A stretch of 64,000 nt of DNA from contig NZ_CP059556.1 of NCBI RefSeq assembly GCF_024734405.1, forward strand, positions 2,108,001 through 2,172,000, written 5' to 3'. Shown here piece after piece: positions 1 through 64,000 of the stretch. This DNA is from Saccharopolyspora gregorii. Lineage in GTDB: Bacteria > Actinomycetota > Actinomycetes > Mycobacteriales > Pseudonocardiaceae. Every line of letters begins with the position of its first letter. Positions within the stretch are counted from its first letter, which is position 1. The notes below the pieces were generated by a model that was given only the letters and a program-made list of their open reading frames with translations, did not search any database and was not told the DNA's origin. The translations under genes and the position numbers were made by a program.

Positions 1-1759
<1,759 letters not shown>

Positions 1760-1777
1760 ACGGCTGAAGGACGTGTG

Positions 1778-2239
1778 ATGCAGCTCGAACAGATGTACCA
1801 GGAGATCATCCTGGACCACTACCGCAACCCGCACGGGCACGGCCTGCGGGACCCGTTCGACGCGGAGTCCTCGCAGGTCAACCCGGTGTGCGGGGACGAG
1901 GTGACGTTGCGGGTCCGGCTGGCGGGCAACGGCCTCGACGCCACCGTCGAAGACGTCTCCTACGAGGGGCAGGGCTGTTCGATCAGCCAGGCCTCGATCT
2001 CCGTGCTCACCGACCTCGTCGTCGGCAAGTCGGTGAAGGAGGCGATGGGCAGGCAGGCCGCGTTCAGCGAACTCATGCAGGGTCGCGGCCAGGTCGAACC
2101 CGACGAGGACGTCCTGGAGGACGGCATCGCCTTCGCGGGGGTGGCGAAGTACCCGGCGCGCGTGAAGTGCGCGTTGCTGGGCTGGATGGCTTTCAAGGAC
2201 GCCGTTTCGCGCGTCGTCGACGAAGTGGGAGCGTCATGA
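1778..2239 (+). CDS. sufU: SufU zinc-dependent sulfur-transfer protein
   Basis: SufU accepts sulfur from SufS and delivers it to the SufBCD scaffold. The three conserved cysteines are Cys38 (NPVCGD), Cys67 (GQGCSIS) and Cys131 (VKCALLGW), and the Asp of NPVCGD completes the zinc site. Length 153 residues, typical of actinobacterial SufU. I chose ATG 1778 because GAAGG ends 7 bases upstream; an in-frame GTG at 1775 would add one residue. The stop overlaps the next start. Confidence 0.94.
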   Translation: MQLEQMYQEIILDHYRNPHGHGLRDPFDAESSQVNPVCGDEVTLRVRLAGNGLDATVEDVSYEGQGCSISQASISVLTDLVVGKSVKEAMGRQAAFSELMQGRGQVEPDEDVLEDGIAFAGVAKYPARVKCALLGWMAFKDAVSRVVDEVGAS

Positions 2240-2667
2240 CAGACCGAACCCAGGTGCAGGACGAGCAAGCAGCCGCGGGCGAGGCCACCGACGTGGCGCG
2301 CGGCGCCGAGAACCTGCCGGAGCCCCCGGCTCCGGCCGCGGAACTCGCCGCGCTCGAAGACGTCGAAGAGGCGCTGCGCGACGTCGTGGACCCCGAACTG
2401 GGGATCAACGTCGTCGACCTCGGCCTCGTCTACGACGTGCGCGTGGAGCAGGACAACAGCGCCACGGTGGACATGACGCTGACCTCGGCGGCCTGCCCGC
2501 TGACCGACGTGATCGAGGAGCAGGCCCGCTCCGCGCTCACCGGCGGTCCGGGCGGCGGCCTGGTCAGCGACTTCCGCATCAACTGGGTGTGGATGCCGCC
2601 GTGGGGCCCGGAGAAGATCACCGAGGAGGGGCGCGAGCAGCTGCGCGCGCTCGGCTTCACCGTCTGA
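2236..2667 (+). CDS. sufT: SufT-like metal-sulfur cluster assembly factor (DUF59/MIP18 family)
   Basis: Last gene of the suf operon, overlapping sufU by ATGA. The 143-residue product has an acidic, alanine-rich N-terminus of about 35 residues, then a DUF59 core: DPELGINVVDLGLVYDV and the cysteine-containing TSAACPLTD. Proteins of this family (SufT, PaaD, MIP18) help Fe-S maturation of client proteins. The exact client is unknown. The symbol follows usage for the last gene of actinobacterial suf operons. Confidence 0.88.
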   Translation: MTDRTQVQDEQAAAGEATDVARGAENLPEPPAPAAELAALEDVEEALRDVVDPELGINVVDLGLVYDVRVEQDNSATVDMTLTSAACPLTDVIEEQARSALTGGPGGGLVSDFRINWVWMPPWGPEKITEEGREQLRALGFTV

Positions 2668-2690
2668 CCCGGACCGAACCGGTTCGCAGC

Positions 2691-2730
2691 GCGGCCCCCG
2701 GCGGGACTCCGGTCCCGAGCCGGGGGCCGC
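2691..2730 (+). terminator. hairpin terminator after the suf operon
   Basis: A perfect 12-base-pair stem (arms 2691-2702 and 2719-2730) with a 16-base loop lies 24 bases after the sufT stop, between convergent genes. No U-tract follows, as is common in high-GC actinomycetes. It could serve either strand. Confidence 0.65.
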
Positions 2731-2801
2731 CGCGCGTTCCGGGGTCGGCAGCCCGGGGGCCAGCCGCCGGAGTCGGCAGCCCGTGGATCGGCAGCCCGGG
2801 G

Positions 2802-4592
2802 TCAGCGCAGCCGGGACTGCGGCCGGCGCCGGTCCGGGTCGTGCGCCGGGAAGATGCCGCCCGCCGGGTCGTCCGGCACGGCGAACGGCTGCGGCGCCGG
2901 TTTCCCGCGCAGCACGTCCACGTGGTCCGAACCCGGGCGCGACATCACCCAGCTCGACCCGGTGAGGTCCTTCGCGCGGTGCTTCAGCGGCGCCAGCAGC
3001 CGGGACGCCTCGTCGTAGCCGGTCACGGTGCTCTGCGTGCACACCAGCGTCGCCAGCGACAGCGTCACCGGCACCCCGCCCGCCTCCCGCGGCGGGTCCA
3101 GCAGCAGCTCGGACAGCGGTACCAGGTCGTCCAGGTCGGCGACCAGCAGGAAGTCGTCGCCGCCGACGTGCCCGACGCGCACCGACGGCAGCGAGGTCGC
3201 CGCATCCGTCAGCACCCGCCCGATCGACCGGATCAGGTCGTCCCCGGCGGAGAACCCGGCGCCGTCGTTGACCGACTTGAACTCGTCGATGTCCAGCCAG
3301 CTCACCGCGAACACGTCCCCGGCGGCGATCCGCCTGCCCACGTCCCTGGCGATGGAGTCGCTGCCGGGCAGCCTGGTCAGCGGGTTCAGCGCCGCCGCCT
3401 CCTCCACCTTCAGGTCCGCCATGCCGCGGATGAGGTGCCCGGCCCGCACCGCGCCCAGGCAGCGGCCGGACTCGTCGACGACGATCGCGTCGTCGTACAT
3501 CCGGTACTGATCGGACCGGGTGACCAGGCTCAACGCCTCGATGGCGGTGGTCGCGGTGGTGACCACGCGGGGTTCGTCGGCCAGCCGCGAAGCCGGGCGC
3601 TTCGCGTGCAGCGCGTGCCCGTACGGACCGGTGACGGCGAGCAGGAACCGGTTGCGGTCGATGGTGTACTGCGGCCGGTTGTGCTCGTCGACGAGCACGA
3701 CACCGCTGATCTCGGGGTGGTCGGCGAGCACGCCGCGCACCTTGTCGGCGGTCGCGTCCACCGGCAGCAGCGTGGCGGGGGAGAGGAACTCGGTGACCCG
3801 CGGGCCGGCCGCGAGCGTGTTCACCGGCTGCCCGGCCGGGTCGGTGACCTCGGCGGCCACGCCCGGAACGGTGATCGTGGTCGGAGGCCGGCGCGCGGGC
3901 GGGGCCAGCAGGTTGCCCTGCACCAGCCGCACCCCGGTGCGCCGCAGCGCCGAGAGCTGCCGGTCGTTCTCCACTCCTTCGGCGACGAGGTCGGCGTCCG
4001 CGGCCTCGCACAGGTGCCGCACCGCCTCCAGCACCGCCCGGCGCGCCGCCGAATCCGGCAGGCCGCTCACCACGCCCCGGTCCAGCTTCACCATGCCCGG
4101 TTCCATGTCGGCGATGAGCGCCAGCGGCACGTCACCGTCGCCGACGCCGTCCACCGCGATCTGGAAGCCGTCGGCCTTGAGCGCCTGCACGCCCTCCACC
4201 AGCTGGCCCGGATCGAGGCGGGCGAACGGCGGGCCGATCTCCAAGGTCACCTCGTGCTCGCGGCGGCCCACCTCGTGCAACCGCTCCCGCAGCCGTTCGA
4301 TGCGGGGCAGGTCGTGGGTGACGGTGCCGCCGAAGAGGTTGAGGTGCAGCGGTAACAGCGTCTCGTGGTCCGCGGCCGCGGTCACGGCGCTGCGCGCCAG
4401 CTCGACGTCGAGCTCGGTGAGCCTGCGGTGCCGGGCCGCTTCCCGGAACAGGCCGTGCACGTCCCCACCGGTGGGCCGGGCGAGGGCCTCCACCGCCACG
4501 ATGGCACCGGTCTTGACGTTGATCAGGGGCTGGAACGCGAAGCGCACTTCGTTGACCAGCGCGAGCACGGGGTCGATGCTGCCTGCACTCAT
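2802..4592 (-). CDS. EAL-CBS-GGDEF cyclic-di-GMP signalling protein, both active sites atypical
   Basis: 596 residues. The N-terminal EAL domain keeps Glu35 (VEALARP), Asn85, Glu118, Asp148, Lys169 and Glu205, but the second Asp of the DDFG motif is Gly149. Residues about 265-390 look like two CBS repeats. The C-terminal domain starts at NPLTRLPG and has GGDDF (477-481) where GGDEF is usual. No membrane segment is seen. The order EAL then GGDEF is the reverse of the common bifunctional proteins. It may be a weak enzyme or a c-di-GMP or nucleotide sensor; activity is not predictable from sequence. Start ATG has GGAGA upstream. Confidence 0.88.
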   Translation of the reverse strand: MSAGSIDPVLALVNEVRFAFQPLINVKTGAIVAVEALARPTGGDVHGLFREAARHRRLTELDVELARSAVTAAADHETLLPLHLNLFGGTVTHDLPRIERLRERLHEVGRREHEVTLEIGPPFARLDPGQLVEGVQALKADGFQIAVDGVGDGDVPLALIADMEPGMVKLDRGVVSGLPDSAARRAVLEAVRHLCEAADADLVAEGVENDRQLSALRRTGVRLVQGNLLAPPARRPPTTITVPGVAAEVTDPAGQPVNTLAAGPRVTEFLSPATLLPVDATADKVRGVLADHPEISGVVLVDEHNRPQYTIDRNRFLLAVTGPYGHALHAKRPASRLADEPRVVTTATTAIEALSLVTRSDQYRMYDDAIVVDESGRCLGAVRAGHLIRGMADLKVEEAAALNPLTRLPGSDSIARDVGRRIAAGDVFAVSWLDIDEFKSVNDGAGFSAGDDLIRSIGRVLTDAATSLPSVRVGHVGGDDFLLVADLDDLVPLSELLLDPPREAGGVPVTLSLATLVCTQSTVTGYDEASRLLAPLKHRAKDLTGSSWVMSRPGSDHVDVLRGKPAPQPFAVPDDPAGGIFPAHDPDRRRPQSRLR

Positions 4593-4773
4593 GGCTCTCC
4601 ATCGAGCGGGTTCACGACCTGTTCACCGACATCTCAGCTGCTCCTCGTCTGGGGACGGGGGGTTGCCGGACGCCAACCTAGCGCGACGAACCGTCCTCGG
4701 GCACCCAGCTCGCCCACCCGCTGTGGGGACCCACACAGCGTTCTGACGTGCGGGTCGTGGCGTGCGGTACCGC

Positions 4774-5976
4774 TCAGAGACCGCCGAAGCCGTGCTGCGC
4801 CTCGCCGCCTCCGGGGCCGAATCCGCCGGTCACGAGCCTACGCCGGACGGACCAGGGGGAGCGGCGGAACAGCGCCGTCATCACCGCCGCCGTCCGGGCG
4901 GGGTCGTGGTCCGCCGCGAGGAACACGGCCTGGTCGGCGTCGGGCAGCGAGAAGAACACGTCGAAGAACTCGGGCACCAGTTCCGGCGGGAACGCCAGCA
5001 GCGCGCGCAGCGCCCGCCTGCGCAGCCCGTGCACCGCGACCGCGCGCGGCGGCCAGGAGATCGCCCAGGCCGCCTTCGACGCCTTCGCCGGACCCGCGCT
5101 CAGGCCCGCGCTGAGCGCTCCCGCCAGCCACGGCGCCTGCCGCAGCGCGGCGGCCACGCTGAACCCGCTGGCCGGGTGCACCAGGCCACCGGAGGCGCCG
5201 AACGCCACGACCCGGCCCGGCAACGGCACCGGATCGTCCACCGGGAACCGCACCCGCTCCTCGACGGCCCCGTCGGGCACCTCGATGCCCGCCGCCGCGA
5301 GCCTGCCGTGCAGCCGGCGGCGCAGCAGCGCCAGCGGCAGCGACGGCCGCCGCGCCAGCGAGGTCTCCTCCAGCAGCACCGCGCCGCCGCCGAGCCGCAC
5401 GCAGTACAGGAAGGTCGGCCAGCCGCCTCGGGTGTCGGGCGCGGACCGCCAGTCCATGAACACCCCGGACCCCGGCGGGCACAGCGGTTCGGCCGCAGCC
5501 GAGTCCAGCACCACGCCCACCGCGGACTGCTGGGCCGCGGTCCGCGCCGGGCGGCCGCCGGAGAGCACCCGCGCCGCGCCGGAGGCGTCGACGACGAGGG
5601 CGGCGGCGAGCCGCCTGCCGTCCTTGAGGTGCACCGTCGATCCGGTCGGGCCGTGCTCGGCGCCCACCACGCGGCCCGTCACGTCCTGCACGTCGGGTCG
5701 CCACAGGTGCTTCCACAGCGCGGTGTTGTCCAGCACGGCGTAAGGCCGGTCCAGTTCGTGGCGCGCGGTGCCGTAGGCCAGCATCGAGCCGGTCACGGCG
5801 GCGAGCGCGTCGCGCGGGACCGACGCGGGCAGTTCGTCGACCCAGGAGCCGTAGGTCTGCCCCCAGCCGCGCCGCGGCGCCGGATCCACCACGGTCGTGT
5901 CCAGCCCGGTGTCGGCGCAGGCCGCGGCCACCGCCCGTCCGGCCGGCCCCGCCCCCACGATGAGCACGTCCACCAC
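4774..5976 (-). CDS. lycopene cyclase family FAD protein (CrtL/CrtY type)
   Basis: 400 residues. An N-terminal dinucleotide-binding motif (VLIVGAGPAGRAVAAA, from residue 4) is followed by family motifs FMDWR, LLEETSLA and GGLVHPASGFS, all seen in lycopene beta/epsilon cyclases. The enzyme would close the ends of lycopene to form carotene. No other carotenoid gene (crtE, crtB, crtI) is nearby, so the substrate is an inference. Start GTG 5976 is used because the motif begins immediately after it. It is divergent from the dGTPase gene. Confidence 0.85.
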   Translation of the reverse strand: MVDVLIVGAGPAGRAVAAACADTGLDTTVVDPAPRRGWGQTYGSWVDELPASVPRDALAAVTGSMLAYGTARHELDRPYAVLDNTALWKHLWRPDVQDVTGRVVGAEHGPTGSTVHLKDGRRLAAALVVDASGAARVLSGGRPARTAAQQSAVGVVLDSAAAEPLCPPGSGVFMDWRSAPDTRGGWPTFLYCVRLGGGAVLLEETSLARRPSLPLALLRRRLHGRLAAAGIEVPDGAVEERVRFPVDDPVPLPGRVVAFGASGGLVHPASGFSVAAALRQAPWLAGALSAGLSAGPAKASKAAWAISWPPRAVAVHGLRRRALRALLAFPPELVPEFFDVFFSLPDADQAVFLAADHDPARTAAVMTALFRRSPWSVRRRLVTGGFGPGGGEAQHGFGGL

Positions 5977-6106
5977 GGTGGCATCAGATCACGACCGGTG
6001 CGGGTGCCGCCGCTCGGCCGGGGCGGCTTCGACCACGCGCCGCGGGTTCCGGTGGTTCCGCGGTGGCGCCGTCCGAACGCTTCCCCGGCAGCGGGGAGGC
6101 ACGCAG

Positions 6107-6112
6107 TAACGT
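6107..6112 (+). promoter_or_regulatory. -10 box (TAACGT), leaderless layout for dgt
   Basis: TAACGT ends six bases before the dgt ATG, so transcription would start at or next to the start codon. No Shine-Dalgarno sequence is placed to serve that ATG. Confidence 0.55.
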
Positions 6113-6118
6113 GCGGGC

Positions 6119-7693
6119 ATGCGAACCGATCCTCCGGTCGAGCGAACCTCCCGCCGCAGCGACGCAGTCCGCGCCGGACGCCCGGCCTCCGACCTGGCGG
6201 CCAGCCCGTTCCGGGCCGACCGGGACCGGGTGTCGAGCTCCGCGTTCTTCGCCCGCCTCGGCGGTGTCACGCAGGTCGTGACGCCCAGCGGGTCGGGGAT
6301 GCTGCTGCACAACCGGCTCACGCACAGCTTGAAGGTGGCCCAGGTGGCGCGAGCCATCGGCGAGCGGTTGTGCGCCGATCCGGACGCGGCGGCGGTGATG
6401 GACGAGCTCGGCGGCTGCGACCTGGACGTGGTGGAGGCCGCCGGGCTGGGGCACGACCTGGGGCACCCGCCGTTCGGACACCTCGGGGAGACGGTGCTGG
6501 ACCGGATCGCGCGCCAGGACTTCGGGCTCGTGGACGGTTTCGAGGGCAACGCGCAGTCGTTCCGGATCGTGAGTTCGATCGACGTGCGCGGCGACCCGGG
6601 TGGTGCCGGGGACGGCCTGGACCTCACGGCCGCGGTGCGCGCCGCACTGCTGAAGTACCCGTGGACCCGGCGGCACCGCCCGTCGCCGCACCCGCGCGAC
6701 CTGCGGGTCCCGCCGCGGGGCGCGTCGGAGCCGGACGAGGCGCCGGGCACCGGCTCGGCGAAGTTCTCTTGCTACGTCACCGAGTTGGAGGACATGCGGG
6801 ACTGCCGGTCGGTGTTCCGCGGCCGCATCGAGAGCTGGCAGCAGACCGTCGAAGCCTCGGTGATGGACACCGCCGACGACATCGCCTACGCGATCCACGA
6901 CCTGGAGGACTTCCACCGGGTCGGCATCCTGCAGCACACCACCGTGTCCAACGAGCTCACCGAATGGCTGGCGCACCAGGTGGAGCTGGTGAAGCTGGGC
7001 GACGCGGACCTCGCGGGCACCGAGCACCTGCCGGGCCGGTCGCTGGAGCGCCTGCGGCGCAGGCTGCACGCGAAGGACTCCTGGATCGCCTCGGACGCGG
7101 CGTTCACGGATGCGGTGAAGCGGGTGCTCGACGAGCTGGTCGCGAAGCTGCTCCAGGTGCCGTTCGACCGCTCCAAGCAGGCCGAGCAGGCGGTCGCGGT
7201 GTTCTCCGGCGAGTGGACGCGGCGGCTGGTGGAGGGCGTGCGGGTGGAGCGGACGCCGACGGTGCGCTCCGGGCACGTGTCGCTGGCACCGGAGCAGTGG
7301 CACGAGGTGCAGGTGCTCAAGTTCGTGCACCGCCGCTTCGTGCTGCAACGCCCCGACCTGGCGCTGCACCAGCGCGGCCAGGACCGGTTGCTGACGAAGC
7401 TGGTGACCGCGCTCGACTCGTGGTTGATCGACCGCAGCGAGGCGGCGCGGCTGCCGCACCGGCTGCGGGACCTGTTCGAACGGGCCCGCGCGGAGTTCGC
7501 GGAGCTGCGCGGGAGCGATCCGATCGCGCTGTCGACCGGCGGCCACGAGCTCGGCGCGGCGGACCTGGAGCGGTGGGCCCGCGGTCGCGCGGTGATCGAC
7601 TTCGTGGCCTCGCTGACCGACGACCAGGCCGCGTCCCTCCTCGAAGCGCTCTCCGGCAGGACGACCCGCCTGTTCTCGGAGATCTCGATCTGA
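6119..7693 (+). CDS. dgt: dGTP triphosphohydrolase-like HD protein
   Basis: 524 residues of the deoxyguanosinetriphosphate triphosphohydrolase family, which hydrolyses dNTPs to nucleoside and tripolyphosphate. Metal ligands are visible as His69 (NRLTHSLKVAQ) and the His112-Asp113 pair (LGHDLGHPPFGH); a further Asp sits in MDTADDIAYAIHDLED. The ATG lies 6 bases after a TAACGT box, so the mRNA is probably leaderless. It is followed at the convergent junction by the first copy of the repeated hairpin element. Confidence 0.92.
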   Translation: MRTDPPVERTSRRSDAVRAGRPASDLAASPFRADRDRVSSSAFFARLGGVTQVVTPSGSGMLLHNRLTHSLKVAQVARAIGERLCADPDAAAVMDELGGCDLDVVEAAGLGHDLGHPPFGHLGETVLDRIARQDFGLVDGFEGNAQSFRIVSSIDVRGDPGGAGDGLDLTAAVRAALLKYPWTRRHRPSPHPRDLRVPPRGASEPDEAPGTGSAKFSCYVTELEDMRDCRSVFRGRIESWQQTVEASVMDTADDIAYAIHDLEDFHRVGILQHTTVSNELTEWLAHQVELVKLGDADLAGTEHLPGRSLERLRRRLHAKDSWIASDAAFTDAVKRVLDELVAKLLQVPFDRSKQAEQAVAVFSGEWTRRLVEGVRVERTPTVRSGHVSLAPEQWHEVQVLKFVHRRFVLQRPDLALHQRGQDRLLTKLVTALDSWLIDRSEAARLPHRLRDLFERARAEFAELRGSDPIALSTGGHELGAADLERWARGRAVIDFVASLTDDQAASLLEALSGRTTRLFSEISI

Positions 7694-7723
7694 CTGATTC
7701 CTGTTCCCGCCTCGCAGGGGGCG

Positions 7724-7866
7724 GGTGGCGGAACCTCAGCGGGATCCTCGCTGCGGGATCGTTGTCACCGGTGGCTCCGCGACAGGCGGCAACGCCGTCC
7801 TCGCGAGCACGGGTGGTCCGGTTGCTCGGGTGGTCGGTGGCTCAGCGGCTTCGCCGCTGGCGGGAA
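7724..7866 (+). repeat. convergent-junction hairpin element, copy 1
   Basis: Begins with GGTGGCGGAACCTCAGC (7724-7740), 31 bases after the dgt stop, and ends with the small hairpin CAGCGGC-TTC-GCCGCTG (7843-7859). The central stem is partly decayed: CGTTG pairs with CAACG and CTCGC with GCGAG, but the outer arms no longer match as they do in copies 2 and 3. It lies between convergent dgt and the MFS gene. Confidence 0.85.
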
Positions 7867-7945
7867 AGCGATACCGGCCGCCGAGCAGGTCCCGGAGTGG
7901 GGTTCCGCCGCCCCGTCCGGCGCAGGGGAGTGGAGCTACCGGTGC

Positions 7946-9241
7946 TCAGCCGGTCGGCGGTGCCTCGGTGAGGGTGCGCCGGTAGGTCTCGGTGAGCAGG
8001 TAGCCGGAACCCAGCGAGATCAGGCACACCGCGATCACGTACCCGGCGATCGCCATCGACGAGCCGGTCCACCCGTACAGCGCGGTGCAGATCATCGGCG
8101 CCAGCCCGCCGCCGAAGATCCCCGCCAGCTGGTAGGCCAGCGACGCGCCGCTGTAGCGGAACCGGGTGCTGAACAGCTCCGCGAAGTACGCCGACTGCGG
8201 CCCGTACACCGCGGTCCGGCACAGCTGCACCACTACGCCGCCCAGCAGGAACAGGCCGATCGAGCCGCTGTCGACGAGCAGGAAGTACGGCACCGCGAAC
8301 ACCGCCAGCCCCGCCATGCCGGCCATCGACATCCCGCGCCGCCCGATGCGGTCGGAGAGCAGCCCGAACGCCAGCATCAGCGGGATGTCGGCGAAGCTCA
8401 GCAGCGCGTTGGCGCCGAGGACGGTGGTGCGCTCGTAGCCCAGCGAACCCGTCGCGTACGCCACGATCCAGGTGGTGCCCACGTAGAAGGTGGCGTTGGT
8501 GGCGAGGAACGAGCCCGCGGCCAGCGCCACGGTCCGCGGGTGCTCGCGCAGCACGTCGAGCACCGGTGTCCGGGTTCGCGGCTGCTCGCGGGCGGCCTGC
8601 TGGAACACGGGGCTCTCGCTGATCCGCAGCCGGATGAGCAGGCCGACGCCGATCAGCACCCCGCCGCACAGGAACGGAACCCGCCAGCCCCAGGTCAGGA
8701 ACGCGGCCTCGTCGAGCCCGGCGGACAGCGCGGCGAACACGAGGTTGCCCAGCAGCAGCCCGGCGGGCACCCCGATCTGCGGCCAGCTGCCGTAGAAGCC
8801 GCGCCGGTGCGGCGGCGCGTGCTCCACCGCCATCAGCGCGGCCCCGCCCCACTCGCCGCCGACGCCGATGCCCTGCGCGAACTGCAGCACCGCCAGCAGC
8901 AGCGGAGCGGCGACGCCGATGGTCCCGTAGGTCGGCAGCACCCCGATCAGCACCGTCGCCACGCCCATCAGCAGCAGCGACGCGACCAGCACCGGTTTCC
9001 GCCCGTGCCGGTCCCCGTGGTGCGCGAACAGCACCCCGCCCAGCGGCCGCGCGACGAACCCGACGGCGAAGGTCGCGAACGAGGCGAGGGTGCCGAGCAG
9101 CGGTTCGAACTCGGGGAAGAACAACCGGTTGAACACCAGCGCGGCGGCGGTGCCGTAGATGAAGAAGTCGAACCATTCGATGGTGGTGCCGATCAGCCCG
9201 GCGAACGCGACCCGCCGCGCGCTGGAAGGGGGAGCGGTCAT
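7946..9241 (-). CDS. MFS transporter, metabolite:H+ symporter (MHS) type
   Basis: 431 residues with about 12 hydrophobic segments. The start of the first helix (GLIGTTIEWFDFFIYG) and the loop GDRHGRKPVLV are typical of the MHS subfamily (ShiA, ProP, KgtP). RGFYGSWPQIGVPAG resembles the conserved central segment. Substrates of such carriers are small organic acids or osmolytes; this one cannot be specified. I chose ATG 9241 because a strong GGGAGGT lies 8 bases upstream; a start at 9283 would add 14 unlikely residues. Confidence 0.9.
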   Translation of the reverse strand: MTAPPSSARRVAFAGLIGTTIEWFDFFIYGTAAALVFNRLFFPEFEPLLGTLASFATFAVGFVARPLGGVLFAHHGDRHGRKPVLVASLLLMGVATVLIGVLPTYGTIGVAAPLLLAVLQFAQGIGVGGEWGGAALMAVEHAPPHRRGFYGSWPQIGVPAGLLLGNLVFAALSAGLDEAAFLTWGWRVPFLCGGVLIGVGLLIRLRISESPVFQQAAREQPRTRTPVLDVLREHPRTVALAAGSFLATNATFYVGTTWIVAYATGSLGYERTTVLGANALLSFADIPLMLAFGLLSDRIGRRGMSMAGMAGLAVFAVPYFLLVDSGSIGLFLLGGVVVQLCRTAVYGPQSAYFAELFSTRFRYSGASLAYQLAGIFGGGLAPMICTALYGWTGSSMAIAGYVIAVCLISLGSGYLLTETYRRTLTEAPPTG

Positions 9242-9401
9242 CCCGGCGCACCTCCCGATCGATGTGATCCAGATCATCCGCACTCGGGTCGGTGCACGTC
9301 AACGGGCTGCCGATCGCCGCAGCGGTGGCTCGGGCGAGCGGAGCCCCCGGCTGCGCCGAACGTCCTCGCGCCGGGAAGCCCGCGCGTGCTGGGATGGGGG
9401 C

Positions 9402-10070
9402 ATGCGCAGCAGGGAACTCGCCGGGGGCGGCCGGGCGGTGGCGGTGCCGCCGGAACGGCTGGCCGGCTGGTTCGAGCGCTTCGCCACCCGCCACGGCGGG
9501 GCGGAGCGCACCGAGCTCGCCCCGCGCGAGGTCGTGGTCACCGCCGCCGACGGCGCCACCGCGCGGGTCGCGGTCGCGTTCGCGGACCTGCCGGGGCCGC
9601 ACGGCGAACGCCCCGGCCTCGCGGTGCGACCGCTGGTGGAGCACGCGCGCACGCCGCGGCGGATCGGGTTGGTGCTGGTGCGCCTCGGCGCGCACAGCGT
9701 CGGCATCGCCCGCGGCGGCACCGTCGAGGTCTCCCACACCGACCGGCACCTGGTGCACGGCCGGAACAAGGCGGGCGGCCAGTCCCAGCAGCGCTTCGCC
9801 CGCCGCCGCGAGGGCCAGGCCCGGCGCTCGCTGGAGTCGGCCGCGGCCGACGTGGCGCGGGTGCTGCTGCCGGAGCGCGACCGGCTGGACGCGCTGGTGC
9901 TCGGCGGTGACCGGCGGGCGCTGGAGGCGCTGCGCGCCGAACCGCGGCTGCGGGAGTTCCTGGCCACCGCGGAACCGCGGGTGCTCGACGTCCCGGAACC
10001 ACGACGTTCCATCCTCGACGACGCCGCCGAACGCGCCACCGCCGTCGAGGTCCACGTCCGCGAACCGTGA
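9402..10070 (+). CDS. acVLRF1-type peptidyl-tRNA hydrolase (Vms1-like release factor)
   Basis: 222 residues. The diagnostic segment is RNKAGGQSQQRFARRREGQA, with the GGQ at 125-127, as in actinobacterial relatives of eukaryotic Vms1/ANKZF1 and eRF1. These proteins release nascent chains from peptidyl-tRNA on stalled large subunits. The N-terminal half (FERFATRHGG, then a beta-rich stretch) also fits. The next gene encodes an ABC-F protein, another class acting on stalled ribosomes. The start ATG is the first one consistent with the family; no clear Shine-Dalgarno is present. Confidence 0.85.
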   Translation: MRSRELAGGGRAVAVPPERLAGWFERFATRHGGAERTELAPREVVVTAADGATARVAVAFADLPGPHGERPGLAVRPLVEHARTPRRIGLVLVRLGAHSVGIARGGTVEVSHTDRHLVHGRNKAGGQSQQRFARRREGQARRSLESAAADVARVLLPERDRLDALVLGGDRRALEALRAEPRLREFLATAEPRVLDVPEPRRSILDDAAERATAVEVHVREP

Positions 10071-10132
10071 CCGGCCGGTCGCGTCCCGTCGCCGGGGTGC
10101 GGAGTGCGCGCCGGAGCCGCGGGACCGGCCGC

Positions 10133-10138
10133 TACACT
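10133..10138 (+). promoter_or_regulatory. -10 box (TACACT) in front of the ABC-F leader
   Basis: TACACT lies 6 bases upstream of a GTG at 10145, in the long leader before the ABC-F gene. No good -35 is visible. Transcription from here would give the ABC-F mRNA a leader of about 180 bases. Confidence 0.55.
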
Positions 10139-10144
10139 GGGCAC

Positions 10145-10225
10145 GTGGTGAGCAAGCGCGCGACGAACAGGTGCGCGGCGGAGCTCCGCCTGCGGGGGCC
10201 GCGCACGACGGTCTCCGCCGATTAG
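10145..10225 (+). CDS. possible 26-codon leader peptide upstream of the ABC-F gene
   Basis: GTG GTG AGC AAG opens a short frame ending at TAG 10225. The product would be VVSKRATNRCAAELRLRGP followed by RTTVSAD, a basic peptide. Its GTG sits 6 bases after a TACACT box, so it could be the first codon of a leaderless mRNA that also carries the ABC-F gene. A nested hairpin lies inside it (10171-10206). Upstream ORFs of this sort control several ABC-F genes by ribosome-mediated attenuation. Whether this one is translated or conserved is not known from sequence alone. Confidence 0.4.
   Translation: MVSKRATNRCAAELRLRGPRTTVSAD
10171..10206 (+). promoter_or_regulatory. nested hairpin inside the ABC-F leader
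   Basis: Outer arms GTGCGCGG (10171-10178) and CCGCGCAC (10199-10206) can enclose the perfect palindrome GGCGGAGCTCCGCC (10177-10190). The two pairings compete for bases 10177-10178, which would allow alternative folds. It overlaps the possible leader ORF. Confidence 0.4.
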
Positions 10226-10321
10226 CCGCGGTGCCCTCGGCCCGTCGAACCCGGTGACCGGACCGGCCTGCGGCGGGCGTCCCCGTGATCTCGCTCGACC
10301 ACTACGTCTTCGGAGCCTTCC

Positions 10322-11950
10322 TTGATCTCTGCCTCGGGCCTAGAACTGCGCGCGGGTTCGCGCATCCTGCTCTCCGGCGCCACGTTGCGCGTCCAGCCGG
10401 GCGACCGGATCGGCCTGGTCGGCCGCAACGGCGCGGGCAAGACGACGACGCTGCGGGTGCTCGCCGGTGAGGGCGAGCCCTACGCCGGGGAGCTCGTCCG
10501 ACGCGGCGAACTCGGCTACCTCCCGCAGGACCCCCGCGAGGGCGACCTGTCGGTGACCGCGAAGGACCGGGTGCTCTCCGCCCGCGGCCTCGACCAGCTG
10601 CTGCGCGACATGGAGAAGGCGCAGACCGAGATGGCCGAGTTCGCCGACGACCGGAAGCGGGACAAGGCGATCAACCGCTACGGCAAGCTGGAGGAGCGCT
10701 TCGGCGCCCGCGGGGGTTACGCGGCCGAGAGCGAGGCCGGGCGGATCTGCTCGAACCTCGGGCTGGCGGACCGCATCCTGTCCCAGCCGCTGCGCACCCT
10801 CTCCGGTGGTCAGCGCAGGCGCGTCGAGCTCGCCCGCATCCTGTTCGCCGCCTCCGAGGCGGGGCCCGGCGGCCGTTCGGCGACGACCCTGCTGCTGGAC
10901 GAGCCGACGAACCACCTCGACGCGGACTCGATCAACTGGCTGCGCGAATTCCTCCGCTCGCACGACGGCGGGCTCGTGGTGATCAGCCACGACGTGGACC
11001 TGCTGGCCGACGTGGTGAACAAGGTGTGGTTCCTCGACGCGGTCCGCGGCGAGGCCGACGTCTACAACATGGATTGGAAGCGCTACCAGGAGGCGCGGGC
11101 CGCCGATGAGAAGCGCCGCCGCCGCGAACGCGCCAACGCCGAGAAGAAGGCCTCCACGCTGATGGCGCAGGCCGACAAGATGCGCGCCAAGGCGACCAAG
11201 GCCGTCGCCGCGCAGAACATGGCCCGCCGCGCGGAGAAGCTCGTCAACGACCTGGAAGAGGAGAAGGTCGACGACAAGGTCGCCAAGATCCGCTTCCCCG
11301 ACCCGGCGCCCTGCGGGCGCGTCCCGCTCACCGCGAGCGGGTTGTCGAAGTCCTACGGCTCGCTGGAGATCTTCAGCGGCGTGGACCTGGCGGTGGACCG
11401 CGGGGCGAAGGTCGTGGTCCTCGGTCTCAACGGCGCGGGCAAGACCACCCTGCTGCGGCTGCTCGGCGGCATGGAGGAACCGGACGCGGGTGCCATGGAA
11501 CCCGGGCACGGCCTGCGCGTCGGCTACTACGCGCAGGAGCACGAGACCCTCGACCACGACGCGAGCGTGTGGGCGAACATCCGCAGCGCCGCCCCGGACA
11601 CCCCGGAACAGCAGCTGCGCACCCTGCTCGGCGCGTTCCTGTTCCGCGGCGAACAGCTGGAGCAGCCCGCGGGCACCCTCTCCGGTGGCGAGAAGACGCG
11701 ATTGGCGTTGGCGGGCCTCGTCTCCAGCGCCGCGAACGTGCTGCTGCTGGACGAGCCGACGAACAACCTGGACCCCGCGAGCCGCGAGCAGGTCCTCGAC
11801 GCGCTGCGCAGTTTCACCGGAGCGGTGGTCCTGGTCACGCACGATCCAGGAGCCGTGGAAGCACTCGAGCCGGAACGGGTGATCCTGTTGCCCGACGGGA
11901 CCGAGGACCACTGGTCGGCTGATTACTTGGAGCTAGTGCAACTCGCCTGA
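10322..11950 (+). CDS. ABC-F family ATPase (ribosome-associated)
   Basis: 542 residues with two ATPase domains and no membrane segment, which defines ABC-F. Walker A motifs are GRNGAGKT (34-41) and GLNGAGKT in the second half. Signatures are LSGGQRRR and LSGGEKTR; Walker B motifs are LLLDEPTNHLD and LLLDEPTNNLD. The charged linker between domains (about 255-315) is the part that enters the ribosomal E site in this family. Relatives rescue or regulate stalled ribosomes, and some confer macrolide or pleuromutilin tolerance. Gene order with the next HTH and enoyl-CoA hydratase genes matches the Rv1473 region. Start is TTG 10322, with GGAG upstream. Confidence 0.9.
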   Translation: MISASGLELRAGSRILLSGATLRVQPGDRIGLVGRNGAGKTTTLRVLAGEGEPYAGELVRRGELGYLPQDPREGDLSVTAKDRVLSARGLDQLLRDMEKAQTEMAEFADDRKRDKAINRYGKLEERFGARGGYAAESEAGRICSNLGLADRILSQPLRTLSGGQRRRVELARILFAASEAGPGGRSATTLLLDEPTNHLDADSINWLREFLRSHDGGLVVISHDVDLLADVVNKVWFLDAVRGEADVYNMDWKRYQEARAADEKRRRRERANAEKKASTLMAQADKMRAKATKAVAAQNMARRAEKLVNDLEEEKVDDKVAKIRFPDPAPCGRVPLTASGLSKSYGSLEIFSGVDLAVDRGAKVVVLGLNGAGKTTLLRLLGGMEEPDAGAMEPGHGLRVGYYAQEHETLDHDASVWANIRSAAPDTPEQQLRTLLGAFLFRGEQLEQPAGTLSGGEKTRLALAGLVSSAANVLLLDEPTNNLDPASREQVLDALRSFTGAVVLVTHDPGAVEALEPERVILLPDGTEDHWSADYLELVQLA

Positions 11951-12279
11951 CGAGTGGTTTTTCCCACCACGATCTTTCCGCAACGCGTCACGGTCCGCCG
12001 CGACGACCGGTCGCCGCTCGCGACGAGCGGCGACCGACCCCGCACAGTCGTCACGCTCTGACCAGCCAAAACGTCGTGGGATGGCGATCCTCACCGCCGG
12101 ATGTCCCGAGTTGGCTAGACCGAACGGTCGAGCGCATTCCGGTGATCGCAGCCTATCGATCTCAACCGTTGGGCGATCTTTTTGCATGATCGCCTGGCGT
12201 TTACGGCCGTCCTGTTCGATCATTGCGACGACAGGGGTCGCGAGCGGCCCGACCTGTTCGGAGGGAAGGCGGGGACACT
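11951..12279 (+). other. 329-base intergenic region before the HTH gene
   Basis: No convincing gene. It is AT-richer than its surroundings around 12110-12220. An inverted repeat GCGATC-9-GATCGC lies at 12173-12193 and could be an operator for the HTH gene or the tail of the ABC-F transcript. No strong rho-independent terminator is evident. Confidence 0.5.
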
Positions 12280-12489
12280 GTGGCTGACCTGAAGAAGGGT
12301 GCGCGAATTACAGGGAGCGCCCGGGACAAGCTTGCCAGTGACCTGAAGAAGAAATACGAGAAGGGTGCGAGCATTCGCGCTCTCGCCGAGGCGACCGGCC
12401 GTTCCTACGGGTTCGTGCACCGAGTCCTCAGCGAGTCCGGGGTGCAGCTGCGCGGACGTGGGGGTGCGACGCGGACCAAGAAGAAGTGA
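12280..12489 (+). CDS. small helix-turn-helix protein (Rv1473A-like)
   Basis: 69 residues, very basic, with the helix-turn-helix IRALAEATGRSYGFVHRVL in the middle and a lysine-rich tail (TRTKKK). This small protein is highly conserved in actinobacteria next to the ABC-F gene. In Mycobacterium tuberculosis the equivalent is Rv1473A. It presumably binds DNA; its targets are unknown to me. Start GTG 12280 is preceded by a purine-rich stretch (GGAGGGAAGG, 10-19 bases upstream). Confidence 0.85.
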   Translation: MADLKKGARITGSARDKLASDLKKKYEKGASIRALAEATGRSYGFVHRVLSESGVQLRGRGGATRTKKK

Positions 12490-12603
12490 CCCGGCGGGCA
12501 TGATCGGTTCCATGCGGTCCGTTTTCGACCGGCGGGTAACGTCTTGCGCGGTTCCTGTCCGGTCAACGCAGAACTGATGGAGGCCCGCTTGGAGCAGTCG
12601 AGG

Positions 12604-13389
12604 ATGGACGCCGACCTTCTGGACCGTGGCGGTGTGGGGCTCACGGTCCAGGGGCGGCGCGCCACCATCACACTTGATCGCCCGGACAAGTTGAACGCGC
12701 AGACGCCGGCCACCTGGGCGGCGCTGCGCGACATCGGACAGTCCCTCGACCCGGAGGTCCGGGTCGTGGTGGTGCGAGGGCGGGGGCGCGCGTTCTCCGC
12801 AGGGCTGGACCGGCGGCTGTTCGGGGCCGACGAGGTGGACGGCGAACCCGGCCTGGTCTCGCTGGGGCAGCGCCCCACCGAAGAGGCCGACGCCGCGATC
12901 GCCACGTTCCAGCAGGGGTTCAGCTGGCTGCGGGAACCCGACCGGGTGACCATCGCGGCCGTGCACGGGCACGCCATCGGCGCGGGCTTCCAGCTCGCCC
13001 TGGCCTGCGACCTGCGAGTGCTGACCGAAGACGCTTCGCTGCGGATGGCCGAGACCGGGCTGGGGCTGGTCCCGGACCTCGGCGGCACCTTGCCGCTGGT
13101 GCGCGCGGTGGGTTACGCGCGTGCCGTGGAGATCTGCGTGAGCGGGCGGGACGTCCCGGCCGCGGAGGCGCTGCGGATCGGCCTGGCCAACTCGGTCGTC
13201 GCGGCCGACGAGCTCGACGCGGAGGTGGACCGGCTGGTGGAGGCGCTGAGCGCACCGCCGGAAGGGGCGGTCCGCGAAACGCTGGCGTTGCTGGCCCAGG
13301 CCGACGAGGCCGTGGACCCGGAGCAGCAGCTGGCGGCGGAGCGGGCGGCGCAGATCCGCCGGATCTCCGGCATGCTCGGCTCCGGCTGA
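12604..13389 (+). CDS. enoyl-CoA hydratase/isomerase family protein
   Basis: Crotonase-fold protein of about 261 residues. Oxyanion-hole segments are GRAFSAGLD and HAIGAGFQLALACD. Of the two catalytic glutamates of classical hydratases, the one in the second helix is replaced (GAGFQL instead of GGGCEL), while the other is kept in RMAETGLGL. It may therefore not hydrate enoyl-CoA; isomerase, hydrolase or other crotonase chemistry is possible. Start is uncertain: ATG 12604 has GGAG 9 bases upstream, while TTG 12589 and ATG 12577 are alternatives. Position matches echA12 (Rv1472) next to the ABC-F gene. Confidence 0.82.
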   Translation: MDADLLDRGGVGLTVQGRRATITLDRPDKLNAQTPATWAALRDIGQSLDPEVRVVVVRGRGRAFSAGLDRRLFGADEVDGEPGLVSLGQRPTEEADAAIATFQQGFSWLREPDRVTIAAVHGHAIGAGFQLALACDLRVLTEDASLRMAETGLGLVPDLGGTLPLVRAVGYARAVEICVSGRDVPAAEALRIGLANSVVAADELDAEVDRLVEALSAPPEGAVRETLALLAQADEAVDPEQQLAAERAAQIRRISGMLGSG

Positions 13390-13472
13390 GCGGTAGCGCG
13401 TTCTCGACCCCGGGGGCCTTCGGGCTCGGGGCGCGAGCGCCGAGATCTCCAGATCGGGAGCTCTTCCGAATC

Positions 13473-13505
13473 GGGGCCGGTTCCGCATCGCGCGGGACCG
13501 GCCCC
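13473..13505 (+). terminator. bidirectional hairpin terminator
   Basis: Arms GGGGCCGGTTCCG (13473-13485) and CGGGACCGGCCCC (13493-13505) pair over 13 bases with one G-T pair and a 7-base loop. It separates the convergent enoyl-CoA hydratase and SIS genes. Confidence 0.7.
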
Positions 13506-13523
13506 GGTTCGTGTTCCTGCGGG

Positions 13524-14327
13524 TCAGACGAGTCCGGGGACCCGGGCTCCGTAGTGCTGCAGGTTCGCCTTGTTCGCCTCGTCGCCGCCGACGGTGTTGG
13601 CGCTGCGCCACACCGGCAGCGGCACCTCCGCCCGCTGCGCGGCGTCGTGCAGCTCCACCAGCAGCATGTTCCACAGGTAGGCGTTGGACAGCGAGGACAG
13701 CGGCGCGGTCACCGGTTCCGCCACCGGGTAGCTGGCGTCACCGCCCGGCACCAGCGTGTCCAGCACGATCCCCGCTTGGGCGGCGAGCGTGGTGCCCGCG
13801 CGCAGCGGGGCGTCGGCGGAGGCCAGCGGCGAGGTGATCGCGACGACCACCGAGCCGGCTTCGGCCGCGGCGATCGCCAGCTCCACCGGGTACGGGTTCA
13901 CCCCGGAGTTGGAGAACACGACCAAGGCGTCCCGCCCGCCGCGGAACCCCGCTTCGGCGAGGACTTCGCGGGCGAGCCCGCTGGTGCGTTCGGTGTTCGT
14001 GGAGGCCACCGCGCCGTGCAGCGGAAGCAGGTCGGGGTGGTACAGCGGACGCACCGCGGCCAGCCCGCCCGCGCGGTAGAACGACTCCATCACCCCGGCG
14101 AGGGAGTGGCCGGCGCCCGCGGTGAACACGAGGCCGTCCGCGCGCACGCAGTCGAGCAGCGCTTCGGCCGCCCCGCGCAGCGCCGCCGCGTTGTGCTCGC
14201 CGATGGCGCGCAGGTGCGCGAGGGTCGGTTCGGCGTGGTGCGGGCCGGTCACGGCTCGTGTCGGTTCCGGTGGGGGCGTGGCGGTCGAGGTGGCCTCGGG
14301 GCGGCCGGTGCCGGGATTGTCGGGCAT
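13524..14327 (-). CDS. SIS-domain sugar isomerase-type protein
   Basis: 267 residues. After a disordered N-terminus of about 30 residues comes a SIS fold: DGLVFTAGAGHSL and ALVVFSNSGVNPYPVELA carry the small-residue loops that bind phosphosugars. It resembles the sugar isomerase-domain proteins once grouped as UPF0309. Substrate unknown. Start ATG has AGGAG 7 bases upstream and a good promoter (TTGCCA-16-TATAGA) further up. A TetR-family gene diverges from it and is a plausible regulator. Confidence 0.82.
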   Translation of the reverse strand: MPDNPGTGRPEATSTATPPPEPTRAVTGPHHAEPTLAHLRAIGEHNAAALRGAAEALLDCVRADGLVFTAGAGHSLAGVMESFYRAGGLAAVRPLYHPDLLPLHGAVASTNTERTSGLAREVLAEAGFRGGRDALVVFSNSGVNPYPVELAIAAAEAGSVVVAITSPLASADAPLRAGTTLAAQAGIVLDTLVPGGDASYPVAEPVTAPLSSLSNAYLWNMLLVELHDAAQRAEVPLPVWRSANTVGGDEANKANLQHYGARVPGLV

Positions 14328-14365
14328 GCGCGGACTCCTGGGTGCGAACTGCGGAACCCTGCCGG

Positions 14366-14393
14366 TCTATACCAATGGCGCGGGTGCTGGCAA
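14366..14393 (-). promoter_or_regulatory. sigma70-type promoter of the SIS gene
   Basis: On the minus strand TTGCCA (14393-14388) and TATAGA (14371-14366) are separated by 16 bases, and the ATG follows 38 bases downstream of the -10 box. This is the best two-box promoter I found in the window. Confidence 0.65.
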
Positions 14394-14452
14394 CCGAGGA
14401 GCGGCCCGCGGGCGGCGCCGTGTTGATCGCGGTGCGGTGATCACTCCCGCGC

Positions 14453-14458
14453 TACAAT
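14453..14458 (+). promoter_or_regulatory. -10 box (TACAAT) of the TetR gene
   Basis: TACAAT lies 89 bases before the TetR start, in an AT-rich patch. A -35 at proper spacing is not recognisable. GGTGATCACTC just upstream contains the palindrome TGATCA. Confidence 0.5.
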
Positions 14459-14547
14459 GATTACTCTGCGGTGTCGGTCGCGGGACGGGCGCCGCTGCAC
14501 GCACGAGCCGACGCAAGATCAACGAGCGCAAGATCAACAGGGGATGC

Positions 14548-15171
14548 ATGCCGCAGCGTAGGAATCGTCGGGTCCAGCTCGCCGACGCCGCGATCGAGGT
14601 GCTGGCGAGGGACGGGGGTCGCGGCCTGACCCATCGGGCCGTGGACCGCGAGGCGGGCTTCCCCGAGGGCACCACCAAGAACTACCACCCGAACCGGGAT
14701 TCCCTGTACGTGGCGATCGCCCGGCGGATGGCCGATCAGCAGACCGCGGCGATGCGGCGGCTGCGGGAGAACATGCCGGAGGGCGTGTCCGCGGACGACG
14801 TGCGGGCGCTGTACCTGGCGATGCTGCGGCGGATGGCGGGCGCGGCGCGCTCGCAGTTCCTGGCGCTGTTCGAGCTCCAGCTGGAAGGCGTGCGGAACCC
14901 GCAGGTGCGCTCGGCGCTCGGCGAGATGACCCTGGCGGGGGTCGATTCGGCGGTCACCCTGCACGCCGCGGTCGGCGAACCGATCTCCGCGCGCGGCGGC
15001 GGGCTGCTGGAGGCCGGGATGATGGGCGTGGCGATGTCCGTGCTGAGCCTGCCGGACGACGTGGTGGGGCGGATCGGGTTCGGCGATCCCGACGAGCTGG
15101 GGCGCTCGCTGCTGGGGATGGCGGTGGACGCGGAGCCGGCGGACGGCCTGCTGCGCGGGCAGGCGAGCTGA
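14548..15171 (+). CDS. TetR-family transcriptional regulator
   Basis: 207 residues. The N-terminal HTH spans about 8-52 (LADAAIEVLARDGGRGLTHR, then AVDREAGFPEG); the usual recognition-helix motif LYxHF is replaced by TKNYHPNRDSLY, an unusual but recognised variant. The remainder is the ligand-binding helical domain. Divergent from the SIS gene, with 220 bases between, so autoregulation and control of that gene are likely. AGGGG precedes the ATG. Confidence 0.82.
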   Translation: MPQRRNRRVQLADAAIEVLARDGGRGLTHRAVDREAGFPEGTTKNYHPNRDSLYVAIARRMADQQTAAMRRLRENMPEGVSADDVRALYLAMLRRMAGAARSQFLALFELQLEGVRNPQVRSALGEMTLAGVDSAVTLHAAVGEPISARGGGLLEAGMMGVAMSVLSLPDDVVGRIGFGDPDELGRSLLGMAVDAEPADGLLRGQAS

Positions 15172-15468
15172 CCGCTCCCGCCGCGAACCGGTCCCGCCGG
15201 AACCCGTCCCGCTCGCCGGGTGGCGAGTTCCGAGGTGCTGCGCGGGCCGTTCCTCCCCCTCGCGGGACGAGCGGTCCGCTTCGTCGTTCCGGTCCGGTGA
15301 GCTGGGGTTCCGCCCCAGGTGGCCGCGCTGCGCAGTGGCAAGATCACGACAGGTAGTCTTCGTTCTCCCGGTACCGCTGTCCGCGGGCGCCGAGCGGGTT
15401 GGCATCATTGCTCGCGGCGTGTCCATGCGAGACCAGCAGAATCGACTCCCGTGGGGTGCAACGAAGGC

Positions 15469-16182
15469 ATGTCGAATCCGCCTCTGCAAGACGGCCCGGT
15501 CGAACCCTTGGCGGTCGTGTTCGCCCGCCTCTCCGACGTTCCGCTGGACCAGGTGGACAAGCTGATCGAGGCCACCGGCGCCGTCTACGGCGAGCTCAAC
15601 AAGATCCACGGCCACCCGTACTGGGGCGAGCTGGTGCTGCACCAGGGCGCCGCGATCAAGGCCCTGCGGGAGGCGCGGGAGTGCCTGGACGCGCTGCGCT
15701 CGGAGGCGGTGGGTGCGCGCAACACCGAGCTGGGCGTCACCGTCGCCACCGCCGTCGTGGACGGCGAACGCCACTACGCCACGACCAGCGACGACAAGGC
15801 GTCCCTGGTGGAGAAGGTGCTGCGGCCGCCGACGGCGGGCCGGGCCGCGCACCTGTACGTGTGGGACCGGCCGTACGAGAGCGACGAGATCGCCGGGCCG
15901 TACCAGCAGCTGCGGATCGTGACCGACGCGGACGCCGAGGTCGGGGTGCTCAACTACACCGAGGAGTCCGAGGAGGGCGACCTCACCTCGTGGCACACCT
16001 GCAACCCGGCGCCGCTGGCGGACGCGCCGAAGCTCCGGTTCGACGCGGGCAGCGCGCTGCTGTTCCCGAAGGACTCGGTGCTGCCGTTCCGCGACCTGCG
16101 CGCGGGGCTGCTCGGCTACGTCGTCGACGGCTCCCGGCCGGACGCGGTGCAGTGGCAGCAGGCCCGCTGGGGCGACACCTGA
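15469..16182 (+). CDS. Imm1-like protein of unknown function
   Basis: 237 residues, no signal peptide or membrane segment. The N-terminal 90 residues look helical (ARLSDVPLDQVDKLIEATGA). The C-terminal part has a beta-rich pattern ending in FRDLRAGLLGYVVDGSRPD and VQWQQA, with an upstream LNYTEE segment, which resembles immunity proteins of the Imm1 family. No toxin gene lies beside it. The assignment rests on pattern only. ATG 15469 has GAAGG directly upstream. Confidence 0.5.
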   Translation: MSNPPLQDGPVEPLAVVFARLSDVPLDQVDKLIEATGAVYGELNKIHGHPYWGELVLHQGAAIKALREARECLDALRSEAVGARNTELGVTVATAVVDGERHYATTSDDKASLVEKVLRPPTAGRAAHLYVWDRPYESDEIAGPYQQLRIVTDADAEVGVLNYTEESEEGDLTSWHTCNPAPLADAPKLRFDAGSALLFPKDSVLPFRDLRAGLLGYVVDGSRPDAVQWQQARWGDT

Positions 16183-16332
16183 TCGTGCGGGTGGGCGCGG
16201 GCCGATCCGGTACCGCGTAACGGTTGGGTACACACTCCGTGACCTGGCCTGCGGCACGGCTCGTGGAGCATTGACTAACCGCACCCGGGGATGGTTCTTT
16301 CTCCTCACTTCTGGAGAAGGGTGGGGTGCATC

Positions 16333-18114
16333 GTGGGGCGGAGACTGCTCGTCGCGCTGCTCGTCCTGGGTGGCCTGCTCGTGCCGAACGCGGCCATCGC
16401 GGCGCCCGCCGAGCAGGGCGAGGCCCGGCTGCGGGTCGCGGTGCCGCAGCAGATCGACTCGCTCAACCCGTTCCTCGGGTACTCGCTGGCCGCCACCGAC
16501 CTGTTCCGGCTGATCTACCCCACGCTGACGACCTACAGCCCCGAGGACTTCTCGGCCACCCCCGAGCTCGCGGAGAGCTGGGAGACCTCCCTGGACCGGC
16601 TGACCTGGACCTTCCGCATCCGGGACGGCGTGCGGTGGACCGACGGGCAGCCGGTCACCGCCCGCGACGCCGCCTACACCTACGACCGGATGATGCGGGA
16701 TCCGGCGGCGGCCACCGCGAACGGCAACTTCGTGGAGAACTTCGCCTCGGTCGCCGCGCCCGACGAGCGGACCCTGGTGATCCGCACCAAGACGCCGCAG
16801 GCCACGATGCTGGCCATCGACGCGCCGATCGTGCCCGAGCACGTGTGGTCCGGGATCCCCGACGTCGCCGGGTTCGCCAACGACCGGATGCCGGTGGTCG
16901 GGTCCGGCCCGTTCGTGCTCACCGAGTACGAACCGGAGCAGTACGCGACGCTGCGCGCGAACCGGCGGTTCTGGCGCGGGCCCCCGAAGATCTCCGAGCT
17001 GCAGTTCGTGCAGTTCAAGAACACCGACGCCTCGGTGCAAGCGCTGCGCAAGGGCGACGTGGACGTCGCCCAGCGGCTCACCCCCGCCCAGTTCGACGCG
17101 CTCGCCGGGGAACGCGACATCGCGCAGGTGCGCGGTCAGGGCCGCCGGTTCTTCGAGATGCTGATCAACCCGGGCGCGGCGGACAGCGCGGGCGACCCCA
17201 TCGGCAGCGGGCACCCGGCGCTGCGCGACGTCCGGGTGCGCCGGGCCATCGACCACGCCGTGGACAAGGAAGCACTGGTCGAGCGGGTGCTCAACGGCTA
17301 CGGGCAGGTCGGCGGCGGCTACCTCCCGCCGATCTTCGACGACTACCACTGGAACCCGCCGCGGCCCCGCGAGTTCGACCTGGCCGAGGCGAACCGGCAG
17401 CTCGACGCGGCCGGCTACCGGCGCGGCCCCGACGGCGTCCGCCGCACCCCGCAGGGGCAGCCGCTGGACCTGCGGTTCATGCTGCACGCCAGCGCCTCCG
17501 CCGACGCGCAGGTCGGGGAGTTCGTGAAGCGCTGGCTCGCCGACGTCGGCATCCGCGTGCGGCTCGAACCCGTCTCGGACAACCAGGTCAACGACCGCAC
17601 CACCGCCGGGGACTTCGACCTGGCCGTCTCCGGCTGGTCGGCGAACCCGGACCCGGACTACGTGCTGCGGCTGCAGACCTGCGCCTCCCGGCCCACCCCG
17701 GAAGGCGGCGGCACGCCCGACTCGTTCCTGTGCGACCCGGCCTACGACGACAGCTACGCGAAGCAGCTCGGGGAGTTCGACCCGGCGAAGCGGATCGAGC
17801 TAGTGCAGCAGGCCCAGGCGCGGTTCTACGAGCAGGCGTCCGCATCGGTGCTGTACTACCAGAACTCGCTGGAGGCCTACCGCTCCGACCGGTTCAGCGG
17901 GTTCACCGCGCAACCCGCCGACGGCGGCGTGATCACCGGGCAGCAGGGCTACTGGGGCTACTACGGGGCGCGGCCCACCGCGGCCGCCACGACCTCGCGG
18001 GCCGCCGACGACCGCACCACCCTGCTGGTGCTGGCCGGCGTGGTGCTCGTCGCGGGCGCGGTGGGCCTGCTGGTGGCGCGGCACCGGCGGGCCACCGTCG
18101 ACGAACGGGAGTGA
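16333..18114 (+). CDS. peptide ABC transporter substrate-binding protein, membrane-anchored by its C-terminus
   Basis: Family 5 (oligopeptide/nickel type) binding protein of about 593 residues. The start GTG 16333 gives a signal peptide MGRRLLVALLVLGGLLVPN ending AIA-APA, with no lipobox cysteine. The mature domain includes the family segment VRRAIDHAVDKEALVERVL. A hydrophobic stretch near the C-terminus (TLLVLAGVVLVAGAVGLLVA) followed by basic residues looks like a membrane anchor, replacing the usual lipid anchor. An alternative ATG 16291 would lengthen the leader. It opens a four-gene importer operon. Confidence 0.88.
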   Translation: MGRRLLVALLVLGGLLVPNAAIAAPAEQGEARLRVAVPQQIDSLNPFLGYSLAATDLFRLIYPTLTTYSPEDFSATPELAESWETSLDRLTWTFRIRDGVRWTDGQPVTARDAAYTYDRMMRDPAAATANGNFVENFASVAAPDERTLVIRTKTPQATMLAIDAPIVPEHVWSGIPDVAGFANDRMPVVGSGPFVLTEYEPEQYATLRANRRFWRGPPKISELQFVQFKNTDASVQALRKGDVDVAQRLTPAQFDALAGERDIAQVRGQGRRFFEMLINPGAADSAGDPIGSGHPALRDVRVRRAIDHAVDKEALVERVLNGYGQVGGGYLPPIFDDYHWNPPRPREFDLAEANRQLDAAGYRRGPDGVRRTPQGQPLDLRFMLHASASADAQVGEFVKRWLADVGIRVRLEPVSDNQVNDRTTAGDFDLAVSGWSANPDPDYVLRLQTCASRPTPEGGGTPDSFLCDPAYDDSYAKQLGEFDPAKRIELVQQAQARFYEQASASVLYYQNSLEAYRSDRFSGFTAQPADGGVITGQQGYWGYYGARPTAAATTSRAADDRTTLLVLAGVVLVAGAVGLLVARHRRATVDERE

Positions 18115-18117
18115 GGC

Positions 18118-19155
18118 ATGGCCGACTTGACGGTCGAAGCCGGGGACCAGGCGGCCCGGGGCCGCGCCGGCGGGGGCTGGCCCGGGTACCTGGCGCGCAA
18201 GCTCGGCGGCGGGCTGGTGAGCGTGTTCCTGGTGGCGGTGCTCGGGTTCTTCCTGTTCCGGGTGCTGCCCGGCGACCCGGTGCGCACCATGACGCGCGGT
18301 GCGCCCGTGTCCGCCGAACAGCTGGAGCAGCTGCGGCAGCGGCTCGGGCTCGACCAGCCGCTGTGGAAGCAGTTCGTCGACTACCTCGGCGCGCTGGTGC
18401 GCGGTGACCTCGGCACCTCCTACACCTACAGCAGGCCGGTGGCGGAGCTGATCGGCGAGCGGTTCGGCCCGACGGTGCTGCTGGTGGGCACCGCGACCGT
18501 GCTGGCCGTCGCGCTCGGGCTGTGGATGGGCACCCGGGCGGCGTGGCGGCACGGCAGCGCGTTCGACAAGGCATCCACGTCCGTCGCGCTCACCCTGTGG
18601 TCGGTGCCGACGTTCTGGCTCGGGCTGATCGTGCTCATGGTGTTCGGCGTCGGGGTGGGGCCGATCCCGGGGCTGTTCCCCGTCGGCGGGATGGTCTCGC
18701 CGGACACGCCGCCGGTGCTGATCTCGCAGGTGCTGGACGTGGCGCGGCACCTGGTGCTGCCCGCGCTGACCATGGTCGCGGTGATCTACGCGCAGTACCT
18801 GATGGTGATGCGCTCCTCGCTGCTGGAGGAGATGGGCGCCGACTACCTCACCACCGCGCGCGCGAAGGGCCTGCGCGAAGACCTGGTGCGGCGCAGACAC
18901 GCGGTGCCGAACGCGCTGCTGCCCACCGTGACGTTGATCTTCCTGCACCTCGGGCTGGTCGTCGGCGGCGCGATCACGGTGGAGACGGTGTACTCGTGGC
19001 CCGGCTTGGGCCTGCTGACCTTCGAAGCGCTGCGCGTGCCCGACCTGCCGCTGCTGCAGGGCACGTTCATCGTGCTGGCCGGGAGCGTGATCGTGATGAA
19101 CGTGGTGGCGGACCTGCTCTACCGGGTCCTGGACCCGCGGGTGCGTGCGGCATGA
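18118..19155 (+). CDS. peptide ABC transporter permease, OppB/DppB type
   Basis: 345-residue inner-membrane permease with about six helices. The first helix (VFLVAVLGFFLFRVLPGDPV) and the EAA loop (ADYLTTARAKGLREDLVRRR) that contacts the ATPase are typical of DppB. Three bases separate it from the binding-protein stop, and GGAGTGAGG lies just before the ATG. Partner of the next permease. Confidence 0.92.
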   Translation: MADLTVEAGDQAARGRAGGGWPGYLARKLGGGLVSVFLVAVLGFFLFRVLPGDPVRTMTRGAPVSAEQLEQLRQRLGLDQPLWKQFVDYLGALVRGDLGTSYTYSRPVAELIGERFGPTVLLVGTATVLAVALGLWMGTRAAWRHGSAFDKASTSVALTLWSVPTFWLGLIVLMVFGVGVGPIPGLFPVGGMVSPDTPPVLISQVLDVARHLVLPALTMVAVIYAQYLMVMRSSLLEEMGADYLTTARAKGLREDLVRRRHAVPNALLPTVTLIFLHLGLVVGGAITVETVYSWPGLGLLTFEALRVPDLPLLQGTFIVLAGSVIVMNVVADLLYRVLDPRVRAA

Positions 19156-20075
19156 CGGCCACCGAACCGGTGACCCCGCCGGAACGGGACGCGGCCCGGC
19201 TGGTGCGAGCGCGGCGGCGGGCGGCGGCGGGCGAGTCGTGGCGGGTGTTCCGCGCCGACCGCGGCGGGCTCGTCGGGCTGGTGCTGCTGGTGCTCATCGC
19301 GGCGCTGGCTCTGCTGGCACCGCTGCTCACCGACCAGACCGGGCTCGACGTCACCAAGGTGACCGGGGAGGCGCTGCAGCCGCCGAGCGGTTCGGCCTGG
19401 CTCGGCACCGACGAGTCCGGTCGCTCGGTGCTGCTGCTGACCTGGTGGGGCGCTCGGGTCTCGCTGCTGGTGGGGCTCGCCGCGGCGGTGCTGTCGGTGG
19501 TGATCGGGACCGTGGTGGGCGTGCTCGCCGCGCACTTCGGCGGCTGGACCGACGCGCTGCTGATGCGGTTCACCGACTTCTTCCTGGTGCTGCCCGCGCT
19601 GGTGCTGGCGATCGCGCTGTCCACCGTGCTGTCCCGGGGGCTCGGCACGATCGTGCTGGCCATCGGCGTGACCTCGTGGCCGACCACCGCGCGGCTGGTG
19701 CGGGCGCAGACGCTGACCGTGGAGGCCCGGCCCTACATCGAGCGCGCCCAGGTGCTCGGCGGCGGGAACCGGCACGTCATCGGCAGGCACGTGCTGCCCG
19801 CGGTGCTGCCGCTGGTGTTCGCGAACACCACGCTGTCGGTGGCCAGCGCGATCATCATGGAGTCCACCCTGTCGTTCCTCGGCCTCGGCGACCCGAGCCG
19901 GGTGTCCTGGGGCTCGATGCTCAAGTCCGCGATGGACACCGGGGCCGTCACCGGCGGCGCCTGGTGGTACCTGCTGCCGCCCGGCGTGGGGATCGTCCTG
20001 GTGGTGCTGAGCTTCACGCTGTGCGGCCGGGCGATGGAAGCGGTGTTCAACCCGAGGTTGCGGGGGAATCGATGA
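19152..20075 (+). CDS. peptide ABC transporter permease, OppC/DppC type
   Basis: 307 residues, overlapping the OppB-type gene by ATGA. The N-terminal extension (RADRGGLVGLVLLVLIAALA) followed by HLGTDE-like LGTDESGRS is typical of DppC. The EAA loop is ARPYIERAQVLGGGNRHVIG. It pairs with the upstream permease to form the channel. Confidence 0.92.
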   Translation: MTATEPVTPPERDAARLVRARRRAAAGESWRVFRADRGGLVGLVLLVLIAALALLAPLLTDQTGLDVTKVTGEALQPPSGSAWLGTDESGRSVLLLTWWGARVSLLVGLAAAVLSVVIGTVVGVLAAHFGGWTDALLMRFTDFFLVLPALVLAIALSTVLSRGLGTIVLAIGVTSWPTTARLVRAQTLTVEARPYIERAQVLGGGNRHVIGRHVLPAVLPLVFANTTLSVASAIIMESTLSFLGLGDPSRVSWGSMLKSAMDTGAVTGGAWWYLLPPGVGIVLVVLSFTLCGRAMEAVFNPRLRGNR

Positions 20076-21664
20076 GCCCGATCCTGACGCTGCGCGGCAC
20101 GTCGATCTCCTACCGGGGCGCCGACGGCCTGGTGCCCGCGGTGCACGACGTGGACCTGAGCCTGGAACCCGGCGACACCCTCGGACTGGCCGGGGAATCC
20201 GGGTGCGGCAAGACGACGCTCGCGATGTCGGTGCTGCGGCTGCTGCCGCGCTCGGCGGTGCTCGACGGGGAGGTGCTGCTGGACGGGGAGGACGTGCGCG
20301 GCCTGTCCTTCGGCCGGATGCGCGCCGCCCGCTGGTCCACCGCCTCCGTGGTGTTCCAGGGCGCGATGCACGCGCTGAACCCGGTGCGCACCGTCGGCGC
20401 GCAGATCGCCGAACCGATGCGGCTGCACGGCACCGCCACCGGCGACCTGCGCGGGCGGGTGGCGGAGCTGCTGGAATCGGTGGAACTGCCCGCCGACCGC
20501 GCCGACGCCTACCCGCACGAGCTCTCCGGCGGGCAGAAGCAGCGCGTGATGATCGCGATGGCGCTCGCCTGCGACCCCCGCCTGATCATCGCCGACGAGC
20601 CGACGACCGCGCTGGACGTGGTGGTGCAGGCGCAGGTGCTGGCGCTGCTGGGCAGGCTCGTCGCCGAACGCGGCATCGCGCTGCTCATGATCAGCCACGA
20701 CCTGTCGGTGCTGGCGGCGAGCTGCGCGCGGATCGCGGTCATGCACGACGGCCGCATCGTCGAGCACGGGCCGTCGAAGCAGGTGATGGGCGCGCCGCGG
20801 CACGAGCACAGCCGGGCGCTGGCCGACGCGTTCCCCACCGTCGGCGACCCGAAGTTCCGGCTCGTCGAAGCGGCCCGCCCCGCCGGCCCGGCGCTGCTGG
20901 CCGCCGAAGGCGTGGCGGTGGAGTTCCCGGCGCGCACCGGGGCGGCGGTGCGGGCGGTGCGCGGCGTCGACCTGGAGGTCGGCGCGGACGAGATCATCGC
21001 GCTCGTCGGGCAGTCCGGATCGGGGAAGACGACGCTGGCCCGCACCCTGCTCGGCCTCCAGCGGCCCACCACCGGGCGAGTGCTGTTCGACGGGGAACCG
21101 CTGCCCACCGGCAGCGCCGGGCTGCGCGCGTACCGGCGCCGCGTGCAGCTGGTCCTGCAGGACCCGACGGGGGCGTTGAACCCGCGCCACACCGTCTACG
21201 AAGCGGTCGCCGAAGGCCTGCGCATCCACGGCGACGTCGCCGACGAGGCCGCGAAGGTCGCCGACGCGCTGGAGGCCGCCGAGCTGCGGCCCGCGTCGAA
21301 GTTCCTGTCCCGCTTCCCGCACGAGCTCTCCGGCGGGCAGCGGCAGCGGGTGGTGATCGCCGGGGCGCTGGTGCTGGCACCGCAGGTGCTGGTCGCGGAC
21401 GAGCCGGTCGCCTCGCTGGACGCGACGGTCCGCGGGGAGATCTTGGCGCTGCTGCTGCGGTTGCGCGTCGAACGCGGACTGTCCACTTTGGTCATCACGC
21501 ACGATCTGGGGCTGGCGTGGAACATCGCCGACCGGGTCGCGGTGATGTACCGGGGCGAGATCGTGGAGCTCGGCACCGTCGAGCAGGTGCTGCTCGACCC
21601 GCGGCACGACTACACCAAGACCCTGCTGGCAGCAGTCCCCACCCTGGACCGCCGACCTGCTTGA
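20072..21664 (+). CDS. fused OppD-OppF peptide ABC transporter ATPase
   Basis: 530 residues with two ATPase domains in one chain, doing the work of separate DppD and DppF. Walker A motifs: GESGCGKTT (about 43-51) and GQSGSGKTT in the second half. Signatures ELSGGQKQR and ELSGGQRQR, Walker B LIIADEPTTALD and VLVADEPVASLD. The start overlaps the permease stop by ATGA. It closes the importer operon and is followed, 31 bases after the stop, by copy 2 of the repeated hairpin. Confidence 0.93.
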   Translation: MSPILTLRGTSISYRGADGLVPAVHDVDLSLEPGDTLGLAGESGCGKTTLAMSVLRLLPRSAVLDGEVLLDGEDVRGLSFGRMRAARWSTASVVFQGAMHALNPVRTVGAQIAEPMRLHGTATGDLRGRVAELLESVELPADRADAYPHELSGGQKQRVMIAMALACDPRLIIADEPTTALDVVVQAQVLALLGRLVAERGIALLMISHDLSVLAASCARIAVMHDGRIVEHGPSKQVMGAPRHEHSRALADAFPTVGDPKFRLVEAARPAGPALLAAEGVAVEFPARTGAAVRAVRGVDLEVGADEIIALVGQSGSGKTTLARTLLGLQRPTTGRVLFDGEPLPTGSAGLRAYRRRVQLVLQDPTGALNPRHTVYEAVAEGLRIHGDVADEAAKVADALEAAELRPASKFLSRFPHELSGGQRQRVVIAGALVLAPQVLVADEPVASLDATVRGEILALLLRLRVERGLSTLVITHDLGLAWNIADRVAVMYRGEIVELGTVEQVLLDPRHDYTKTLLAAVPTLDRRPA

Positions 21665-21694
21665 TCGTTCGTTCCCCTTCTTCCGAGGGGGTGG

Positions 21695-21852
21695 GGTGGC
21701 GGAACCTCAGCCGCCTCGTCGCTGCGGGATCTTTTTCCCGAGTGGCTCCGCCACGAGGGAAAAAGCTGTCCTCGCGACGAGGCGGCTGAGAACCCGCGGG
21801 TGGTGCTGTTGAGTGCTGGGTCGCTGCTCAGCGGCTTCGCCGCTGACAGGAA
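21695..21852 (+). repeat. convergent-junction hairpin element, copy 2
   Basis: Starts with GGTGGCGGAACCTCAGC at 21695. The outer stem is perfect over 17 base pairs: CTCAGCCGCCTCGTCGC (21706-21722) with GCGACGAGGCGGCTGAG (21774-21790). Inside it CTTTTTCCC pairs with GGGAAAAAG around GTGGC-TCC-GCCAC. A second small hairpin CAGCGGC-TTC-GCCGCTG lies at 21829-21845. It sits between the convergent transporter ATPase and kinase-like genes. Confidence 0.92.
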
Positions 21853-21887
21853 AGGGAAGGACTGGTGGGCTCGGTCTGCTCGCCTGG

Positions 21888-22517
21888 TCAGGTCCAGGCG
21901 TCGACGACGGCGGGGTGGCCGGGGCGGTCGACGCGGATCACGTGGTCGGCGAGGCGTTCCGGGGCCACCTCGGCGTGGTAGCGGTCGAAGGCGGGCAGCG
22001 TCCAGCGCTCGGGCTCGGGCGTGTGGCGCGCCAGCGAGGCGCCCGGCAGCCACAGGTGCACCGTGCGGTCGAACGGCAGCCCGGCGCCCAGCAGCAGCGG
22101 ACCGTCCACCAGCACCACCCCGCGCTCCGGCAGCCGCACCCGGTCGAGCCGGGGGGAGCGGTCGGTCGCGGCGTCCCACAGCGCGGGCAGCACCTGCCCG
22201 GTGCCGTCGTCGGCGAGCGGATCGAGGACTTCGCGGCGCAATCCGGCGAGGTCGAACCAGCTCTCGTAGAACGAATCCGGATCGTCGCGGCCGTGCTCGA
22301 ACCGCAGCGAAGCGGGCCGCACGTACCCGTCCATCCGCACCCGCACCACCTCGCGCCCGCGCACCCGCAGCGGTTCCACCAGCCCGTCGGCGAAGCCCGC
22401 GGTACCCGCCGCGGCGGCCCCGTCGACCGCGACCCGCAGCCACCGGCGGCGCATGCCGTCCACGGCGTCGGCGAGCTCGCCCGCCAGCTTCTCCGGAGTG
22501 ATCGCCCGAACCCGCAT
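21888..22517 (-). CDS. uridine kinase-like P-loop protein lacking the Walker A lysine
   Basis: 209 residues resembling the uridine kinase/phosphoribulokinase fold: RVAVDG opens the P-loop region, VRVRMDGYVRP and DPDSFYESWFDLAGLRREVL match the substrate region. The expected GxxxxGK[ST] reads GAAAAGTAG, with no lysine, so ATP binding is doubtful. The later segment RTVHLWLPGASLARH fits the family. Possibly a non-catalytic or altered-function member. The start ATG has no clear Shine-Dalgarno. Confidence 0.75.
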   Translation of the reverse strand: MRVRAITPEKLAGELADAVDGMRRRWLRVAVDGAAAAGTAGFADGLVEPLRVRGREVVRVRMDGYVRPASLRFEHGRDDPDSFYESWFDLAGLRREVLDPLADDGTGQVLPALWDAATDRSPRLDRVRLPERGVVLVDGPLLLGAGLPFDRTVHLWLPGASLARHTPEPERWTLPAFDRYHAEVAPERLADHVIRVDRPGHPAVVDAWT

Positions 22518-22554
22518 GCCGCCGTTCTACCCGACGTCCGGTGCGGGCCGTCGC

Positions 22555-23487
22555 TCAGCGCAGCGCGGGTTGCAGCACGCTCAGCCGCTGCGCCGCGGTG
22601 TCGAGTTCGGCGGCCACGCCCAGCGGGACGGTGCGCTGCGCCGCGCAGTGGCCGAAGCCCAGCTCCCACAGCACCGGGATCCCGAGGTCCCCGAGCAGGT
22701 CCCGCAGCACCGCCCGCACCTCGTCCACCGGCCCGCACCCGCTCCACGAACCGAGCGCGATCCCGCTGGCCCGGTCGAACCACCCGGCGCGCAGCAGCTG
22801 CGTCAGCGCCCGGTCCAGCCGGTACGGGTCCTCGTCGACGTCTTCGAGCAGCGCGATGCCGCGCACCGGCGGCGGGGCCGCGTCGGGGGCGCCGAGCCCG
22901 GCCGCCAGCAGCGACAGGTTGCCGCCGTAGGTGATGCCGCGCGCCCGGCCCGGCACCAGCGCCTCCGCGCCGCCGCGGGTCAGGATCGTCACCGACTCCG
23001 GGGTGAACAGGGTGCGGCGCAGGTGCTCGCGGGCGGGCGCGTCGTCGATGAAGGCTCCGGTGCCGATCATCGGTCCGAACACGGTGGCGACGCCGAGCCG
23101 CACGCCGAACGCGTCGTGCAGGGCGGTCACGTCGCTGGACCCGGCGAACACCTTGTGCTCGGCGGCGGCCATCGCCGTCCAGTCGAGGTGGTCGAGGACC
23201 CGCATGCAGCCGTAGCCGCCGCGGGCGCACAGCACGCCGTCGATCTCCGGATCGCACCAGGCCCGCTGCAGGTCCGCGGCGCGGTCCGCGTCGGCGCCCG
23301 CGAGGTAGCGCAGCCGGGGGTGGCGTTCGCGCACGTGCTTGCCGGGCACGACCCGCAGGTCCCAGTCGCGCAGCAGCTGCAACCCGGCGTCGAGCTGGTC
23401 GGCGGGCACCGGGCCTGCGGGGGCGACCACGGCGACCGAGTCGCCCGCTCGCAGCCGTCGCGGCCGGTGTCGTTCACGGGTGCTCAT
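22555..23487 (-). CDS. LD-carboxypeptidase (peptidase S66)
   Basis: 310-residue cytoplasmic serine peptidase of the LdcA/MccF family, which trims the terminal D-Ala from murein tetrapeptides or cleaves related amide-linked compounds. The nucleophile is Ser118 in FAGSSDVTALHDAF; the catalytic Glu is in LLEDVDEDPYRLDR and the His in LGFGHCAAQRT. Length is typical. ATG 23487 is preceded by GGAG at 7 bases. Whether it is murein-recycling LdcA or a self-immunity MccF type cannot be decided here. Confidence 0.88.
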   Translation of the reverse strand: MSTRERHRPRRLRAGDSVAVVAPAGPVPADQLDAGLQLLRDWDLRVVPGKHVRERHPRLRYLAGADADRAADLQRAWCDPEIDGVLCARGGYGCMRVLDHLDWTAMAAAEHKVFAGSSDVTALHDAFGVRLGVATVFGPMIGTGAFIDDAPAREHLRRTLFTPESVTILTRGGAEALVPGRARGITYGGNLSLLAAGLGAPDAAPPPVRGIALLEDVDEDPYRLDRALTQLLRAGWFDRASGIALGSWSGCGPVDEVRAVLRDLLGDLGIPVLWELGFGHCAAQRTVPLGVAAELDTAAQRLSVLQPALR

Positions 23488-23735
23488 GGCATGACTCCGT
23501 CCGGAGGTCCGGATCGTGGGGTGGCCAGAGCCTAGCGGGCCGCGAGTGATCGGGACCGCAGCCCGCGGCGGTGTGTTCGCGTTCGGCGAACAGCCCGGCC
23601 GGGTGGCGGGGAGCCCGGCGCACGCGGGTCGCAGGTGAACGCGCGGTGCCGACGGTGCTGCTGAGGGGCCGTCTCCGGCCGAACAGGGGACGGCTTCGCG
23701 AGCCGCGGGCCGGGTGGCTTACTGTCGAAGGTGCC

Positions 23736-24302
23736 ATGGCTCGTGTCATCCACGTCTTCCGCCAGCCCGACCGGTTCGTCGCAGGGACCGTCGGGGAACC
23801 CGGCGAGCGCACCTTCTACCTCCAGGCGTCCGAGGACGTCCGGACGGTCAGCGTGCAGCTCGAGAAGCAGCAGGTCTCCGTGCTGGCCGAACGGATCGGC
23901 GCGCTGCTGGAGGAGGTGCAGCGCCGCTTCGACGCGGAACTGCCCGCCGCGCCGCCGGACGACTCGCTCGACACCGACCCGCTCGCGGTGCCGGTGGAGG
24001 AGGAGTTCCGCGTCGGCACCATGGGGCTCGGGTGGGACGCCGAGACCGAGGCCGTCGTCGTCGAGCTGCTCGCGGTCACCGAGGAGGAGATCGACGAGTC
24101 GGTGGTGCTCGACGACACCGAGGAGGGCCCGGACGCGGTCCGCGTGTTCCTCAGCCCTGCGGACGCCCGCGCGTTCGCCGAGCGCGCCGAGCGGGTCCTC
24201 AACGCGGGCCGCAAGCCGTGCCCGCTGTGCGGGGAGCCGCTGGACCCGGACGGGCACATCTGCCCGCGGCAGAACGGTTACCGCCGCTCCGAGGAGGACT
24301 AG
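23736..24302 (+). CDS. DUF3090 family protein with C-terminal zinc-ribbon
   Basis: 188 residues; conserved in actinobacteria and always of unknown function as far as I know. It starts ARVIHVFRQPDRFVAGTVGE and has an acidic middle. The C-terminus holds four spaced cysteines/prolines (CPLCGEPLDPDGHICP), a probable metal site. A TACTGT box lies 10 bases before the ATG, so the untranslated leader is very short. The kinase-fold SCO1664-type gene follows after 6 bases, suggesting a two-gene operon. Confidence 0.85.
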   Translation: MARVIHVFRQPDRFVAGTVGEPGERTFYLQASEDVRTVSVQLEKQQVSVLAERIGALLEEVQRRFDAELPAAPPDDSLDTDPLAVPVEEEFRVGTMGLGWDAETEAVVVELLAVTEEEIDESVVLDDTEEGPDAVRVFLSPADARAFAERAERVLNAGRKPCPLCGEPLDPDGHICPRQNGYRRSEED

Positions 24303-24308
24303 CCGACC

Positions 24309-25103
24309 GTGCACCCCGATGATCCGGCCGTTCGCGAGGTCCTGGCACACGGCCGCATCGAGGTCGAGGGCCGGCTCGTGGAAGCCTCGAACGCCACGCT
24401 GTTCTGCTCCGTCGAGCACGAGGGCGTGACCGCCGAGTGCGTGTACAAGCCGGTGCGCGGGGAACGGCCGCTGTGGGACTTCCCGGACGGCACGCTCGCC
24501 GGGCGCGAGGTCGGATCGTTCCTGGTGGCGGAGGCGCTGGGCTGGCACCTGATCCCGCCGACGCTGCTGCGGGAGGGGCCGTTCGGCCCGGGCATGGTGC
24601 AGCTGTGGGTGGACACCGAGGAGGGCTCCGACCTGGTGGACCTGGTGCCGCCCTCGGAGGTGCCGGAGGGCTGGCGCGCCGTGCTGCGCGCCCAGGACCA
24701 CCGCGGTGACCCGGTGCTGCTGGCGCACTCGCCGCACGAGGAGCTGCGCAGGCTCGCCGTGCTCGACATCGTGATCAACAACGCCGACCGCAAGGGCGGG
24801 CACGTGCTGCACTCGCCGCGCGGCGAGGTGTTCGGCGTGGACCACGGGGTGAGCCTGAACGCGGAGAGCAAGCTGCGCACGGTGCTGTGGGGCTGGATCG
24901 GGGAGCGCTTGCCCGCGGACGCGGTGGAGGCGCTGAGCCGGTTCCGCGCGCTGCTGGAGGGCGATCTCGCGTCCCGGCTGGCCGAGCACGTCACCCCGAA
25001 GGAGGTGCAGGCGCTCGTCGACCGCGTCGACGCCCTGCTCACCACCGGCGAGTTCCCGGCCCCGTCCGGCGACTGGCCCGCCATCCCCTGGCCCGCGTTC
25101 TGA
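24309..25103 (+). CDS. SCO1664 family protein, PI3/PI4-kinase-like fold
   Basis: 264 residues. Family landmarks: the nucleotide-binding lysine in CVYKPVRGERPLWDFP, the catalytic-loop motif VLDIVINNADRKGGHV and the metal-binding FGVDHGVSL. These match the atypical kinase superfamily containing phosphoinositide kinases and HipA. Its substrate is unknown. GTG 24309 follows the DUF3090 stop closely, so the pair is probably co-expressed and may form a complex. Copy 3 of the repeated hairpin follows. Confidence 0.85.
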   Translation: MHPDDPAVREVLAHGRIEVEGRLVEASNATLFCSVEHEGVTAECVYKPVRGERPLWDFPDGTLAGREVGSFLVAEALGWHLIPPTLLREGPFGPGMVQLWVDTEEGSDLVDLVPPSEVPEGWRAVLRAQDHRGDPVLLAHSPHEELRRLAVLDIVINNADRKGGHVLHSPRGEVFGVDHGVSLNAESKLRTVLWGWIGERLPADAVEALSRFRALLEGDLASRLAEHVTPKEVQALVDRVDALLTTGEFPAPSGDWPAIPWPAF

Positions 25104-25135
25104 CCGGGATATCGGCTCGTTCTGCGCTGGGGTGA

Positions 25136-25291
25136 GGTGGCGGAACCTCAGCCGCTTCCTCGCTGCGGGATCGTTTTCACCGGTGGCTCCGCCACAGGAG
25201 AAAACGCTGTCCTCGCGAGGAAGCGGCTGAGAACCCGCGGGTGGTCCGGTTGTGTGCGTGGTCGCCGCTCATCGGCTTCGCCGCTGACAGG
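25136..25291 (+). repeat. convergent-junction hairpin element, copy 3
   Basis: Starts with GGTGGCGGAACCTCAGC at 25136, 33 bases after the SCO1664-type stop. The outer stem is perfect over 17 pairs: CTCAGCCGCTTCCTCGC (25147-25163) with GCGAGGAAGCGGCTGAG (25215-25231). The inner stem CGTTTTC/GAAAACG surrounds GTGGC-TCC-GCCAC. The final small hairpin (25270-25286) has one mismatch. Differences from copy 2 in one arm are matched in the other. Confidence 0.92.
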
Positions 25292-25330
25292 AGAACCGCG
25301 AAGAAGCTCTGGAACGAGCCGAACCTCTAC

Positions 25331-26545
25331 TCAGTCCACCAGTGCCTGGTAGACGAGCTGGTGGAGCTGGGAGCGGATGGGGTGGGTGCCGGACGGGATG
25401 AGCTGGGTGAAGAACTGCACCGTGAGCTCCTCCGCCGGGTCCACCCAGAACGCGGTGCTCGCCATCCCGCCCCAGGACAGCTCGCCCGGCGTGGAGATGA
25501 CGTGCGAGGCGACCGGGTCCTCGACGACGGCGAAGCCGAGCCCGAAGCCCTTGCCCGCGTTGGCGACCTCGGAGAACGACCCGTTCGCGATCTGGTCCAG
25601 GTGCGCCCCGCCGGGCAGGTGGTTGCGGCCCATGTACCGCACCGTGCGGTCGCTGAGCAGCCGCACCCCGTCCAGCGCCCCGCCGCCGAGCAGCATGCCG
25701 GTGAACCGGTGGTAGTCGTGGGCGGTGGACACCAGCCCGCCACCGCCGGACAGCGCGCGCGGCGCGGCGGTCGGCGGCGAGTTCTTCGGCACGGTGGCCT
25801 TGCCCGCGGAGTCGGCGAGGTACAGCGCGGCGAGCCGGTCCTTGTCCTCCGGCGGCACCTCGAACCCGGTGTCGGTCATGCCGAGCGGTTCGAAGATGCG
25901 GGTGCGGAAGAACTCGTCGAGCCCCATGCCGGAGGCCACCTCGACGACGCGGCCGAGCACGTCGGTGGACACCCCGTAGTTCCAGGAGCTGCCGGGTTCG
26001 AACAGCAGCGGCATCGCCGCGTAGTCGTCGCACACGCCCGCCAGGTCCTGGTCGGGGGTGCCGAACTCGTAGCCGGTGCGCCGGTAGATCTCGTCGACCG
26101 GGTTGAGCCGGTTGAAGCCGTAGGTGAGCCCGGAGGTGTGGGTGAGCAGGTGCCAGATCCGCACTGGTTCGGTCGCGGGCCGGGTCTGCGGGGCGCGGGC
26201 GGGGCCGCCGGTGTAGACGCGCTGCTCGGCGAAGGAGGGGATGAGGCTGCTGACCGGGTCGGTGAGCTCGAAGGCGCCCTCTTCGTGGAGCATCATCGCC
26301 GCGACCGAGGTGATCGGCTTCGTCATCGAGTAGATCCGGAAGATCGTGTCGTCCTCGATGGGGGCGCCCGTGGTGATGTCCCGCTTCCCGTGCGAGCTGA
26401 AGTGCGCGACGACGCCGCGCCGGGCGATGAGCAGCTGCCAGCCGGGGAGCCTGCCGTCGTCGACGTACGCCGCGAAGTGGCGGTCGATGCGCTGGAGGCG
26501 TTCGGGGTCGAAGCCCGCCTGGACGGGGTCGGTCTGCAGCTGCAC
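25331..26545 (-). CDS. serine hydrolase, class C beta-lactamase/esterase family
   Basis: 404 residues, no signal peptide, so probably cytoplasmic. The nucleophile motif is Ser73-x-x-Lys76 (YSMTKPIT), the second motif is Tyr190 in SSWNYGVS, and WGGMAST corresponds to the third. Such proteins are esterases or D-aminopeptidases more often than true beta-lactamases. GTG 26545 is chosen because GAGGAG lies 9 bases upstream; an upstream GTG at 26575 has no ribosome-binding site. Confidence 0.85.
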   Translation of the reverse strand: MQLQTDPVQAGFDPERLQRIDRHFAAYVDDGRLPGWQLLIARRGVVAHFSSHGKRDITTGAPIEDDTIFRIYSMTKPITSVAAMMLHEEGAFELTDPVSSLIPSFAEQRVYTGGPARAPQTRPATEPVRIWHLLTHTSGLTYGFNRLNPVDEIYRRTGYEFGTPDQDLAGVCDDYAAMPLLFEPGSSWNYGVSTDVLGRVVEVASGMGLDEFFRTRIFEPLGMTDTGFEVPPEDKDRLAALYLADSAGKATVPKNSPPTAAPRALSGGGGLVSTAHDYHRFTGMLLGGGALDGVRLLSDRTVRYMGRNHLPGGAHLDQIANGSFSEVANAGKGFGLGFAVVEDPVASHVISTPGELSWGGMASTAFWVDPAEELTVQFFTQLIPSGTHPIRSQLHQLVYQALVD

Positions 26546-26823
26546 GTGATCATTCTCCTCTGCCGGGGCCGTCACCTTTCTACTCGCCGGTACCGCAGCG
26601 GTGCCAGCGTGTTCCCCCGCACGTCGTCGCGCTGCGCGACCGCGGCGTCACCACCGGCGAGCGGCGCGGGCGCGCCACGCGCGGGGTGCCGGGCGGTTTC
26701 CGCGCGGCTTCCCGGCGGACGGCGGGCCGCTGATCACCGGAATCGTCCGCACCGGCGGGAAACCCGTTGGCACGACGGTGTTTCCCGTGCTGAGACGTGT
26801 TCGCGGCGACCGGGCGGAGCGAG

Positions 26824-26829
26824 TAGCGT
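26824..26829 (+). promoter_or_regulatory. -10 box (TAGCGT), leaderless layout for the MoxR-type gene
   Basis: TAGCGT ends 7 bases before GTG 26837. No Shine-Dalgarno is present in the interval. Confidence 0.5.
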
Positions 26830-26836
26830 CGAACGG

Positions 26837-28240
26837 GTGACGAACTCTCGGACCCCACCTCCTGGGCTGCCCGGCACGGCGGGGGAGCTGCGTGCCAGCG
26901 GACACCTGCCGTACAGCGTGAAGGCCGAGGTGCGCCGCAACCTGCTGACCGCGCTGCGCTCGGGGAATCCGCTGTGGCGGGGCATCGTCGGCTTCGAGGG
27001 CACCGTGCTGCCGCAGCTGGAGCGCGCGCTGATCGCGGGCCACGACGTGGTGCTGCTCGGCGAGCGCGGGCAGGGCAAGACGCGGCTGCTGCGCGGGCTG
27101 ACGGCGCTGCTGGACGAGTGGACGCCGGTGATCCCCGGCTCCGAACTGGACGAGCACCCGCTGGAGCCGATCACCCCGACCTCGATCCGCCGCGCCGCCG
27201 AGGAGGGCGACGCGCTGCCCGTCGCGTGGCGGCACCGCGAGGACCGCTACGTCGAGAAGCTGGCCACCCCGGACACGGCGGTCGGTGACCTCATCGGCGA
27301 CGTGGACCCGGTGAAGGTCGCGGAAGGACGGTCCCTGGGGGACCCGGAGACCATCCACTTCGGACTGGTGCCGCGGGCGCACCGCGGCATCGTGACCATC
27401 AACGAGCTGCCCGACCTGGCCGAGCGGATCCAGGTGGCGCTGCTGAACGTGATGGAGGAGCGGGACGTGCAGGTCCGCGGCTACAGCCTGCGGCTGCCGC
27501 TGGACGTGCTGCTGGTGGCCACGGCGAACCCGGAGGACTACACCAACCGCGGCCGGATCATCACCCCGCTCAAGGACCGCTTCGGCGCGGAGATCCGCAC
27601 CCACTACCCGGCGGAGCTGGATGACGAGATCTCGCTGATCCGGCAGGAGGCGCTGCTGGAGGCGGAGGTCGGCGACCACCTGCTGGAGGTGCTGGCCCGC
27701 TTCGTGGGGCACCTGCGGGAGTCCTCGGCGGTCGACCAGCGCTCCGGCGTGTCGGCGCGGTTCGCGATCGCGGCGGCCGAGACGGTGTCCGCGGCGGCGC
27801 TGCACCGGGCGGCGCTGACCGGGGAGGAACCCGCGGTGGCGCGGCCGGTGGACCTGGACGCGGTGCCGGGCGTGCTGCGCGGCAAGCTGGAGTTCGAAGC
27901 GGGCGAGGAGGGGCGCGAGGACGAGGTCCTCGGCTACCTGCTGCGCCGTTCGGTCGCCGACACGGCCCGCGGCCTGTTCGCCGGGCTGGACCTGAGCTCG
28001 CTGATCTCGGCCGTCACCGGCGGGCACCAGGTCGCCACCGGTGAGCGGGTGGCGGGCGCCGACGTGCTGCGGGCCCTGCCGGAACTGCCGGTGCTGCACC
28101 AGGTCGCCGAACGGCTGGACGTGCGCGCCGGGGATCCGGTCGGGCGCATCGCGAGCGCGGTGGAGCTGGCGCTGGAAGCGCTGTACCTGGCGAAGAAGCT
28201 GGCCAAGGACACCGACGAGCAGCGGTCGGTGTACGGCTGA
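26837..28240 (+). CDS. magnesium chelatase/MoxR-type AAA+ ATPase
   Basis: 467 residues. Walker A GERGQGKT (75-82), a Walker-B-like strand HRGIVTINELPDL, and the sensor ATANPEDYTNRGR place it in the ChlI/MoxR branch. Such ATPases work with a VWA-domain partner to remodel proteins or insert metals; that partner is the next gene. Start GTG has a -10 box 7 bases upstream, so the mRNA may lack a leader. The stop and the next start share one base (TGATG). Confidence 0.9.
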   Translation: MTNSRTPPPGLPGTAGELRASGHLPYSVKAEVRRNLLTALRSGNPLWRGIVGFEGTVLPQLERALIAGHDVVLLGERGQGKTRLLRGLTALLDEWTPVIPGSELDEHPLEPITPTSIRRAAEEGDALPVAWRHREDRYVEKLATPDTAVGDLIGDVDPVKVAEGRSLGDPETIHFGLVPRAHRGIVTINELPDLAERIQVALLNVMEERDVQVRGYSLRLPLDVLLVATANPEDYTNRGRIITPLKDRFGAEIRTHYPAELDDEISLIRQEALLEAEVGDHLLEVLARFVGHLRESSAVDQRSGVSARFAIAAAETVSAAALHRAALTGEEPAVARPVDLDAVPGVLRGKLEFEAGEEGREDEVLGYLLRRSVADTARGLFAGLDLSSLISAVTGGHQVATGERVAGADVLRALPELPVLHQVAERLDVRAGDPVGRIASAVELALEALYLAKKLAKDTDEQRSVYG

Positions 28241-30189
28241 TGCCGCGGTTCCGGTACGGCGCCTGGCACGGCGGTTCCGATCCGCTGGAGCCGCCGGTGG
28301 ACCTGCGTTCCGCGCTGGACCAGATCGGCCGGGACGTGATGGAGGGCGCGTCACCGCGCTCGGCGCTGGAGGAACTGCTGCGCACCGGGACCCGCGGCAC
28401 CGCGGGCCTCGACGAGCTGACCCGCCGGCTGTGGCAGCGCCGCAGCGAGTTGCAGCGCAGGCACAACCTGGACGGCACGGTGCAGGAGGTGCGCAGGCTG
28501 CTGGACCGCGCCCTGGAGCAGGAGCGCACCGCGCTGGCCGCCGAGGACGGCGAGGACGCCCGGTTCCGGGAGCTGCGGCTGGGCGCGCTGCCGCCGGACG
28601 CGGGCGGTTCGGTGCGGGAGCTCGCCGAGTACGACTGGCGCTCGTCCGACGCGCGCGAGACGTTCGAGGAGATCCGGCGGATGCTGGGCGGCGAACTCCT
28701 CGAACAGCGCTTCCGGGGCATGAAGCAGGCGCTGCAGGACACCTCGCCGGAGGACGTGGCGCGGGTCCGCGCGATGCTCGACGACCTCTCCGAGCTGCTG
28801 GCCGCGCACGCTCGCGGCGACGCCGACGTGCCGGAGCGGTTCGAGCGCTTCATGGCCGAGCACGGCGAGTTCTTCCCGGAGAACCCGCGCGACGTGGACG
28901 AACTGGTCGACGCGCTGGCGGCCCGGTCCGCGGCGGCGCAGCGGATGCTGAACTCGATGAGCGAGCAGCAGCGCGCCGAACTGGCCGAGCTGTCCCGGCA
29001 GGCGTTCGGCGACCCGCGCATCGGCGAGGCGCTGAACCGGATGGACCGGCAGCTGCGCTCGCTGCGCCCCGACGCGGACTGGTCCGGTCGCGGCCGGTTC
29101 CGCGGTGATCAGCCGATGGGGCTGGCGGAGGCCACCGAGGCGATGGCCGAGCTGGGCGAGCTGGAGCAGCTGGCCGAGCAGCTCGGCCAGTCCTACCCGG
29201 GCGCGAGCCTGCAGGACATCGACCTGGAGGCGCTGGAACGGCAGCTCGGCGAGCGGGCCGTGGTGGACGCGCGGCGGCTCGCCGACATCGAGCAGCAGCT
29301 GCGCGGGCAGGGCCTGCTGCAGCGCGGACCGGACGGGAACCTGCGGCTGAGCCCGCGCGCGATGCGCAGGCTCGGCGAGACGGCCCTGCGCTCGGTGGTC
29401 TCGCAGTTGCGCTCCCGCAAGGGCGACCGGGACACGGACCGGGCGGGCGCGGCGGGGGAGCTCACCGGCACCACCCGGCCGTGGGCGTACGGCGACACCG
29501 AACCGTGGGACGCGGTCCGCACCGTGCGCAACTCGGTGCTGCGGCGCGCGGCGGCGGGCCCGGCGGCGCCGCGGCTGCACCTGGACGACCTGGAGATCGC
29601 CGAGACCGAGCAGCGGTCCCGGGCGGCGGTGGCGCTGTGCGTGGACACCTCGTGGTCGATGGTGCAGGACGGCCGGTGGGTGCCGATGAAGCGCACCGCG
29701 CTGGCGCTGAACCACCTGGTCGCCACCCGCTTCCGCTCGGACGCGCTGCAACTGGTCACCTTCGGCCGCTACGCGTCCACTGTGGACGTGGGTGAGCTGG
29801 CGGCGCTGGAGGGCACCTGGGAGCAGGGCACCAACCTGCACCACGCGCTGCTGCTGGCGGGCAGGCACGTGCGGCGGCATCCGGACGCGCAGCCGGTGGT
29901 GCTGGTCGTGACCGACGGCGAACCGACCGCTCACCTGGAACCCGACGGCGAGGCGGTGTTCCAGTACCCGCCGACCCCGCGCACCCTCGGCGTCACGCTG
30001 TCCGAAGTGGACTCGCTGCACCGGTTGGGTGTGACGTTGAGCGTGTTCATGCTCGGCGACGACCCCCGGCTGGAGGCGTTCGTCGACGTCGTCGCCCGCC
30101 GCGGCGGTGGCCGCGTCGTCGCCCCCACCGCCGACGGGCTCGGCGCGGCGGTCGTCGGCGACTACCTCCGCACCAAGCGCCGGCGCTGA
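28240..30189 (+). CDS. VWA-domain protein partnered with the MoxR-type ATPase
   Basis: 649 residues. The first 440 are charged and probably largely helical, with many Glu/Arg/Leu-rich stretches. The C-terminal VWA domain carries a full metal-ion-dependent adhesion site: Asp469-x-Ser-x-Ser (DTSWS), the Thr in EQGTN and the Asp in VTDGEP. It is translationally coupled to the ATPase. The pair resembles the CoxE/BchD type modules, but no target enzyme lies beside it. Confidence 0.88.
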   Translation: MPRFRYGAWHGGSDPLEPPVDLRSALDQIGRDVMEGASPRSALEELLRTGTRGTAGLDELTRRLWQRRSELQRRHNLDGTVQEVRRLLDRALEQERTALAAEDGEDARFRELRLGALPPDAGGSVRELAEYDWRSSDARETFEEIRRMLGGELLEQRFRGMKQALQDTSPEDVARVRAMLDDLSELLAAHARGDADVPERFERFMAEHGEFFPENPRDVDELVDALAARSAAAQRMLNSMSEQQRAELAELSRQAFGDPRIGEALNRMDRQLRSLRPDADWSGRGRFRGDQPMGLAEATEAMAELGELEQLAEQLGQSYPGASLQDIDLEALERQLGERAVVDARRLADIEQQLRGQGLLQRGPDGNLRLSPRAMRRLGETALRSVVSQLRSRKGDRDTDRAGAAGELTGTTRPWAYGDTEPWDAVRTVRNSVLRRAAAGPAAPRLHLDDLEIAETEQRSRAAVALCVDTSWSMVQDGRWVPMKRTALALNHLVATRFRSDALQLVTFGRYASTVDVGELAALEGTWEQGTNLHHALLLAGRHVRRHPDAQPVVLVVTDGEPTAHLEPDGEAVFQYPPTPRTLGVTLSEVDSLHRLGVTLSVFMLGDDPRLEAFVDVVARRGGGRVVAPTADGLGAAVVGDYLRTKRRR

Positions 30190-30196
30190 CGGACCC

Positions 30197-30565
30197 TCAC
30201 AGGTACGGGCTGGTGAGCAGTTCGAGGTAGTGGCCCGATGGGTCCAGCAGGTAGACGCCGCGGCCCCCGTGGCCGGTGTTGATCTCGCCGGGCCGGGTCC
30301 GCTGCGGGTCCGCCCAGTGCTCCCGGTCGGCGATCCGCGCGCGGGCGCGGTCGAAGTGCGCGTCGTCCAGCAGGAACGCGTAGTGCTGCGGCGGGAAGTC
30401 CACCGGCGGGGCGGCGAACTGGAGCAGGACGCCGTCGGTGAGCCGGACGTTGACGAACGGGCCCCACGACGGGGCCTCGTCGGCCTCGAGCAGGTCCCGG
30501 TAGAACGCGGCCATCTCGGCCGGGTCCGTCGAAGCGATGATCGTGTGGTCGAAGCGCGCTGACAT
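30197..30565 (-). CDS. VOC (glyoxalase/bleomycin-resistance) family protein
   Basis: 122 residues with the beta-alpha-beta-beta-beta pattern of one VOC module: FDHTIIASTDPAEMAAFYRD at the start and GRGVYLLDPSGHYLELLTSP at the end, where the second Glu is a usual metal ligand. The activity is unknown. GGAGG lies just before ATG 30565, which excludes the longer frame from 30601. It converges on the VWA gene with only 7 bases between stops. Confidence 0.85.
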   Translation of the reverse strand: MSARFDHTIIASTDPAEMAAFYRDLLEADEAPSWGPFVNVRLTDGVLLQFAAPPVDFPPQHYAFLLDDAHFDRARARIADREHWADPQRTRPGEINTGHGGRGVYLLDPSGHYLELLTSPYL

Positions 30566-30856
30566 GGTCCTCCTCGGTCGGTGCGGGTGGGTCGAGTCCA
30601 CTCGCCCGCGAGGAGGTGCGCGGATCAGCCGACGACCAGGTGGCCGTCCCGGGAGCGGCCGGCATCGGCCTGACTGGTCATCACGCGGTGATCGTAGCGC
30701 TGGTCCGCCGCGCCCGTCCGCGGTTTCGGCCGGATCGGCGAAGCCGACCGGTCACGCGTCGAGGAGTTCTGGGCCGCGGCCACCGCGTCGGAGCGGGTGC
30801 CGACGAGCGGGGCCGGCCCGCCCACCCCGAAGGCCGCGGGCCGCTCTTCCTGCCGG

Positions 30857-32614
30857 TCAGCTCTGGTCGGCGCCGACGAGCTGGGCCTTCTCGTGGGCCT
30901 CTTCCTGGGCCATGGACTTGCGGGCGGCGTTGATCTGGCGACGGCCCCAGCTCTCCGACAGGCCGTAGCGCTTGGCCAGCTCGGCGGGCTTCACCGGCTG
31001 CTCGGCCGCCACGGACATGCGGTAGTCGGCGCGGGCCGCGGAACGCTTGTCCTGGTCGCTCATCGGCCGGTCCGGGACCGGCGGCAGGGTGAGCGTCTGC
31101 TCGGCGTCGCTGACGTCCGCGGGCTTCTTCGCGGCGCCGGAGGTGGTTCCGGCGGGCTTCTGCTTGGCGGTGGAGGGCTTGGCGGTGGTCTTCGCGGTCG
31201 TGCTCTCGGCGGTCGCGGCGTCCTCCGCGGCGACCTTCGGCAGTTCGAGCGTGACCGTGGGGGCCTCCGCGGGCTCGGGCCGCGCGTCCTCGGCGGTCGG
31301 CCGCTCGTCCGCCGCGGCGGGGGCCGTCACCTCGGCGCTGGAGCCGGTCGCGGCGGGCGCCCCGGAGCTCGTCGTCGCAGCGGTGCTGGAGCCGTCCGTG
31401 GCCTCGGGGGTGTGCGCGGAATCGCCGGTTTCCCCGGCGTCAGCGCCGGTTTTCCCAGCGTTGGCGCCGGAACCTCCAGCCTTGGCGTCGGATTTCCCAG
31501 CGGTGGCGCCGGATCGTCCAGCGGTGGCGCCGGACTCCCCTGCGGTGGTCCCGGCGTCCTCCGCGGTGGAACCGGCGGCTTCCTCGGCCGAGCCGGATTC
31601 CGCGGCAGCGGTCCGCGCGTCGGTGATCTCCGCGGCGGTAGCGGCATCCGCGGCGGCGGCTCGCGACCGCGCGGACCCGCTCGACGTGGCCCGGGGTGCG
31701 GTCGCGTCCCGCGGACCGCCCGTCCGCTCGTCGTCCGCGGTGGACGATCCGGCCGGGGCGGGTGCGGTGGCCGCCGCGCTCGCCCGGACGGCGGGGTCGG
31801 AATCGACGCGCGGCCGGGCCTCGGCGCGGGGTGCCGGTTCGGTGCGCTCGGTGCTCGGTTCGGTGCTCGGTTCGGTGCTCGGTTCGGTGCTCGGTTCGGC
31901 GGTCGTCGCGGCTTCGGGCCGCTCCGCGTCCGCCGGCTCGGTGACCGGTGGTGCCTGCTCGGATGCGGCGGCCGCCTTGAGCGCGTTCGCGCGGCGGGTT
32001 CCGGGCGGGGCCAGGGTGCCGAGCCCGGCGATCTCCTCGACCGGGATGTCGATGACCTGCTTGCGGAACGCCTCGCCCGTGCTGCGGCGGTCCACCATCC
32101 AGCGCAGCACCAGCAGGCCCGGCCGCAGCCGGAACCCGCGCATGCCGTGCTTGGCCTCGTAGTCGGCGCGCAGCTCCAGCAGCACCACGTCGAACACCGC
32201 GACCGCCGCGATCGGCAATCCGGCGGCGACGATCTGCGCCTCCTGGCTCGGCTGGTGGATCCAGTTGATCCACGAACTGACGCCGGTGAACGCCCACATC
32301 AGGATGCGCCCGCGCACCGCGGAACGGCCGTTGATGGAGGAGCGGTAGGTCATCAGGGTGCAGGCGAACGCGGCGCCGTCGAACGTGGCGGGCACCAGCC
32401 ACGCCGACCAGTAGGTGAACCCGGCCATCGACTGCATGCCGTACTCGTGGAGGCCGACGAAGCTCGCGCCCCAGCCCATCACGGCGGCCATCGCCACGAA
32501 GATCAGCGCGGCGATGGACAGCGAGCGGCTTCCGCGGTCGCCCGGCGCGCTGGGAAGCGACTCCGCACTCGGATCCGGGCTGCCGGTCGGGCGGCTCTTG
32601 GCGGCGTCATGCAC
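30857..32614 (-). CDS. DUF2637 membrane protein with a long low-complexity linker and C-terminal HTH
   Basis: 585 residues. The N-terminal DUF2637 part (about 30-180) has four hydrophobic helices, for example SLSIAALIFVAMAAVMGWGA and AGLPIAAVAVFDVVLLELRA. A linker of about 330 residues follows, rich in Ala, Thr, Glu and Ser and built of short repeats. The C-terminus (PAELAKRYGLSESWGRRQIN) looks like a helix-turn-helix. DUF2637 proteins are frequent on actinobacterial mobile elements but also chromosomal; no transfer genes are here. GTG 32614 has GGAGG 7 bases upstream. Confidence 0.8.
   Translation of the reverse strand: MHDAAKSRPTGSPDPSAESLPSAPGDRGSRSLSIAALIFVAMAAVMGWGASFVGLHEYGMQSMAGFTYWSAWLVPATFDGAAFACTLMTYRSSINGRSAVRGRILMWAFTGVSSWINWIHQPSQEAQIVAAGLPIAAVAVFDVVLLELRADYEAKHGMRGFRLRPGLLVLRWMVDRRSTGEAFRKQVIDIPVEEIAGLGTLAPPGTRRANALKAAAASEQAPPVTEPADAERPEAATTAEPSTEPSTEPSTEPSTERTEPAPRAEARPRVDSDPAVRASAAATAPAPAGSSTADDERTGGPRDATAPRATSSGSARSRAAAADAATAAEITDARTAAAESGSAEEAAGSTAEDAGTTAGESGATAGRSGATAGKSDAKAGGSGANAGKTGADAGETGDSAHTPEATDGSSTAATTSSGAPAATGSSAEVTAPAAADERPTAEDARPEPAEAPTVTLELPKVAAEDAATAESTTAKTTAKPSTAKQKPAGTTSGAAKKPADVSDAEQTLTLPPVPDRPMSDQDKRSAARADYRMSVAAEQPVKPAELAKRYGLSESWGRRQINAARKSMAQEEAHEKAQLVGADQS
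31430..31565. repeat. degenerate 21-base tandem repeat in the DUF2637 gene
   Basis: About six 21-base units of the form ATTTCCCAGCGGTGGCGCCGG encode a seven-residue repeat (AGxSGAx) on the minus strand. Units differ at a few bases. Boundaries are approximate. Confidence 0.65.
31850..31897. repeat. perfect 12-base tandem repeat, four units
   Basis: GGTGCTCGGTTC repeated four times without change inside the DUF2637 coding region. It encodes EPST on the minus strand, so unit gain or loss keeps the frame. Confidence 0.9.
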
Positions 32615-32879
32615 GGGGTGTCCTCCAGATTCGCGTGACAGCACGCTCGGCAGTGCCGGATAGTAACTAACCCATCACCTGGACGGATGACCGGATGGCG
32701 TTCTTGTGCTAGGGGGTGGCCCGATTTGCTTGCTACGAGTGATTCGTCGGGCCGTGTTCCCGCGTGCCGCGGTGGACGCCCGCGCCGATCGGCGTGCGCC
32801 GCGGCCCCGGCCCGCCCCGGTCGACCCGCCCTAGTTCTCACGATGTGTAACGGGGCGGCGTGCGGTCGGCCGGGACGTT

Positions 32880-32885
32880 TAAGGT
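32880..32885 (+). promoter_or_regulatory. -10 box (TAAGGT), leaderless layout for mshC
   Basis: TAAGGT ends 7 bases before ATG 32893 with no Shine-Dalgarno between. Confidence 0.5.
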
Positions 32886-32892
32886 CGGATGC

Positions 32893-34128
32893 ATGCAACC
32901 CTGGTCGTCGGTCCCCGTGCCCCAGGTGCCGGGCACACCCCGCCCCCTCCGGCTCTTCGACACCGCCACCGGCGAGGTCCGGCCCACCCAGCCCGGCCCC
33001 GTCGCGCGGATGTACGTCTGCGGCATCACCCCGTACGACGCCACCCACCTCGGTCACGCCGCCACCTACCTGGCGTTCGACCTGGTCCACCGCGTGTGGC
33101 TGGACAACGGCCACGAAGTGCACTACGTGCAGAACGTCACCGACATCGACGATCCGCTGCTGGAGCGGGCCGACCGCGACGGTGAGGACTGGGTCGTGCT
33201 CGGCATGCGCGAAACGGCGCTGTTCCGGGAGGACATGGCCGCGCTGCGGGTGCTGCCGCCGCAGGACTTCATCGGCGCGGTCGAGGCCATGCCGGAGATC
33301 GTGGAAGCGGTCGGCAAGCTGCTGTCCTCCGGCGCCGCCTACCGGGTCGACGACGAGTACCCGGACGTCTACTACCGGCACGACGCGACCGGCCGGTTCG
33401 GCTACGAGTCGAACTACGGCCCGGAGGACATGCTCACGTTCTTCGCCGAGCGCGGCGGCGACCCGGACCGCGCAGGCAAGGAACACCCGCTGGACGCGCT
33501 GCTGTGGCGGGCCGCCCGGCCCGGCGAGCCGTCCTGGGAATCCGAGCTCGGGCCCGGCAGGCCCGGCTGGCACCTGGAGTGCTCGGTGATCGCGCTGAAC
33601 CGGCTGCGGATGACCTTCGACGTGCAGGGCGGCGGCTCCGACCTCGCCTTCCCGCACCACGAGTACAGCGCCGCGCACGCCGAGGCGCTGACCGGCGAAT
33701 CCCCGTTCGCGCGGCACTACTGCCACGCGGGCATGGTCGGCCTCGACGGCGAGAAGATGTCCAAGTCGAAGGGCAACCTGGTGTTCGTCTCGCGGCTGCG
33801 CGGCGACCGGGTGGACCCGATGGCGGTGCGGCTGGCGCTGCTGGACGCGCACTACCGCACGGACCGCTCCTGGACGGCGGACGCGCTCACCGCGGGCACC
33901 GCCCGGCTGGCGCGCTGGCGGGAGGCGGCGGCGCTGACCGCGGCACCGGCCGCCGCCACGGCGATCGCCGGGCTGCGGGACCGGCTCGCCGACGACCTGG
34001 ACACGGAGGGCGCGCTGCGCGCGGTCGACGCGTGGGCCGACGAAGCGCTCGCGGGCGGCGGCACCGACGCGGCCGCGCCCGGTGAGGTCCGCGCCGCGGT
34101 CGACGCGCTCCTCGGCGTGCAGCTCTGA
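32893..34128 (+). CDS. mshC: mycothiol ligase MshC (cysteine:glucosaminyl inositol ligase)
   Basis: 411 residues related to cysteinyl-tRNA synthetase. MshC joins cysteine to GlcN-Ins in mycothiol synthesis. The HIGH-like motif is HLGH (52-55), KMSKS is at 288-292, and zinc ligands include Cys43 ([11 protein letters not shown]), the Cys of HLECSVIA and the His of PHHEYS. The lack of a tRNA anticodon-binding tail and the adjacency to PAC2 and HAD genes argue for MshC over CysS. ATG 32893 follows a TAAGGT box by 7 bases. A strong terminator follows. Confidence 0.93.
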
Positions 34129-34147
34129 CCGGCTGATCCGAACAGCG

Positions 34148-34180
34148 GAACGCCCTCCGAGCCGGGCTCGGAGGGCGTTC
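34148..34180 (+). terminator. perfect 15-bp hairpin terminator between mshC and the PAC2 gene
   Basis: Arms GAACGCCCTCCGAGC (34148-34162) and GCTCGGAGGGCGTTC (34166-34180) with loop CGG. It lies in the 73-base gap between convergent genes and can act on both strands. Confidence 0.85.
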
Positions 34181-34201
34181 TCGTGCGATCGGGGCGCGGC
34201 A

Positions 34202-35146
34202 TCAGCCGGGACCGGGGCCCAGCGGCCCCTTGCCGCCCGGCCCGCGCCTGCGCAGGTAGCGCTCGAACTCGGCGGCGATCGCGTCGCCGCTGGTCTCGGT
34301 GAGCTTCACCTCGGCGTCGCCGCGTTCCTCCAGGGCGCGCACGTAGTTGCGGACGTCCTCGTCCTCCTCGGCCATCTCGCTGACCGTGGTCTCCCATTCC
34401 TCGGCCTGGTCCGGGAGGTTCCCCAGCGGGACCTCCAGGTCCAGCGCGTCCTCCACGCGGTGCAGCAGCGCCAGCGTCGCCTTCGGCGACGGCGGTTGCG
34501 ACACGTAGTGCGGGACCGCCGCCCAGAACGAGATCGCCGGGATGCCCGACTGCACGCACGAGTCCTGGAAGATCCCCACGATGCCCGTCGGGCCCTCGTA
34601 GGTGGAGCGTTCCAACCCGTAGCGGGTCGCCGAATCCGCGTCGTAGGCCGTGCCGGTCACCGGCACCGGGCGGGTGTGCGGCGCGTCGGCCAGCAGCGCG
34701 CCCAGCGACACCACGGTGCGCACCCCCGCGTTGTCGAGGTGCTCCAGCAGTTCCGCGCAGAACGCGTTCCAACGCATGTTGGGCTCTATCCCGTGCACGA
34801 GCACCACGTCGTGCTCGGCGCCCGGCGGCCGGCACACCGACAGCCGCGTCGTCGGCCAGCTCACCTTCCGGGTCACGCCGTCCACCAGCTTCACCGTGGG
34901 GCGCGAGACCTGGAAGTCGTAGTACGGATCCGGGTCGATCTCGGCCAGCGGGGAGGCGTCCCAGGTGAGTTCGAGGTGCTCGATCGCGGAGCTTGCGGCA
35001 TCGCCCGCATCGTTCCAACCCTCGAACCCGATCACGGCGATCGGGGCGGTCGGCCCAGCGGGTTTGCCTTCGGTCGATGTGCCTTCGGTCGAATTCCCCT
35101 CGGTCCGGTCCACCTGGTCTGCGGAGCGTGGTTCGCGATCGTTCAC
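34202..35146 (-). CDS. PAC2 family protein
   Basis: 314 residues. PAC2 core: APIAVIGFEGWNDAGDAASS at about 35-54, and VVLVHGIEPNMRW. Named after the eukaryotic proteasome assembly chaperone; in actinobacteria PAC2 genes neighbour mshC, and their role is not established. The N-terminus has a short repeat STEG-TSTEG and the C-terminus a Gly/Pro-rich tail (GPGGKGPLGPGPG). GTG 35146 lies 6 bases after a TAGGCT box. Confidence 0.86.
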   Translation of the reverse strand: MNDREPRSADQVDRTEGNSTEGTSTEGKPAGPTAPIAVIGFEGWNDAGDAASSAIEHLELTWDASPLAEIDPDPYYDFQVSRPTVKLVDGVTRKVSWPTTRLSVCRPPGAEHDVVLVHGIEPNMRWNAFCAELLEHLDNAGVRTVVSLGALLADAPHTRPVPVTGTAYDADSATRYGLERSTYEGPTGIVGIFQDSCVQSGIPAISFWAAVPHYVSQPPSPKATLALLHRVEDALDLEVPLGNLPDQAEEWETTVSEMAEEDEDVRNYVRALEERGDAEVKLTETSGDAIAAEFERYLRRRGPGGKGPLGPGPG

Positions 35147-35152
35147 CGCGTC

Positions 35153-35158
35153 AGCCTA
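35153..35158 (-). promoter_or_regulatory. -10 box (TAGGCT), leaderless layout for the PAC2 gene
   Basis: On the minus strand TAGGCT ends 6 bases before GTG 35146. Confidence 0.5.
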
Positions 35159-35303
35159 CGACCTATCGCCGACGTGAGCGCCCGACATCCCGGAGACGAT
35201 CCGAACCGGCGGGGAGGGATCGGCCACGTTCGCTGGGAGCGGCCCCCGCCGCCCTGCTGTACTGGCGGCGTGGCACTGATGAGCTTGTTGAGATCAGGGC
35301 GCG

Positions 35304-35984
35304 ATGGCTGACGCCCGCCCCGCCGCCGTCCTGTTCGACATGGACGGCACCTTGGTCGATTCCGAGAAGCTGTGGTCGATCTCGCTGAGCGATTACGCCG
35401 TGCACCGCGGCGGCGAGCTCGGCGTCGCCACCCGCGAAGCGATGGTGGGCTCGAACATGTCCACCAGCATGCGGATGCTGCTGGCCGATCTGGGCCTGCC
35501 CGCCGATCCGGCGAACGTCGCGGACGCCGCCGAATGGGTGGAGAAGCGCAGCGCCGAGCTGTTCCGCCAGGGGCTGCCGTGGCGGCCCGGAGCCCGGGAG
35601 GCCCTGGCGCAGGTGCGCGCGCTGGGCGTCCCGTGCGCGCTGGTCACCTCCACGATCCGGTCGCTGGCGGAGATCGCGCTGGACACCCTGGGCCGGGACT
35701 CCTTCGACGTCACCGTCTGCGGCGACGAGGTCGACGGCCGCAACAAGCCCGACCCGGAGCCGTACCTGCGGGCGGCCCGGCTGCTGGACGTGGACCCGCG
35801 GCGCTGCGTGGCGGTGGAGGACTCGCCGACCGGGGTGTCGGCGGCCGTGGCCGCCGGGTGCACCGTGGTCGCCGTGCCCTGCGAGGTGCCGCTGGAGCCG
35901 GGTGAGCGGCGGGTGCTGCTGAGTTCGCTGGAGTCCTTCGACGTGCCCGCGCTGAGCGCGCTGCTGCCGGGCGCGGTCGCGTGA
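35304..35984 (+). CDS. HAD-superfamily hydrolase (phosphatase/phosphomutase type)
   Basis: 226 residues. Motif I is [11 protein letters not shown] with nucleophile Asp12 and acid Asp14; motif II is LVTSTIRS; the motif III lysine is in [10 protein letters not shown]; motif IV is [11 protein letters not shown]. This is the beta-phosphoglucomutase-like subgroup. Substrate unknown. Followed after 55 bases by hisE on the same strand. Confidence 0.88.
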
Positions 35985-36039
35985 GCGGCGGCGGGACCGC
36001 TGTCGGGGCCCGCCGCGCCGGATGCGAGGATCGAACGTC

Positions 36040-36303
36040 GTGAAGACCTTCGACGAGCTGTTCAGCGAGCTCCAAGAACGCGCCCGCACCCGGCCGGAGG
36101 GGTCGGCGACCGTCGCCGCGCTCGACGCCGGGGTGCACGCGCAGGGCAAGAAGGTCATCGAGGAGGCGGGCGAGGTGTGGCTCGCCGCCGAGCACGAGTC
36201 CGACGAGGCGCTGGCCGAGGAGATCTCGCAGCTGCTCTACCGGCTCCAAGTGATCATGCTCGCCCGCGGGCTGTCGCCCGAGGACGTCTACCGGTACCTC
36301 TGA
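36040..36303 (+). CDS. hisE: phosphoribosyl-ATP diphosphatase HisE
   Basis: 87 residues; second step of histidine biosynthesis, hydrolysing phosphoribosyl-ATP to phosphoribosyl-AMP. The sequence [20 protein letters not shown] with its metal-binding glutamates and [12 protein letters not shown] are diagnostic. GTG 36040 gives the usual start KTFDELF; an ATG at 36022 would add six residues. hisG, which normally follows hisE in actinobacteria, is absent here. Confidence 0.93.
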
Positions 36304-36414
36304 CAGCGGAACGCCCCGGGCGAATCATCCTGTTTGTCCTCTTTGCACTGTTCCGCGCCGCCGCTCCGATGGAGGAATTCGCCTCGGCGCGACCTCGATC
36401 GTCGATCACTCGGT

Positions 36415-36420
36415 CATAAT
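36415..36420 (+). promoter_or_regulatory. -10 box (CATAAT) before the two-module VOC gene
   Basis: CATAAT lies 39 bases upstream of ATG 36460 in an AT-rich patch. No clear -35. Confidence 0.4.
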
Positions 36421-36459
36421 GGGTAGTGATCTTGAAGCGATGAGGTGGGGGTGAGGAAC

Positions 36460-37308
36460 ATGGCCGTAGTGCAGCCCGGGGAGGCAGCGCCCCAGTGGGA
36501 GATCGTGGCCGGGATGCCGTGCTGGATCGAACTGGTCACCACCGACGTGGAGCAGGCCCGCGAGTTCTACGCCGAACTGTTCGGCTGGCGGTACGAGACG
36601 CACCAGGACGACGAGGCCGGGGAGCACGTCGTCGCCTACCGCGACGGGTTCCCCGTCGCCAGCATCCGCCGCTCCGCCGGGGAGCACTCCGAATGGCGGC
36701 TGTTCCTCGCGGCGCAGGACGTCGACACCACCGCCGAGCAAGCGCTCGGCGAAGGCGCCCGGATCGTCGTGCCGCCCGCCGACGTGCCCGGCATCGGCCG
36801 CAAGACCGTGCTCGTGGGGCCCTCCGACGCCGAATTCGGGCTGCTGTCCCCCGACGACTCCTGGCAGTTCGACGTCGGCCTGCCCGGCACCCTCATGTGG
36901 GCCGAACTCGTCACCATCAAGGCCGCCGCCGCCGACGGCTTCTTCCAGCGGCTCTTCGGCTACGAAGCCGAGCAGTTCGGCGCCGAGAACCGCTCCAACT
37001 ACGCCGTCTGGTACCTCGCCGGGGAATCGGTGCTCGCCCGGGTCAGCATGATCCGCGACTACATCACCCCCGACACCCGGCCGCACTGGCTGCTCTACCT
37101 CGGAGCCGACGCCGACGAGGGCATCGACGGGCTCGTGCACCGGGCCATCGGGCTCGGCGGGCGGGTCCGCGTCGACCCCTACGGCTCCAGCATCGGCCGC
37201 GTCGCCGTGCTGCGGGACCCCACCGGGGCGCGGTTCGCGGTCGTGGACGACAGCCAGGCCACCGACTGGTTCGACAGCGCGGCCAACTTCGATCCTTACG
37301 ATGATTGA
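36460..37308 (+). CDS. two-module VOC family protein
   Basis: 282 residues containing two VOC modules: CWIELVTTDVEQAREFYAEL and LMWAELVTIKAAAADGFFQR start each half. It resembles Streptomyces and mycobacterial glyoxalase-like proteins sometimes annotated as hydroxylases; no activity can be named. ATG 36460 is preferred; in-frame GTGs at 36445 and 36451 are alternatives. Copy 4 of the repeated element follows 27 bases after the stop. Confidence 0.84.
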   Translation: MAVVQPGEAAPQWEIVAGMPCWIELVTTDVEQAREFYAELFGWRYETHQDDEAGEHVVAYRDGFPVASIRRSAGEHSEWRLFLAAQDVDTTAEQALGEGARIVVPPADVPGIGRKTVLVGPSDAEFGLLSPDDSWQFDVGLPGTLMWAELVTIKAAAADGFFQRLFGYEAEQFGAENRSNYAVWYLAGESVLARVSMIRDYITPDTRPHWLLYLGADADEGIDGLVHRAIGLGGRVRVDPYGSSIGRVAVLRDPTGARFAVVDDSQATDWFDSAANFDPYDD

Positions 37309-37334
37309 CGGGTCTTCGGCCTGCGTCGGGGGCG

Positions 37335-37407
37335 GGTGGCGGAACCTCAGCGGGTGGTCCTGTTGCTCGGGTGGTCGTTGGCTCAGCGGCTTCGCCGCTG
37401 ACAGGGA
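37335..37407 (+). repeat. convergent-junction hairpin element, copy 4 (short form)
   Basis: Has the same left end GGTGGCGGAACCTCAGC (37335-37351) and right-end hairpin CAGCGGC-TTC-GCCGCTG (37384-37400), but the whole central stem is missing. It lies between the convergent VOC and thioesterase genes. Confidence 0.85.
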
Positions 37408-37432
37408 AGGGGAAAGCCGTTCGGCTGCCTGG

Positions 37433-38209
37433 TCAGCGGGGGGTGACCAGGAGGGTTTGGGCGGAGCGGCCGATCGGGCCGGTGTGGTCGTGGACGGTGC
37501 TGGTGGCGAGGCCGCCGCCGTCCGGGCCGAGGGTCGTCTCCGCGTCCAGGCCGACCCACTCGCCGGACGGCTCCCGGTGCAGGTGCACCGTCAGGTCGGT
37601 GTTCGCGAACGACCACTCCGACATCCGCGCCCGGCGGGACACGCCGCTGGACGAGTCCACCACCGCGAACAACCGCTGCAACGGGCTCGGCTCCTCGTCG
37701 GCCAGCAGCGGGATCCGCTGCCGCGCCCACACCCGGGCGCGGCCGAGCTCCGCGCCGGGGCCGACGCGCCACTCCATCGCCGCCGCGTAACCGCGGTCCC
37801 AGCCGTCGATGTCCGACGCCTCCGGCCAGGACAGCGGATCGTCCAGCGCCTCGCGGGGCCCGCCCGCGACCGGCGTGCTGTCGCCGCGGACCATCCGCCA
37901 CGCGCGGGCCGTCGCGCACACCCGCCCGCCCGCGGACAGCTCCGCCGACAGCAGCTGCACCGACCGGCCCGGGCGCAGCACCTCGGCGCGCACCGCCAGC
38001 TCGGCCACCGGCACCGGGCCCAGCACGTCCACGGTCACCCGGCGGATCGCCGTGCCCGGCGCGGGCTCGCAGCGCTCCAGCTCGCGCACCAGCAGCGCCG
38101 ACACCGGCCCGAAGTGCTGGGCCGCGTCCGACCACGGGCCTGCGGTGTGCCCGGTGGCGCGGAAACCTCCTCCGCCCAGCCGCTCGTAGAACACGGCCCG
38201 CTCGTCCAC
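37433..38209 (-). CDS. acyl-CoA thioesterase-like double-hotdog protein
   Basis: 258 residues. The N-terminal half (GGGGFRATGHTAGPW, then VSALLVRELE) and the C-terminal half (SFANTDLTVHLHREPSGEWV) form the two hotdog modules seen in TesB-like thioesterases of actinobacteria. Substrate unknown. GTG 38209 has GAGGAGG 5 bases upstream, which rules out the longer frame. Confidence 0.82.
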   Translation of the reverse strand: MDERAVFYERLGGGGFRATGHTAGPWSDAAQHFGPVSALLVRELERCEPAPGTAIRRVTVDVLGPVPVAELAVRAEVLRPGRSVQLLSAELSAGGRVCATARAWRMVRGDSTPVAGGPREALDDPLSWPEASDIDGWDRGYAAAMEWRVGPGAELGRARVWARQRIPLLADEEPSPLQRLFAVVDSSSGVSRRARMSEWSFANTDLTVHLHREPSGEWVGLDAETTLGPDGGGLATSTVHDHTGPIGRSAQTLLVTPR

Positions 38210-38250
38210 TGCGTCCTCCTCGGCAGCCGTCCGCCCGCGGCGGAAAGCGA

Positions 38251-39177
38251 TCAGTCCGTGCGGTCCAGCACGGATTCCTGCCCCGGATCCGGTTCCGGCC
38301 AGCCCGGGTAGGGCGGGGGAGTGCCGCCGAACTCCGGGCAGCGGGACTTGTGGTCGCAGTAGTCGCACAGCTTGCTCGGGTTCGGGCGGAAGTCACCGGT
38401 CTTCCCGGCGCGCAGGATCGCCTGCCAGATCGCCTCCAGCGTCCGCTCGAAGCGGCGCAGCTCCGCCTCGTCCGGCGCGTAAGCCAGCGACTGCCCGTCC
38501 GACAGGTACATCAGCAGCAGCTGCTTCGGCACCTCGCCGCGGGTGCGCCACAGCACCAGCGCGTAGAACTTCATCTGGAACAGGGCCTTCGCCTCGCCGA
38601 TCTGGCGAGGTGCCGCGCCGGTCTTGTAGTCGACCAGCCGGATCTCCCCGGTCGGCGCCACGTCCACCCGGTCGATGAACCCGCGCAGCAGCAGCCCCGA
38701 CTCCAGCTCCGTCTCCACCCGCAGCTCGCACGCCTCCGGTTCCAGGCGGCGCGGGTCCTCCAGCTCGAAGTACGAGTCCAGCAGGCGCGTCGCCGAACCC
38801 AGCCAGGTGCGCAGCTGCGGATCGTCCGGCCCGTCGAACAGCTCCGCCAGCTCCGGCTGCCCCGCCAGCAGGTCCTGCCAGGCCGGTTCCAGCAGGTCGC
38901 GGGCGTGCTCGGCGTCGCGCTGCTCGGTGGGCAGCGCGAACATCCGCTCCAGCACCGAATGCACCACCGTGCCGCGCACCTGCGCCCGCGTCGGCGTCTC
39001 CGGCAACCGGTCCACCGCGCGGAAGCGGTACAGCAGCGGGCACTGCTTGAAGTCACCCGCGCGGGACGGCGACAGCGCGGGCCTGCGCCGGCCGGCGGGC
39101 AGGCGTGCCCCGTCCGACCCGCCCGCCCCGGCGAGCTCCGATCGCGTGCTGTCGCTGGTCCGGGCCGGTTCCACCAT
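38251..39177 (-). CDS. RecB-family nuclease with Fe-S cysteines (PD-(D/E)XK)
   Basis: 308 residues. Nuclease residues are in GFIDRVD and IRLVDYKTG. Cys46 (DFKQCPLLYRF) and the C-terminal cluster CDYCDHKSRCPEF make a four-cysteine set like that of AddB and Cas4, where it binds 4Fe-4S. Stand-alone proteins of this type are common in actinobacteria; no cas or recombination genes adjoin. ATG follows a TAGGGT box by 6 bases. Confidence 0.86.
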   Translation of the reverse strand: MVEPARTSDSTRSELAGAGGSDGARLPAGRRRPALSPSRAGDFKQCPLLYRFRAVDRLPETPTRAQVRGTVVHSVLERMFALPTEQRDAEHARDLLEPAWQDLLAGQPELAELFDGPDDPQLRTWLGSATRLLDSYFELEDPRRLEPEACELRVETELESGLLLRGFIDRVDVAPTGEIRLVDYKTGAAPRQIGEAKALFQMKFYALVLWRTRGEVPKQLLLMYLSDGQSLAYAPDEAELRRFERTLEAIWQAILRAGKTGDFRPNPSKLCDYCDHKSRCPEFGGTPPPYPGWPEPDPGQESVLDRTD

Positions 39178-39183
39178 GCCCGC

Positions 39184-39189
39184 ACCCTA
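39184..39189 (-). promoter_or_regulatory. -10 box (TAGGGT), leaderless layout for the RecB-type gene
   Basis: On the minus strand TAGGGT ends 6 bases before ATG 39177. The M50 gene promoter diverges from the same 88-base gap. Confidence 0.5.
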
Positions 39190-39252
39190 GAACAGGGGTC
39201 CGACGGGATCGCGCACCCGTGGCGGATCACCGGCTCCTCACGCCGCCCGCTC

Positions 39253-39258
39253 TACCCT
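39253..39258 (+). promoter_or_regulatory. -10 box (TACCCT), leaderless layout for the M50 gene
   Basis: TACCCT ends 7 bases before ATG 39266. Confidence 0.5.
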
Positions 39259-39265
39259 GTGGGCC

Positions 39266-41375
<2,110 letters not shown>

Positions 41376-41381
41376 CCGGGG

Positions 41382-41412
41382 CGGTGGCACCGCGACCCCC
41401 GCGGTGCCACCG
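41382..41412 (+). terminator. hairpin terminator between trmI and the membrane-protein gene
   Basis: Perfect 12-base-pair stem (41382-41393 with 41401-41412) and a 7-base loop, located between convergent genes. Confidence 0.75.
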
Positions 41413-41418
41413 GCCGCC

Positions 41419-42189
41419 TCACTGCCCGAGCTTGCAGATCTTCCAGGCGTCGCCCTCGACGGTGAGCACGATGGTCTGGTCGACCGGCATCGTGGCGCCG
41501 CCGAGCGTGTAGTCGCCGCTGAGCTTCGCCCGCGCCCGGTCGCCCTGCGCGGTCACCTGCCCCAGCTCCACCTGGAACCGCCCGCTGGAGAGCTGCTGGA
41601 ACTGCTGGTCGAGCTCGGCGCGGTTGGCCTCGCACAGCTGCGGCCCCAGGGACGCGAAGTCGCCCGCGTTGACCTTGTCGACGAGCTCCTGCGCGGCCGG
41701 CCGCGGCTCACCGGGGCCACCGCCGCCGCCGAACAGGAAGAACGCGCCGACGGCGGCCCCGGCGACGACGAGCACGCCGACCCCGCCGAGGATCCACACC
41801 AGCGGGGACCGGCCCCGCTCGGCCCCGTCGTCCTCGGGCTCGGCGGGCTGCTGGGTCCAGGAGCCCGCGCCGAACTCGCCGCCCCAGTTCGGGGCGGGCG
41901 GGATCGAGCCGAACTGGTCCTGGAACTGCCCGAACTGCGGGTCGAGCTGGGCTTGGCCGAACGGCGGCTGCAGGCCGGGCTGCGGCTGGCCGAACGGGTC
42001 CGGCCCGGGAGCGGCGGGGAAGGGCTGCTGGCCCGGTTGCGCGGGGACTCCGGTGATGGGGCCCTGCGGCCAGCCCGCGTGCTGGTTCGCGTAGAACGCG
42101 GGCTGCTGCTGCGGAGGTTGCGTGCCCTGGGTCGCCGCGCCGTCCGCCTGGTTCCCGCCCGGTCCGGGCTGTTGCGGCGGATAGGTCAT
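41419..42189 (-). CDS. single-pass membrane protein with proline-rich N-terminus
   Basis: 256 residues. The first 135 are rich in Pro, Gln and Gly (PPQQPGPGGNQADG). One membrane helix (LVWILGGVGVLVVAGAAVGA) is followed by an outside domain of about 90 residues with a Cys pair (LCEANRAE and KICKLGQ), similar to small lumazine-binding/DUF4878-type domains. Function unknown. ATG 42189 has GGAGG 8 bases upstream. Confidence 0.78.
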   Translation of the reverse strand: MTYPPQQPGPGGNQADGAATQGTQPPQQQPAFYANQHAGWPQGPITGVPAQPGQQPFPAAPGPDPFGQPQPGLQPPFGQAQLDPQFGQFQDQFGSIPPAPNWGGEFGAGSWTQQPAEPEDDGAERGRSPLVWILGGVGVLVVAGAAVGAFFLFGGGGGPGEPRPAAQELVDKVNAGDFASLGPQLCEANRAELDQQFQQLSSGRFQVELGQVTAQGDRARAKLSGDYTLGGATMPVDQTIVLTVEGDAWKICKLGQ

Positions 42190-42758
42190 GGGATGTTCCT
42201 CCCCCAAGGTCTGTGCCAGGCCGCACGGAAGTGCGGTCGCCGTCTTCTCGGCGCGCGTAAGTAGACCAGAGCGTTATCCGGCGCATGTCAGGAGTAGACC
42301 TTTCCCGTGTTGCGGTCCGGGGTGTCCCTCACCGGGTGAGATGCCCGACATGAGGATCTGGCCGGAGCACGTTTCGACCGCGGGAACCCGGGGTTGTTCC
42401 AAATGATGGGAGAAGTCGGACACGCCCGTCCGCAACGACACCCGGTTGTCAGCTCACCGACACCCGGATGCCGACGTTCGGCACCGAACGCGGTGGCGGA
42501 GCGGAAAACCCGTGGTCGTGCCCCCGGTCACGGCCACGACCGAAACCGGCCGGTGCCACCGAATGGACCATGATCGTGAACGCACCGTGTTCACCGTCCA
42601 CTCCCACCACGCCCGGGCGGGGCCGCCGGGGGCGTTCGAATCATGGGTATTCGCCGATTTTTGTGGCACGCTGGCGGATCCGGCGGGCAATCACGACGCC
42701 GCCGTCGTCGGTGATCGCCGGTACCGTGGTGGTACGAGCACGGGAGGAGGGTGCCGAT
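42190..42758 (+). other. 569-base intergenic region upstream of mpa
   Basis: The longest gap in the window. It holds the divergent promoter regions of the membrane-protein gene and mpa. Features seen: a small hairpin CCGCAC/GTGCGG near 42221-42236, an AT-richer patch around 42630-42670, and TACCGT at 42722-42727 as a possible mpa -10 box 31 bases before its ATG. Short open frames here have no ribosome-binding site or protein-like composition. I do not see a gene. Confidence 0.5.
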
Positions 42759-44558
42759 ATGCAGCACGACCGTCCCGGCAGCCGGCCTGAGGAGGGCGGC
42801 GAGCAGCAGCCCGGCGGGCAAGCCGAGCTCAACAGCCAGATTCGTCTGCTCCAAGACGAAGTGGCGTTGCTGCGCCGAAAGCTCAACGAGTCCCCCCAAC
42901 AGGCCCGGTTGCTGGAGAAGCGGCTGGCCGAGGCATCCGAGCGGGTGAGCCAGCTCACCGAACGGAACGCCAAACTCACCGAGACCCTGAAGGAAGCGCG
43001 CGGCCAGCTCACGGCCCTGCGCGAGGAGGTCGACCGCCTCGCCCAGCCCCCCAGCGGATACGGGACGTTCCTGTGCCGCTACGAGGACGGCACGGTCGAC
43101 GTGTTCACCTCCGGCCGCAAGATGCGGGTCGCCGTCTCGCCCAACGTCGAGCTCGACGAGCTCGGGCTCGGGCAGTCCGTCCGGCTCAACGAGGCGCTGA
43201 CCGTCGTGGAAGCGGGCGCCTTCGAGCAGATCGGCGAGGTGTGCACCTTCCGGGAGATCCTGCCCCCGAGCCTCACCGACACCGCGGGCACCCACCGGGC
43301 GCTGGTGCTCGGCCACACCGACGAGGAACGCGTCGTGTGGTTGACCGATCCGCTGGTGGAGGCCGGGCTCAAGTCCGGTGACTCCGTGCTCGTCGACAGC
43401 AAGGCGGGCTACGCCTACGACACGGTGCCGAAGGCCGAGGTTGAGGACCTCGTGCTCGAAGAGGTCCCGGACGTGGGGTACCTGGACATCGGCGGCCTGG
43501 GCAGCCAGATCGAGCAGATCCGGGACGCCGTGGAGCTGCCGTTCCTGCACTCCGACCTCTACGTGCAGTACCAGCTGCAACCGCCGAAGGGCGTGCTGCT
43601 CTACGGCCCGCCCGGCTGCGGGAAGACGCTCATCGCGAAGGCGGTGGCGAACTCGCTGGCCAAGAAGGTCGCCGCGGCGCGCGGGGACGACGACGGGCAG
43701 GCGAAGTCCTACTTCCTGAACATCAAGGGTCCCGAGCTGCTGAACAAGTTCGTGGGCGAGACCGAGCGGCACATCCGGCTCATCTTCCAGCGCGCCAGGG
43801 AGAAGGCCTCCGAAGGCACTCCGGTCATCGTGTTCTTCGACGAGATGGATTCGATCTTCCGCACCCGCGGCAGCGGCGTGTCCTCCGACGTGGAGACCAC
43901 GATCGTGCCGCAGCTGCTCTCGGAGATCGACGGCGTCGAGGGCCTGGAGAATGTCATCGTCATCGGCGCCTCCAACCGCGAGGACATGATCGACCCGGCG
44001 ATCCTGCGACCCGGCAGGCTCGACGTGAAGATCAAGATCGAGCGGCCGGACGCCGAGTCGGCCAAGGACATCTTCTCCAAGTACCTCACCGACGCGCTGC
44101 CGGTCCACGAGGAGGACCTGCGCGAGTTCGGCGGGGACAAGGCCGCCTGCATCGACGCGATGATCCAGACGACCGTCGAGCGGATGTACGCCGAGACCGA
44201 CGAGAACCGGTTCCTGGAGGTCACCTACGCCAACGGGGACAAGGAAGTCCTGTACTTCAAGGACTTCAACTCCGGCGCGATGATCCAGAACATCGTGGAC
44301 CGGTCCAAGAAGGCCGCGATCAAGTCGGTGCTCGACACCGGGCAACCGGGCCTGCGGGTGCAGCACCTGCAGGACGCGATCATCGACGAGTTCGCCGAGA
44401 ACGAGGACCTGCCCAACACGACCAACCCGGACGACTGGGCGCGGATCTCGGGCAAGAAGGGCGAGCGGATCGTCTACATCCGGACCCTGGTCAGCGGCAA
44501 GAACCAGGAATCCGGCCGGGCGATCGACACGGCCACCAACACCGGCCAGTACCTGTGA
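42759..44558 (+). CDS. mpa: proteasome-activating AAA ATPase Mpa/ARC
   Basis: 599 residues. The N-terminal coiled coil (about 20-85, [20 protein letters not shown]) is the Pup-docking region. Two OB-type domains follow, then the AAA module with Walker A GPPGCGKT (about 283-290) and Walker [11 protein letters not shown]. The C-terminus ends TNTGQYL, with the penultimate tyrosine that opens the 20S gate. It unfolds pupylated proteins for PrcBA. ATG 42759 has GGGAGGAGGG upstream. A terminator follows, then an unrelated aldo-keto reductase gene before dop. Confidence 0.95.
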
Positions 44559-44571
44559 GCTAGCACGGGAT

Positions 44572-44602
44572 GCGGCCCCGCCGGAACCATCGGCGGGGCC
44601 GC
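44572..44602 (+). terminator. hairpin terminator after mpa
   Basis: GCGGCCCCGCCG (44572-44583) pairs perfectly with CGGCGGGGCCGC (44591-44602) over a 7-base loop, followed by TTT. It lies 13 bases after the mpa stop. Confidence 0.85.
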
Positions 44603-44671
44603 TTTCCGTTGTGCCGCCGGTGCTTCCGTCCGGAGGGGTGGTGCCGAGTGTCGATCCGCGCGGGCAGCGAT

Positions 44672-44677
44672 TAGGTT
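44672..44677 (+). promoter_or_regulatory. -10 box (TAGGTT), leaderless layout for the aldo-keto reductase gene
   Basis: TAGGTT ends 7 bases before ATG 44685. Confidence 0.5.
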
Positions 44678-44684
44678 CTCAAGC

Positions 44685-45629
44685 ATGATCTCCACGTCTG
44701 CGGACCGGTTCGGACTCGGTCTGGCCGCGCTCGGCCGCCCCGCCTACATCAACGTCGGTCGCAGCGACGCGCTGCCCGCGCACCGGACCGCCGAGGCGAT
44801 GCGGGAGCACACCGCCCAGGTGCTCGACGCGGCCTTCGCGCGCGGCATCCGGTGGGTGGACGCGGCCCGCTCCTACGGCAGCGCGGAGGAGTTCCTCGCC
44901 GGCTGGCTCGCCGAGCGCGGGCACGGCGACGTCACCGTCTCCAGCAAGTGGGGTTACGCCTACGTCGCGGAGTGGCGGATCGAGACCGAGGTGCACGAGG
45001 TCAAGGAGCACTCGGTGGAACGCCTCCGGGAGCAGTGGGCGCAGACCCGCGAGCTGCTCGGCGACCGGGTCGACCTCTACCAGGTGCATTCGCTCACCCC
45101 GGAGAGCCCGCTGTTCGACGACCTGGCGCTGCAGCACGAGCTCGCCAGGTTGCGCGACTCCGGGGTGCGGCTCGGGTTCTCCACCAGCGGCGCCGCGCAG
45201 GCCGACGCCGTGGAGCGGGCCTGGGAGCTGGAGATCGGCGGCACCCAGCTGTTCAGCGCCGTGCAGTCCACGTGGAACTCGCTGGAGCCCTCGGTGGGGC
45301 GGGCGCTGGCGGAGGTGCACCACGGCGGCTGGCGGGTGCTGGTGAAGGAGTCCCTGGCCAACGGCAGGCTCGCCGTGAACCCGCCGGAACTGCTGGCCAG
45401 GGTCGCGCGGCGGCACGGGGCCACGCCGGACGCGGTGGCGCTGGCGCACGTGCTCGCCCAGCCGTGGGCGGACGTCGTGCTCGTGGGGCCCGCCGACGTG
45501 GCGCAGCTGGACTCGAACCTGGCGGCGGCCGAGGTGCGGCTCGACGGGACCGACCTGGGCGAGCTCGCCGCGCTGACCAGGGATCCCGCCACGTACTGGG
45601 GCGAGCGCGCATCGATGCCCTGGCATTGA
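44685..45629 (+). CDS. aldo/keto reductase
   Basis: 314 residues. The catalytic tetrad is visible: Asp in WVDAARS, Tyr in RSYGSAEEFL, Lys in VSSKWGYAY and His in LYQVHSLTP. NADPH-dependent carbonyl reductase of unknown substrate. It lies between mpa and dop but is separated from mpa by a terminator and has its own promoter. It converges on the NUDIX gene with 11 bases between. Confidence 0.87.
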   Translation: MISTSADRFGLGLAALGRPAYINVGRSDALPAHRTAEAMREHTAQVLDAAFARGIRWVDAARSYGSAEEFLAGWLAERGHGDVTVSSKWGYAYVAEWRIETEVHEVKEHSVERLREQWAQTRELLGDRVDLYQVHSLTPESPLFDDLALQHELARLRDSGVRLGFSTSGAAQADAVERAWELEIGGTQLFSAVQSTWNSLEPSVGRALAEVHHGGWRVLVKESLANGRLAVNPPELLARVARRHGATPDAVALAHVLAQPWADVVLVGPADVAQLDSNLAAAEVRLDGTDLGELAALTRDPATYWGERASMPWH

Positions 45630-45640
45630 GCGCGCGAGCG

Positions 45641-46159
45641 TCAGCCGGCGTCCTGGCGGTCGAACCACTCGTGGACGAACTGCCTGCTGTCGGCGGCGAA
45701 CGGCCAGCCCGGATCCGCGAGGCGCGCGCGCAGCTCGTCCAGCGGCATCCACCAGCCGTCGGCGACCTCCTCCGGCTGGTGCACCACCGGTCCGTCCCAG
45801 CGCGCCTCGTAGACGAAGCCGTGGTGGCGCACCGAGCCCTGCTCGAACACCGAGCGGAACAGGAACCGCAGCGGCACGCCCCGGACGCCCAGCTCCTCGG
45901 CCAGCTCCCGCTCCGCGCCCGCCGCCGGGTCCTCGCCCGCGGCGACGACCCCGCCCGCGAAGCAGTCGTGCGCGCCGGGGTTGACGTCCTTGTGCTCGGT
46001 GCGCCGGTGCACGTAGACCGACCCGCCGTCGACCGAGCGCACCAGGATGGACGTGGCCGCGTGCCACAACCCGTCCCGCCGCATCCGCCAGCGCGGCGCG
46101 GACCCCGCGACCCGGCCCGACTCGTCGTACACCGCCACCTGTTCGTCCTGAGCTCCCAC
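45641..46159 (-). CDS. NUDIX hydrolase
   Basis: 172 residues. The Nudix box is [20 protein letters not shown] followed by ELGV, with all REUxEExGU glutamates. It resembles the idi-like/YfcD group ([31 protein letters not shown]). Cleaves an unknown nucleoside diphosphate derivative. GTG 46159 has GAGG 8 bases upstream; a longer frame would run into the dop promoter and is rejected. Confidence 0.86.
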
Positions 46160-46270
46160 GCCCGCATCCTCGCAGAGATCATCGGCGGGAAACCGGGAAC
46201 GCGGTTCCCGGGACCACCCGCCAGGTGTAACCGGGACCGCCGGAAACTCTGCTTCCCGGCCCGGAACCCG

Positions 46271-46276
46271 TAGGCT
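46271..46276 (+). promoter_or_regulatory. -10 box (TAGGCT), leaderless layout for dop
   Basis: TAGGCT ends 7 bases before the dop ATG with no Shine-Dalgarno. Confidence 0.55.
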
Positions 46277-46283
46277 TCCAGGT

Positions 46284-47783
46284 ATGCGGCGGATCATGGG
46301 AACCGAAGTGGAGTACGGCATCGTCGTGCCCGGCGATTCGACGGCGAACCCGGTGCTGACCTCCACGCACATCGTGCTCGCCTACGCGGCCGCGGCCGAC
46401 ATCCCGCGGGCCCGCCGTGCCCGGTGGGACTACGAGGTGGAATCACCGCTGCGGGACGCGCGCGGCTTCGACCTGGGCGCGGCGGCGCCGCAGAACAACG
46501 GCAACGACAGCGACGACCTCGGCGCGGCCAACGTCATCCTCACCAACGGCGCCCGGCTCTACGTCGACCACGCCCACCCCGAGTACTCGGCGCCCGAGGT
46601 CACCAACCCGCGCGACGCCGTCGTCTGGGACAAGGCGGGCGAACGGGTGATGGAGGAGGCCGCGATCAAGGCGGCCAGCGTGCCCGGCACCGCCCAGATG
46701 CAGCTGTACAAGAACAACGTCGACGGCAAGGGCGCCAGCTACGGCACCCACGAGAACTACCTGATGGCCAGGGACACCCCGTTCACCTCGGTGATCGCCG
46801 GGCTCACCCCGTTCTTCGCGTCCCGCCAGGTGATGTGCGGTTCCGGGCGGGTCGGCCTCGGGCAGGCGGGGGAGAAGCCGGGTTTCCAGCTCTCCCAGCG
46901 CTCGGACTACATCGAGGTCGAGGTCGGCCTGGAGACCACGCTCAAGCGCGGCATCATCAACACCCGCGACGAGCCGCACGCCGACGCCGACAAGTACCGC
47001 AGGCTGCACGTCATCATCGGCGACGCGAACCTCGCCGAGACCTCCACGTACCTGAAGGTCGGCACGACCGCGCTGGTGCTGGACATGATCGAGGCCGGGG
47101 AGCGATTCGACGACCTCAAACTGGCCGACTCGGTGCAGGCGGTGCACCTGATCAGCCACGACCCGACGCTGCGCCAGGTCGTGGAGCTCGCCGACGGGCG
47201 CCGGTTCACCGGCCTCGACCTGCAGCGCGAGTACCACGACCGGGCGGCGCGGCACGTCGCCGAGCACGGCGGCGACCAGACCGCCCAGGACGTGCTGGCG
47301 ACCTGGGGCGAGGTGCTGGACCTGCTCGGCGGGGACCCGATGGACTGCGCGGACCGGCTCGACTGGCCCGCGAAGCTGCGGCTGCTGGAGCACTACCGGG
47401 AGCGCGGCAACCTCGGCTGGGCCTCGCCGAAGCTGCACATGATCGACCTGCAGTACTCCGACGTGCGGCTGGACAAGGGCCTGTACAACCGGCTGGTGGC
47501 CCGCGGCTCCATGCGCAGGCTCGTCACCGAGGACGAGGTGCGCGCCGCCGTCACCAGCCCGCCGGAGGACACCCGCGCCTACTTCCGGGGCCGCTGCCTG
47601 GAGCGCTACCCGGCCGCGGTCGCCGCCGCCTCCTGGGACTCGGTCATCTTCGACCTGGGCCGGGAATCGCTGGTGCGCATCCCCACCCTGGAACCGCTGC
47701 GCGGCACCCGCGCCCACGTGGGCGAACTGCTCGACGCCGCCTCCAGCGCCGAGGAGCTGGTGGACTCGCTCACCCGGGGCTGA
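46284..47783 (+). CDS. dop: Pup deamidase/depupylase Dop
   Basis: 499 residues, glutamine-synthetase-like fold shared with PafA. Dop converts the C-terminal Gln of Pup to Glu and also removes Pup from proteins. The N-terminal metal-binding [13 protein letters not shown] and the catalytic aspartate Asp95 in [14 protein letters not shown] are present. An extended loop after residue 40 ([15 protein letters not shown]) distinguishes Dop from PafA. pup follows 166 bases downstream. Confidence 0.96.
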
Positions 47784-47868
47784 CCACGATCCGGAACGCC
47801 GCCTCCGCCGGGCGCGAAAGATCGCAAGAATGCCCGCTCGGATGTGGGCGAACAGGGGTTCCGCTAGG

Positions 47869-47874
47869 TACTGT
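47869..47874 (+). promoter_or_regulatory. -10 box (TACTGT) of pup
   Basis: TACTGT lies 75 bases before the pup ATG, in the dop-pup gap, suggesting that pup has a promoter of its own with an untranslated leader. Confidence 0.45.
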
Positions 47875-47949
47875 TCCTCTCAGGATGCCCTTTGTTCGAC
47901 GACCGTTCGACCAGCCCGGCATCCAACGGACAACCACCGGGAGGGCGAG

Positions 47950-48141
47950 ATGTCCCAGGAAAAGGTCCAGCGGCCCGACGGCGGCGACGGGGACGAGGAA
48001 TCGGGTCCGGAAGCCGCCGGCCAGGAACGTCGCGAGAAGCTCGGCGAAGACGTCGACGCCATCCTGGACGAGATCGACGACGTCCTCGAGGAGAACGCCG
48101 AGGACTTCGTCCGCGCCTACGTGCAGAAGGGCGGCCAGTAG
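47950..48141 (+). CDS. pup: prokaryotic ubiquitin-like protein Pup
   Basis: 63 residues, acidic and largely disordered. The helical Mpa-binding part is REKLGEDVDAILDEIDDVLE and the C-terminus is VQKGGQ. The final Gln means Dop must deamidate it before PafA can attach it. ATG 47950 has GGGAGGG 5 bases upstream. Confidence 0.97.
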   Translation: MSQEKVQRPDGGDGDEESGPEAAGQERREKLGEDVDAILDEIDDVLEENAEDFVRAYVQKGGQ

Positions 48142-48305
48142 GCACCGACACCGCGCGGCCGCCGGGACCTCGCCCGGCGGCCCTGCGCCACGCGGGCGGA
48201 CGCGATCTTCGCCGCCGCGGGCGATCTTGATTAGAGTTGCGGTACGGCCCAGATCAACCGGCCTCGCCGTCTCGGCGGCGGGGCAGTCCTTCGAAGCAGG
48301 AGACG

Positions 48306-49163
48306 ATGTCGCCGATGGAATCCAGCGCGGCTCGGAACTTTCCGGGTCAGGCCCTGCCCGCTGCCTACCTCACCTCCGGATCCTCATCGTTCACCGACTT
48401 CCTCCAGGTCACCGCGCCGGAGCTGCTGCCGGGCAACCGGGACGTCCCGCAGGGCGTCGTCGAGGCGCCGCACGGCACCACCATCGTCGCGCTGACCTTC
48501 CGCGGCGGGGTGCTGCTGGCCGGTGACCGCCGCGCCACCATGGGCAACCTCATCGCCCAGCGGGACATGGACAAGCTCTACGTCACCGACTCCTACTCGG
48601 CGGTGGGCATCGCGGGCACCGCGGGCATCGCGCTGGAGATGGTGCGGCTGTACGCGATCGAGCTGGAGCACTACGAGAAGCTCGAAGGCGTGCCGCTGTC
48701 CCTGGACGGCAAGGCGAACAAGCTCGCCACGATGCTGCGCGGCAACCTGCAGGGCGCGATGGCCGGGCTGGCGGTGCTGCCGCTGTTCGCCGGGTTCGAC
48801 ACCGCGGCCGAGGACCCGGACCGGGCGGGCCGGATCATCTCCTACGACATCACCGGCGGCCGCTACGCCGAATCCGGCGGCTACCACGCCGTCGGGTCCG
48901 GTTCGGTGTTCGCGAAGTCGGCGCTGAAGAAGCGGCACGACCCGGACGCCGACGTGGATTCCGCGGTGCGCAACGCGGTCGAATCGCTCTACGACGCGGC
49001 CGACGACGACACCGCCACCGGCGGCCCGGACGTGTCCCGGCGGATCTACCCGACCGTCGTGACGATCACGGCCGAGGAGGGCGCGGTCCGGCTGGACGAC
49101 CAGCAGGCCGCCGCCATCGCCGAAGAAGTCGTCCAGGGCAGGCGCGAGAACCCCGGCGGCTGA
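48306..49163 (+). CDS. prcB: 20S proteasome beta subunit PrcB
   Basis: 285 residues. The propeptide is removed at [11 protein letters not shown], exposing the catalytic Thr58. Later family segments are GDRRATMGN and the C-terminal helix. ATG 48306 has AGGAG close upstream; ATG 48315 is an alternative. A TAGAGT box at 48232-48237 could be its -10. prcA follows 74 bases later. Confidence 0.95.
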
Positions 49164-49237
49164 CGCCGCATTCCCCCGACGATGCCGTTCCCCGCCTGGC
49201 GGGGCTGCCGAACGATTCGATCCAGGAGTGCACAGCC

Positions 49238-49993
49238 GTGACGATGCCGTTCTACACCTCCCCCGAACAGCTGATGCGGGAGCGCTCCGAGCTGGCCCGC
49301 AAGGGCATCGCCCGGGGTCGCAGCGTGGTGGTGCTCAAGTACGCGGGAGGCGTGCTGTTCGTGGCGGAGAACCCCTCCACCACGTTGCACAAGGTCTCCG
49401 AGATCTACGACCGGCTCGGGTTCGCCGCCGTCGGCCGCTACAGCGAGTTCGAGAGCCTGCGGGTGGCGGGGGTGCGCATCGCGGACTTCCGCGGGTACTC
49501 CTACGACCGGCGGGATGTCACCGGCCGGTCGCTGGCCAACACCTACGCCCAGCACCTGGGCGCCATCTTCACCGAGCAGATCAAGCCGTTCGAGGTGGAG
49601 ATCTGCGTCGCCGAGGTCGGGCAGACCGCCGAGACCGACCAGCTCTACCGGCTCACCTACGACGGTTCGATCGTGGACGAACCGCAGTTCGTGGTGATGG
49701 GCGGGCAGGCCGACACGATCAACTCGACGATGAAGGACTCGTTCGAGGACGGCATGGAGCTGGGTCCGGCGGTGGAGCTGTCGGTGAAGGCGCTCGCCGC
49801 GAGCGGGGAGAGCACCCGGGAGCTCGGCGCCAAGCAGCTGGAGGTCGCCGTGCTGGAGCGGTCCCGGCCGCACCGCACGTTCCGGCGCATCGCGGGCGCG
49901 GCGCTGGAGGCGCTGCTGCCGAAGCCCGCCGCCGAGTCGGAGAGCTCCGAGGAGTCCGCGGACGGCGGGAACGGCTCCGGGAACGGCGAGTAG
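49238..49993 (+). CDS. prcA: 20S proteasome alpha subunit PrcA
   Basis: 251 residues. The N-terminal gate segment ([20 protein letters not shown]) and core [20 protein letters not shown] are typical. Alpha rings cap the beta rings and bind Mpa. The last 25 residues are acidic and Ser/Gly-rich. GTG 49238 has AGGAG 9 bases upstream; ATG 49244 is an alternative. The alcohol dehydrogenase gene converges with one base between the stops. Confidence 0.95.
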
Positions 49994-49994
49994 G

Positions 49995-51035
49995 TCAGCC
50001 GATCAGCACGAGCTTGCCGACGTGGCGCCGCGAGGCGAGTTCCGCCTGCGCCCGGTGCACGTCGGCGAGCCCGTACGTGGCGGCGACGACCGGGCGGACC
50101 CGGCCGCTGCGGGCGATCTCGGCGAGCTTCCGGAAGTGCGCCGGGGTGTGCATGCTCGATCCGACGAGCGCGATGTTGTGCAGGTACAGCCGCCGCACGT
50201 CGAGTTCGACCAGCGGCCCGGCGAGCGCTCCGGCCACCACCCACCGCCCGCCGTCGCGCACCGCGGGCAGGCCGCGCGGGATGTTCTCGCCCGCGGCGAC
50301 GTCGAGGACCACGTCGACCCGGCCCACCGCGACGCCGTCCCAGGGCTGCTCGGCGCGGTCCAGGACTTCGGTGGCGCCGGCCGCGCGCACCGCGTCGAGC
50401 TTCCCGGCGCTGCTGATCGCGAGCACCTCCGCGCCGCGCGCCGCGGCCAGTTGCACCAGCGCCAGCCCGACCCCGCCGGATGCGCCGGTGACGACGACGG
50501 TGTGCCCGTCGCGCACGTCGCCGCGTTCCAGCATGCCCAGCGCGGTGCCGTAGGCGGTGGGGAAGCAGGCGAGTTCCGCGTCGTCCAGCGGTGATCCGCT
50601 CAGGTCGTGCGCCCGGTCGGCGCGCGCGGTGACGTACCGCGCGTAGCCGCCGTCGCGTTCGCTGCCGAGCAGCCCGACCGGGTTCGCGTGCTCGCCGTCC
50701 CCGTCGTAGATCGCGGGGTCGAGCAGCACGCGGGTGCCGCGGAGGCCCGGGTCGACGGCCGCGCCGACGTCGACGACGGTGCCCGCGACGTCCGCGCCCT
50801 GGATCCGGGGGAAGTCGACGGGGCCGCGCCAGCCCGCGCGAGCGGTGGGGTCTCCGGGGCGGCCGTAGGCGCCCTCGCGGGTCCACAGGTCGGTGTTGTT
50901 CAGCGCGGCGGCGCCGACCTGGACCAGGACTTCACCTTCGGCGGGCACGGGGACCGGGACGTCGGCGAGTTCCAGGACCTCGGGGCCGCCGTGGCCGGTC
51001 AGGCGGGCTGCGGTCATGGTGCTGGGAACGGTCAT
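49995..51035 (-). CDS. MDR-family zinc-type alcohol dehydrogenase/quinone reductase
   Basis: 346 residues. GroES-like N-terminal half (GEVLVQVGAAALNNTDLWTR) and a Rossmann half with VVVTGASGGVGLALVQLAAA. The classical zinc-binding Cys residues are not evident, so it is nearer to quinone oxidoreductases. It diverges from a TetR gene, with two matching operator-like palindromes in between. GGAGG lies 5 bases before ATG 51035. Confidence 0.86.
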   Translation of the reverse strand: MTVPSTMTAARLTGHGGPEVLELADVPVPVPAEGEVLVQVGAAALNNTDLWTREGAYGRPGDPTARAGWRGPVDFPRIQGADVAGTVVDVGAAVDPGLRGTRVLLDPAIYDGDGEHANPVGLLGSERDGGYARYVTARADRAHDLSGSPLDDAELACFPTAYGTALGMLERGDVRDGHTVVVTGASGGVGLALVQLAAARGAEVLAISSAGKLDAVRAAGATEVLDRAEQPWDGVAVGRVDVVLDVAAGENIPRGLPAVRDGGRWVVAGALAGPLVELDVRRLYLHNIALVGSSMHTPAHFRKLAEIARSGRVRPVVAATYGLADVHRAQAELASRRHVGKLVLIG

Positions 51036-51056
51036 CGGGGCCTCCGCACGCGGGTA

Positions 51057-51068
51057 CACTGGTCGGTG
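51057..51068. promoter_or_regulatory. operator-like palindrome, copy 1
   Basis: CACTGGTCGGTG, two mismatches from copy 2, overlaps the TACACT box (51055-51060) of the TetR gene. A repressor bound here would block that promoter and probably also that of the dehydrogenase. Confidence 0.5.
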
Positions 51069-51090
51069 AAGTCGACGCGAGCGTAAGGTG

Positions 51091-51102
51091 CACCGATCGG
51101 TG
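51091..51102. promoter_or_regulatory. operator-like palindrome, copy 2
   Basis: CACCGATCGGTG is a perfect 12-base palindrome 34 bases downstream of copy 1, at the start region of the TetR gene. Likely binding site of the TetR protein encoded next to it. Confidence 0.55.
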
Positions 51103-51108
51103 AACACA

Positions 51109-51681
51109 ATGCCGTTGGACCCGCAGAGCCTCACCCCCGGCGCACGGCGCATCCTCGATGCGGCGGCGACGCTGTTCTACGAACTCGGCATCACCGCCGT
51201 CGGCGTGGACCTGATCGCCGCCCGCTCCGGGGTGACCAAGCGGACGCTCTACGACCGGTTCGGCTCCAAGGACGTCCTGGTCGCCACCTACCTCGCCGAA
51301 CGCGACCAGCGGTGGCGCGCCGAGATCACCGCCTCCCTCGACCGCCCCGGGCTGTCCGCGCTGGACCGGGTGACCGCGCCGTTCGACGCGCTCGCCGAGT
51401 GGACCGCGCGGCACTCGCGGGGCTGCGCCTTCATCAACGCGCTCGCCGAACTCCCCGATGGCGCGCACCCGGCGCGGCGGATCGCCGCGGACGAGAAGCG
51501 CTGGCTGCTGGAGCTGTTCGAGCGGCTGGCCGCGGAGGCGGGAATCGCGGACTCCGGCCTGCTCGCGAGGGAACTGCTGTACCTGCACGAAGGCGCGCTG
51601 GTCGTGGGATCGGTCGTGCCCGGCGACGCCGCCGCCGACGCCGGACGAGCGGCCCGAGCGCTCGTCGCGGCCCGGTCCTAG
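51109..51681 (+). CDS. TetR-family regulator of the adjacent dehydrogenase (predicted)
   Basis: 190 residues. HTH: RILDAAATLFYELGITAVGV and IAARSGVTKRTLYDRFGSKD, the classical TetR form. Start is uncertain: ATG 51109 keeps the palindrome outside the coding part, but GTG 51088 and GTG 51100 are also in frame. Divergent from the dehydrogenase gene, which it probably represses. A hairpin lies between its stop and the next convergent gene. Confidence 0.84.
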   Translation: MPLDPQSLTPGARRILDAAATLFYELGITAVGVDLIAARSGVTKRTLYDRFGSKDVLVATYLAERDQRWRAEITASLDRPGLSALDRVTAPFDALAEWTARHSRGCAFINALAELPDGAHPARRIAADEKRWLLELFERLAAEAGIADSGLLARELLYLHEGALVVGSVVPGDAAADAGRAARALVAARS

Positions 51682-51780
51682 GCGGGTCCGCCCGGGTCGA
51701 GCTCGGTGCCGTCGCGCTCGTGCCCTGGTCGGCCGGTGCGGAGGTCGATTCGGTGCCGTGGTCGGCCGGTGCCTGGTCGG

Positions 51781-51797
51781 TCGAGCGCTCCGCTCGA
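51781..51797 (+). terminator. hairpin between the TetR and PAP2 genes
   Basis: TCGAGCG-CTC-CGCTCGA, a 7-base-pair stem inside a stretch rich in imperfect GTCGGCCGGTGC-like repeats. Probable terminator for the convergent pair. Confidence 0.5.
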
Positions 51798-51860
51798 GCG
51801 GTTGCCCGGTCCAGCTCGTGCTCCGGTCGAGCCGGTGCCCGGTCGAGTCCGCGCCCGCGC

Positions 51861-53345
51861 TTAGCCGAGCTCGCGCCGGTACACGCTCAGCATCTGGCCG
51901 TGCGCGGCGAACGCGAACCGGTTGCCCGGCGCCCCGATCTCGCCATCGGTGGCCACCGCCACCGCGGGACCGTGCACCCGGACGTCCAGGAAGCGGTGCT
52001 CCCGCTCCACGTAGGTGCGGCTGCGGTGCAGCGCACCGGTCATCGCCGCCAGCACGAACCGCAACCGGGACCAGGGGACGTCGGCGCGCACGTAGCGGAC
52101 GTCGAGCCTGCCGCCGTCCAGCCGCGGCCGCCACGAGGGCGCGAACCCGCGCGGCGCGTACGAACCGTTGCCCGCGAACAGGATCCAGACCTGCCGCCGC
52201 ACCCCGTTGAGCTCCACGTCCAACGGGCTCGACTCGTACAGCACCCGCGCGAGCGCCGCCGCTCCCGCGGGCCACTTGCCCCAGCGCCCGGTCCACTGCT
52301 CCCGGAACCGGACCAGGTCCGGGTAGCCGCCGATGCTGGCGGTGTTGAGGAACCAGCGCGTCGGCCGGTCGTCCACGGTCACCCCGCCCAGGTCGACGCG
52401 TGCCGCCGTGCCCTGCTCCACCGCGTCGGCCACCGAATCGGAGTCGGACACGCCGGCGTCCCTGGCGAAGTGGTTCAACGTGCCCGCCGAGAGCACCGCG
52501 AGCGGGATTCCCCTGGTGGTGGCGAGCGCCGCGACCGCGGCCACGGTGCCGTCGCCACCCGCCACGCCCAACGCGCGGATCGTGGCGCCCTCCTGGTCCA
52601 GCCGGTCGGCGAGGTCCGCGACCACGTCGCGGCCCGGCTCCGCGAGGACCACCTTCGCCGCGGGCCAGCGGGTGCTCACCCAGTGCTCCGGGTCGAAGGT
52701 GCCGTCCCCGGAACCCGGGTTGACCAGCACCAGCACGCCTTCCCCGTCGCGCAGCGCTGGCACGTCGGCCGGGTGGCGCACCGCGGCCGCCTCGTCCGGG
52801 CGCAACGGCCACCAGCGCCGCGTCGCCCACGCCAGGCCTGCGCCGATCGCGGCGCCGCACACCACGTCGCTGGGCCAGTGCACGCCGGTGTGCACCCGCG
52901 AGTAGCCGACGGCGGCGGCGACCGGGGCCACCGCCAGCCCGAGCGCGGGCGACTCCATCCCCACCGCGGTGGCGAACGCGGCCGCGGAGGCGGCGTGCCC
53001 GGACGGGAAGGAGGAGGAGCGCGGCGGATCGCTGAGCCTGCGGTGTCGCGGGACCAGCCGCGCGGCCGGGCGCCGCCGCGGGAACAGCGGCTTGCCCAGC
53101 AGGTTCGTCGCAGCGCTGGCCGCCGCGATCGCCGCGACCCCGCGCAGCGCGGCACGCCGCGGCGCTCCCTTGCGGACCGCCAGTCCGGCGGCGACCGAGA
53201 GCCACAGCGCGCTGTGGTTCGCGGCGGTGCTCAGGGCCTTCAGCCCGGGGTCGGCGGCGGTGCGGGGGAGGGCGGCGCTGCGCCGGGCCAGGTCGCGGTC
53301 CACCGCGTCCACCTTGCGGGTGATCTTGGGAAGCCACGTCTGCAC
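51861..53345 (-). CDS. fusion of PAP2 phosphatase and diacylglycerol-kinase-like domains
   Basis: About 494 residues. The first half is a membrane PAP2 phosphatase: [25 protein letters not shown] and [14 protein letters not shown] give the three motifs. The second half is a lipid/diacylglycerol kinase catalytic domain with [14 protein letters not shown] and the [10 protein letters not shown] loop. The fusion would act on phospholipid intermediates, adding and removing phosphate. GTG 53345 is 7 bases after a TAGCGT box; GTG 53354 is an alternative. Head-to-head with pafA. Confidence 0.85.
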
Positions 53346-53352
53346 GTCCCGC

Positions 53353-53358
53353 ACGCTA
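53353..53358 (-). promoter_or_regulatory. -10 box (TAGCGT), leaderless layout for the PAP2-kinase gene
   Basis: On the minus strand TAGCGT ends 7 bases before GTG 53345. It would make 53345, not 53354, the real start. Confidence 0.5.
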
Positions 53359-53400
53359 CCGATGCCCGAACGGCGGACCGCCGATGGCCGCCGCAGCGCC

Positions 53401-53406
53401 TACTGT
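53401..53406 (+). promoter_or_regulatory. -10 box (TACTGT), leaderless layout for pafA
   Basis: TACTGT ends 6 bases before ATG 53413. GGAGG lies inside this interval but only one base from the ATG, too close to act as a normal ribosome-binding site. Confidence 0.55.
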
Positions 53407-53412
53407 GGAGGC

Positions 53413-54771
53413 ATGCAGCGGCGGATCTTCGGCATCGAAACCGAGTTCGGGGTCACCTGCACGTTCCACGGGCAGCGTCGGCTCTCCCCGGACGAGGTGG
53501 CCAGGTACCTGTTCCGGCGGGTCGTGTCGTGGGGACGTTCCTCGAACGTGTTCCTGCGCAACGGCGCCCGCCTCTACCTCGACGTCGGCTCGCACCCGGA
53601 GTACGCCACCGCCGAGTGCGACGACCTGACCCAGCTGGTCACCCACGACAAGGCGGGGGAGCGGATCCTGGAGGACCTGCTCGTCGACGCCGAACGCCGC
53701 CTGGCCGACGAGGGCATCGGCGGGGACATCTTCCTGTTCAAGAACAACACCGACTCGGCGGGCAACTCCTACGGCTGCCACGAGAACTACCTGGTCGGGC
53801 GGTCCGGCGAGTTCTCCCGGATCGCGGACGTGCTGCTGCCGTTCCTGGTGACCAGGCAGCTGATCTGCGGGGCGGGCAAGGTGCTGCAGACCCCGCGCGG
53901 CGCGGTGTACTGCCTGTCGCAGCGCGCCGAGCACATCTGGGAGGGCGTCTCCAGCGCCACCACCCGGTCCCGGCCGATCATCAACACCCGGGACGAGCCG
54001 CACGCGGACGCCGAGCGCTACCGCAGGCTGCACGTGATCGTCGGCGACTCGAACATGTCCGAGGTGACGACGCTGCTCAAGGTGGGCACCGCGCACCTGG
54101 TGCTGGAGATGATCGAGAGCGGCGTGCAGTTCCGCGACTTCAGCCTGGACAACCCGATCCGCGCGATCCGCGAGATCAGCCACGACCTCACCGGCAGGCG
54201 GACGGTCCGGCTGGCCGGCGGGCGGGAGGCCTCGGCGCTGGACATCCAGCGCGAGTACCACAGCCGGGCGGTGGACCACGTGGCCCGCCGCGGCTCCGAC
54301 CCGATGTCCGAGCGGATCCTGGACCTGTGGGGCCGGGCGCTGGACGCGGTGGAGTCGCAGGACTACTCGTCGATCGACCGCGAGGTGGACTGGGCGATCA
54401 AGCTGCGGCTGCTGGAGCGCTACCGCAGCAAGCACGGGCTGGAGCTGTCCAGCCCCCGCATCGCGCAGCTCGACCTCGCCTACCACGACATCCGGCGCGG
54501 CCGGGGGCTGTTCGACATGCTGCAGCGCAAGGACCTGGTCGACCGCGCCACCGAGGACGGGGAGATCGAGGCCGCGAAGGACACCCCGCCGCAGAGCACC
54601 CGGGCGAAGCTGCGCGGGGACTTCATCGCCGCCGCGCAGGCGGCCGGGCGCGACTTCACCGTCGACTGGGTGCACCTGAAGCTGAACGACCAGGCGCAGC
54701 GCACCGTGCTGTGCAAGGACCCGTTCCGCGCGGTGGACGAGCGGGTGGAGCGGCTGATCGGGTCGTTGTAG
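53413..54771 (+). CDS. pafA: Pup ligase PafA
   Basis: 452 residues. Uses ATP to attach the C-terminal Glu of Pup to lysines of target proteins. Metal and nucleotide motifs start at [14 protein letters not shown]; the catalytic aspartate is Asp57 in [15 protein letters not shown]. The Dop-specific loop is absent, which separates it from dop upstream. Normally next to prcA; here three unrelated genes intervene. Confidence 0.96.
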
Positions 54772-54887
54772 CGGGTCGTCGCTGCGGGGCCCACACGATG
54801 CGGTGAAGCGCCACCCGAGATCGCCCGTTCGAACACGGGTTCGGATAGGCTTGATCTCGCAGCGCCGCTCGTGGGAAGGACCGCACC

Positions 54888-55286
54888 ATGATCACTCAGC
54901 CGAAGTTCGCCGTGCTCCACGTCGTCGACCAGGGGCGCGCGGTGGAGTTCTTCGCCGGAACCCTCGGGTTCGAGGTGCTCACCGATGCGCCGTACGGCGA
55001 CGGCGACCGGTGGATCGAGGTGCGACCACCGGGTGCGCGGACGTACCTGGTGCTCGCCGCCGGAGATCCGGAGCTCGCCGCCCGCATCCGGGAGCGGCGC
55101 GGGCCGATGAGCACGGTGTGGTTCGACTCGGACGATCTCGACGCGACCTTCGCCGAGCTCAGCGCGAAGGGCGTGTCGTTTCCGGTCGAGCCGCAGGCCG
55201 CGCCGTGGGACCCCGGCGGGACCACGCGGTGGGCGCAGTTCGCGGATCCGGAGGGGAACCTGTACGGGGTCAGCGCGCAGGACTAG
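54888..55286 (+). CDS. VOC family protein (glyoxalase-like)
   Basis: 132 residues, one VOC chain: KFAVLHVVDQGRAVEFFAGT at the start and WAQFADPEGNLYGVSAQD at the end. Usual metal ligands are only partly conserved. Function unknown. GGAAGGA lies 7 bases before ATG 54888, and TAGGCT at about 54846-54851 may be its -10 box. Confidence 0.84.
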   Translation: MITQPKFAVLHVVDQGRAVEFFAGTLGFEVLTDAPYGDGDRWIEVRPPGARTYLVLAAGDPELAARIRERRGPMSTVWFDSDDLDATFAELSAKGVSFPVEPQAAPWDPGGTTRWAQFADPEGNLYGVSAQD

Positions 55287-55430
55287 TGCCCTCCACCGCC
55301 GGGCCGCCGGGCCCCGGGCCGCAGCGTCGTGGTGCCGCCGTGCCGCAGCGCCGCAGCGTCGTGGTGCGGGAGCGGCTCGCCGTCGTGGCGGTGGCCTCGC
55401 GTACCGGCGGTCTCAGGTGCGGCGCCGGGC

Positions 55431-56174
55431 TCAGCGCAGCGGGTGCTGGCCAGTGGGGCGGATGAGCAGTTCGTTGACGTCGACGGTGGCGGGCTGGGCC
55501 AGCGCGTAGAGCGCCGCTTCGGCGACGTCGGCCGCGCGCAGCTTCGGCCGGTCGGCCTGCTCGGGGGTGTTCATCCCGGTCTCGACCAGGCCCGGCTGCA
55601 GCAGGGTGACGCGGACACCGGTGCCGACGCACTCCGCGCGGATGTTCTGCGCCATGCCGGTCACCGCCCACTTCGTGGCGGAGTAGAGGTTTCCCGGCCG
55701 GATGCCGCGTCCCGCCGCGGATCCGGTCAGCAGCAGGTGGCCGCGGGTGCGCACCAGCGCGGGGAGCGTGGCCCGTGCGGTGAGGGCGGTGCCGTGGACG
55801 TTGGTGAGCACCATGTCCCGCCAGTCCGCGGGGTCCGCACCGTCGGTGCCGAGGAAGGAGGTCGCGACGCTGCGGCCCGCGTTGGCGAACGCGGCGTCGA
55901 GCCTGCCGAAGTGCTGCTCGACCCGCGCCACTGCGGTGCTGAGGTCGTCCCAGTCGGTGACGTCGCAGGGCACGGCGAGCGTGCGGGACTCCCCGGCCGG
56001 GGTCGCGGATGCGTCCAGTTCGCGGACCAGCTCGGCCAGCGCGTCCGCTGATCGGGAGAGCAGGGCGAGCCGGTGGCCGGCGCGGGCCGCGGCTCGCGCG
56101 GTGGCGGCGCCGATCCCGCGGGAGGCGCCGGTGATGAGCAGGACCGGACCGGGGGCGTCGGCGGGCGCTGGCAT
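55431..56174 (-). CDS. short-chain dehydrogenase/reductase
   Basis: 247 residues. NAD(P)-binding TGASRGIG (15-22), NAG at 98-100, and the catalytic Ser152, Tyr164 and Lys168 (YSATK). Classical SDR; substrate unknown. A TAGACT box lies 6 bases before ATG 56174, so the mRNA may be leaderless. It lies between the pafA-linked VOC gene and pafB, on the opposite strand to both. Confidence 0.88.
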   Translation of the reverse strand: MPAPADAPGPVLLITGASRGIGAATARAAARAGHRLALLSRSADALAELVRELDASATPAGESRTLAVPCDVTDWDDLSTAVARVEQHFGRLDAAFANAGRSVATSFLGTDGADPADWRDMVLTNVHGTALTARATLPALVRTRGHLLLTGSAAGRGIRPGNLYSATKWAVTGMAQNIRAECVGTGVRVTLLQPGLVETGMNTPEQADRPKLRAADVAEAALYALAQPATVDVNELLIRPTGQHPLR

Positions 56175-56180
56175 GACAGC

Positions 56181-56186
56181 AGTCTA
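56181..56186 (-). promoter_or_regulatory. -10 box (TAGACT), leaderless layout for the SDR gene
   Basis: On the minus strand TAGACT ends 6 bases before ATG 56174. Confidence 0.5.
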
Positions 56187-56362
56187 GGAGCGGAGGGGGA
56201 GTGATGAACGACTTCACGGCCACGACATCTTCAGTGTCGAGTGAAATCAATGGGTTGGACGCCGGTCGCGCGCCGCGGGCGAAACGGCACGTCCACCGCG
56301 GCCGAGGACGCGGACCACCCGTGCCGGACGTGCCCGAAAGTCCTGATCAACTGCGATGGAGC

Positions 56363-56368
56363 TAGAGT
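56363..56368 (+). promoter_or_regulatory. -10 box (TAGAGT), leaderless layout for pafB
   Basis: TAGAGT ends 6 bases before GTG 56375. Confidence 0.55.
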
Positions 56369-56374
56369 TTCACA

Positions 56375-57382
56375 GTGGCCACTGCGCGTGCTGAACGCTT
56401 GGTGAACCTGGTGCTGTGCCTTCTTTCGACGCGCCAGTACCTGACGGCGGAGCGAATCAGGGGGATTGTTCCGGGTTACACCGACGCGCCCAATGACGAG
56501 GCGTTCTTCCGGACCTTCGAGCGCGACAAGTCCGAGTTGCGGGACCTGGGCGTGCCGTTGGAGACCGGCCGGAACTCGGCGTTCGACGCCGCCGACGGCT
56601 ACCGGATCGCCCGGCGGGACTACGAACTCGGCGACATCGGGTTGGAACCGGACGAGGCGGCGGCGGTGGCGCTGGCGCTGCGGCTCTGGGACTCGCCGGA
56701 GCTCACCGGTGCGGCGCGGGGCGCGCTGCTGAAGCTGCGAGCCGCCGGGGTGGACGTCGACGACCGGGCCGCGGGCACCATCGAACCGAAGGTGCGCACC
56801 AGCGAGCCCGCGTTCCCCGCGCTGCTGGCCGCCGTGCAGGCCGGCCGGGTGGTCACCTTCGACTACCGGCGGCCGAACGAGGTCCGGGCGCAGCAGCGCA
56901 CCGTCGAGCCGTGGGGAGTGGTGGCCTGGCGAGGGCGCTGGTACCTGGTCGGGCACGACCGGGATCGGCGGGCGCCGCGCTGCTTCCGGCTGTCCCGCGT
57001 GCAGGGCGAACCGAAGGCGCAGGGCCGGGCGGGTGCGGTCACCAGGCCGCCGGACGTGGACCTGCTGACGATGGTCGCCGGGGAGCAGCGCGAAGCGCCG
57101 CCGAGCACGCCGGTGCGGTTGTGGGCCGTGCCGGGGCGGGCCCAGGGCCTGCGCCGCCGGGCGTCGGTGGTGGACTCGATGCGGCTGGACGGGATCGAGG
57201 GGGACGTGCTGGAGCTGGAGCTGTCGTACCCGGACTCGGCGGCCTCCTGGATCGCGGGGTACGGGCCGGACGTGGTGGTGCTGGAGCCGGACGTGCTGCG
57301 CAAGTCGGTGCACGAAGCGCACTTGGGGGCCGCGGCAGCCGCCGGAGCCCGCGGCGACGAGGCGGGGGAGGTGCGGGGATGA
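56375..57382 (+). CDS. pafB: WYL-domain transcriptional regulator PafB
   Basis: 335 residues. N-terminal winged HTH (ERLVNLVLCLLSTRQYLTAE) and a WYL domain with TVEPWGVVAWRGRWYLVGHD. PafB pairs with PafC to activate DNA-damage response genes independently of LexA, and its ligand is thought to be single-stranded DNA. GTG 56375 lies 6 bases after a TAGAGT box. The stop overlaps the pafC start by ATGA. Confidence 0.94.
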   Translation: MATARAERLVNLVLCLLSTRQYLTAERIRGIVPGYTDAPNDEAFFRTFERDKSELRDLGVPLETGRNSAFDAADGYRIARRDYELGDIGLEPDEAAAVALALRLWDSPELTGAARGALLKLRAAGVDVDDRAAGTIEPKVRTSEPAFPALLAAVQAGRVVTFDYRRPNEVRAQQRTVEPWGVVAWRGRWYLVGHDRDRRAPRCFRLSRVQGEPKAQGRAGAVTRPPDVDLLTMVAGEQREAPPSTPVRLWAVPGRAQGLRRRASVVDSMRLDGIEGDVLELELSYPDSAASWIAGYGPDVVVLEPDVLRKSVHEAHLGAAAAAGARGDEAGEVRG

Positions 57383-58353
57383 CGGCCGGGGCGACGCAGC
57401 GGCTGCCACGGCTGCTGGCACTGGTGCCGTACCTGCTGAGCAGGCCGGGCATCCCGGTGGCCGACGCGGCGGCGGACTTCGGCGTCGGGGAGCAGCAGCT
57501 GCGGCGGGACCTGGAACTGCTGTGGATGTGCGGCCTCCCCGGCTACGGGCCGGGCGACCTGATCGACCTGTCCTTCGAGAGCGAGACCATCACCGTCACC
57601 TACGACGCGGGGATGCGCCGCCCGCTGCGGATGACGGCCTCGGAGGCGACCTCGCTGCTGGTGGCGCTGCGCGCACTCGCCGACACGCCCGGCATCGCCG
57701 ACACCGAGGCGGTGCAGCGCGCGTTGTCGAAGGTGGAGGAGGCCGTCGGCCAGGCAGGCCCGACCGGGGTCGTGGTCGGGCTCACCGGGCGGGAGGGCCC
57801 CATCGCGCCAGGTGTGCAGGAAGCCGTGCAGCACGCCGCGACCGAGCACCGCGCGCTGTGGATGCGGTACTACACGGCGTCCCGGGACGAGATCAGCGAA
57901 CGCACCGTGGACCCGATGCGGCTGGTGATCGTCGACGGCCGCAGCTACCTGGAGGCGTGGTGCCGCTCGGCCGTGGCGGTCCGCCGATTCCGGCTGGACC
58001 GCATCGACGCGGCCGACGTGCTCGACGAACCGGCCCGGCCGCCGCGGGACGCCGAACCCACCGACTTCTCCGCCGGGCTGTTCCGGCCGATGCCGGACCA
58101 GCCGAGCGCGCTGCTGGAGCTGGACCGGGACGCCCGCTGGGTCAGCGAGTACTACCCGGTGGACGAGCTCACCGAGCTGCCGGAGGGGCGGATCCGGGTG
58201 CGGATGCGGTACTCGGACCGCTCGTGGATGGTGCGGCTCGTGCTCGGGCTGGGCGGCCAGGGCCGCGTGGTGGAGCCGAGCGACCTGGCCGAGGACGTGC
58301 GCGGGCGGGCGGAAGCGGCGCTGGCGCGGGTGCGGCACCTGCCCTCGGCCTGA
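57379..58353 (+). CDS. pafC: WYL-domain transcriptional regulator PafC
   Basis: 324 residues, partner of PafB. N-terminal HTH (AAADFGVGEQQLRRDLELLW) and WYL segment VDPMRLVIVDGRSYLEAWCR. Translationally coupled to pafB. Together they form the PafBC activator. Followed by a 276-base gap with no gene. Confidence 0.94.
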   Translation: MTAGATQRLPRLLALVPYLLSRPGIPVADAAADFGVGEQQLRRDLELLWMCGLPGYGPGDLIDLSFESETITVTYDAGMRRPLRMTASEATSLLVALRALADTPGIADTEAVQRALSKVEEAVGQAGPTGVVVGLTGREGPIAPGVQEAVQHAATEHRALWMRYYTASRDEISERTVDPMRLVIVDGRSYLEAWCRSAVAVRRFRLDRIDAADVLDEPARPPRDAEPTDFSAGLFRPMPDQPSALLELDRDARWVSEYYPVDELTELPEGRIRVRMRYSDRSWMVRLVLGLGGQGRVVEPSDLAEDVRGRAEAALARVRHLPSA

Positions 58354-58617
58354 CCGGAGCGGGCCGGGCGTGCGCGGTCCCGCTGCCGACGACGAGCACC
58401 TGCTCGTCCTCGACGGCGCCCGGTGCGCCGGTGGGGCGACAGCCGCTCGTCGCGGGACTCGGACGGCTCGGTGCCGGGGTGAGCTGCGGCTCGTCGTCCG
58501 GCGGTGCCCGGGGCGTTCCCAGGTGGGTGCCGGGTCCGTCGGGGTGGCGGTTCCGGAAGTCGTCGGCGGCCGCCGACGGCCCGGCCACGCCGCTGCGGCG
58601 GCGGCCGCCGAGCGCGC

Positions 58618-58623
58618 TACGGT
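58618..58623 (+). promoter_or_regulatory. -10 box (TACGGT), leaderless layout for the small membrane-protein gene
   Basis: TACGGT ends 6 bases before GTG 58630. Confidence 0.5.
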
Positions 58624-58629
58624 GATCCG

Positions 58630-58836
58630 GTGCCGTACGTGTGGAGTCTTGTGCTGTTCGTGGTGGGAGTGCTGCTCCTGCTCGCCCTGCTGATCAGGTT
58701 CTTCGTGCTGCTGCGCAGGGTGCGCGCGGTGCAACGCGAGGTCACCGCGGACGTGTCGAACCGCTCGGGTCTGCTGAAAGCACGAGTCGCGGGACTCCAG
58801 GTGGCGCTCGCAGAGCGGCGTAAAGGTGCCACGTGA
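58630..58836 (+). CDS. small single-pass membrane protein
   Basis: 68 residues: an N-terminal membrane helix (WSLVLFVVGVLLLLALLIRF) then a basic cytoplasmic helix of about 45 residues. Conserved small proteins of this form lie between pafC and tatA in actinobacteria; function unknown. GTG 58630 has a -10 box 6 bases upstream, which decides the start. Confidence 0.75.
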   Translation: MPYVWSLVLFVVGVLLLLALLIRFFVLLRRVRAVQREVTADVSNRSGLLKARVAGLQVALAERRKGAT

Positions 58837-58906
58837 CGGCCTATGAGAGCGTCATCCGCCCGCGTACCATTGCGGTCGCAGGAAGCCCCGAGAAAGGTGT
58901 GCACTG

Positions 58907-59179
58907 ATGGGTTTGCCAGGTGGGTGGGAACTCGTACTCATCGTCGCTGTGCTGGTGTTGCTGTTCGGTGCCACCAAGCTGCCGCAGATGGCGCGTTCGC
59001 TCGGCCAGTCCGCGCGCGTGTTCAAGGCCGAGGCGCGCGGCATGAAGGAAGACGAAGCCGCTGCCAAGCGGGAGAAGGAAACCGCCTCCGAGCCGCAGCA
59101 GCTCACCGCCGGTGAGCCGAGCGCGCCGGTGACCGCGACCAACGCGGAAGAGCCGCAGCGCAACCAGAACAAGAACTGA
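58907..59179 (+). CDS. tatA: Sec-independent translocase subunit TatA
   Basis: 90 residues. One membrane helix (WELVLIVAVLVLLFGATKLP) ends in the FGxxKLP hinge, followed by the amphipathic helix (ARSLGQSARVFKAEARGM) and a charged tail. TatA multimers form the translocation pathway for folded proteins. AAAGG lies 9 bases before the ATG, and TACCAT at 58865-58870 is a likely -10. tatC follows after 18 bases. Confidence 0.95.
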   Translation: MGLPGGWELVLIVAVLVLLFGATKLPQMARSLGQSARVFKAEARGMKEDEAAAKREKETASEPQQLTAGEPSAPVTATNAEEPQRNQNKN

Positions 59180-59197
59180 TCGGAGACGGAACGCACG

Positions 59198-60157
59198 GTG
59201 AGTTCAAACCCGTTGCGCCGTTTGAACCCGTGGCGCAGTGACCGCCGCCGTTGGGGTCGCCGGCACAACCCCGACGGCACCATGACCCTCATCGATCACC
59301 TCTACGAACTGAGGTATCGGCTCGGTTGGGCGGCCTTCGGCATTCTGGTCGGCGCGATCCTCGGCTTCATCTGGTTCTCGCACGAGATCTTCGGACTGCC
59401 GAAGCTCAGCGACATCCTGATCCACCCGTACTGCCAGCTGCCGGCCAGCGTGCGCTTCAGCCCGAACGGCGAGTGCCAGCTGCTGCAGACGAAGGCGTTC
59501 GAAGTCTTCATGCTGCAGCTGAAGGTGGGCATCGCGGTGGGTTCGCTGCTGTTCAGCCCGCTGTGGCTGTACCAGCTGTGGGCGTTCATCACGCCGGGCC
59601 TGCACGCGAACGAGCGCAAGTTCGCCCGCACGTTCGTGAGCATCGCCAGCCTGCTGTTCGTCGCGGGCGGCGTGCTGGCCTACTTCGTGGTGCCCGAGGG
59701 CCTGGCCTTCATGACCGGCTTCGGCGGGGGCGCGTTCTTCACCGCGCTGACCGGTGGCGAGTACATCAACTTCGTGCTGCTGATGCTGCTGATGTTCGGC
59801 ATCAGCTTCGAGATGCCGCTGGTGCTGGTGATGCTGAACCGGGCCGGTGTGGTCAGCTACGCGAAGCTGAAGAGCTGGTGGCGGGGCATCGTGTTCGGCC
59901 TGTTCGTGCTGGCGGCCGTCGCCACCCCGGGCCAGGACCCGTTCTCGATGCTGGCGCTGGCCGCGTGCCTGGTGGTGCTGTTCGTGATCGCGCTGGTGAT
60001 CTGCCGGGCGCAGGACCGGTCGAAGGCGCGGAAGCTCGCCGGGCAGGGCATGGACGGTGTCGGCCTGGACGAGGCGTCGAAGATCGACCACCGCCCGTCG
60101 AAGCTGGACACCACGCCGTCGCAGGCGCCGGCCGGCGGCAACGACGACGCCACGTAG
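59198..60157 (+). CDS. tatC: Sec-independent translocase subunit TatC
   Basis: 319 residues with six membrane helices. MTLIDHLYELRYRLGWAAFG is the start of helix 1 with the conserved signal-binding Glu. It recognises twin-arginine signal peptides. The C-terminal 45 residues are a charged cytoplasmic tail. GTG 59198 has GGAG upstream. tatB is not here, as usual for actinobacterial tatAC operons. Confidence 0.95.
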   Translation: MSSNPLRRLNPWRSDRRRWGRRHNPDGTMTLIDHLYELRYRLGWAAFGILVGAILGFIWFSHEIFGLPKLSDILIHPYCQLPASVRFSPNGECQLLQTKAFEVFMLQLKVGIAVGSLLFSPLWLYQLWAFITPGLHANERKFARTFVSIASLLFVAGGVLAYFVVPEGLAFMTGFGGGAFFTALTGGEYINFVLLMLLMFGISFEMPLVLVMLNRAGVVSYAKLKSWWRGIVFGLFVLAAVATPGQDPFSMLALAACLVVLFVIALVICRAQDRSKARKLAGQGMDGVGLDEASKIDHRPSKLDTTPSQAPAGGNDDAT

Positions 60158-60184
60158 CGCCGCGCACGACCCTTCGGTGATCTT

Positions 60185-60221
60185 CATCGGCGCGCCTCCC
60201 GCAGCGGGAGGCGCGCCGATG
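60185..60221 (+). terminator. strong hairpin terminator between tatC and the CIS locus
   Basis: Arms of 18 bases (60185-60202 and 60204-60221) are perfect complements with one base between, so the real loop is a few bases of the inner arm. It separates the convergent tatC and zinc-ribbon genes. Confidence 0.85.
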
Positions 60222-60237
60222 TCGTCGTGCGCGGGGG

Positions 60238-61587
60238 TCATTTCCGGACGAAGAACTCGACCTCGGCCAGCGCGACGTGCTTGCCCGCGGTGAGCCCCCG
60301 GGCTTCCAGGACCTTCAGGCGGATCCGGACGACGTCGCTGCGGCGGATCTCGACGGGCGTCGCCTCCGTGGTGCTGGGGAGGGCTTGCTGCCGGGTCTCG
60401 GTCCGGCCGCGCGAGTCGGTGGTGGTGATCTCGACCAGGGACGGGTGGGCCTCGGTCGGGAACTTCTTGACGTCCGTGGACGGTCCGACGGTGATGACCG
60501 TCCCGAGCAGGCGCCTCGGCCGCTCGAACTCGAACTCGATCCATTCGCCCGGGCCGGGCGTGCCCCAGTACTGGTTCGTGATGCCGTCGGTGGCGAACCC
60601 GGCGGGGTGGCCGGGGAGTTCGATGCTGGCCGTGGTCTTGGACGGGGTGATCTGCTCCTTCTCCAGCGTCTTGTCCAGCACGTCCTGCACGAGCCACGTG
60701 CCGAACGGCCACAGCAGGTAGCCGCCGAGGACGACGGCGAGCACGGTGCCGAGGATCGCGAGCCTGCGCCAGAGCCAGCGGAGCCGTCCGCGGTCCGGCC
60801 GCTTCCGCCACCGGATCTTCGTGGGCCGTTCGTCGGGGTCGGGGTTGAGCGCGGTCGCGCAGCGGACGCAGAACCGCCGGGTGGTCGGGTTCGGGGTTCC
60901 GCAGGACGGGCAGGGCGGTCCGTCCTCGGTGACGGGCGTGGGCTGGACGGCCTGCTGTTCGGGGCGGGGTGCGATGGGTTTCGCCGGTTGCACGGCGGCG
61001 GGTTGGTCGTCGTCGTCCGGCTGCTCGGCCGGTTCCGCGGCCTGCGCGGGGGTGGCGGGTGGCGGGAGCGGCCGTTGCGGGGGAGGGCCGGGGTGCGGCC
61101 CCGGGTGTCCGGCGGGCGGTCCCGGTGGTCTCGGCGGTGGTGCGGATCCGCCCGGCTGTCCCGGTCCGGGCCGCGCGGGCGGCGCCTGTCCGGGGGCGTG
61201 CTGCGGGTAACCGCCGGGCCGTGCCGGTGGTGGCGCGGGCGTGGCCTGCGGGGGTGGTGGCGCTTGTCCGCTGCCGCCGGGTCGTGCGGTCGGTGGCGGT
61301 TGTCCGGGTGCCGCTCGCGGGGGAGGTGGCGCGTGCCCGCGAGCATTTGGCCGCGGTGCCGGTGCGGACGGTGTCGCTGATCCGGAACCGCTAGCCGATC
61401 CGGAACCGCTAGCCGATCCGGAGCCGCCTGCCGATCCGGAACCACCTGCCGGTTCTGAGCCGCCAGCCGACCCGGAACCGCTCCCCGCGGGCGGGTGCGA
61501 CCGCTCCCAGCCGAGGTAGGTGCCGCAGTTGCCGCAGAAGTCGTCGGTCTCGGCGGTGCGGGCGCCGCAGTTCGGACACGGTCGCAT
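60238..61587 (-). CDS. zinc-ribbon/membrane/jelly-roll protein, CisA-like candidate
   Basis: 449 residues. Two zinc ribbons (CPNCGARTAETDDFCGNCG at 4-22, and CPSCG..RFCVRC at about 250-272) flank a 230-residue Pro/Gly/Ser linker. One membrane helix follows (LAILGTVLAVVLGGYLLWPF) and then a beta-rich extracellular domain of about 120 residues (ASIELPGHPAGFATDGITNQ), like discoidin or NADase-type glycan-binding domains. It is the last gene of the tail-like operon, overlapping the upstream stop by one base. This architecture resembles CisA, the Streptomyces membrane partner of contractile injection systems; homology is inferred. Confidence 0.75.
   Translation of the reverse strand: MRPCPNCGARTAETDDFCGNCGTYLGWERSHPPAGSGSGSAGGSEPAGGSGSAGGSGSASGSGSASGSGSATPSAPAPRPNARGHAPPPPRAAPGQPPPTARPGGSGQAPPPPQATPAPPPARPGGYPQHAPGQAPPARPGPGQPGGSAPPPRPPGPPAGHPGPHPGPPPQRPLPPPATPAQAAEPAEQPDDDDQPAAVQPAKPIAPRPEQQAVQPTPVTEDGPPCPSCGTPNPTTRRFCVRCATALNPDPDERPTKIRWRKRPDRGRLRWLWRRLAILGTVLAVVLGGYLLWPFGTWLVQDVLDKTLEKEQITPSKTTASIELPGHPAGFATDGITNQYWGTPGPGEWIEFEFERPRRLLGTVITVGPSTDVKKFPTEAHPSLVEITTTDSRGRTETRQQALPSTTEATPVEIRRSDVVRIRLKVLEARGLTAGKHVALAEVEFFVRK
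61379..61486. repeat. 18-base tandem repeat, six units
   Basis: Unit GATCCGGAACCGCTAGCC: the first two copies (61379-61414) are identical and four diverged copies follow to 61486. It encodes a six-residue Gly/Ser/Ala repeat in the linker of the zinc-ribbon protein. Confidence 0.85.
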
Positions 61588-62156
61588 CAGCGTTGCCCCT
61601 GTTCGCGCGGTGGTGGTCCGGGCAGGACCTCGACGGTGCAGGTGAGGTGGATCGGGCTGACGGAGTCGACGAGCGCGGTGACCTGGGCGTGGTCCACGGC
61701 GGCGCGGCCGGGCCACACCTGCACGCGCACGGTGCTGTTCGGTTCGCCGCCGAGGGTGTTGCCCGGCCGGGTGGACCAGGTGGCGCCGGGTCCGTCGAGG
61801 ATGCGGGAGTGCACGCCGAGGCACAGCCAGAGCCGGTGGGCGAGCCCGCGCGCGGTGCCCTTCCAGCGGTGCAGTTCGACGGCGCGGGCGACGACGGCGC
61901 GGCGCAGCTCCAACGGCCAGTCCGGGTCGAGTTCGGTGGCGACCCAGGTGCCGAGCCAGGCCACGAAGTCCTCCGGTGCCAGCGCCGGGTCGAAGTAGTG
62001 CGCCAGGTTGTCCAAAGTGGACAGGATCGGGGCGAGCACGTCGTCGAGGCCGGCGGTGAACTGCTGCGCGAGGTGGTCGTCCGCGTACATCCCGGGCAGC
62101 TGTTCCCCCATCGGGTAGCGGCTGCGCAGTCCGGGGATCCCCGCCCGCCGCGTCAC
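61587..62156 (-). CDS. phage tail protein I-like baseplate subunit of a contractile injection system
   Basis: 189 residues. GEQLPGMYADDHLAQQFTAG and WVATELDPDWPLELRRAVVA followed by ELHRWKGTARGL are typical of the tail protein I/wedge family in phage-tail-like particles. It would sit in the baseplate next to the J-like wedge. GTG 62156 overlaps the upstream stop by GTGA, and its own stop overlaps the zinc-ribbon start by one base, so all three are translationally coupled. Confidence 0.88.
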   Translation of the reverse strand: MTRRAGIPGLRSRYPMGEQLPGMYADDHLAQQFTAGLDDVLAPILSTLDNLAHYFDPALAPEDFVAWLGTWVATELDPDWPLELRRAVVARAVELHRWKGTARGLAHRLWLCLGVHSRILDGPGATWSTRPGNTLGGEPNSTVRVQVWPGRAAVDHAQVTALVDSVSPIHLTCTVEVLPGPPPREQGQR

Positions 62157-64000
62157 CTGGGCTCCGCGCCGTCGTGCGGGACGACCACGACCTGGTGCTG
62201 GTGGGAGAACACGAGGGCGTGCGCGGGCAGGTCGATGCGGTCGGCCGGGGTGCCGCGCCTGCCGGTGATCGGGTCGGCGGGGAACAACCGCACCTCCTCG
62301 ACGAGCCCGACGCCGTCGACGCGTTGCAGGACGGCGAAGACCTCGCCGACCTGCACGGGCCGGCCGAACGGCCAGCCGGTGCCGTCGGCGCCGCCGCGCA
62401 ACGGGTTCAGGTGCGCGTACAGCGCGTCGAGGGCGTCGCGGTCGATCCGGCCGGTGTCGGCGCCGGTGGAGCGGAGCCGGGCCACCACGGTGATGCCCTG
62501 GTAGAACGGCGGTTCCACCACGATCCGCGCCCCCAGCAGCCTGCGTTCGTCGAGCCGCGAGGCGATGGTCGCCAGCAGCTGCTCGGAGGGGATGAGCTGC
62601 TCGAAGCGGATGCGATCACCGGTGTCGGCGACGGCGCCTGGCACGACGAGCAGCCGGGCCGCGCCGGGGTCCTGCTCGGCCGCGGCGGGCAGGCAGCGGA
62701 TGCGGGCGGCGGCGGGTGCGGCTTGGCGGGCGATCTGCTCGTGGTCGGCGGCGGTGACGGCCCGTTCCTGCAGTTGCAGCTGGTGCGGGGCGCGGATCTT
62801 CGCCTCGGCGATGGTCTCGCCGTCGACGCCGCCGATGGCGGCTTCCCGGTTCTCCACCTCGGAGATGTAGGGCTCGGAGCTGCGCAGCACGGAGATGGCG
62901 CCGCGCGCGACGTTGCCGGCCCGGCCGCCTCCGGTGCGGTAGCGGGGGATGCGCAGCTGGGCGCCCTTCGCCGGGACGGCGCCGTAGTACCGCAGCGAAC
63001 CGTCGGGCAGCCGCACGGCCGGAGGGAAGCCGAACTCGCCGGTGGTGGGGTCGAGGGTGACGTGCCGGTCGGTGGGGCCGGAGCGGCCGAAGTGGTCGAC
63101 GACGGTCCAGTCCTCCCAGCCGTCCTCGGTGGAGACCTGGACGACGACGGGGTCGCCGTCGGTGAGCACCGGCGCGACGTCCGCGGTGAACCGCTGCCCG
63201 GGGACCCCGGCGGATTCGCCGAGGGGCACGTCGGTGTGCGCCTCGGCGTGCTCGACGCCGGTGGTGCCGCCGACGGTGGAGACCTCGGCGACGCGGACGG
63301 TGGGTGATTCGGAGTAGAACGGCTGGTCCGGCACGGGCGCGGTGACGCGGCAGCGCAACCACCCGGCGCGCACCCCGGCGACGGTGGAGGGCGTGTGCCC
63401 GGGCCCGATCTGCAGCAGCACCTCACCGGGCTTGTTGAGCCCGCCGGTGGTGTCCTCGAAAGCCTCGCACTCGGCCCAGCGGGTGCCGTCCCACGCCTCC
63501 CACACCAGCGGCGGCTGGCGCGGGTCGACGCCGATGCCTTCGACCCGGCTGTCGAGCTCGACGGCGATGACGCAGCGCGGCACGGCGCCGCTGAGCCCGA
63601 ACAGCATGGCGTCGCCGACGGCGGGTTCGGTCTGGAAGCAGGGCACGTCCTCGGCGGCGGCGAGGTCGGCGGTGCGGTCCTCGATGGTGCCGGTGGCGGA
63701 GATCGTGACGAGGGTGCGCAGTTCGCAGGGCACGATCGGCAGCTCGTGCTCGGTGGCGAACACGACTTCCCGGTCGGCTTCGGAGTGGGCGGTGGCGACC
63801 TCGGTGCCGCGCGGCAGCAGCACGGTGTCGGGTTGTGCGGTGGAGAGCCAGAAGGTCACGTCGCCGCGGGCGGCGGTGGGCGGGAACAGGCGCACGCCCA
63901 TCAGGTCCAGGAACGCGAGGTAGTTCTTCTCCGGCACCCGGTTGAGCCGGTAGACGAGCTGGTCGACCATGTGCGCGAAGGTCTCGATGAGCGTGACGCC
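62153..64000 (-). CDS. baseplate J-like assembly protein, 5' end missing
   Basis: Frame open at the right edge; GVTLIETFAH precedes the first internal Met, so the true start is outside. At least 615 residues are present. VYRLNRVPEKNYLAFLDLMG and GVRLFPPTAARGDVTFWL are the family's N-terminal hallmark, and YRTGGGRAGNVARGAI is the central Gly-rich region. The C-terminal part has the conserved AVTAADHEQIARQAAP. This wedge protein is shared by contractile injection systems and myophage tails. Confidence 0.92.
   Translation of the reverse strand, partial: GVTLIETFAHMVDQLVYRLNRVPEKNYLAFLDLMGVRLFPPTAARGDVTFWLSTAQPDTVLLPRGTEVATAHSEADREVVFATEHELPIVPCELRTLVTISATGTIEDRTADLAAAEDVPCFQTEPAVGDAMLFGLSGAVPRCVIAVELDSRVEGIGVDPRQPPLVWEAWDGTRWAECEAFEDTTGGLNKPGEVLLQIGPGHTPSTVAGVRAGWLRCRVTAPVPDQPFYSESPTVRVAEVSTVGGTTGVEHAEAHTDVPLGESAGVPGQRFTADVAPVLTDGDPVVVQVSTEDGWEDWTVVDHFGRSGPTDRHVTLDPTTGEFGFPPAVRLPDGSLRYYGAVPAKGAQLRIPRYRTGGGRAGNVARGAISVLRSSEPYISEVENREAAIGGVDGETIAEAKIRAPHQLQLQERAVTAADHEQIARQAAPAAARIRCLPAAAEQDPGAARLLVVPGAVADTGDRIRFEQLIPSEQLLATIASRLDERRLLGARIVVEPPFYQGITVVARLRSTGADTGRIDRDALDALYAHLNPLRGGADGTGWPFGRPVQVGEVFAVLQRVDGVGLVEEVRLFPADPITGRRGTPADRIDLPAHALVFSHQHQVVVVPHDGAEPR

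What the first reader, a model, noticed from the sequence alone, without database searches (positions are those of the whole stretch)
7724..37407. A four-copy structured repeat found only between convergent genes, with covarying stems
Copies lie at 7724-7866, 21695-21852, 25136-25291 and 37335-37407. All run in the same orientation, start 27-33 bases after the upstream stop and end 25-80 bases before the opposing stop. Copies 2 and 3 have perfect 17-bp outer stems that differ at two positions, each compensated in the other arm. Inner stems also covary (CTTTTTCCC/GGGAAAAAG, CGTTTTC/GAAAACG, CGTTG/CAACG). Such covariation implies selection on folding. It could be a bidirectional terminator, a 3' UTR mRNA-stability element, a REP-type element moved by a TnpA-REP transposase elsewhere, or a small RNA. 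I know no named family that matches.
Basis: partly seen in the sequence, partly recalled or inferred. Interest (0 to 1): 0.82.

Follow-up and report, generated by a model that had tools for sequence, protein, structure and literature searches.

The report
Mobile hairpin element behind stop codons
A soil bacterium carries well over a hundred copies of a folded hairpin sequence, most of them sitting just behind the stop codon of a gene; their paired stems change in step, related bacteria carry them too, and they look like an oversized relative of known bacterial palindromic repeats.

Summary
The four copies are real and belong to a large family. The window's genome (Saccharopolyspora-like, 6.34 Mb) has 146 covariance-model matches. 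Matches occur in 53 of 200 genomes and 13 of 46 genera of the same bacterial family; in a class-wide sample 2 of 394 genomes match, the window's own and one more of that family. Covariation is very strong. 'Only between convergent genes' fails genome-wide: of 116 strong copies examined 66 are convergent, 45 tandem, 4 divergent, 1 scored in a gene. The rule is position: 96 of 115 follow a same-strand gene, usually starting about 8 nt after its stop, where terminator hairpins also start. Copies point with replication 105:41, are mostly at other sites in relatives and carry the GT[AG]G foot of REP elements, but the genome has no Y1/REP transposase. No Rfam family reaches its threshold. Best reading: an oversized REP-like non-autonomous mobile hairpin that takes the terminator's seat and probably forms transcript 3' ends. 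Expression, termination, transposition and the mobilising enzyme are not shown.

The parts
7702..7874 (+). Copy 1, damaged: leader, head GGTGGCGGAACCTCAGC (7724-7740) and inner hairpin present; 3' outer arm missing; second hairpin 7842-7860
   Evidence: profile hit 135 bits; covariance model 91 bits
21676..21859 (+). Copy 2, full: leader to 21694; outer 17-bp stem 21706-21722 / 21774-21790; inner stem CTTTTTC / GAAAAAG; second hairpin 21828-21846
   Evidence: (inverted repeat I2); covariance model 187.8 bits
25114..25302 (+). Copy 3, full: leader to 25135; outer stem 25147-25163 / 25215-25231; inner stem CGTTTTC / GAAAACG; second hairpin 25269-25287
   Evidence: (I3); covariance model 190.5 bits
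37315..37416 (+). Copy 4, deletion derivative: leader and head (37335-37351) joined to spacer and second hairpin (37383-37401); large hairpin missing
   Evidence: covariance model 59.1 bits
7691..7693 (+). Stop codon of the gene before copy 1 (6119-7693, HD domain); opposing gene 7946-9283 (-, MFS transporter)
21662..21664 (+). Stop codon of the ABC-transporter gene before copy 2; opposing gene 21888-22517 (-, no Pfam match)
25101..25103 (+). Stop codon of the gene before copy 3 (24309-25103); opposing beta-lactamase-family gene ending at 25331 (-)
37306..37308 (+). Stop codon of the glyoxalase-like gene before copy 4; opposing acyl-CoA thioesterase gene ending at 37433 (-)

Best explanation
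It is a family of about 160-195-nt non-autonomous, REP-like hairpin elements. Shown by sequence: one conserved fold (leader, GT[AG]G foot, outer stem, fixed motifs TGCGGGAT and CTGTCCTC, inner stem, second small hairpin); 146 matches here; a usual seat about 8 nt behind a stop codon, where terminator hairpins also begin; orientation biased with replication; and sites and stem allele spectra that mostly differ between related genomes. Inferred: copies spread through single-stranded DNA at the replication fork (lagging-strand template) by an enzyme that I did not identify; once seated, the folded 3' UTR serves as the transcript's 3' end (terminator and/or block to 3' decay), for both genes at convergent junctions; and stem arms stay matched because pairing is selected and because paired arms are exchanged or corrected together in DNA (exchange between copies, or quasipalindrome template switching).
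For: Fold: named pairs formed in 97.5% of cells of 108 own copies, 36-50% when slid; 273 cells with both sides changed in relatives, 80.8 in shuffles, 0/500. Seat: stop to element start median 8 nt, 80 of 96 within -5 to 20; stop to strong hairpin in element-free junctions median 13 nt, n=345. A sense stop 23-60 nt before the head in 23 of 30 G451 loci, and within 100 nt in 21 of 27 copies of other relatives. Element-free convergent junctions hold a strong hairpin in 67% of 176 (shuffled 23%), 3' flanks of elements at convergent junctions in 25% of 60, 5' flanks up to 60 nt in 0 of 82. Spread: 105:41 with replication, p=1e-7; 47:19 within convergent pairs, p=8e-4. 15 of 17 junctions orthologous to element-bearing junctions of relatives have no element here. 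Stem allele spectra differ from those of G451 and are not clustered by distance. GT[AG]G in 36 of 39 distinct copies of relatives.
Against: No run of four T after either hairpin on either strand (0 of 100, 90, 103 and 61); two of seven terminator-like matches of a consensus scan lie in copy 2, but the number found is near chance (7 against 4.1, sd 2.2). The hairpin comparison is not length-matched: the 5' flanks are about 29 nt and the 3' flanks about 48 nt, too short for many hairpins. At several sites a terminator-like hairpin survives beyond the element (L302, L115, the 44.5-kb site in G274 and G385; read by eye), so it may be inserted before a terminator rather than be one. No Y1 transposase or RVT_1 reverse transcriptase here. 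No clear target-site duplication at the sites read by eye. Some sites are shared with relatives: 2 of 17, 3 of 10. Some stem alleles are shared with G451 (TGCTTC, GGCTTC, CTTTTTCCC). Outer-stem cells outside Watson-Crick are A.C more often than G.U (41:10 here, 33:2 in relatives), which a sense-RNA fold alone does not predict.
Confidence: 0.45

Rival explanations
1. A host 3' UTR regulatory or stabilising RNA, inherited vertically and lost at many sites, not a mobile element.
For: Sense position after stop codons here and in relatives; sense fold more stable than antisense in 89 of 99 copies; occurrence in 13 genera; shared sites such as own 694294 and L071.
Against: Orientation follows replication also within convergent pairs, 47:19; where the element opposes both tandem genes it is 11:4, not significant (p=0.12). 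Most orthologous junctions examined are not shared, and allele spectra differ between two genomes of the genus.
Confidence: 0.25
2. A true REP family moved by a TnpA-REP (RAYT) transposase that this genome has lost or that works from elsewhere.
For: GT[AG]G at the stem foot; place and copy number; passages of PMC3733652 and PMC6006769 put REPs behind genes and tie ssDNA transposition to the lagging strand.
Against: PF01797 absent here and in G274, which has 36 exact heads. One element in 23 Y1 loci fetched from the 48 rows, 20 of them from genomes with element matches. Length 160-195 nt against 20-65 in those papers.
Confidence: 0.17
3. A chromosome element that works as duplex or cruciform DNA (binding of gyrase or another protein at 3' ends, as recalled for E. 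coli BIMEs).
For: Few G.U pairs; most changes are Watson-Crick on both sides; enrichment at convergent junctions; orientation with replication.
Against: 45 of 116 strong copies are at tandem junctions; the tight spacing to a sense stop codon is not needed for such a role.
Confidence: 0.13
4. An independently transcribed small RNA.
For: Conserved structure and conserved unpaired motifs.
Against: Usually begins about 8 nt after a stop codon; the only sigma-70-type match in 7600-25400 lies outside the copies, though that consensus suits actinobacteria poorly; 146 dispersed matches.
Confidence: 0.05

Closest known systems
REP elements / REPINs (GT[AG]G-tagged) with TnpA-REP (RAYT)
   Same: GT[AG]G at the 5' foot of a stem, unpaired AA near the foot, many intergenic copies behind genes (passages of PMC3733652, PMC8266576 and PMC6006769).
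   Different: 160-195 nt with two hairpins in the same direction, hypervariable compensated stems, a fixed seat after stop codons, no transposase partner found. The words Saccharopolyspora, Streptomyces and Actinobacteria do not occur in the main text of PMC3733652.
Bacterial MITEs / ERIC-type palindromes (recalled)
   Same: Non-autonomous palindromic elements of 100-200 bp in 3' regions.
   Different: No target-site duplication seen by eye at the sites read; terminal inverted repeats were not formally tested.
Intrinsic (bidirectional) terminator hairpins
   Same: Same seat behind the stop codon.
   Different: No T run, conserved sequence motifs, dispersed as a family.
Stem-loop sequence families of PMC2267715 (passages read)
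   Same: Repeated families of stem-loop sequences in bacterial genomes.
   Different: Its table passage lists Mycobacterium and Corynebacterium; Streptomyces does not occur in the text; Saccharopolyspora was not among the words that I looked for there.

Membership tests
REP element | GT[AG]G tetranucleotide at the foot of the hairpin | tested here: met
   36 of 39 distinct copies of relatives (GTGG 27, GTAG 9); GTGG in the 110 exact heads here by construction of the pattern
REP element | Length 20-65 nt | tested here: not met
   Covariance model 162 positions; profile of 201 positions
REP element | TnpA-REP/Y1 transposase in the genome, or its gene flanked by copies | tested here: not met
   PF01797 0 in own genome, controls positive in 5 of 14; 1 element in 23 fetched Y1 loci of relatives
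REP element | Many intergenic copies, mostly downstream of genes | tested here: met
   96 of 115 placed strong copies have a same-strand gene upstream
REP element | Strand-specific cleavage as single-stranded DNA | not testable with these tools
   Orientation bias 105:41 is only consistent with it
Intrinsic terminator | GC-rich hairpin shortly after the stop codon | tested here: met
   Median 8 nt from stop to element start
Intrinsic terminator | U-tract after the hairpin | tested here: not met
   No run of four T after either hairpin on either strand
MITE | Terminal inverted repeats and target-site duplication | tested here: inconclusive
   No duplication seen by eye at the sites printed, which are diverged; terminal repeats not formally tested
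Any Rfam 15 family | Score above the gathering threshold | tested here: not met
   0 in the window; 7 loci of relatives at E<=1 gave 4 matches, all far below gathering; one of them (ilvB-OMG, 22 of 95.9 bits, L314) overlaps an element

The most novel reading that the evidence does not exclude
A self-renewing population of hairpins: fold, leader and internal-loop motifs are fixed, while outer and inner stem sequences turn over as matched pairs, almost independently of each other and with a different spectrum in each genome, through DNA-level exchange or template switching on mobile copies. Each genome would then hold over a hundred hairpins whose arms match themselves better than each other, and the covariation would record a DNA repair or mobility process as well as selection on RNA.
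Probability: 0.3. Interest if true: 0.78.

Novelty: new variant of a known kind. Interest (0 to 1): 0.62.

Why it matters
If right, it extends REP-like mobile palindromes to an actinobacterial family, with an element several times longer than the REPs of the papers read, no transposase partner found, and a seat that tracks stop codons. It offers hundreds of natural copies with which to separate RNA selection from DNA-level palindrome correction as causes of covariation, which is usually read as proof of RNA function. It would also name a common 3' UTR feature that Rfam does not hold.

Tried and rejected
Y1/REP transposase as present partner: absent here; 22 of 120 family genomes have it, and no formal test of a tie to copy number was made. 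Reverse transcriptase RVT_1: none here. Plasmid or phage carriage: no match in either collection. Rfam: nothing above threshold. The second hairpin as a family of its own: with up to 2 changes, 1 place outside elements in 2.14 Mb. Local duplication: stem alleles of neighbours within 20 kb are not more alike (outer 883/2000, inner 171/2000 shuffles as low). Sense-RNA selection as the only cause of covariation: doubted because A.C exceeds G.U in every junction class. Loci without a profile hit (45 of 120): printed; those of Saccharopolyspora and Prauserella mostly carry the head in diverged, truncated or enlarged copies, and of 37 searched with the model 12 match, all Saccharopolyspora; those of other phyla and of Streptomyces look like chance 17-mers. 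Literature: none of the listed titles or abstract openings, nor the passages read in six papers, describes this element; only open-licence PMC papers are held.
Full report
WHAT IS THERE. The window lies at 2,108,001-2,172,000 of a single contig of 6,344,421 bases. The four copies are real. The exact 17-base head occurs 110 times in the genome (60 forward, 50 reverse) and its reversed control 0 times. A covariance model built from 25 copies finds 146 matches at E<=0.001 among 150 candidates scored, so the true number may be higher; the lower-scoring ones are partial copies.

ANATOMY. From 5' to 3': a leader of about 22-25 nt, weakly conserved here and better conserved in relatives; the head GGT[AG]GCGGAACC; a 17-bp outer stem; conserved motifs TGCGGGAT and CTGTCCTC; an inner stem with an apical hairpin; GAGAACCCGC, which closes a 4-bp basal stem; a spacer; and a second hairpin. 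Window copies 2 and 3 are complete; copy 1 lacks the 3' outer arm and copy 4 the large hairpin.

COVARIATION. In the 108 copies over 130 bits the named pairs are formed in 97.5% of cells, against 36-50% when the partner is slid by 1-3 columns; 52 of the 108 have no mismatch or wobble at all. One inner pair has 64 G-C, 41 T-A, 3 gapped and no broken cell. In the 25-copy alignment 66 cells have both sides changed against 20.4 in shuffles (0/500); the number of further pair types, 16 against 14.8, is not remarkable (133/500). For relatives, 34 sources gave 41 matches at E<=1e-12, 39 distinct: 273 such cells against 80.8 and 30 of 46 pairs against 21.0, both 0/500. That alignment was fitted to the model and leans towards it. 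The outer arms share 3.67 bits against 2.37 in shuffles (0/500), the inner arms 2.01 against 0.57 (0/500), while outer and inner stems share 1.18 against 1.08 (38/500), at most a weak link. Copies are related, so cells are not independent events.

POSITION. I pulled 2.14 Mb (34%) of the genome, largely around exact heads, plus about 0.8 Mb contiguous, the window and a few other stretches, and called genes with a home-made codon scorer. Of 132 element hits 116 exceed 60 bits: 66 convergent, 45 tandem, 4 divergent, 1 scored in a gene; the 1838 junctions there are 345, 1172 and 321. In the contiguous 0.8 Mb, 7 of 16 strong copies are convergent. Of 115 placed copies 96 have a same-strand gene upstream. 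From its stop to the element start the median is 8 nt, 80 of 96 within -5 to 20; in element-free junctions the strong hairpin starts a median 13 nt after the stop (n=345). In 8 copies with long 5' gaps a strong hairpin lies in the gap in 75% (shuffled 25%). Element-free convergent junctions hold a strong hairpin in 67% of 176 (shuffled 23%), 3' flanks of elements there in 25% of 60 (shuffled 2%), 5' flanks up to 60 nt in 0 of 82 (shuffled 0); the flanks are shorter than the junctions, so this is suggestive only. The spacing holds elsewhere: a sense stop was found for 24 of 30 G451 loci, 23 of them 23-60 nt before the head and one at 224, and within 100 nt for 21 of 27 copies of other relatives; both sets were high-scoring matches.

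ORIENTATION. GC skew and coding strand are noisy but tend to change sign near 3.2 Mb and at the contig ends, so I take the origin near 0; dnaA was not located. Of 146 matches 105 point with replication and 41 against, p=1e-7. By class: convergent 47:19 (p=8e-4), tandem with the element along both genes 25:5, tandem with the element against both genes 11:4 (p=0.12). G451 shows 104:46, with the cut chosen to fit best.

MOBILITY. Of 120 loci, 75 had a profile hit; 17 of the element hits fell at junctions orthologous to held DNA here, and 15 of these have no element here (two of the 15 have overlapping flank hits and are unsure). For NFXS83, 265 bp with an element face 9 bp here, and 244 face 20. 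In G451 (150 matches, the scoring cap), 10 of the 30 best loci were syntenic with held DNA; 3 of the 10 have an element here, one truncated. At the three shared full sites that I read (L071, L290, L294), own and relative differ in their stems while the outer arms match in each; L071 has one inner mismatch. Separate insertions at one place cannot be excluded there. Outer alleles of G451 are GTTCTT 9, GGTTTC 7 and TGCTTC 5 of 29; here GGTTCC 16, GGGATT 10 and TGCTTC 6 of 96. The inner start CTTTTTCCC is 23 of 29 there and 16 of 96 here. Alleles are not clustered by distance. Against pure recent spread: a partial copy sits at the site of copy 2 in G274.

DISTRIBUTION. 53 of 200 genomes of the family and 13 of 46 genera (E<=0.001); class-wide 2 of 394, the own genome and G027 of the same family (E<=1e-6, strict filters). 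Named carriers include Saccharopolyspora species, Halopolyspora algeriensis, Amycolatopsis bartoniae and Prauserella flavalba.

MECHANISM. Seen in sequence: fold, seat, orientation bias, different sites and stem spectra. Inferred: transposition through single-stranded DNA on the lagging template, as described for IS200/IS605 and discussed for TnpA-REP (passages of PMC6006769), by an unknown enzyme; and a role as transcript 3' end. Against termination: no T run. A DNA process can also make palindromes perfect: quasipalindrome template switching (abstract and passages of PMC7202029). That, or exchange between copies, would explain why both-sided Watson-Crick changes far outnumber G.U steps. The excess of A.C over G.U in the outer stem (41:10 here; 33:2 in relatives) against the inner helix of relatives (G.U 16, A.C 6) is unexplained.

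COMPARISON. The closest are GT[AG]G-tagged REPs (passages of PMC6006769, PMC8266576 and PMC3733652), which also lie behind genes and between convergent and unidirectional genes. Size and the missing transposase keep this element out of that family by the tests made here.

CONFIDENCE. A real dispersed structured family: about 0.97. A REP-like mobile element: about 0.6. A terminator or 3'-end role: about 0.45.

Noticed in passing
own genome 4180262(+)/4180440(-) and 3491834(+)/3491970(-); L278 15603(+)/15771(-): Pairs of elements in opposite orientation within about 200 nt, like inverted REP doublets.
   Followed up: no
L298 (G451), a little 3' of the element: A run of more than 20 G in intergenic DNA next to an element; real or an assembly artefact.
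   Followed up: no
own genome 554054, 397210, 983480, 2145335: Internal deletion derivatives that join the head to the spacer or the second hairpin.
   Followed up: partly
L068, L092, L125, L131, L146 (Saccharopolyspora rosea): Enlarged variants with the same head and leader and extra sequence in the 5' half of the hairpin, missed by the profile.
   Followed up: partly
G385 and G314 at the site of copy 1: A small hairpin unit resembling head plus second hairpin, in reverse orientation, beside a terminator-like hairpin.
   Followed up: no
window 46953-47163 and 53977-54187: A 211-nt direct repeat at 75% identity, perhaps paralogous domains.
   Followed up: no
outer stem, own and relatives: 5' arms are pyrimidine-rich (C 241, T 208, G 179, A 17) and mismatches are mostly C.A rather than T.G.
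   Followed up: partly
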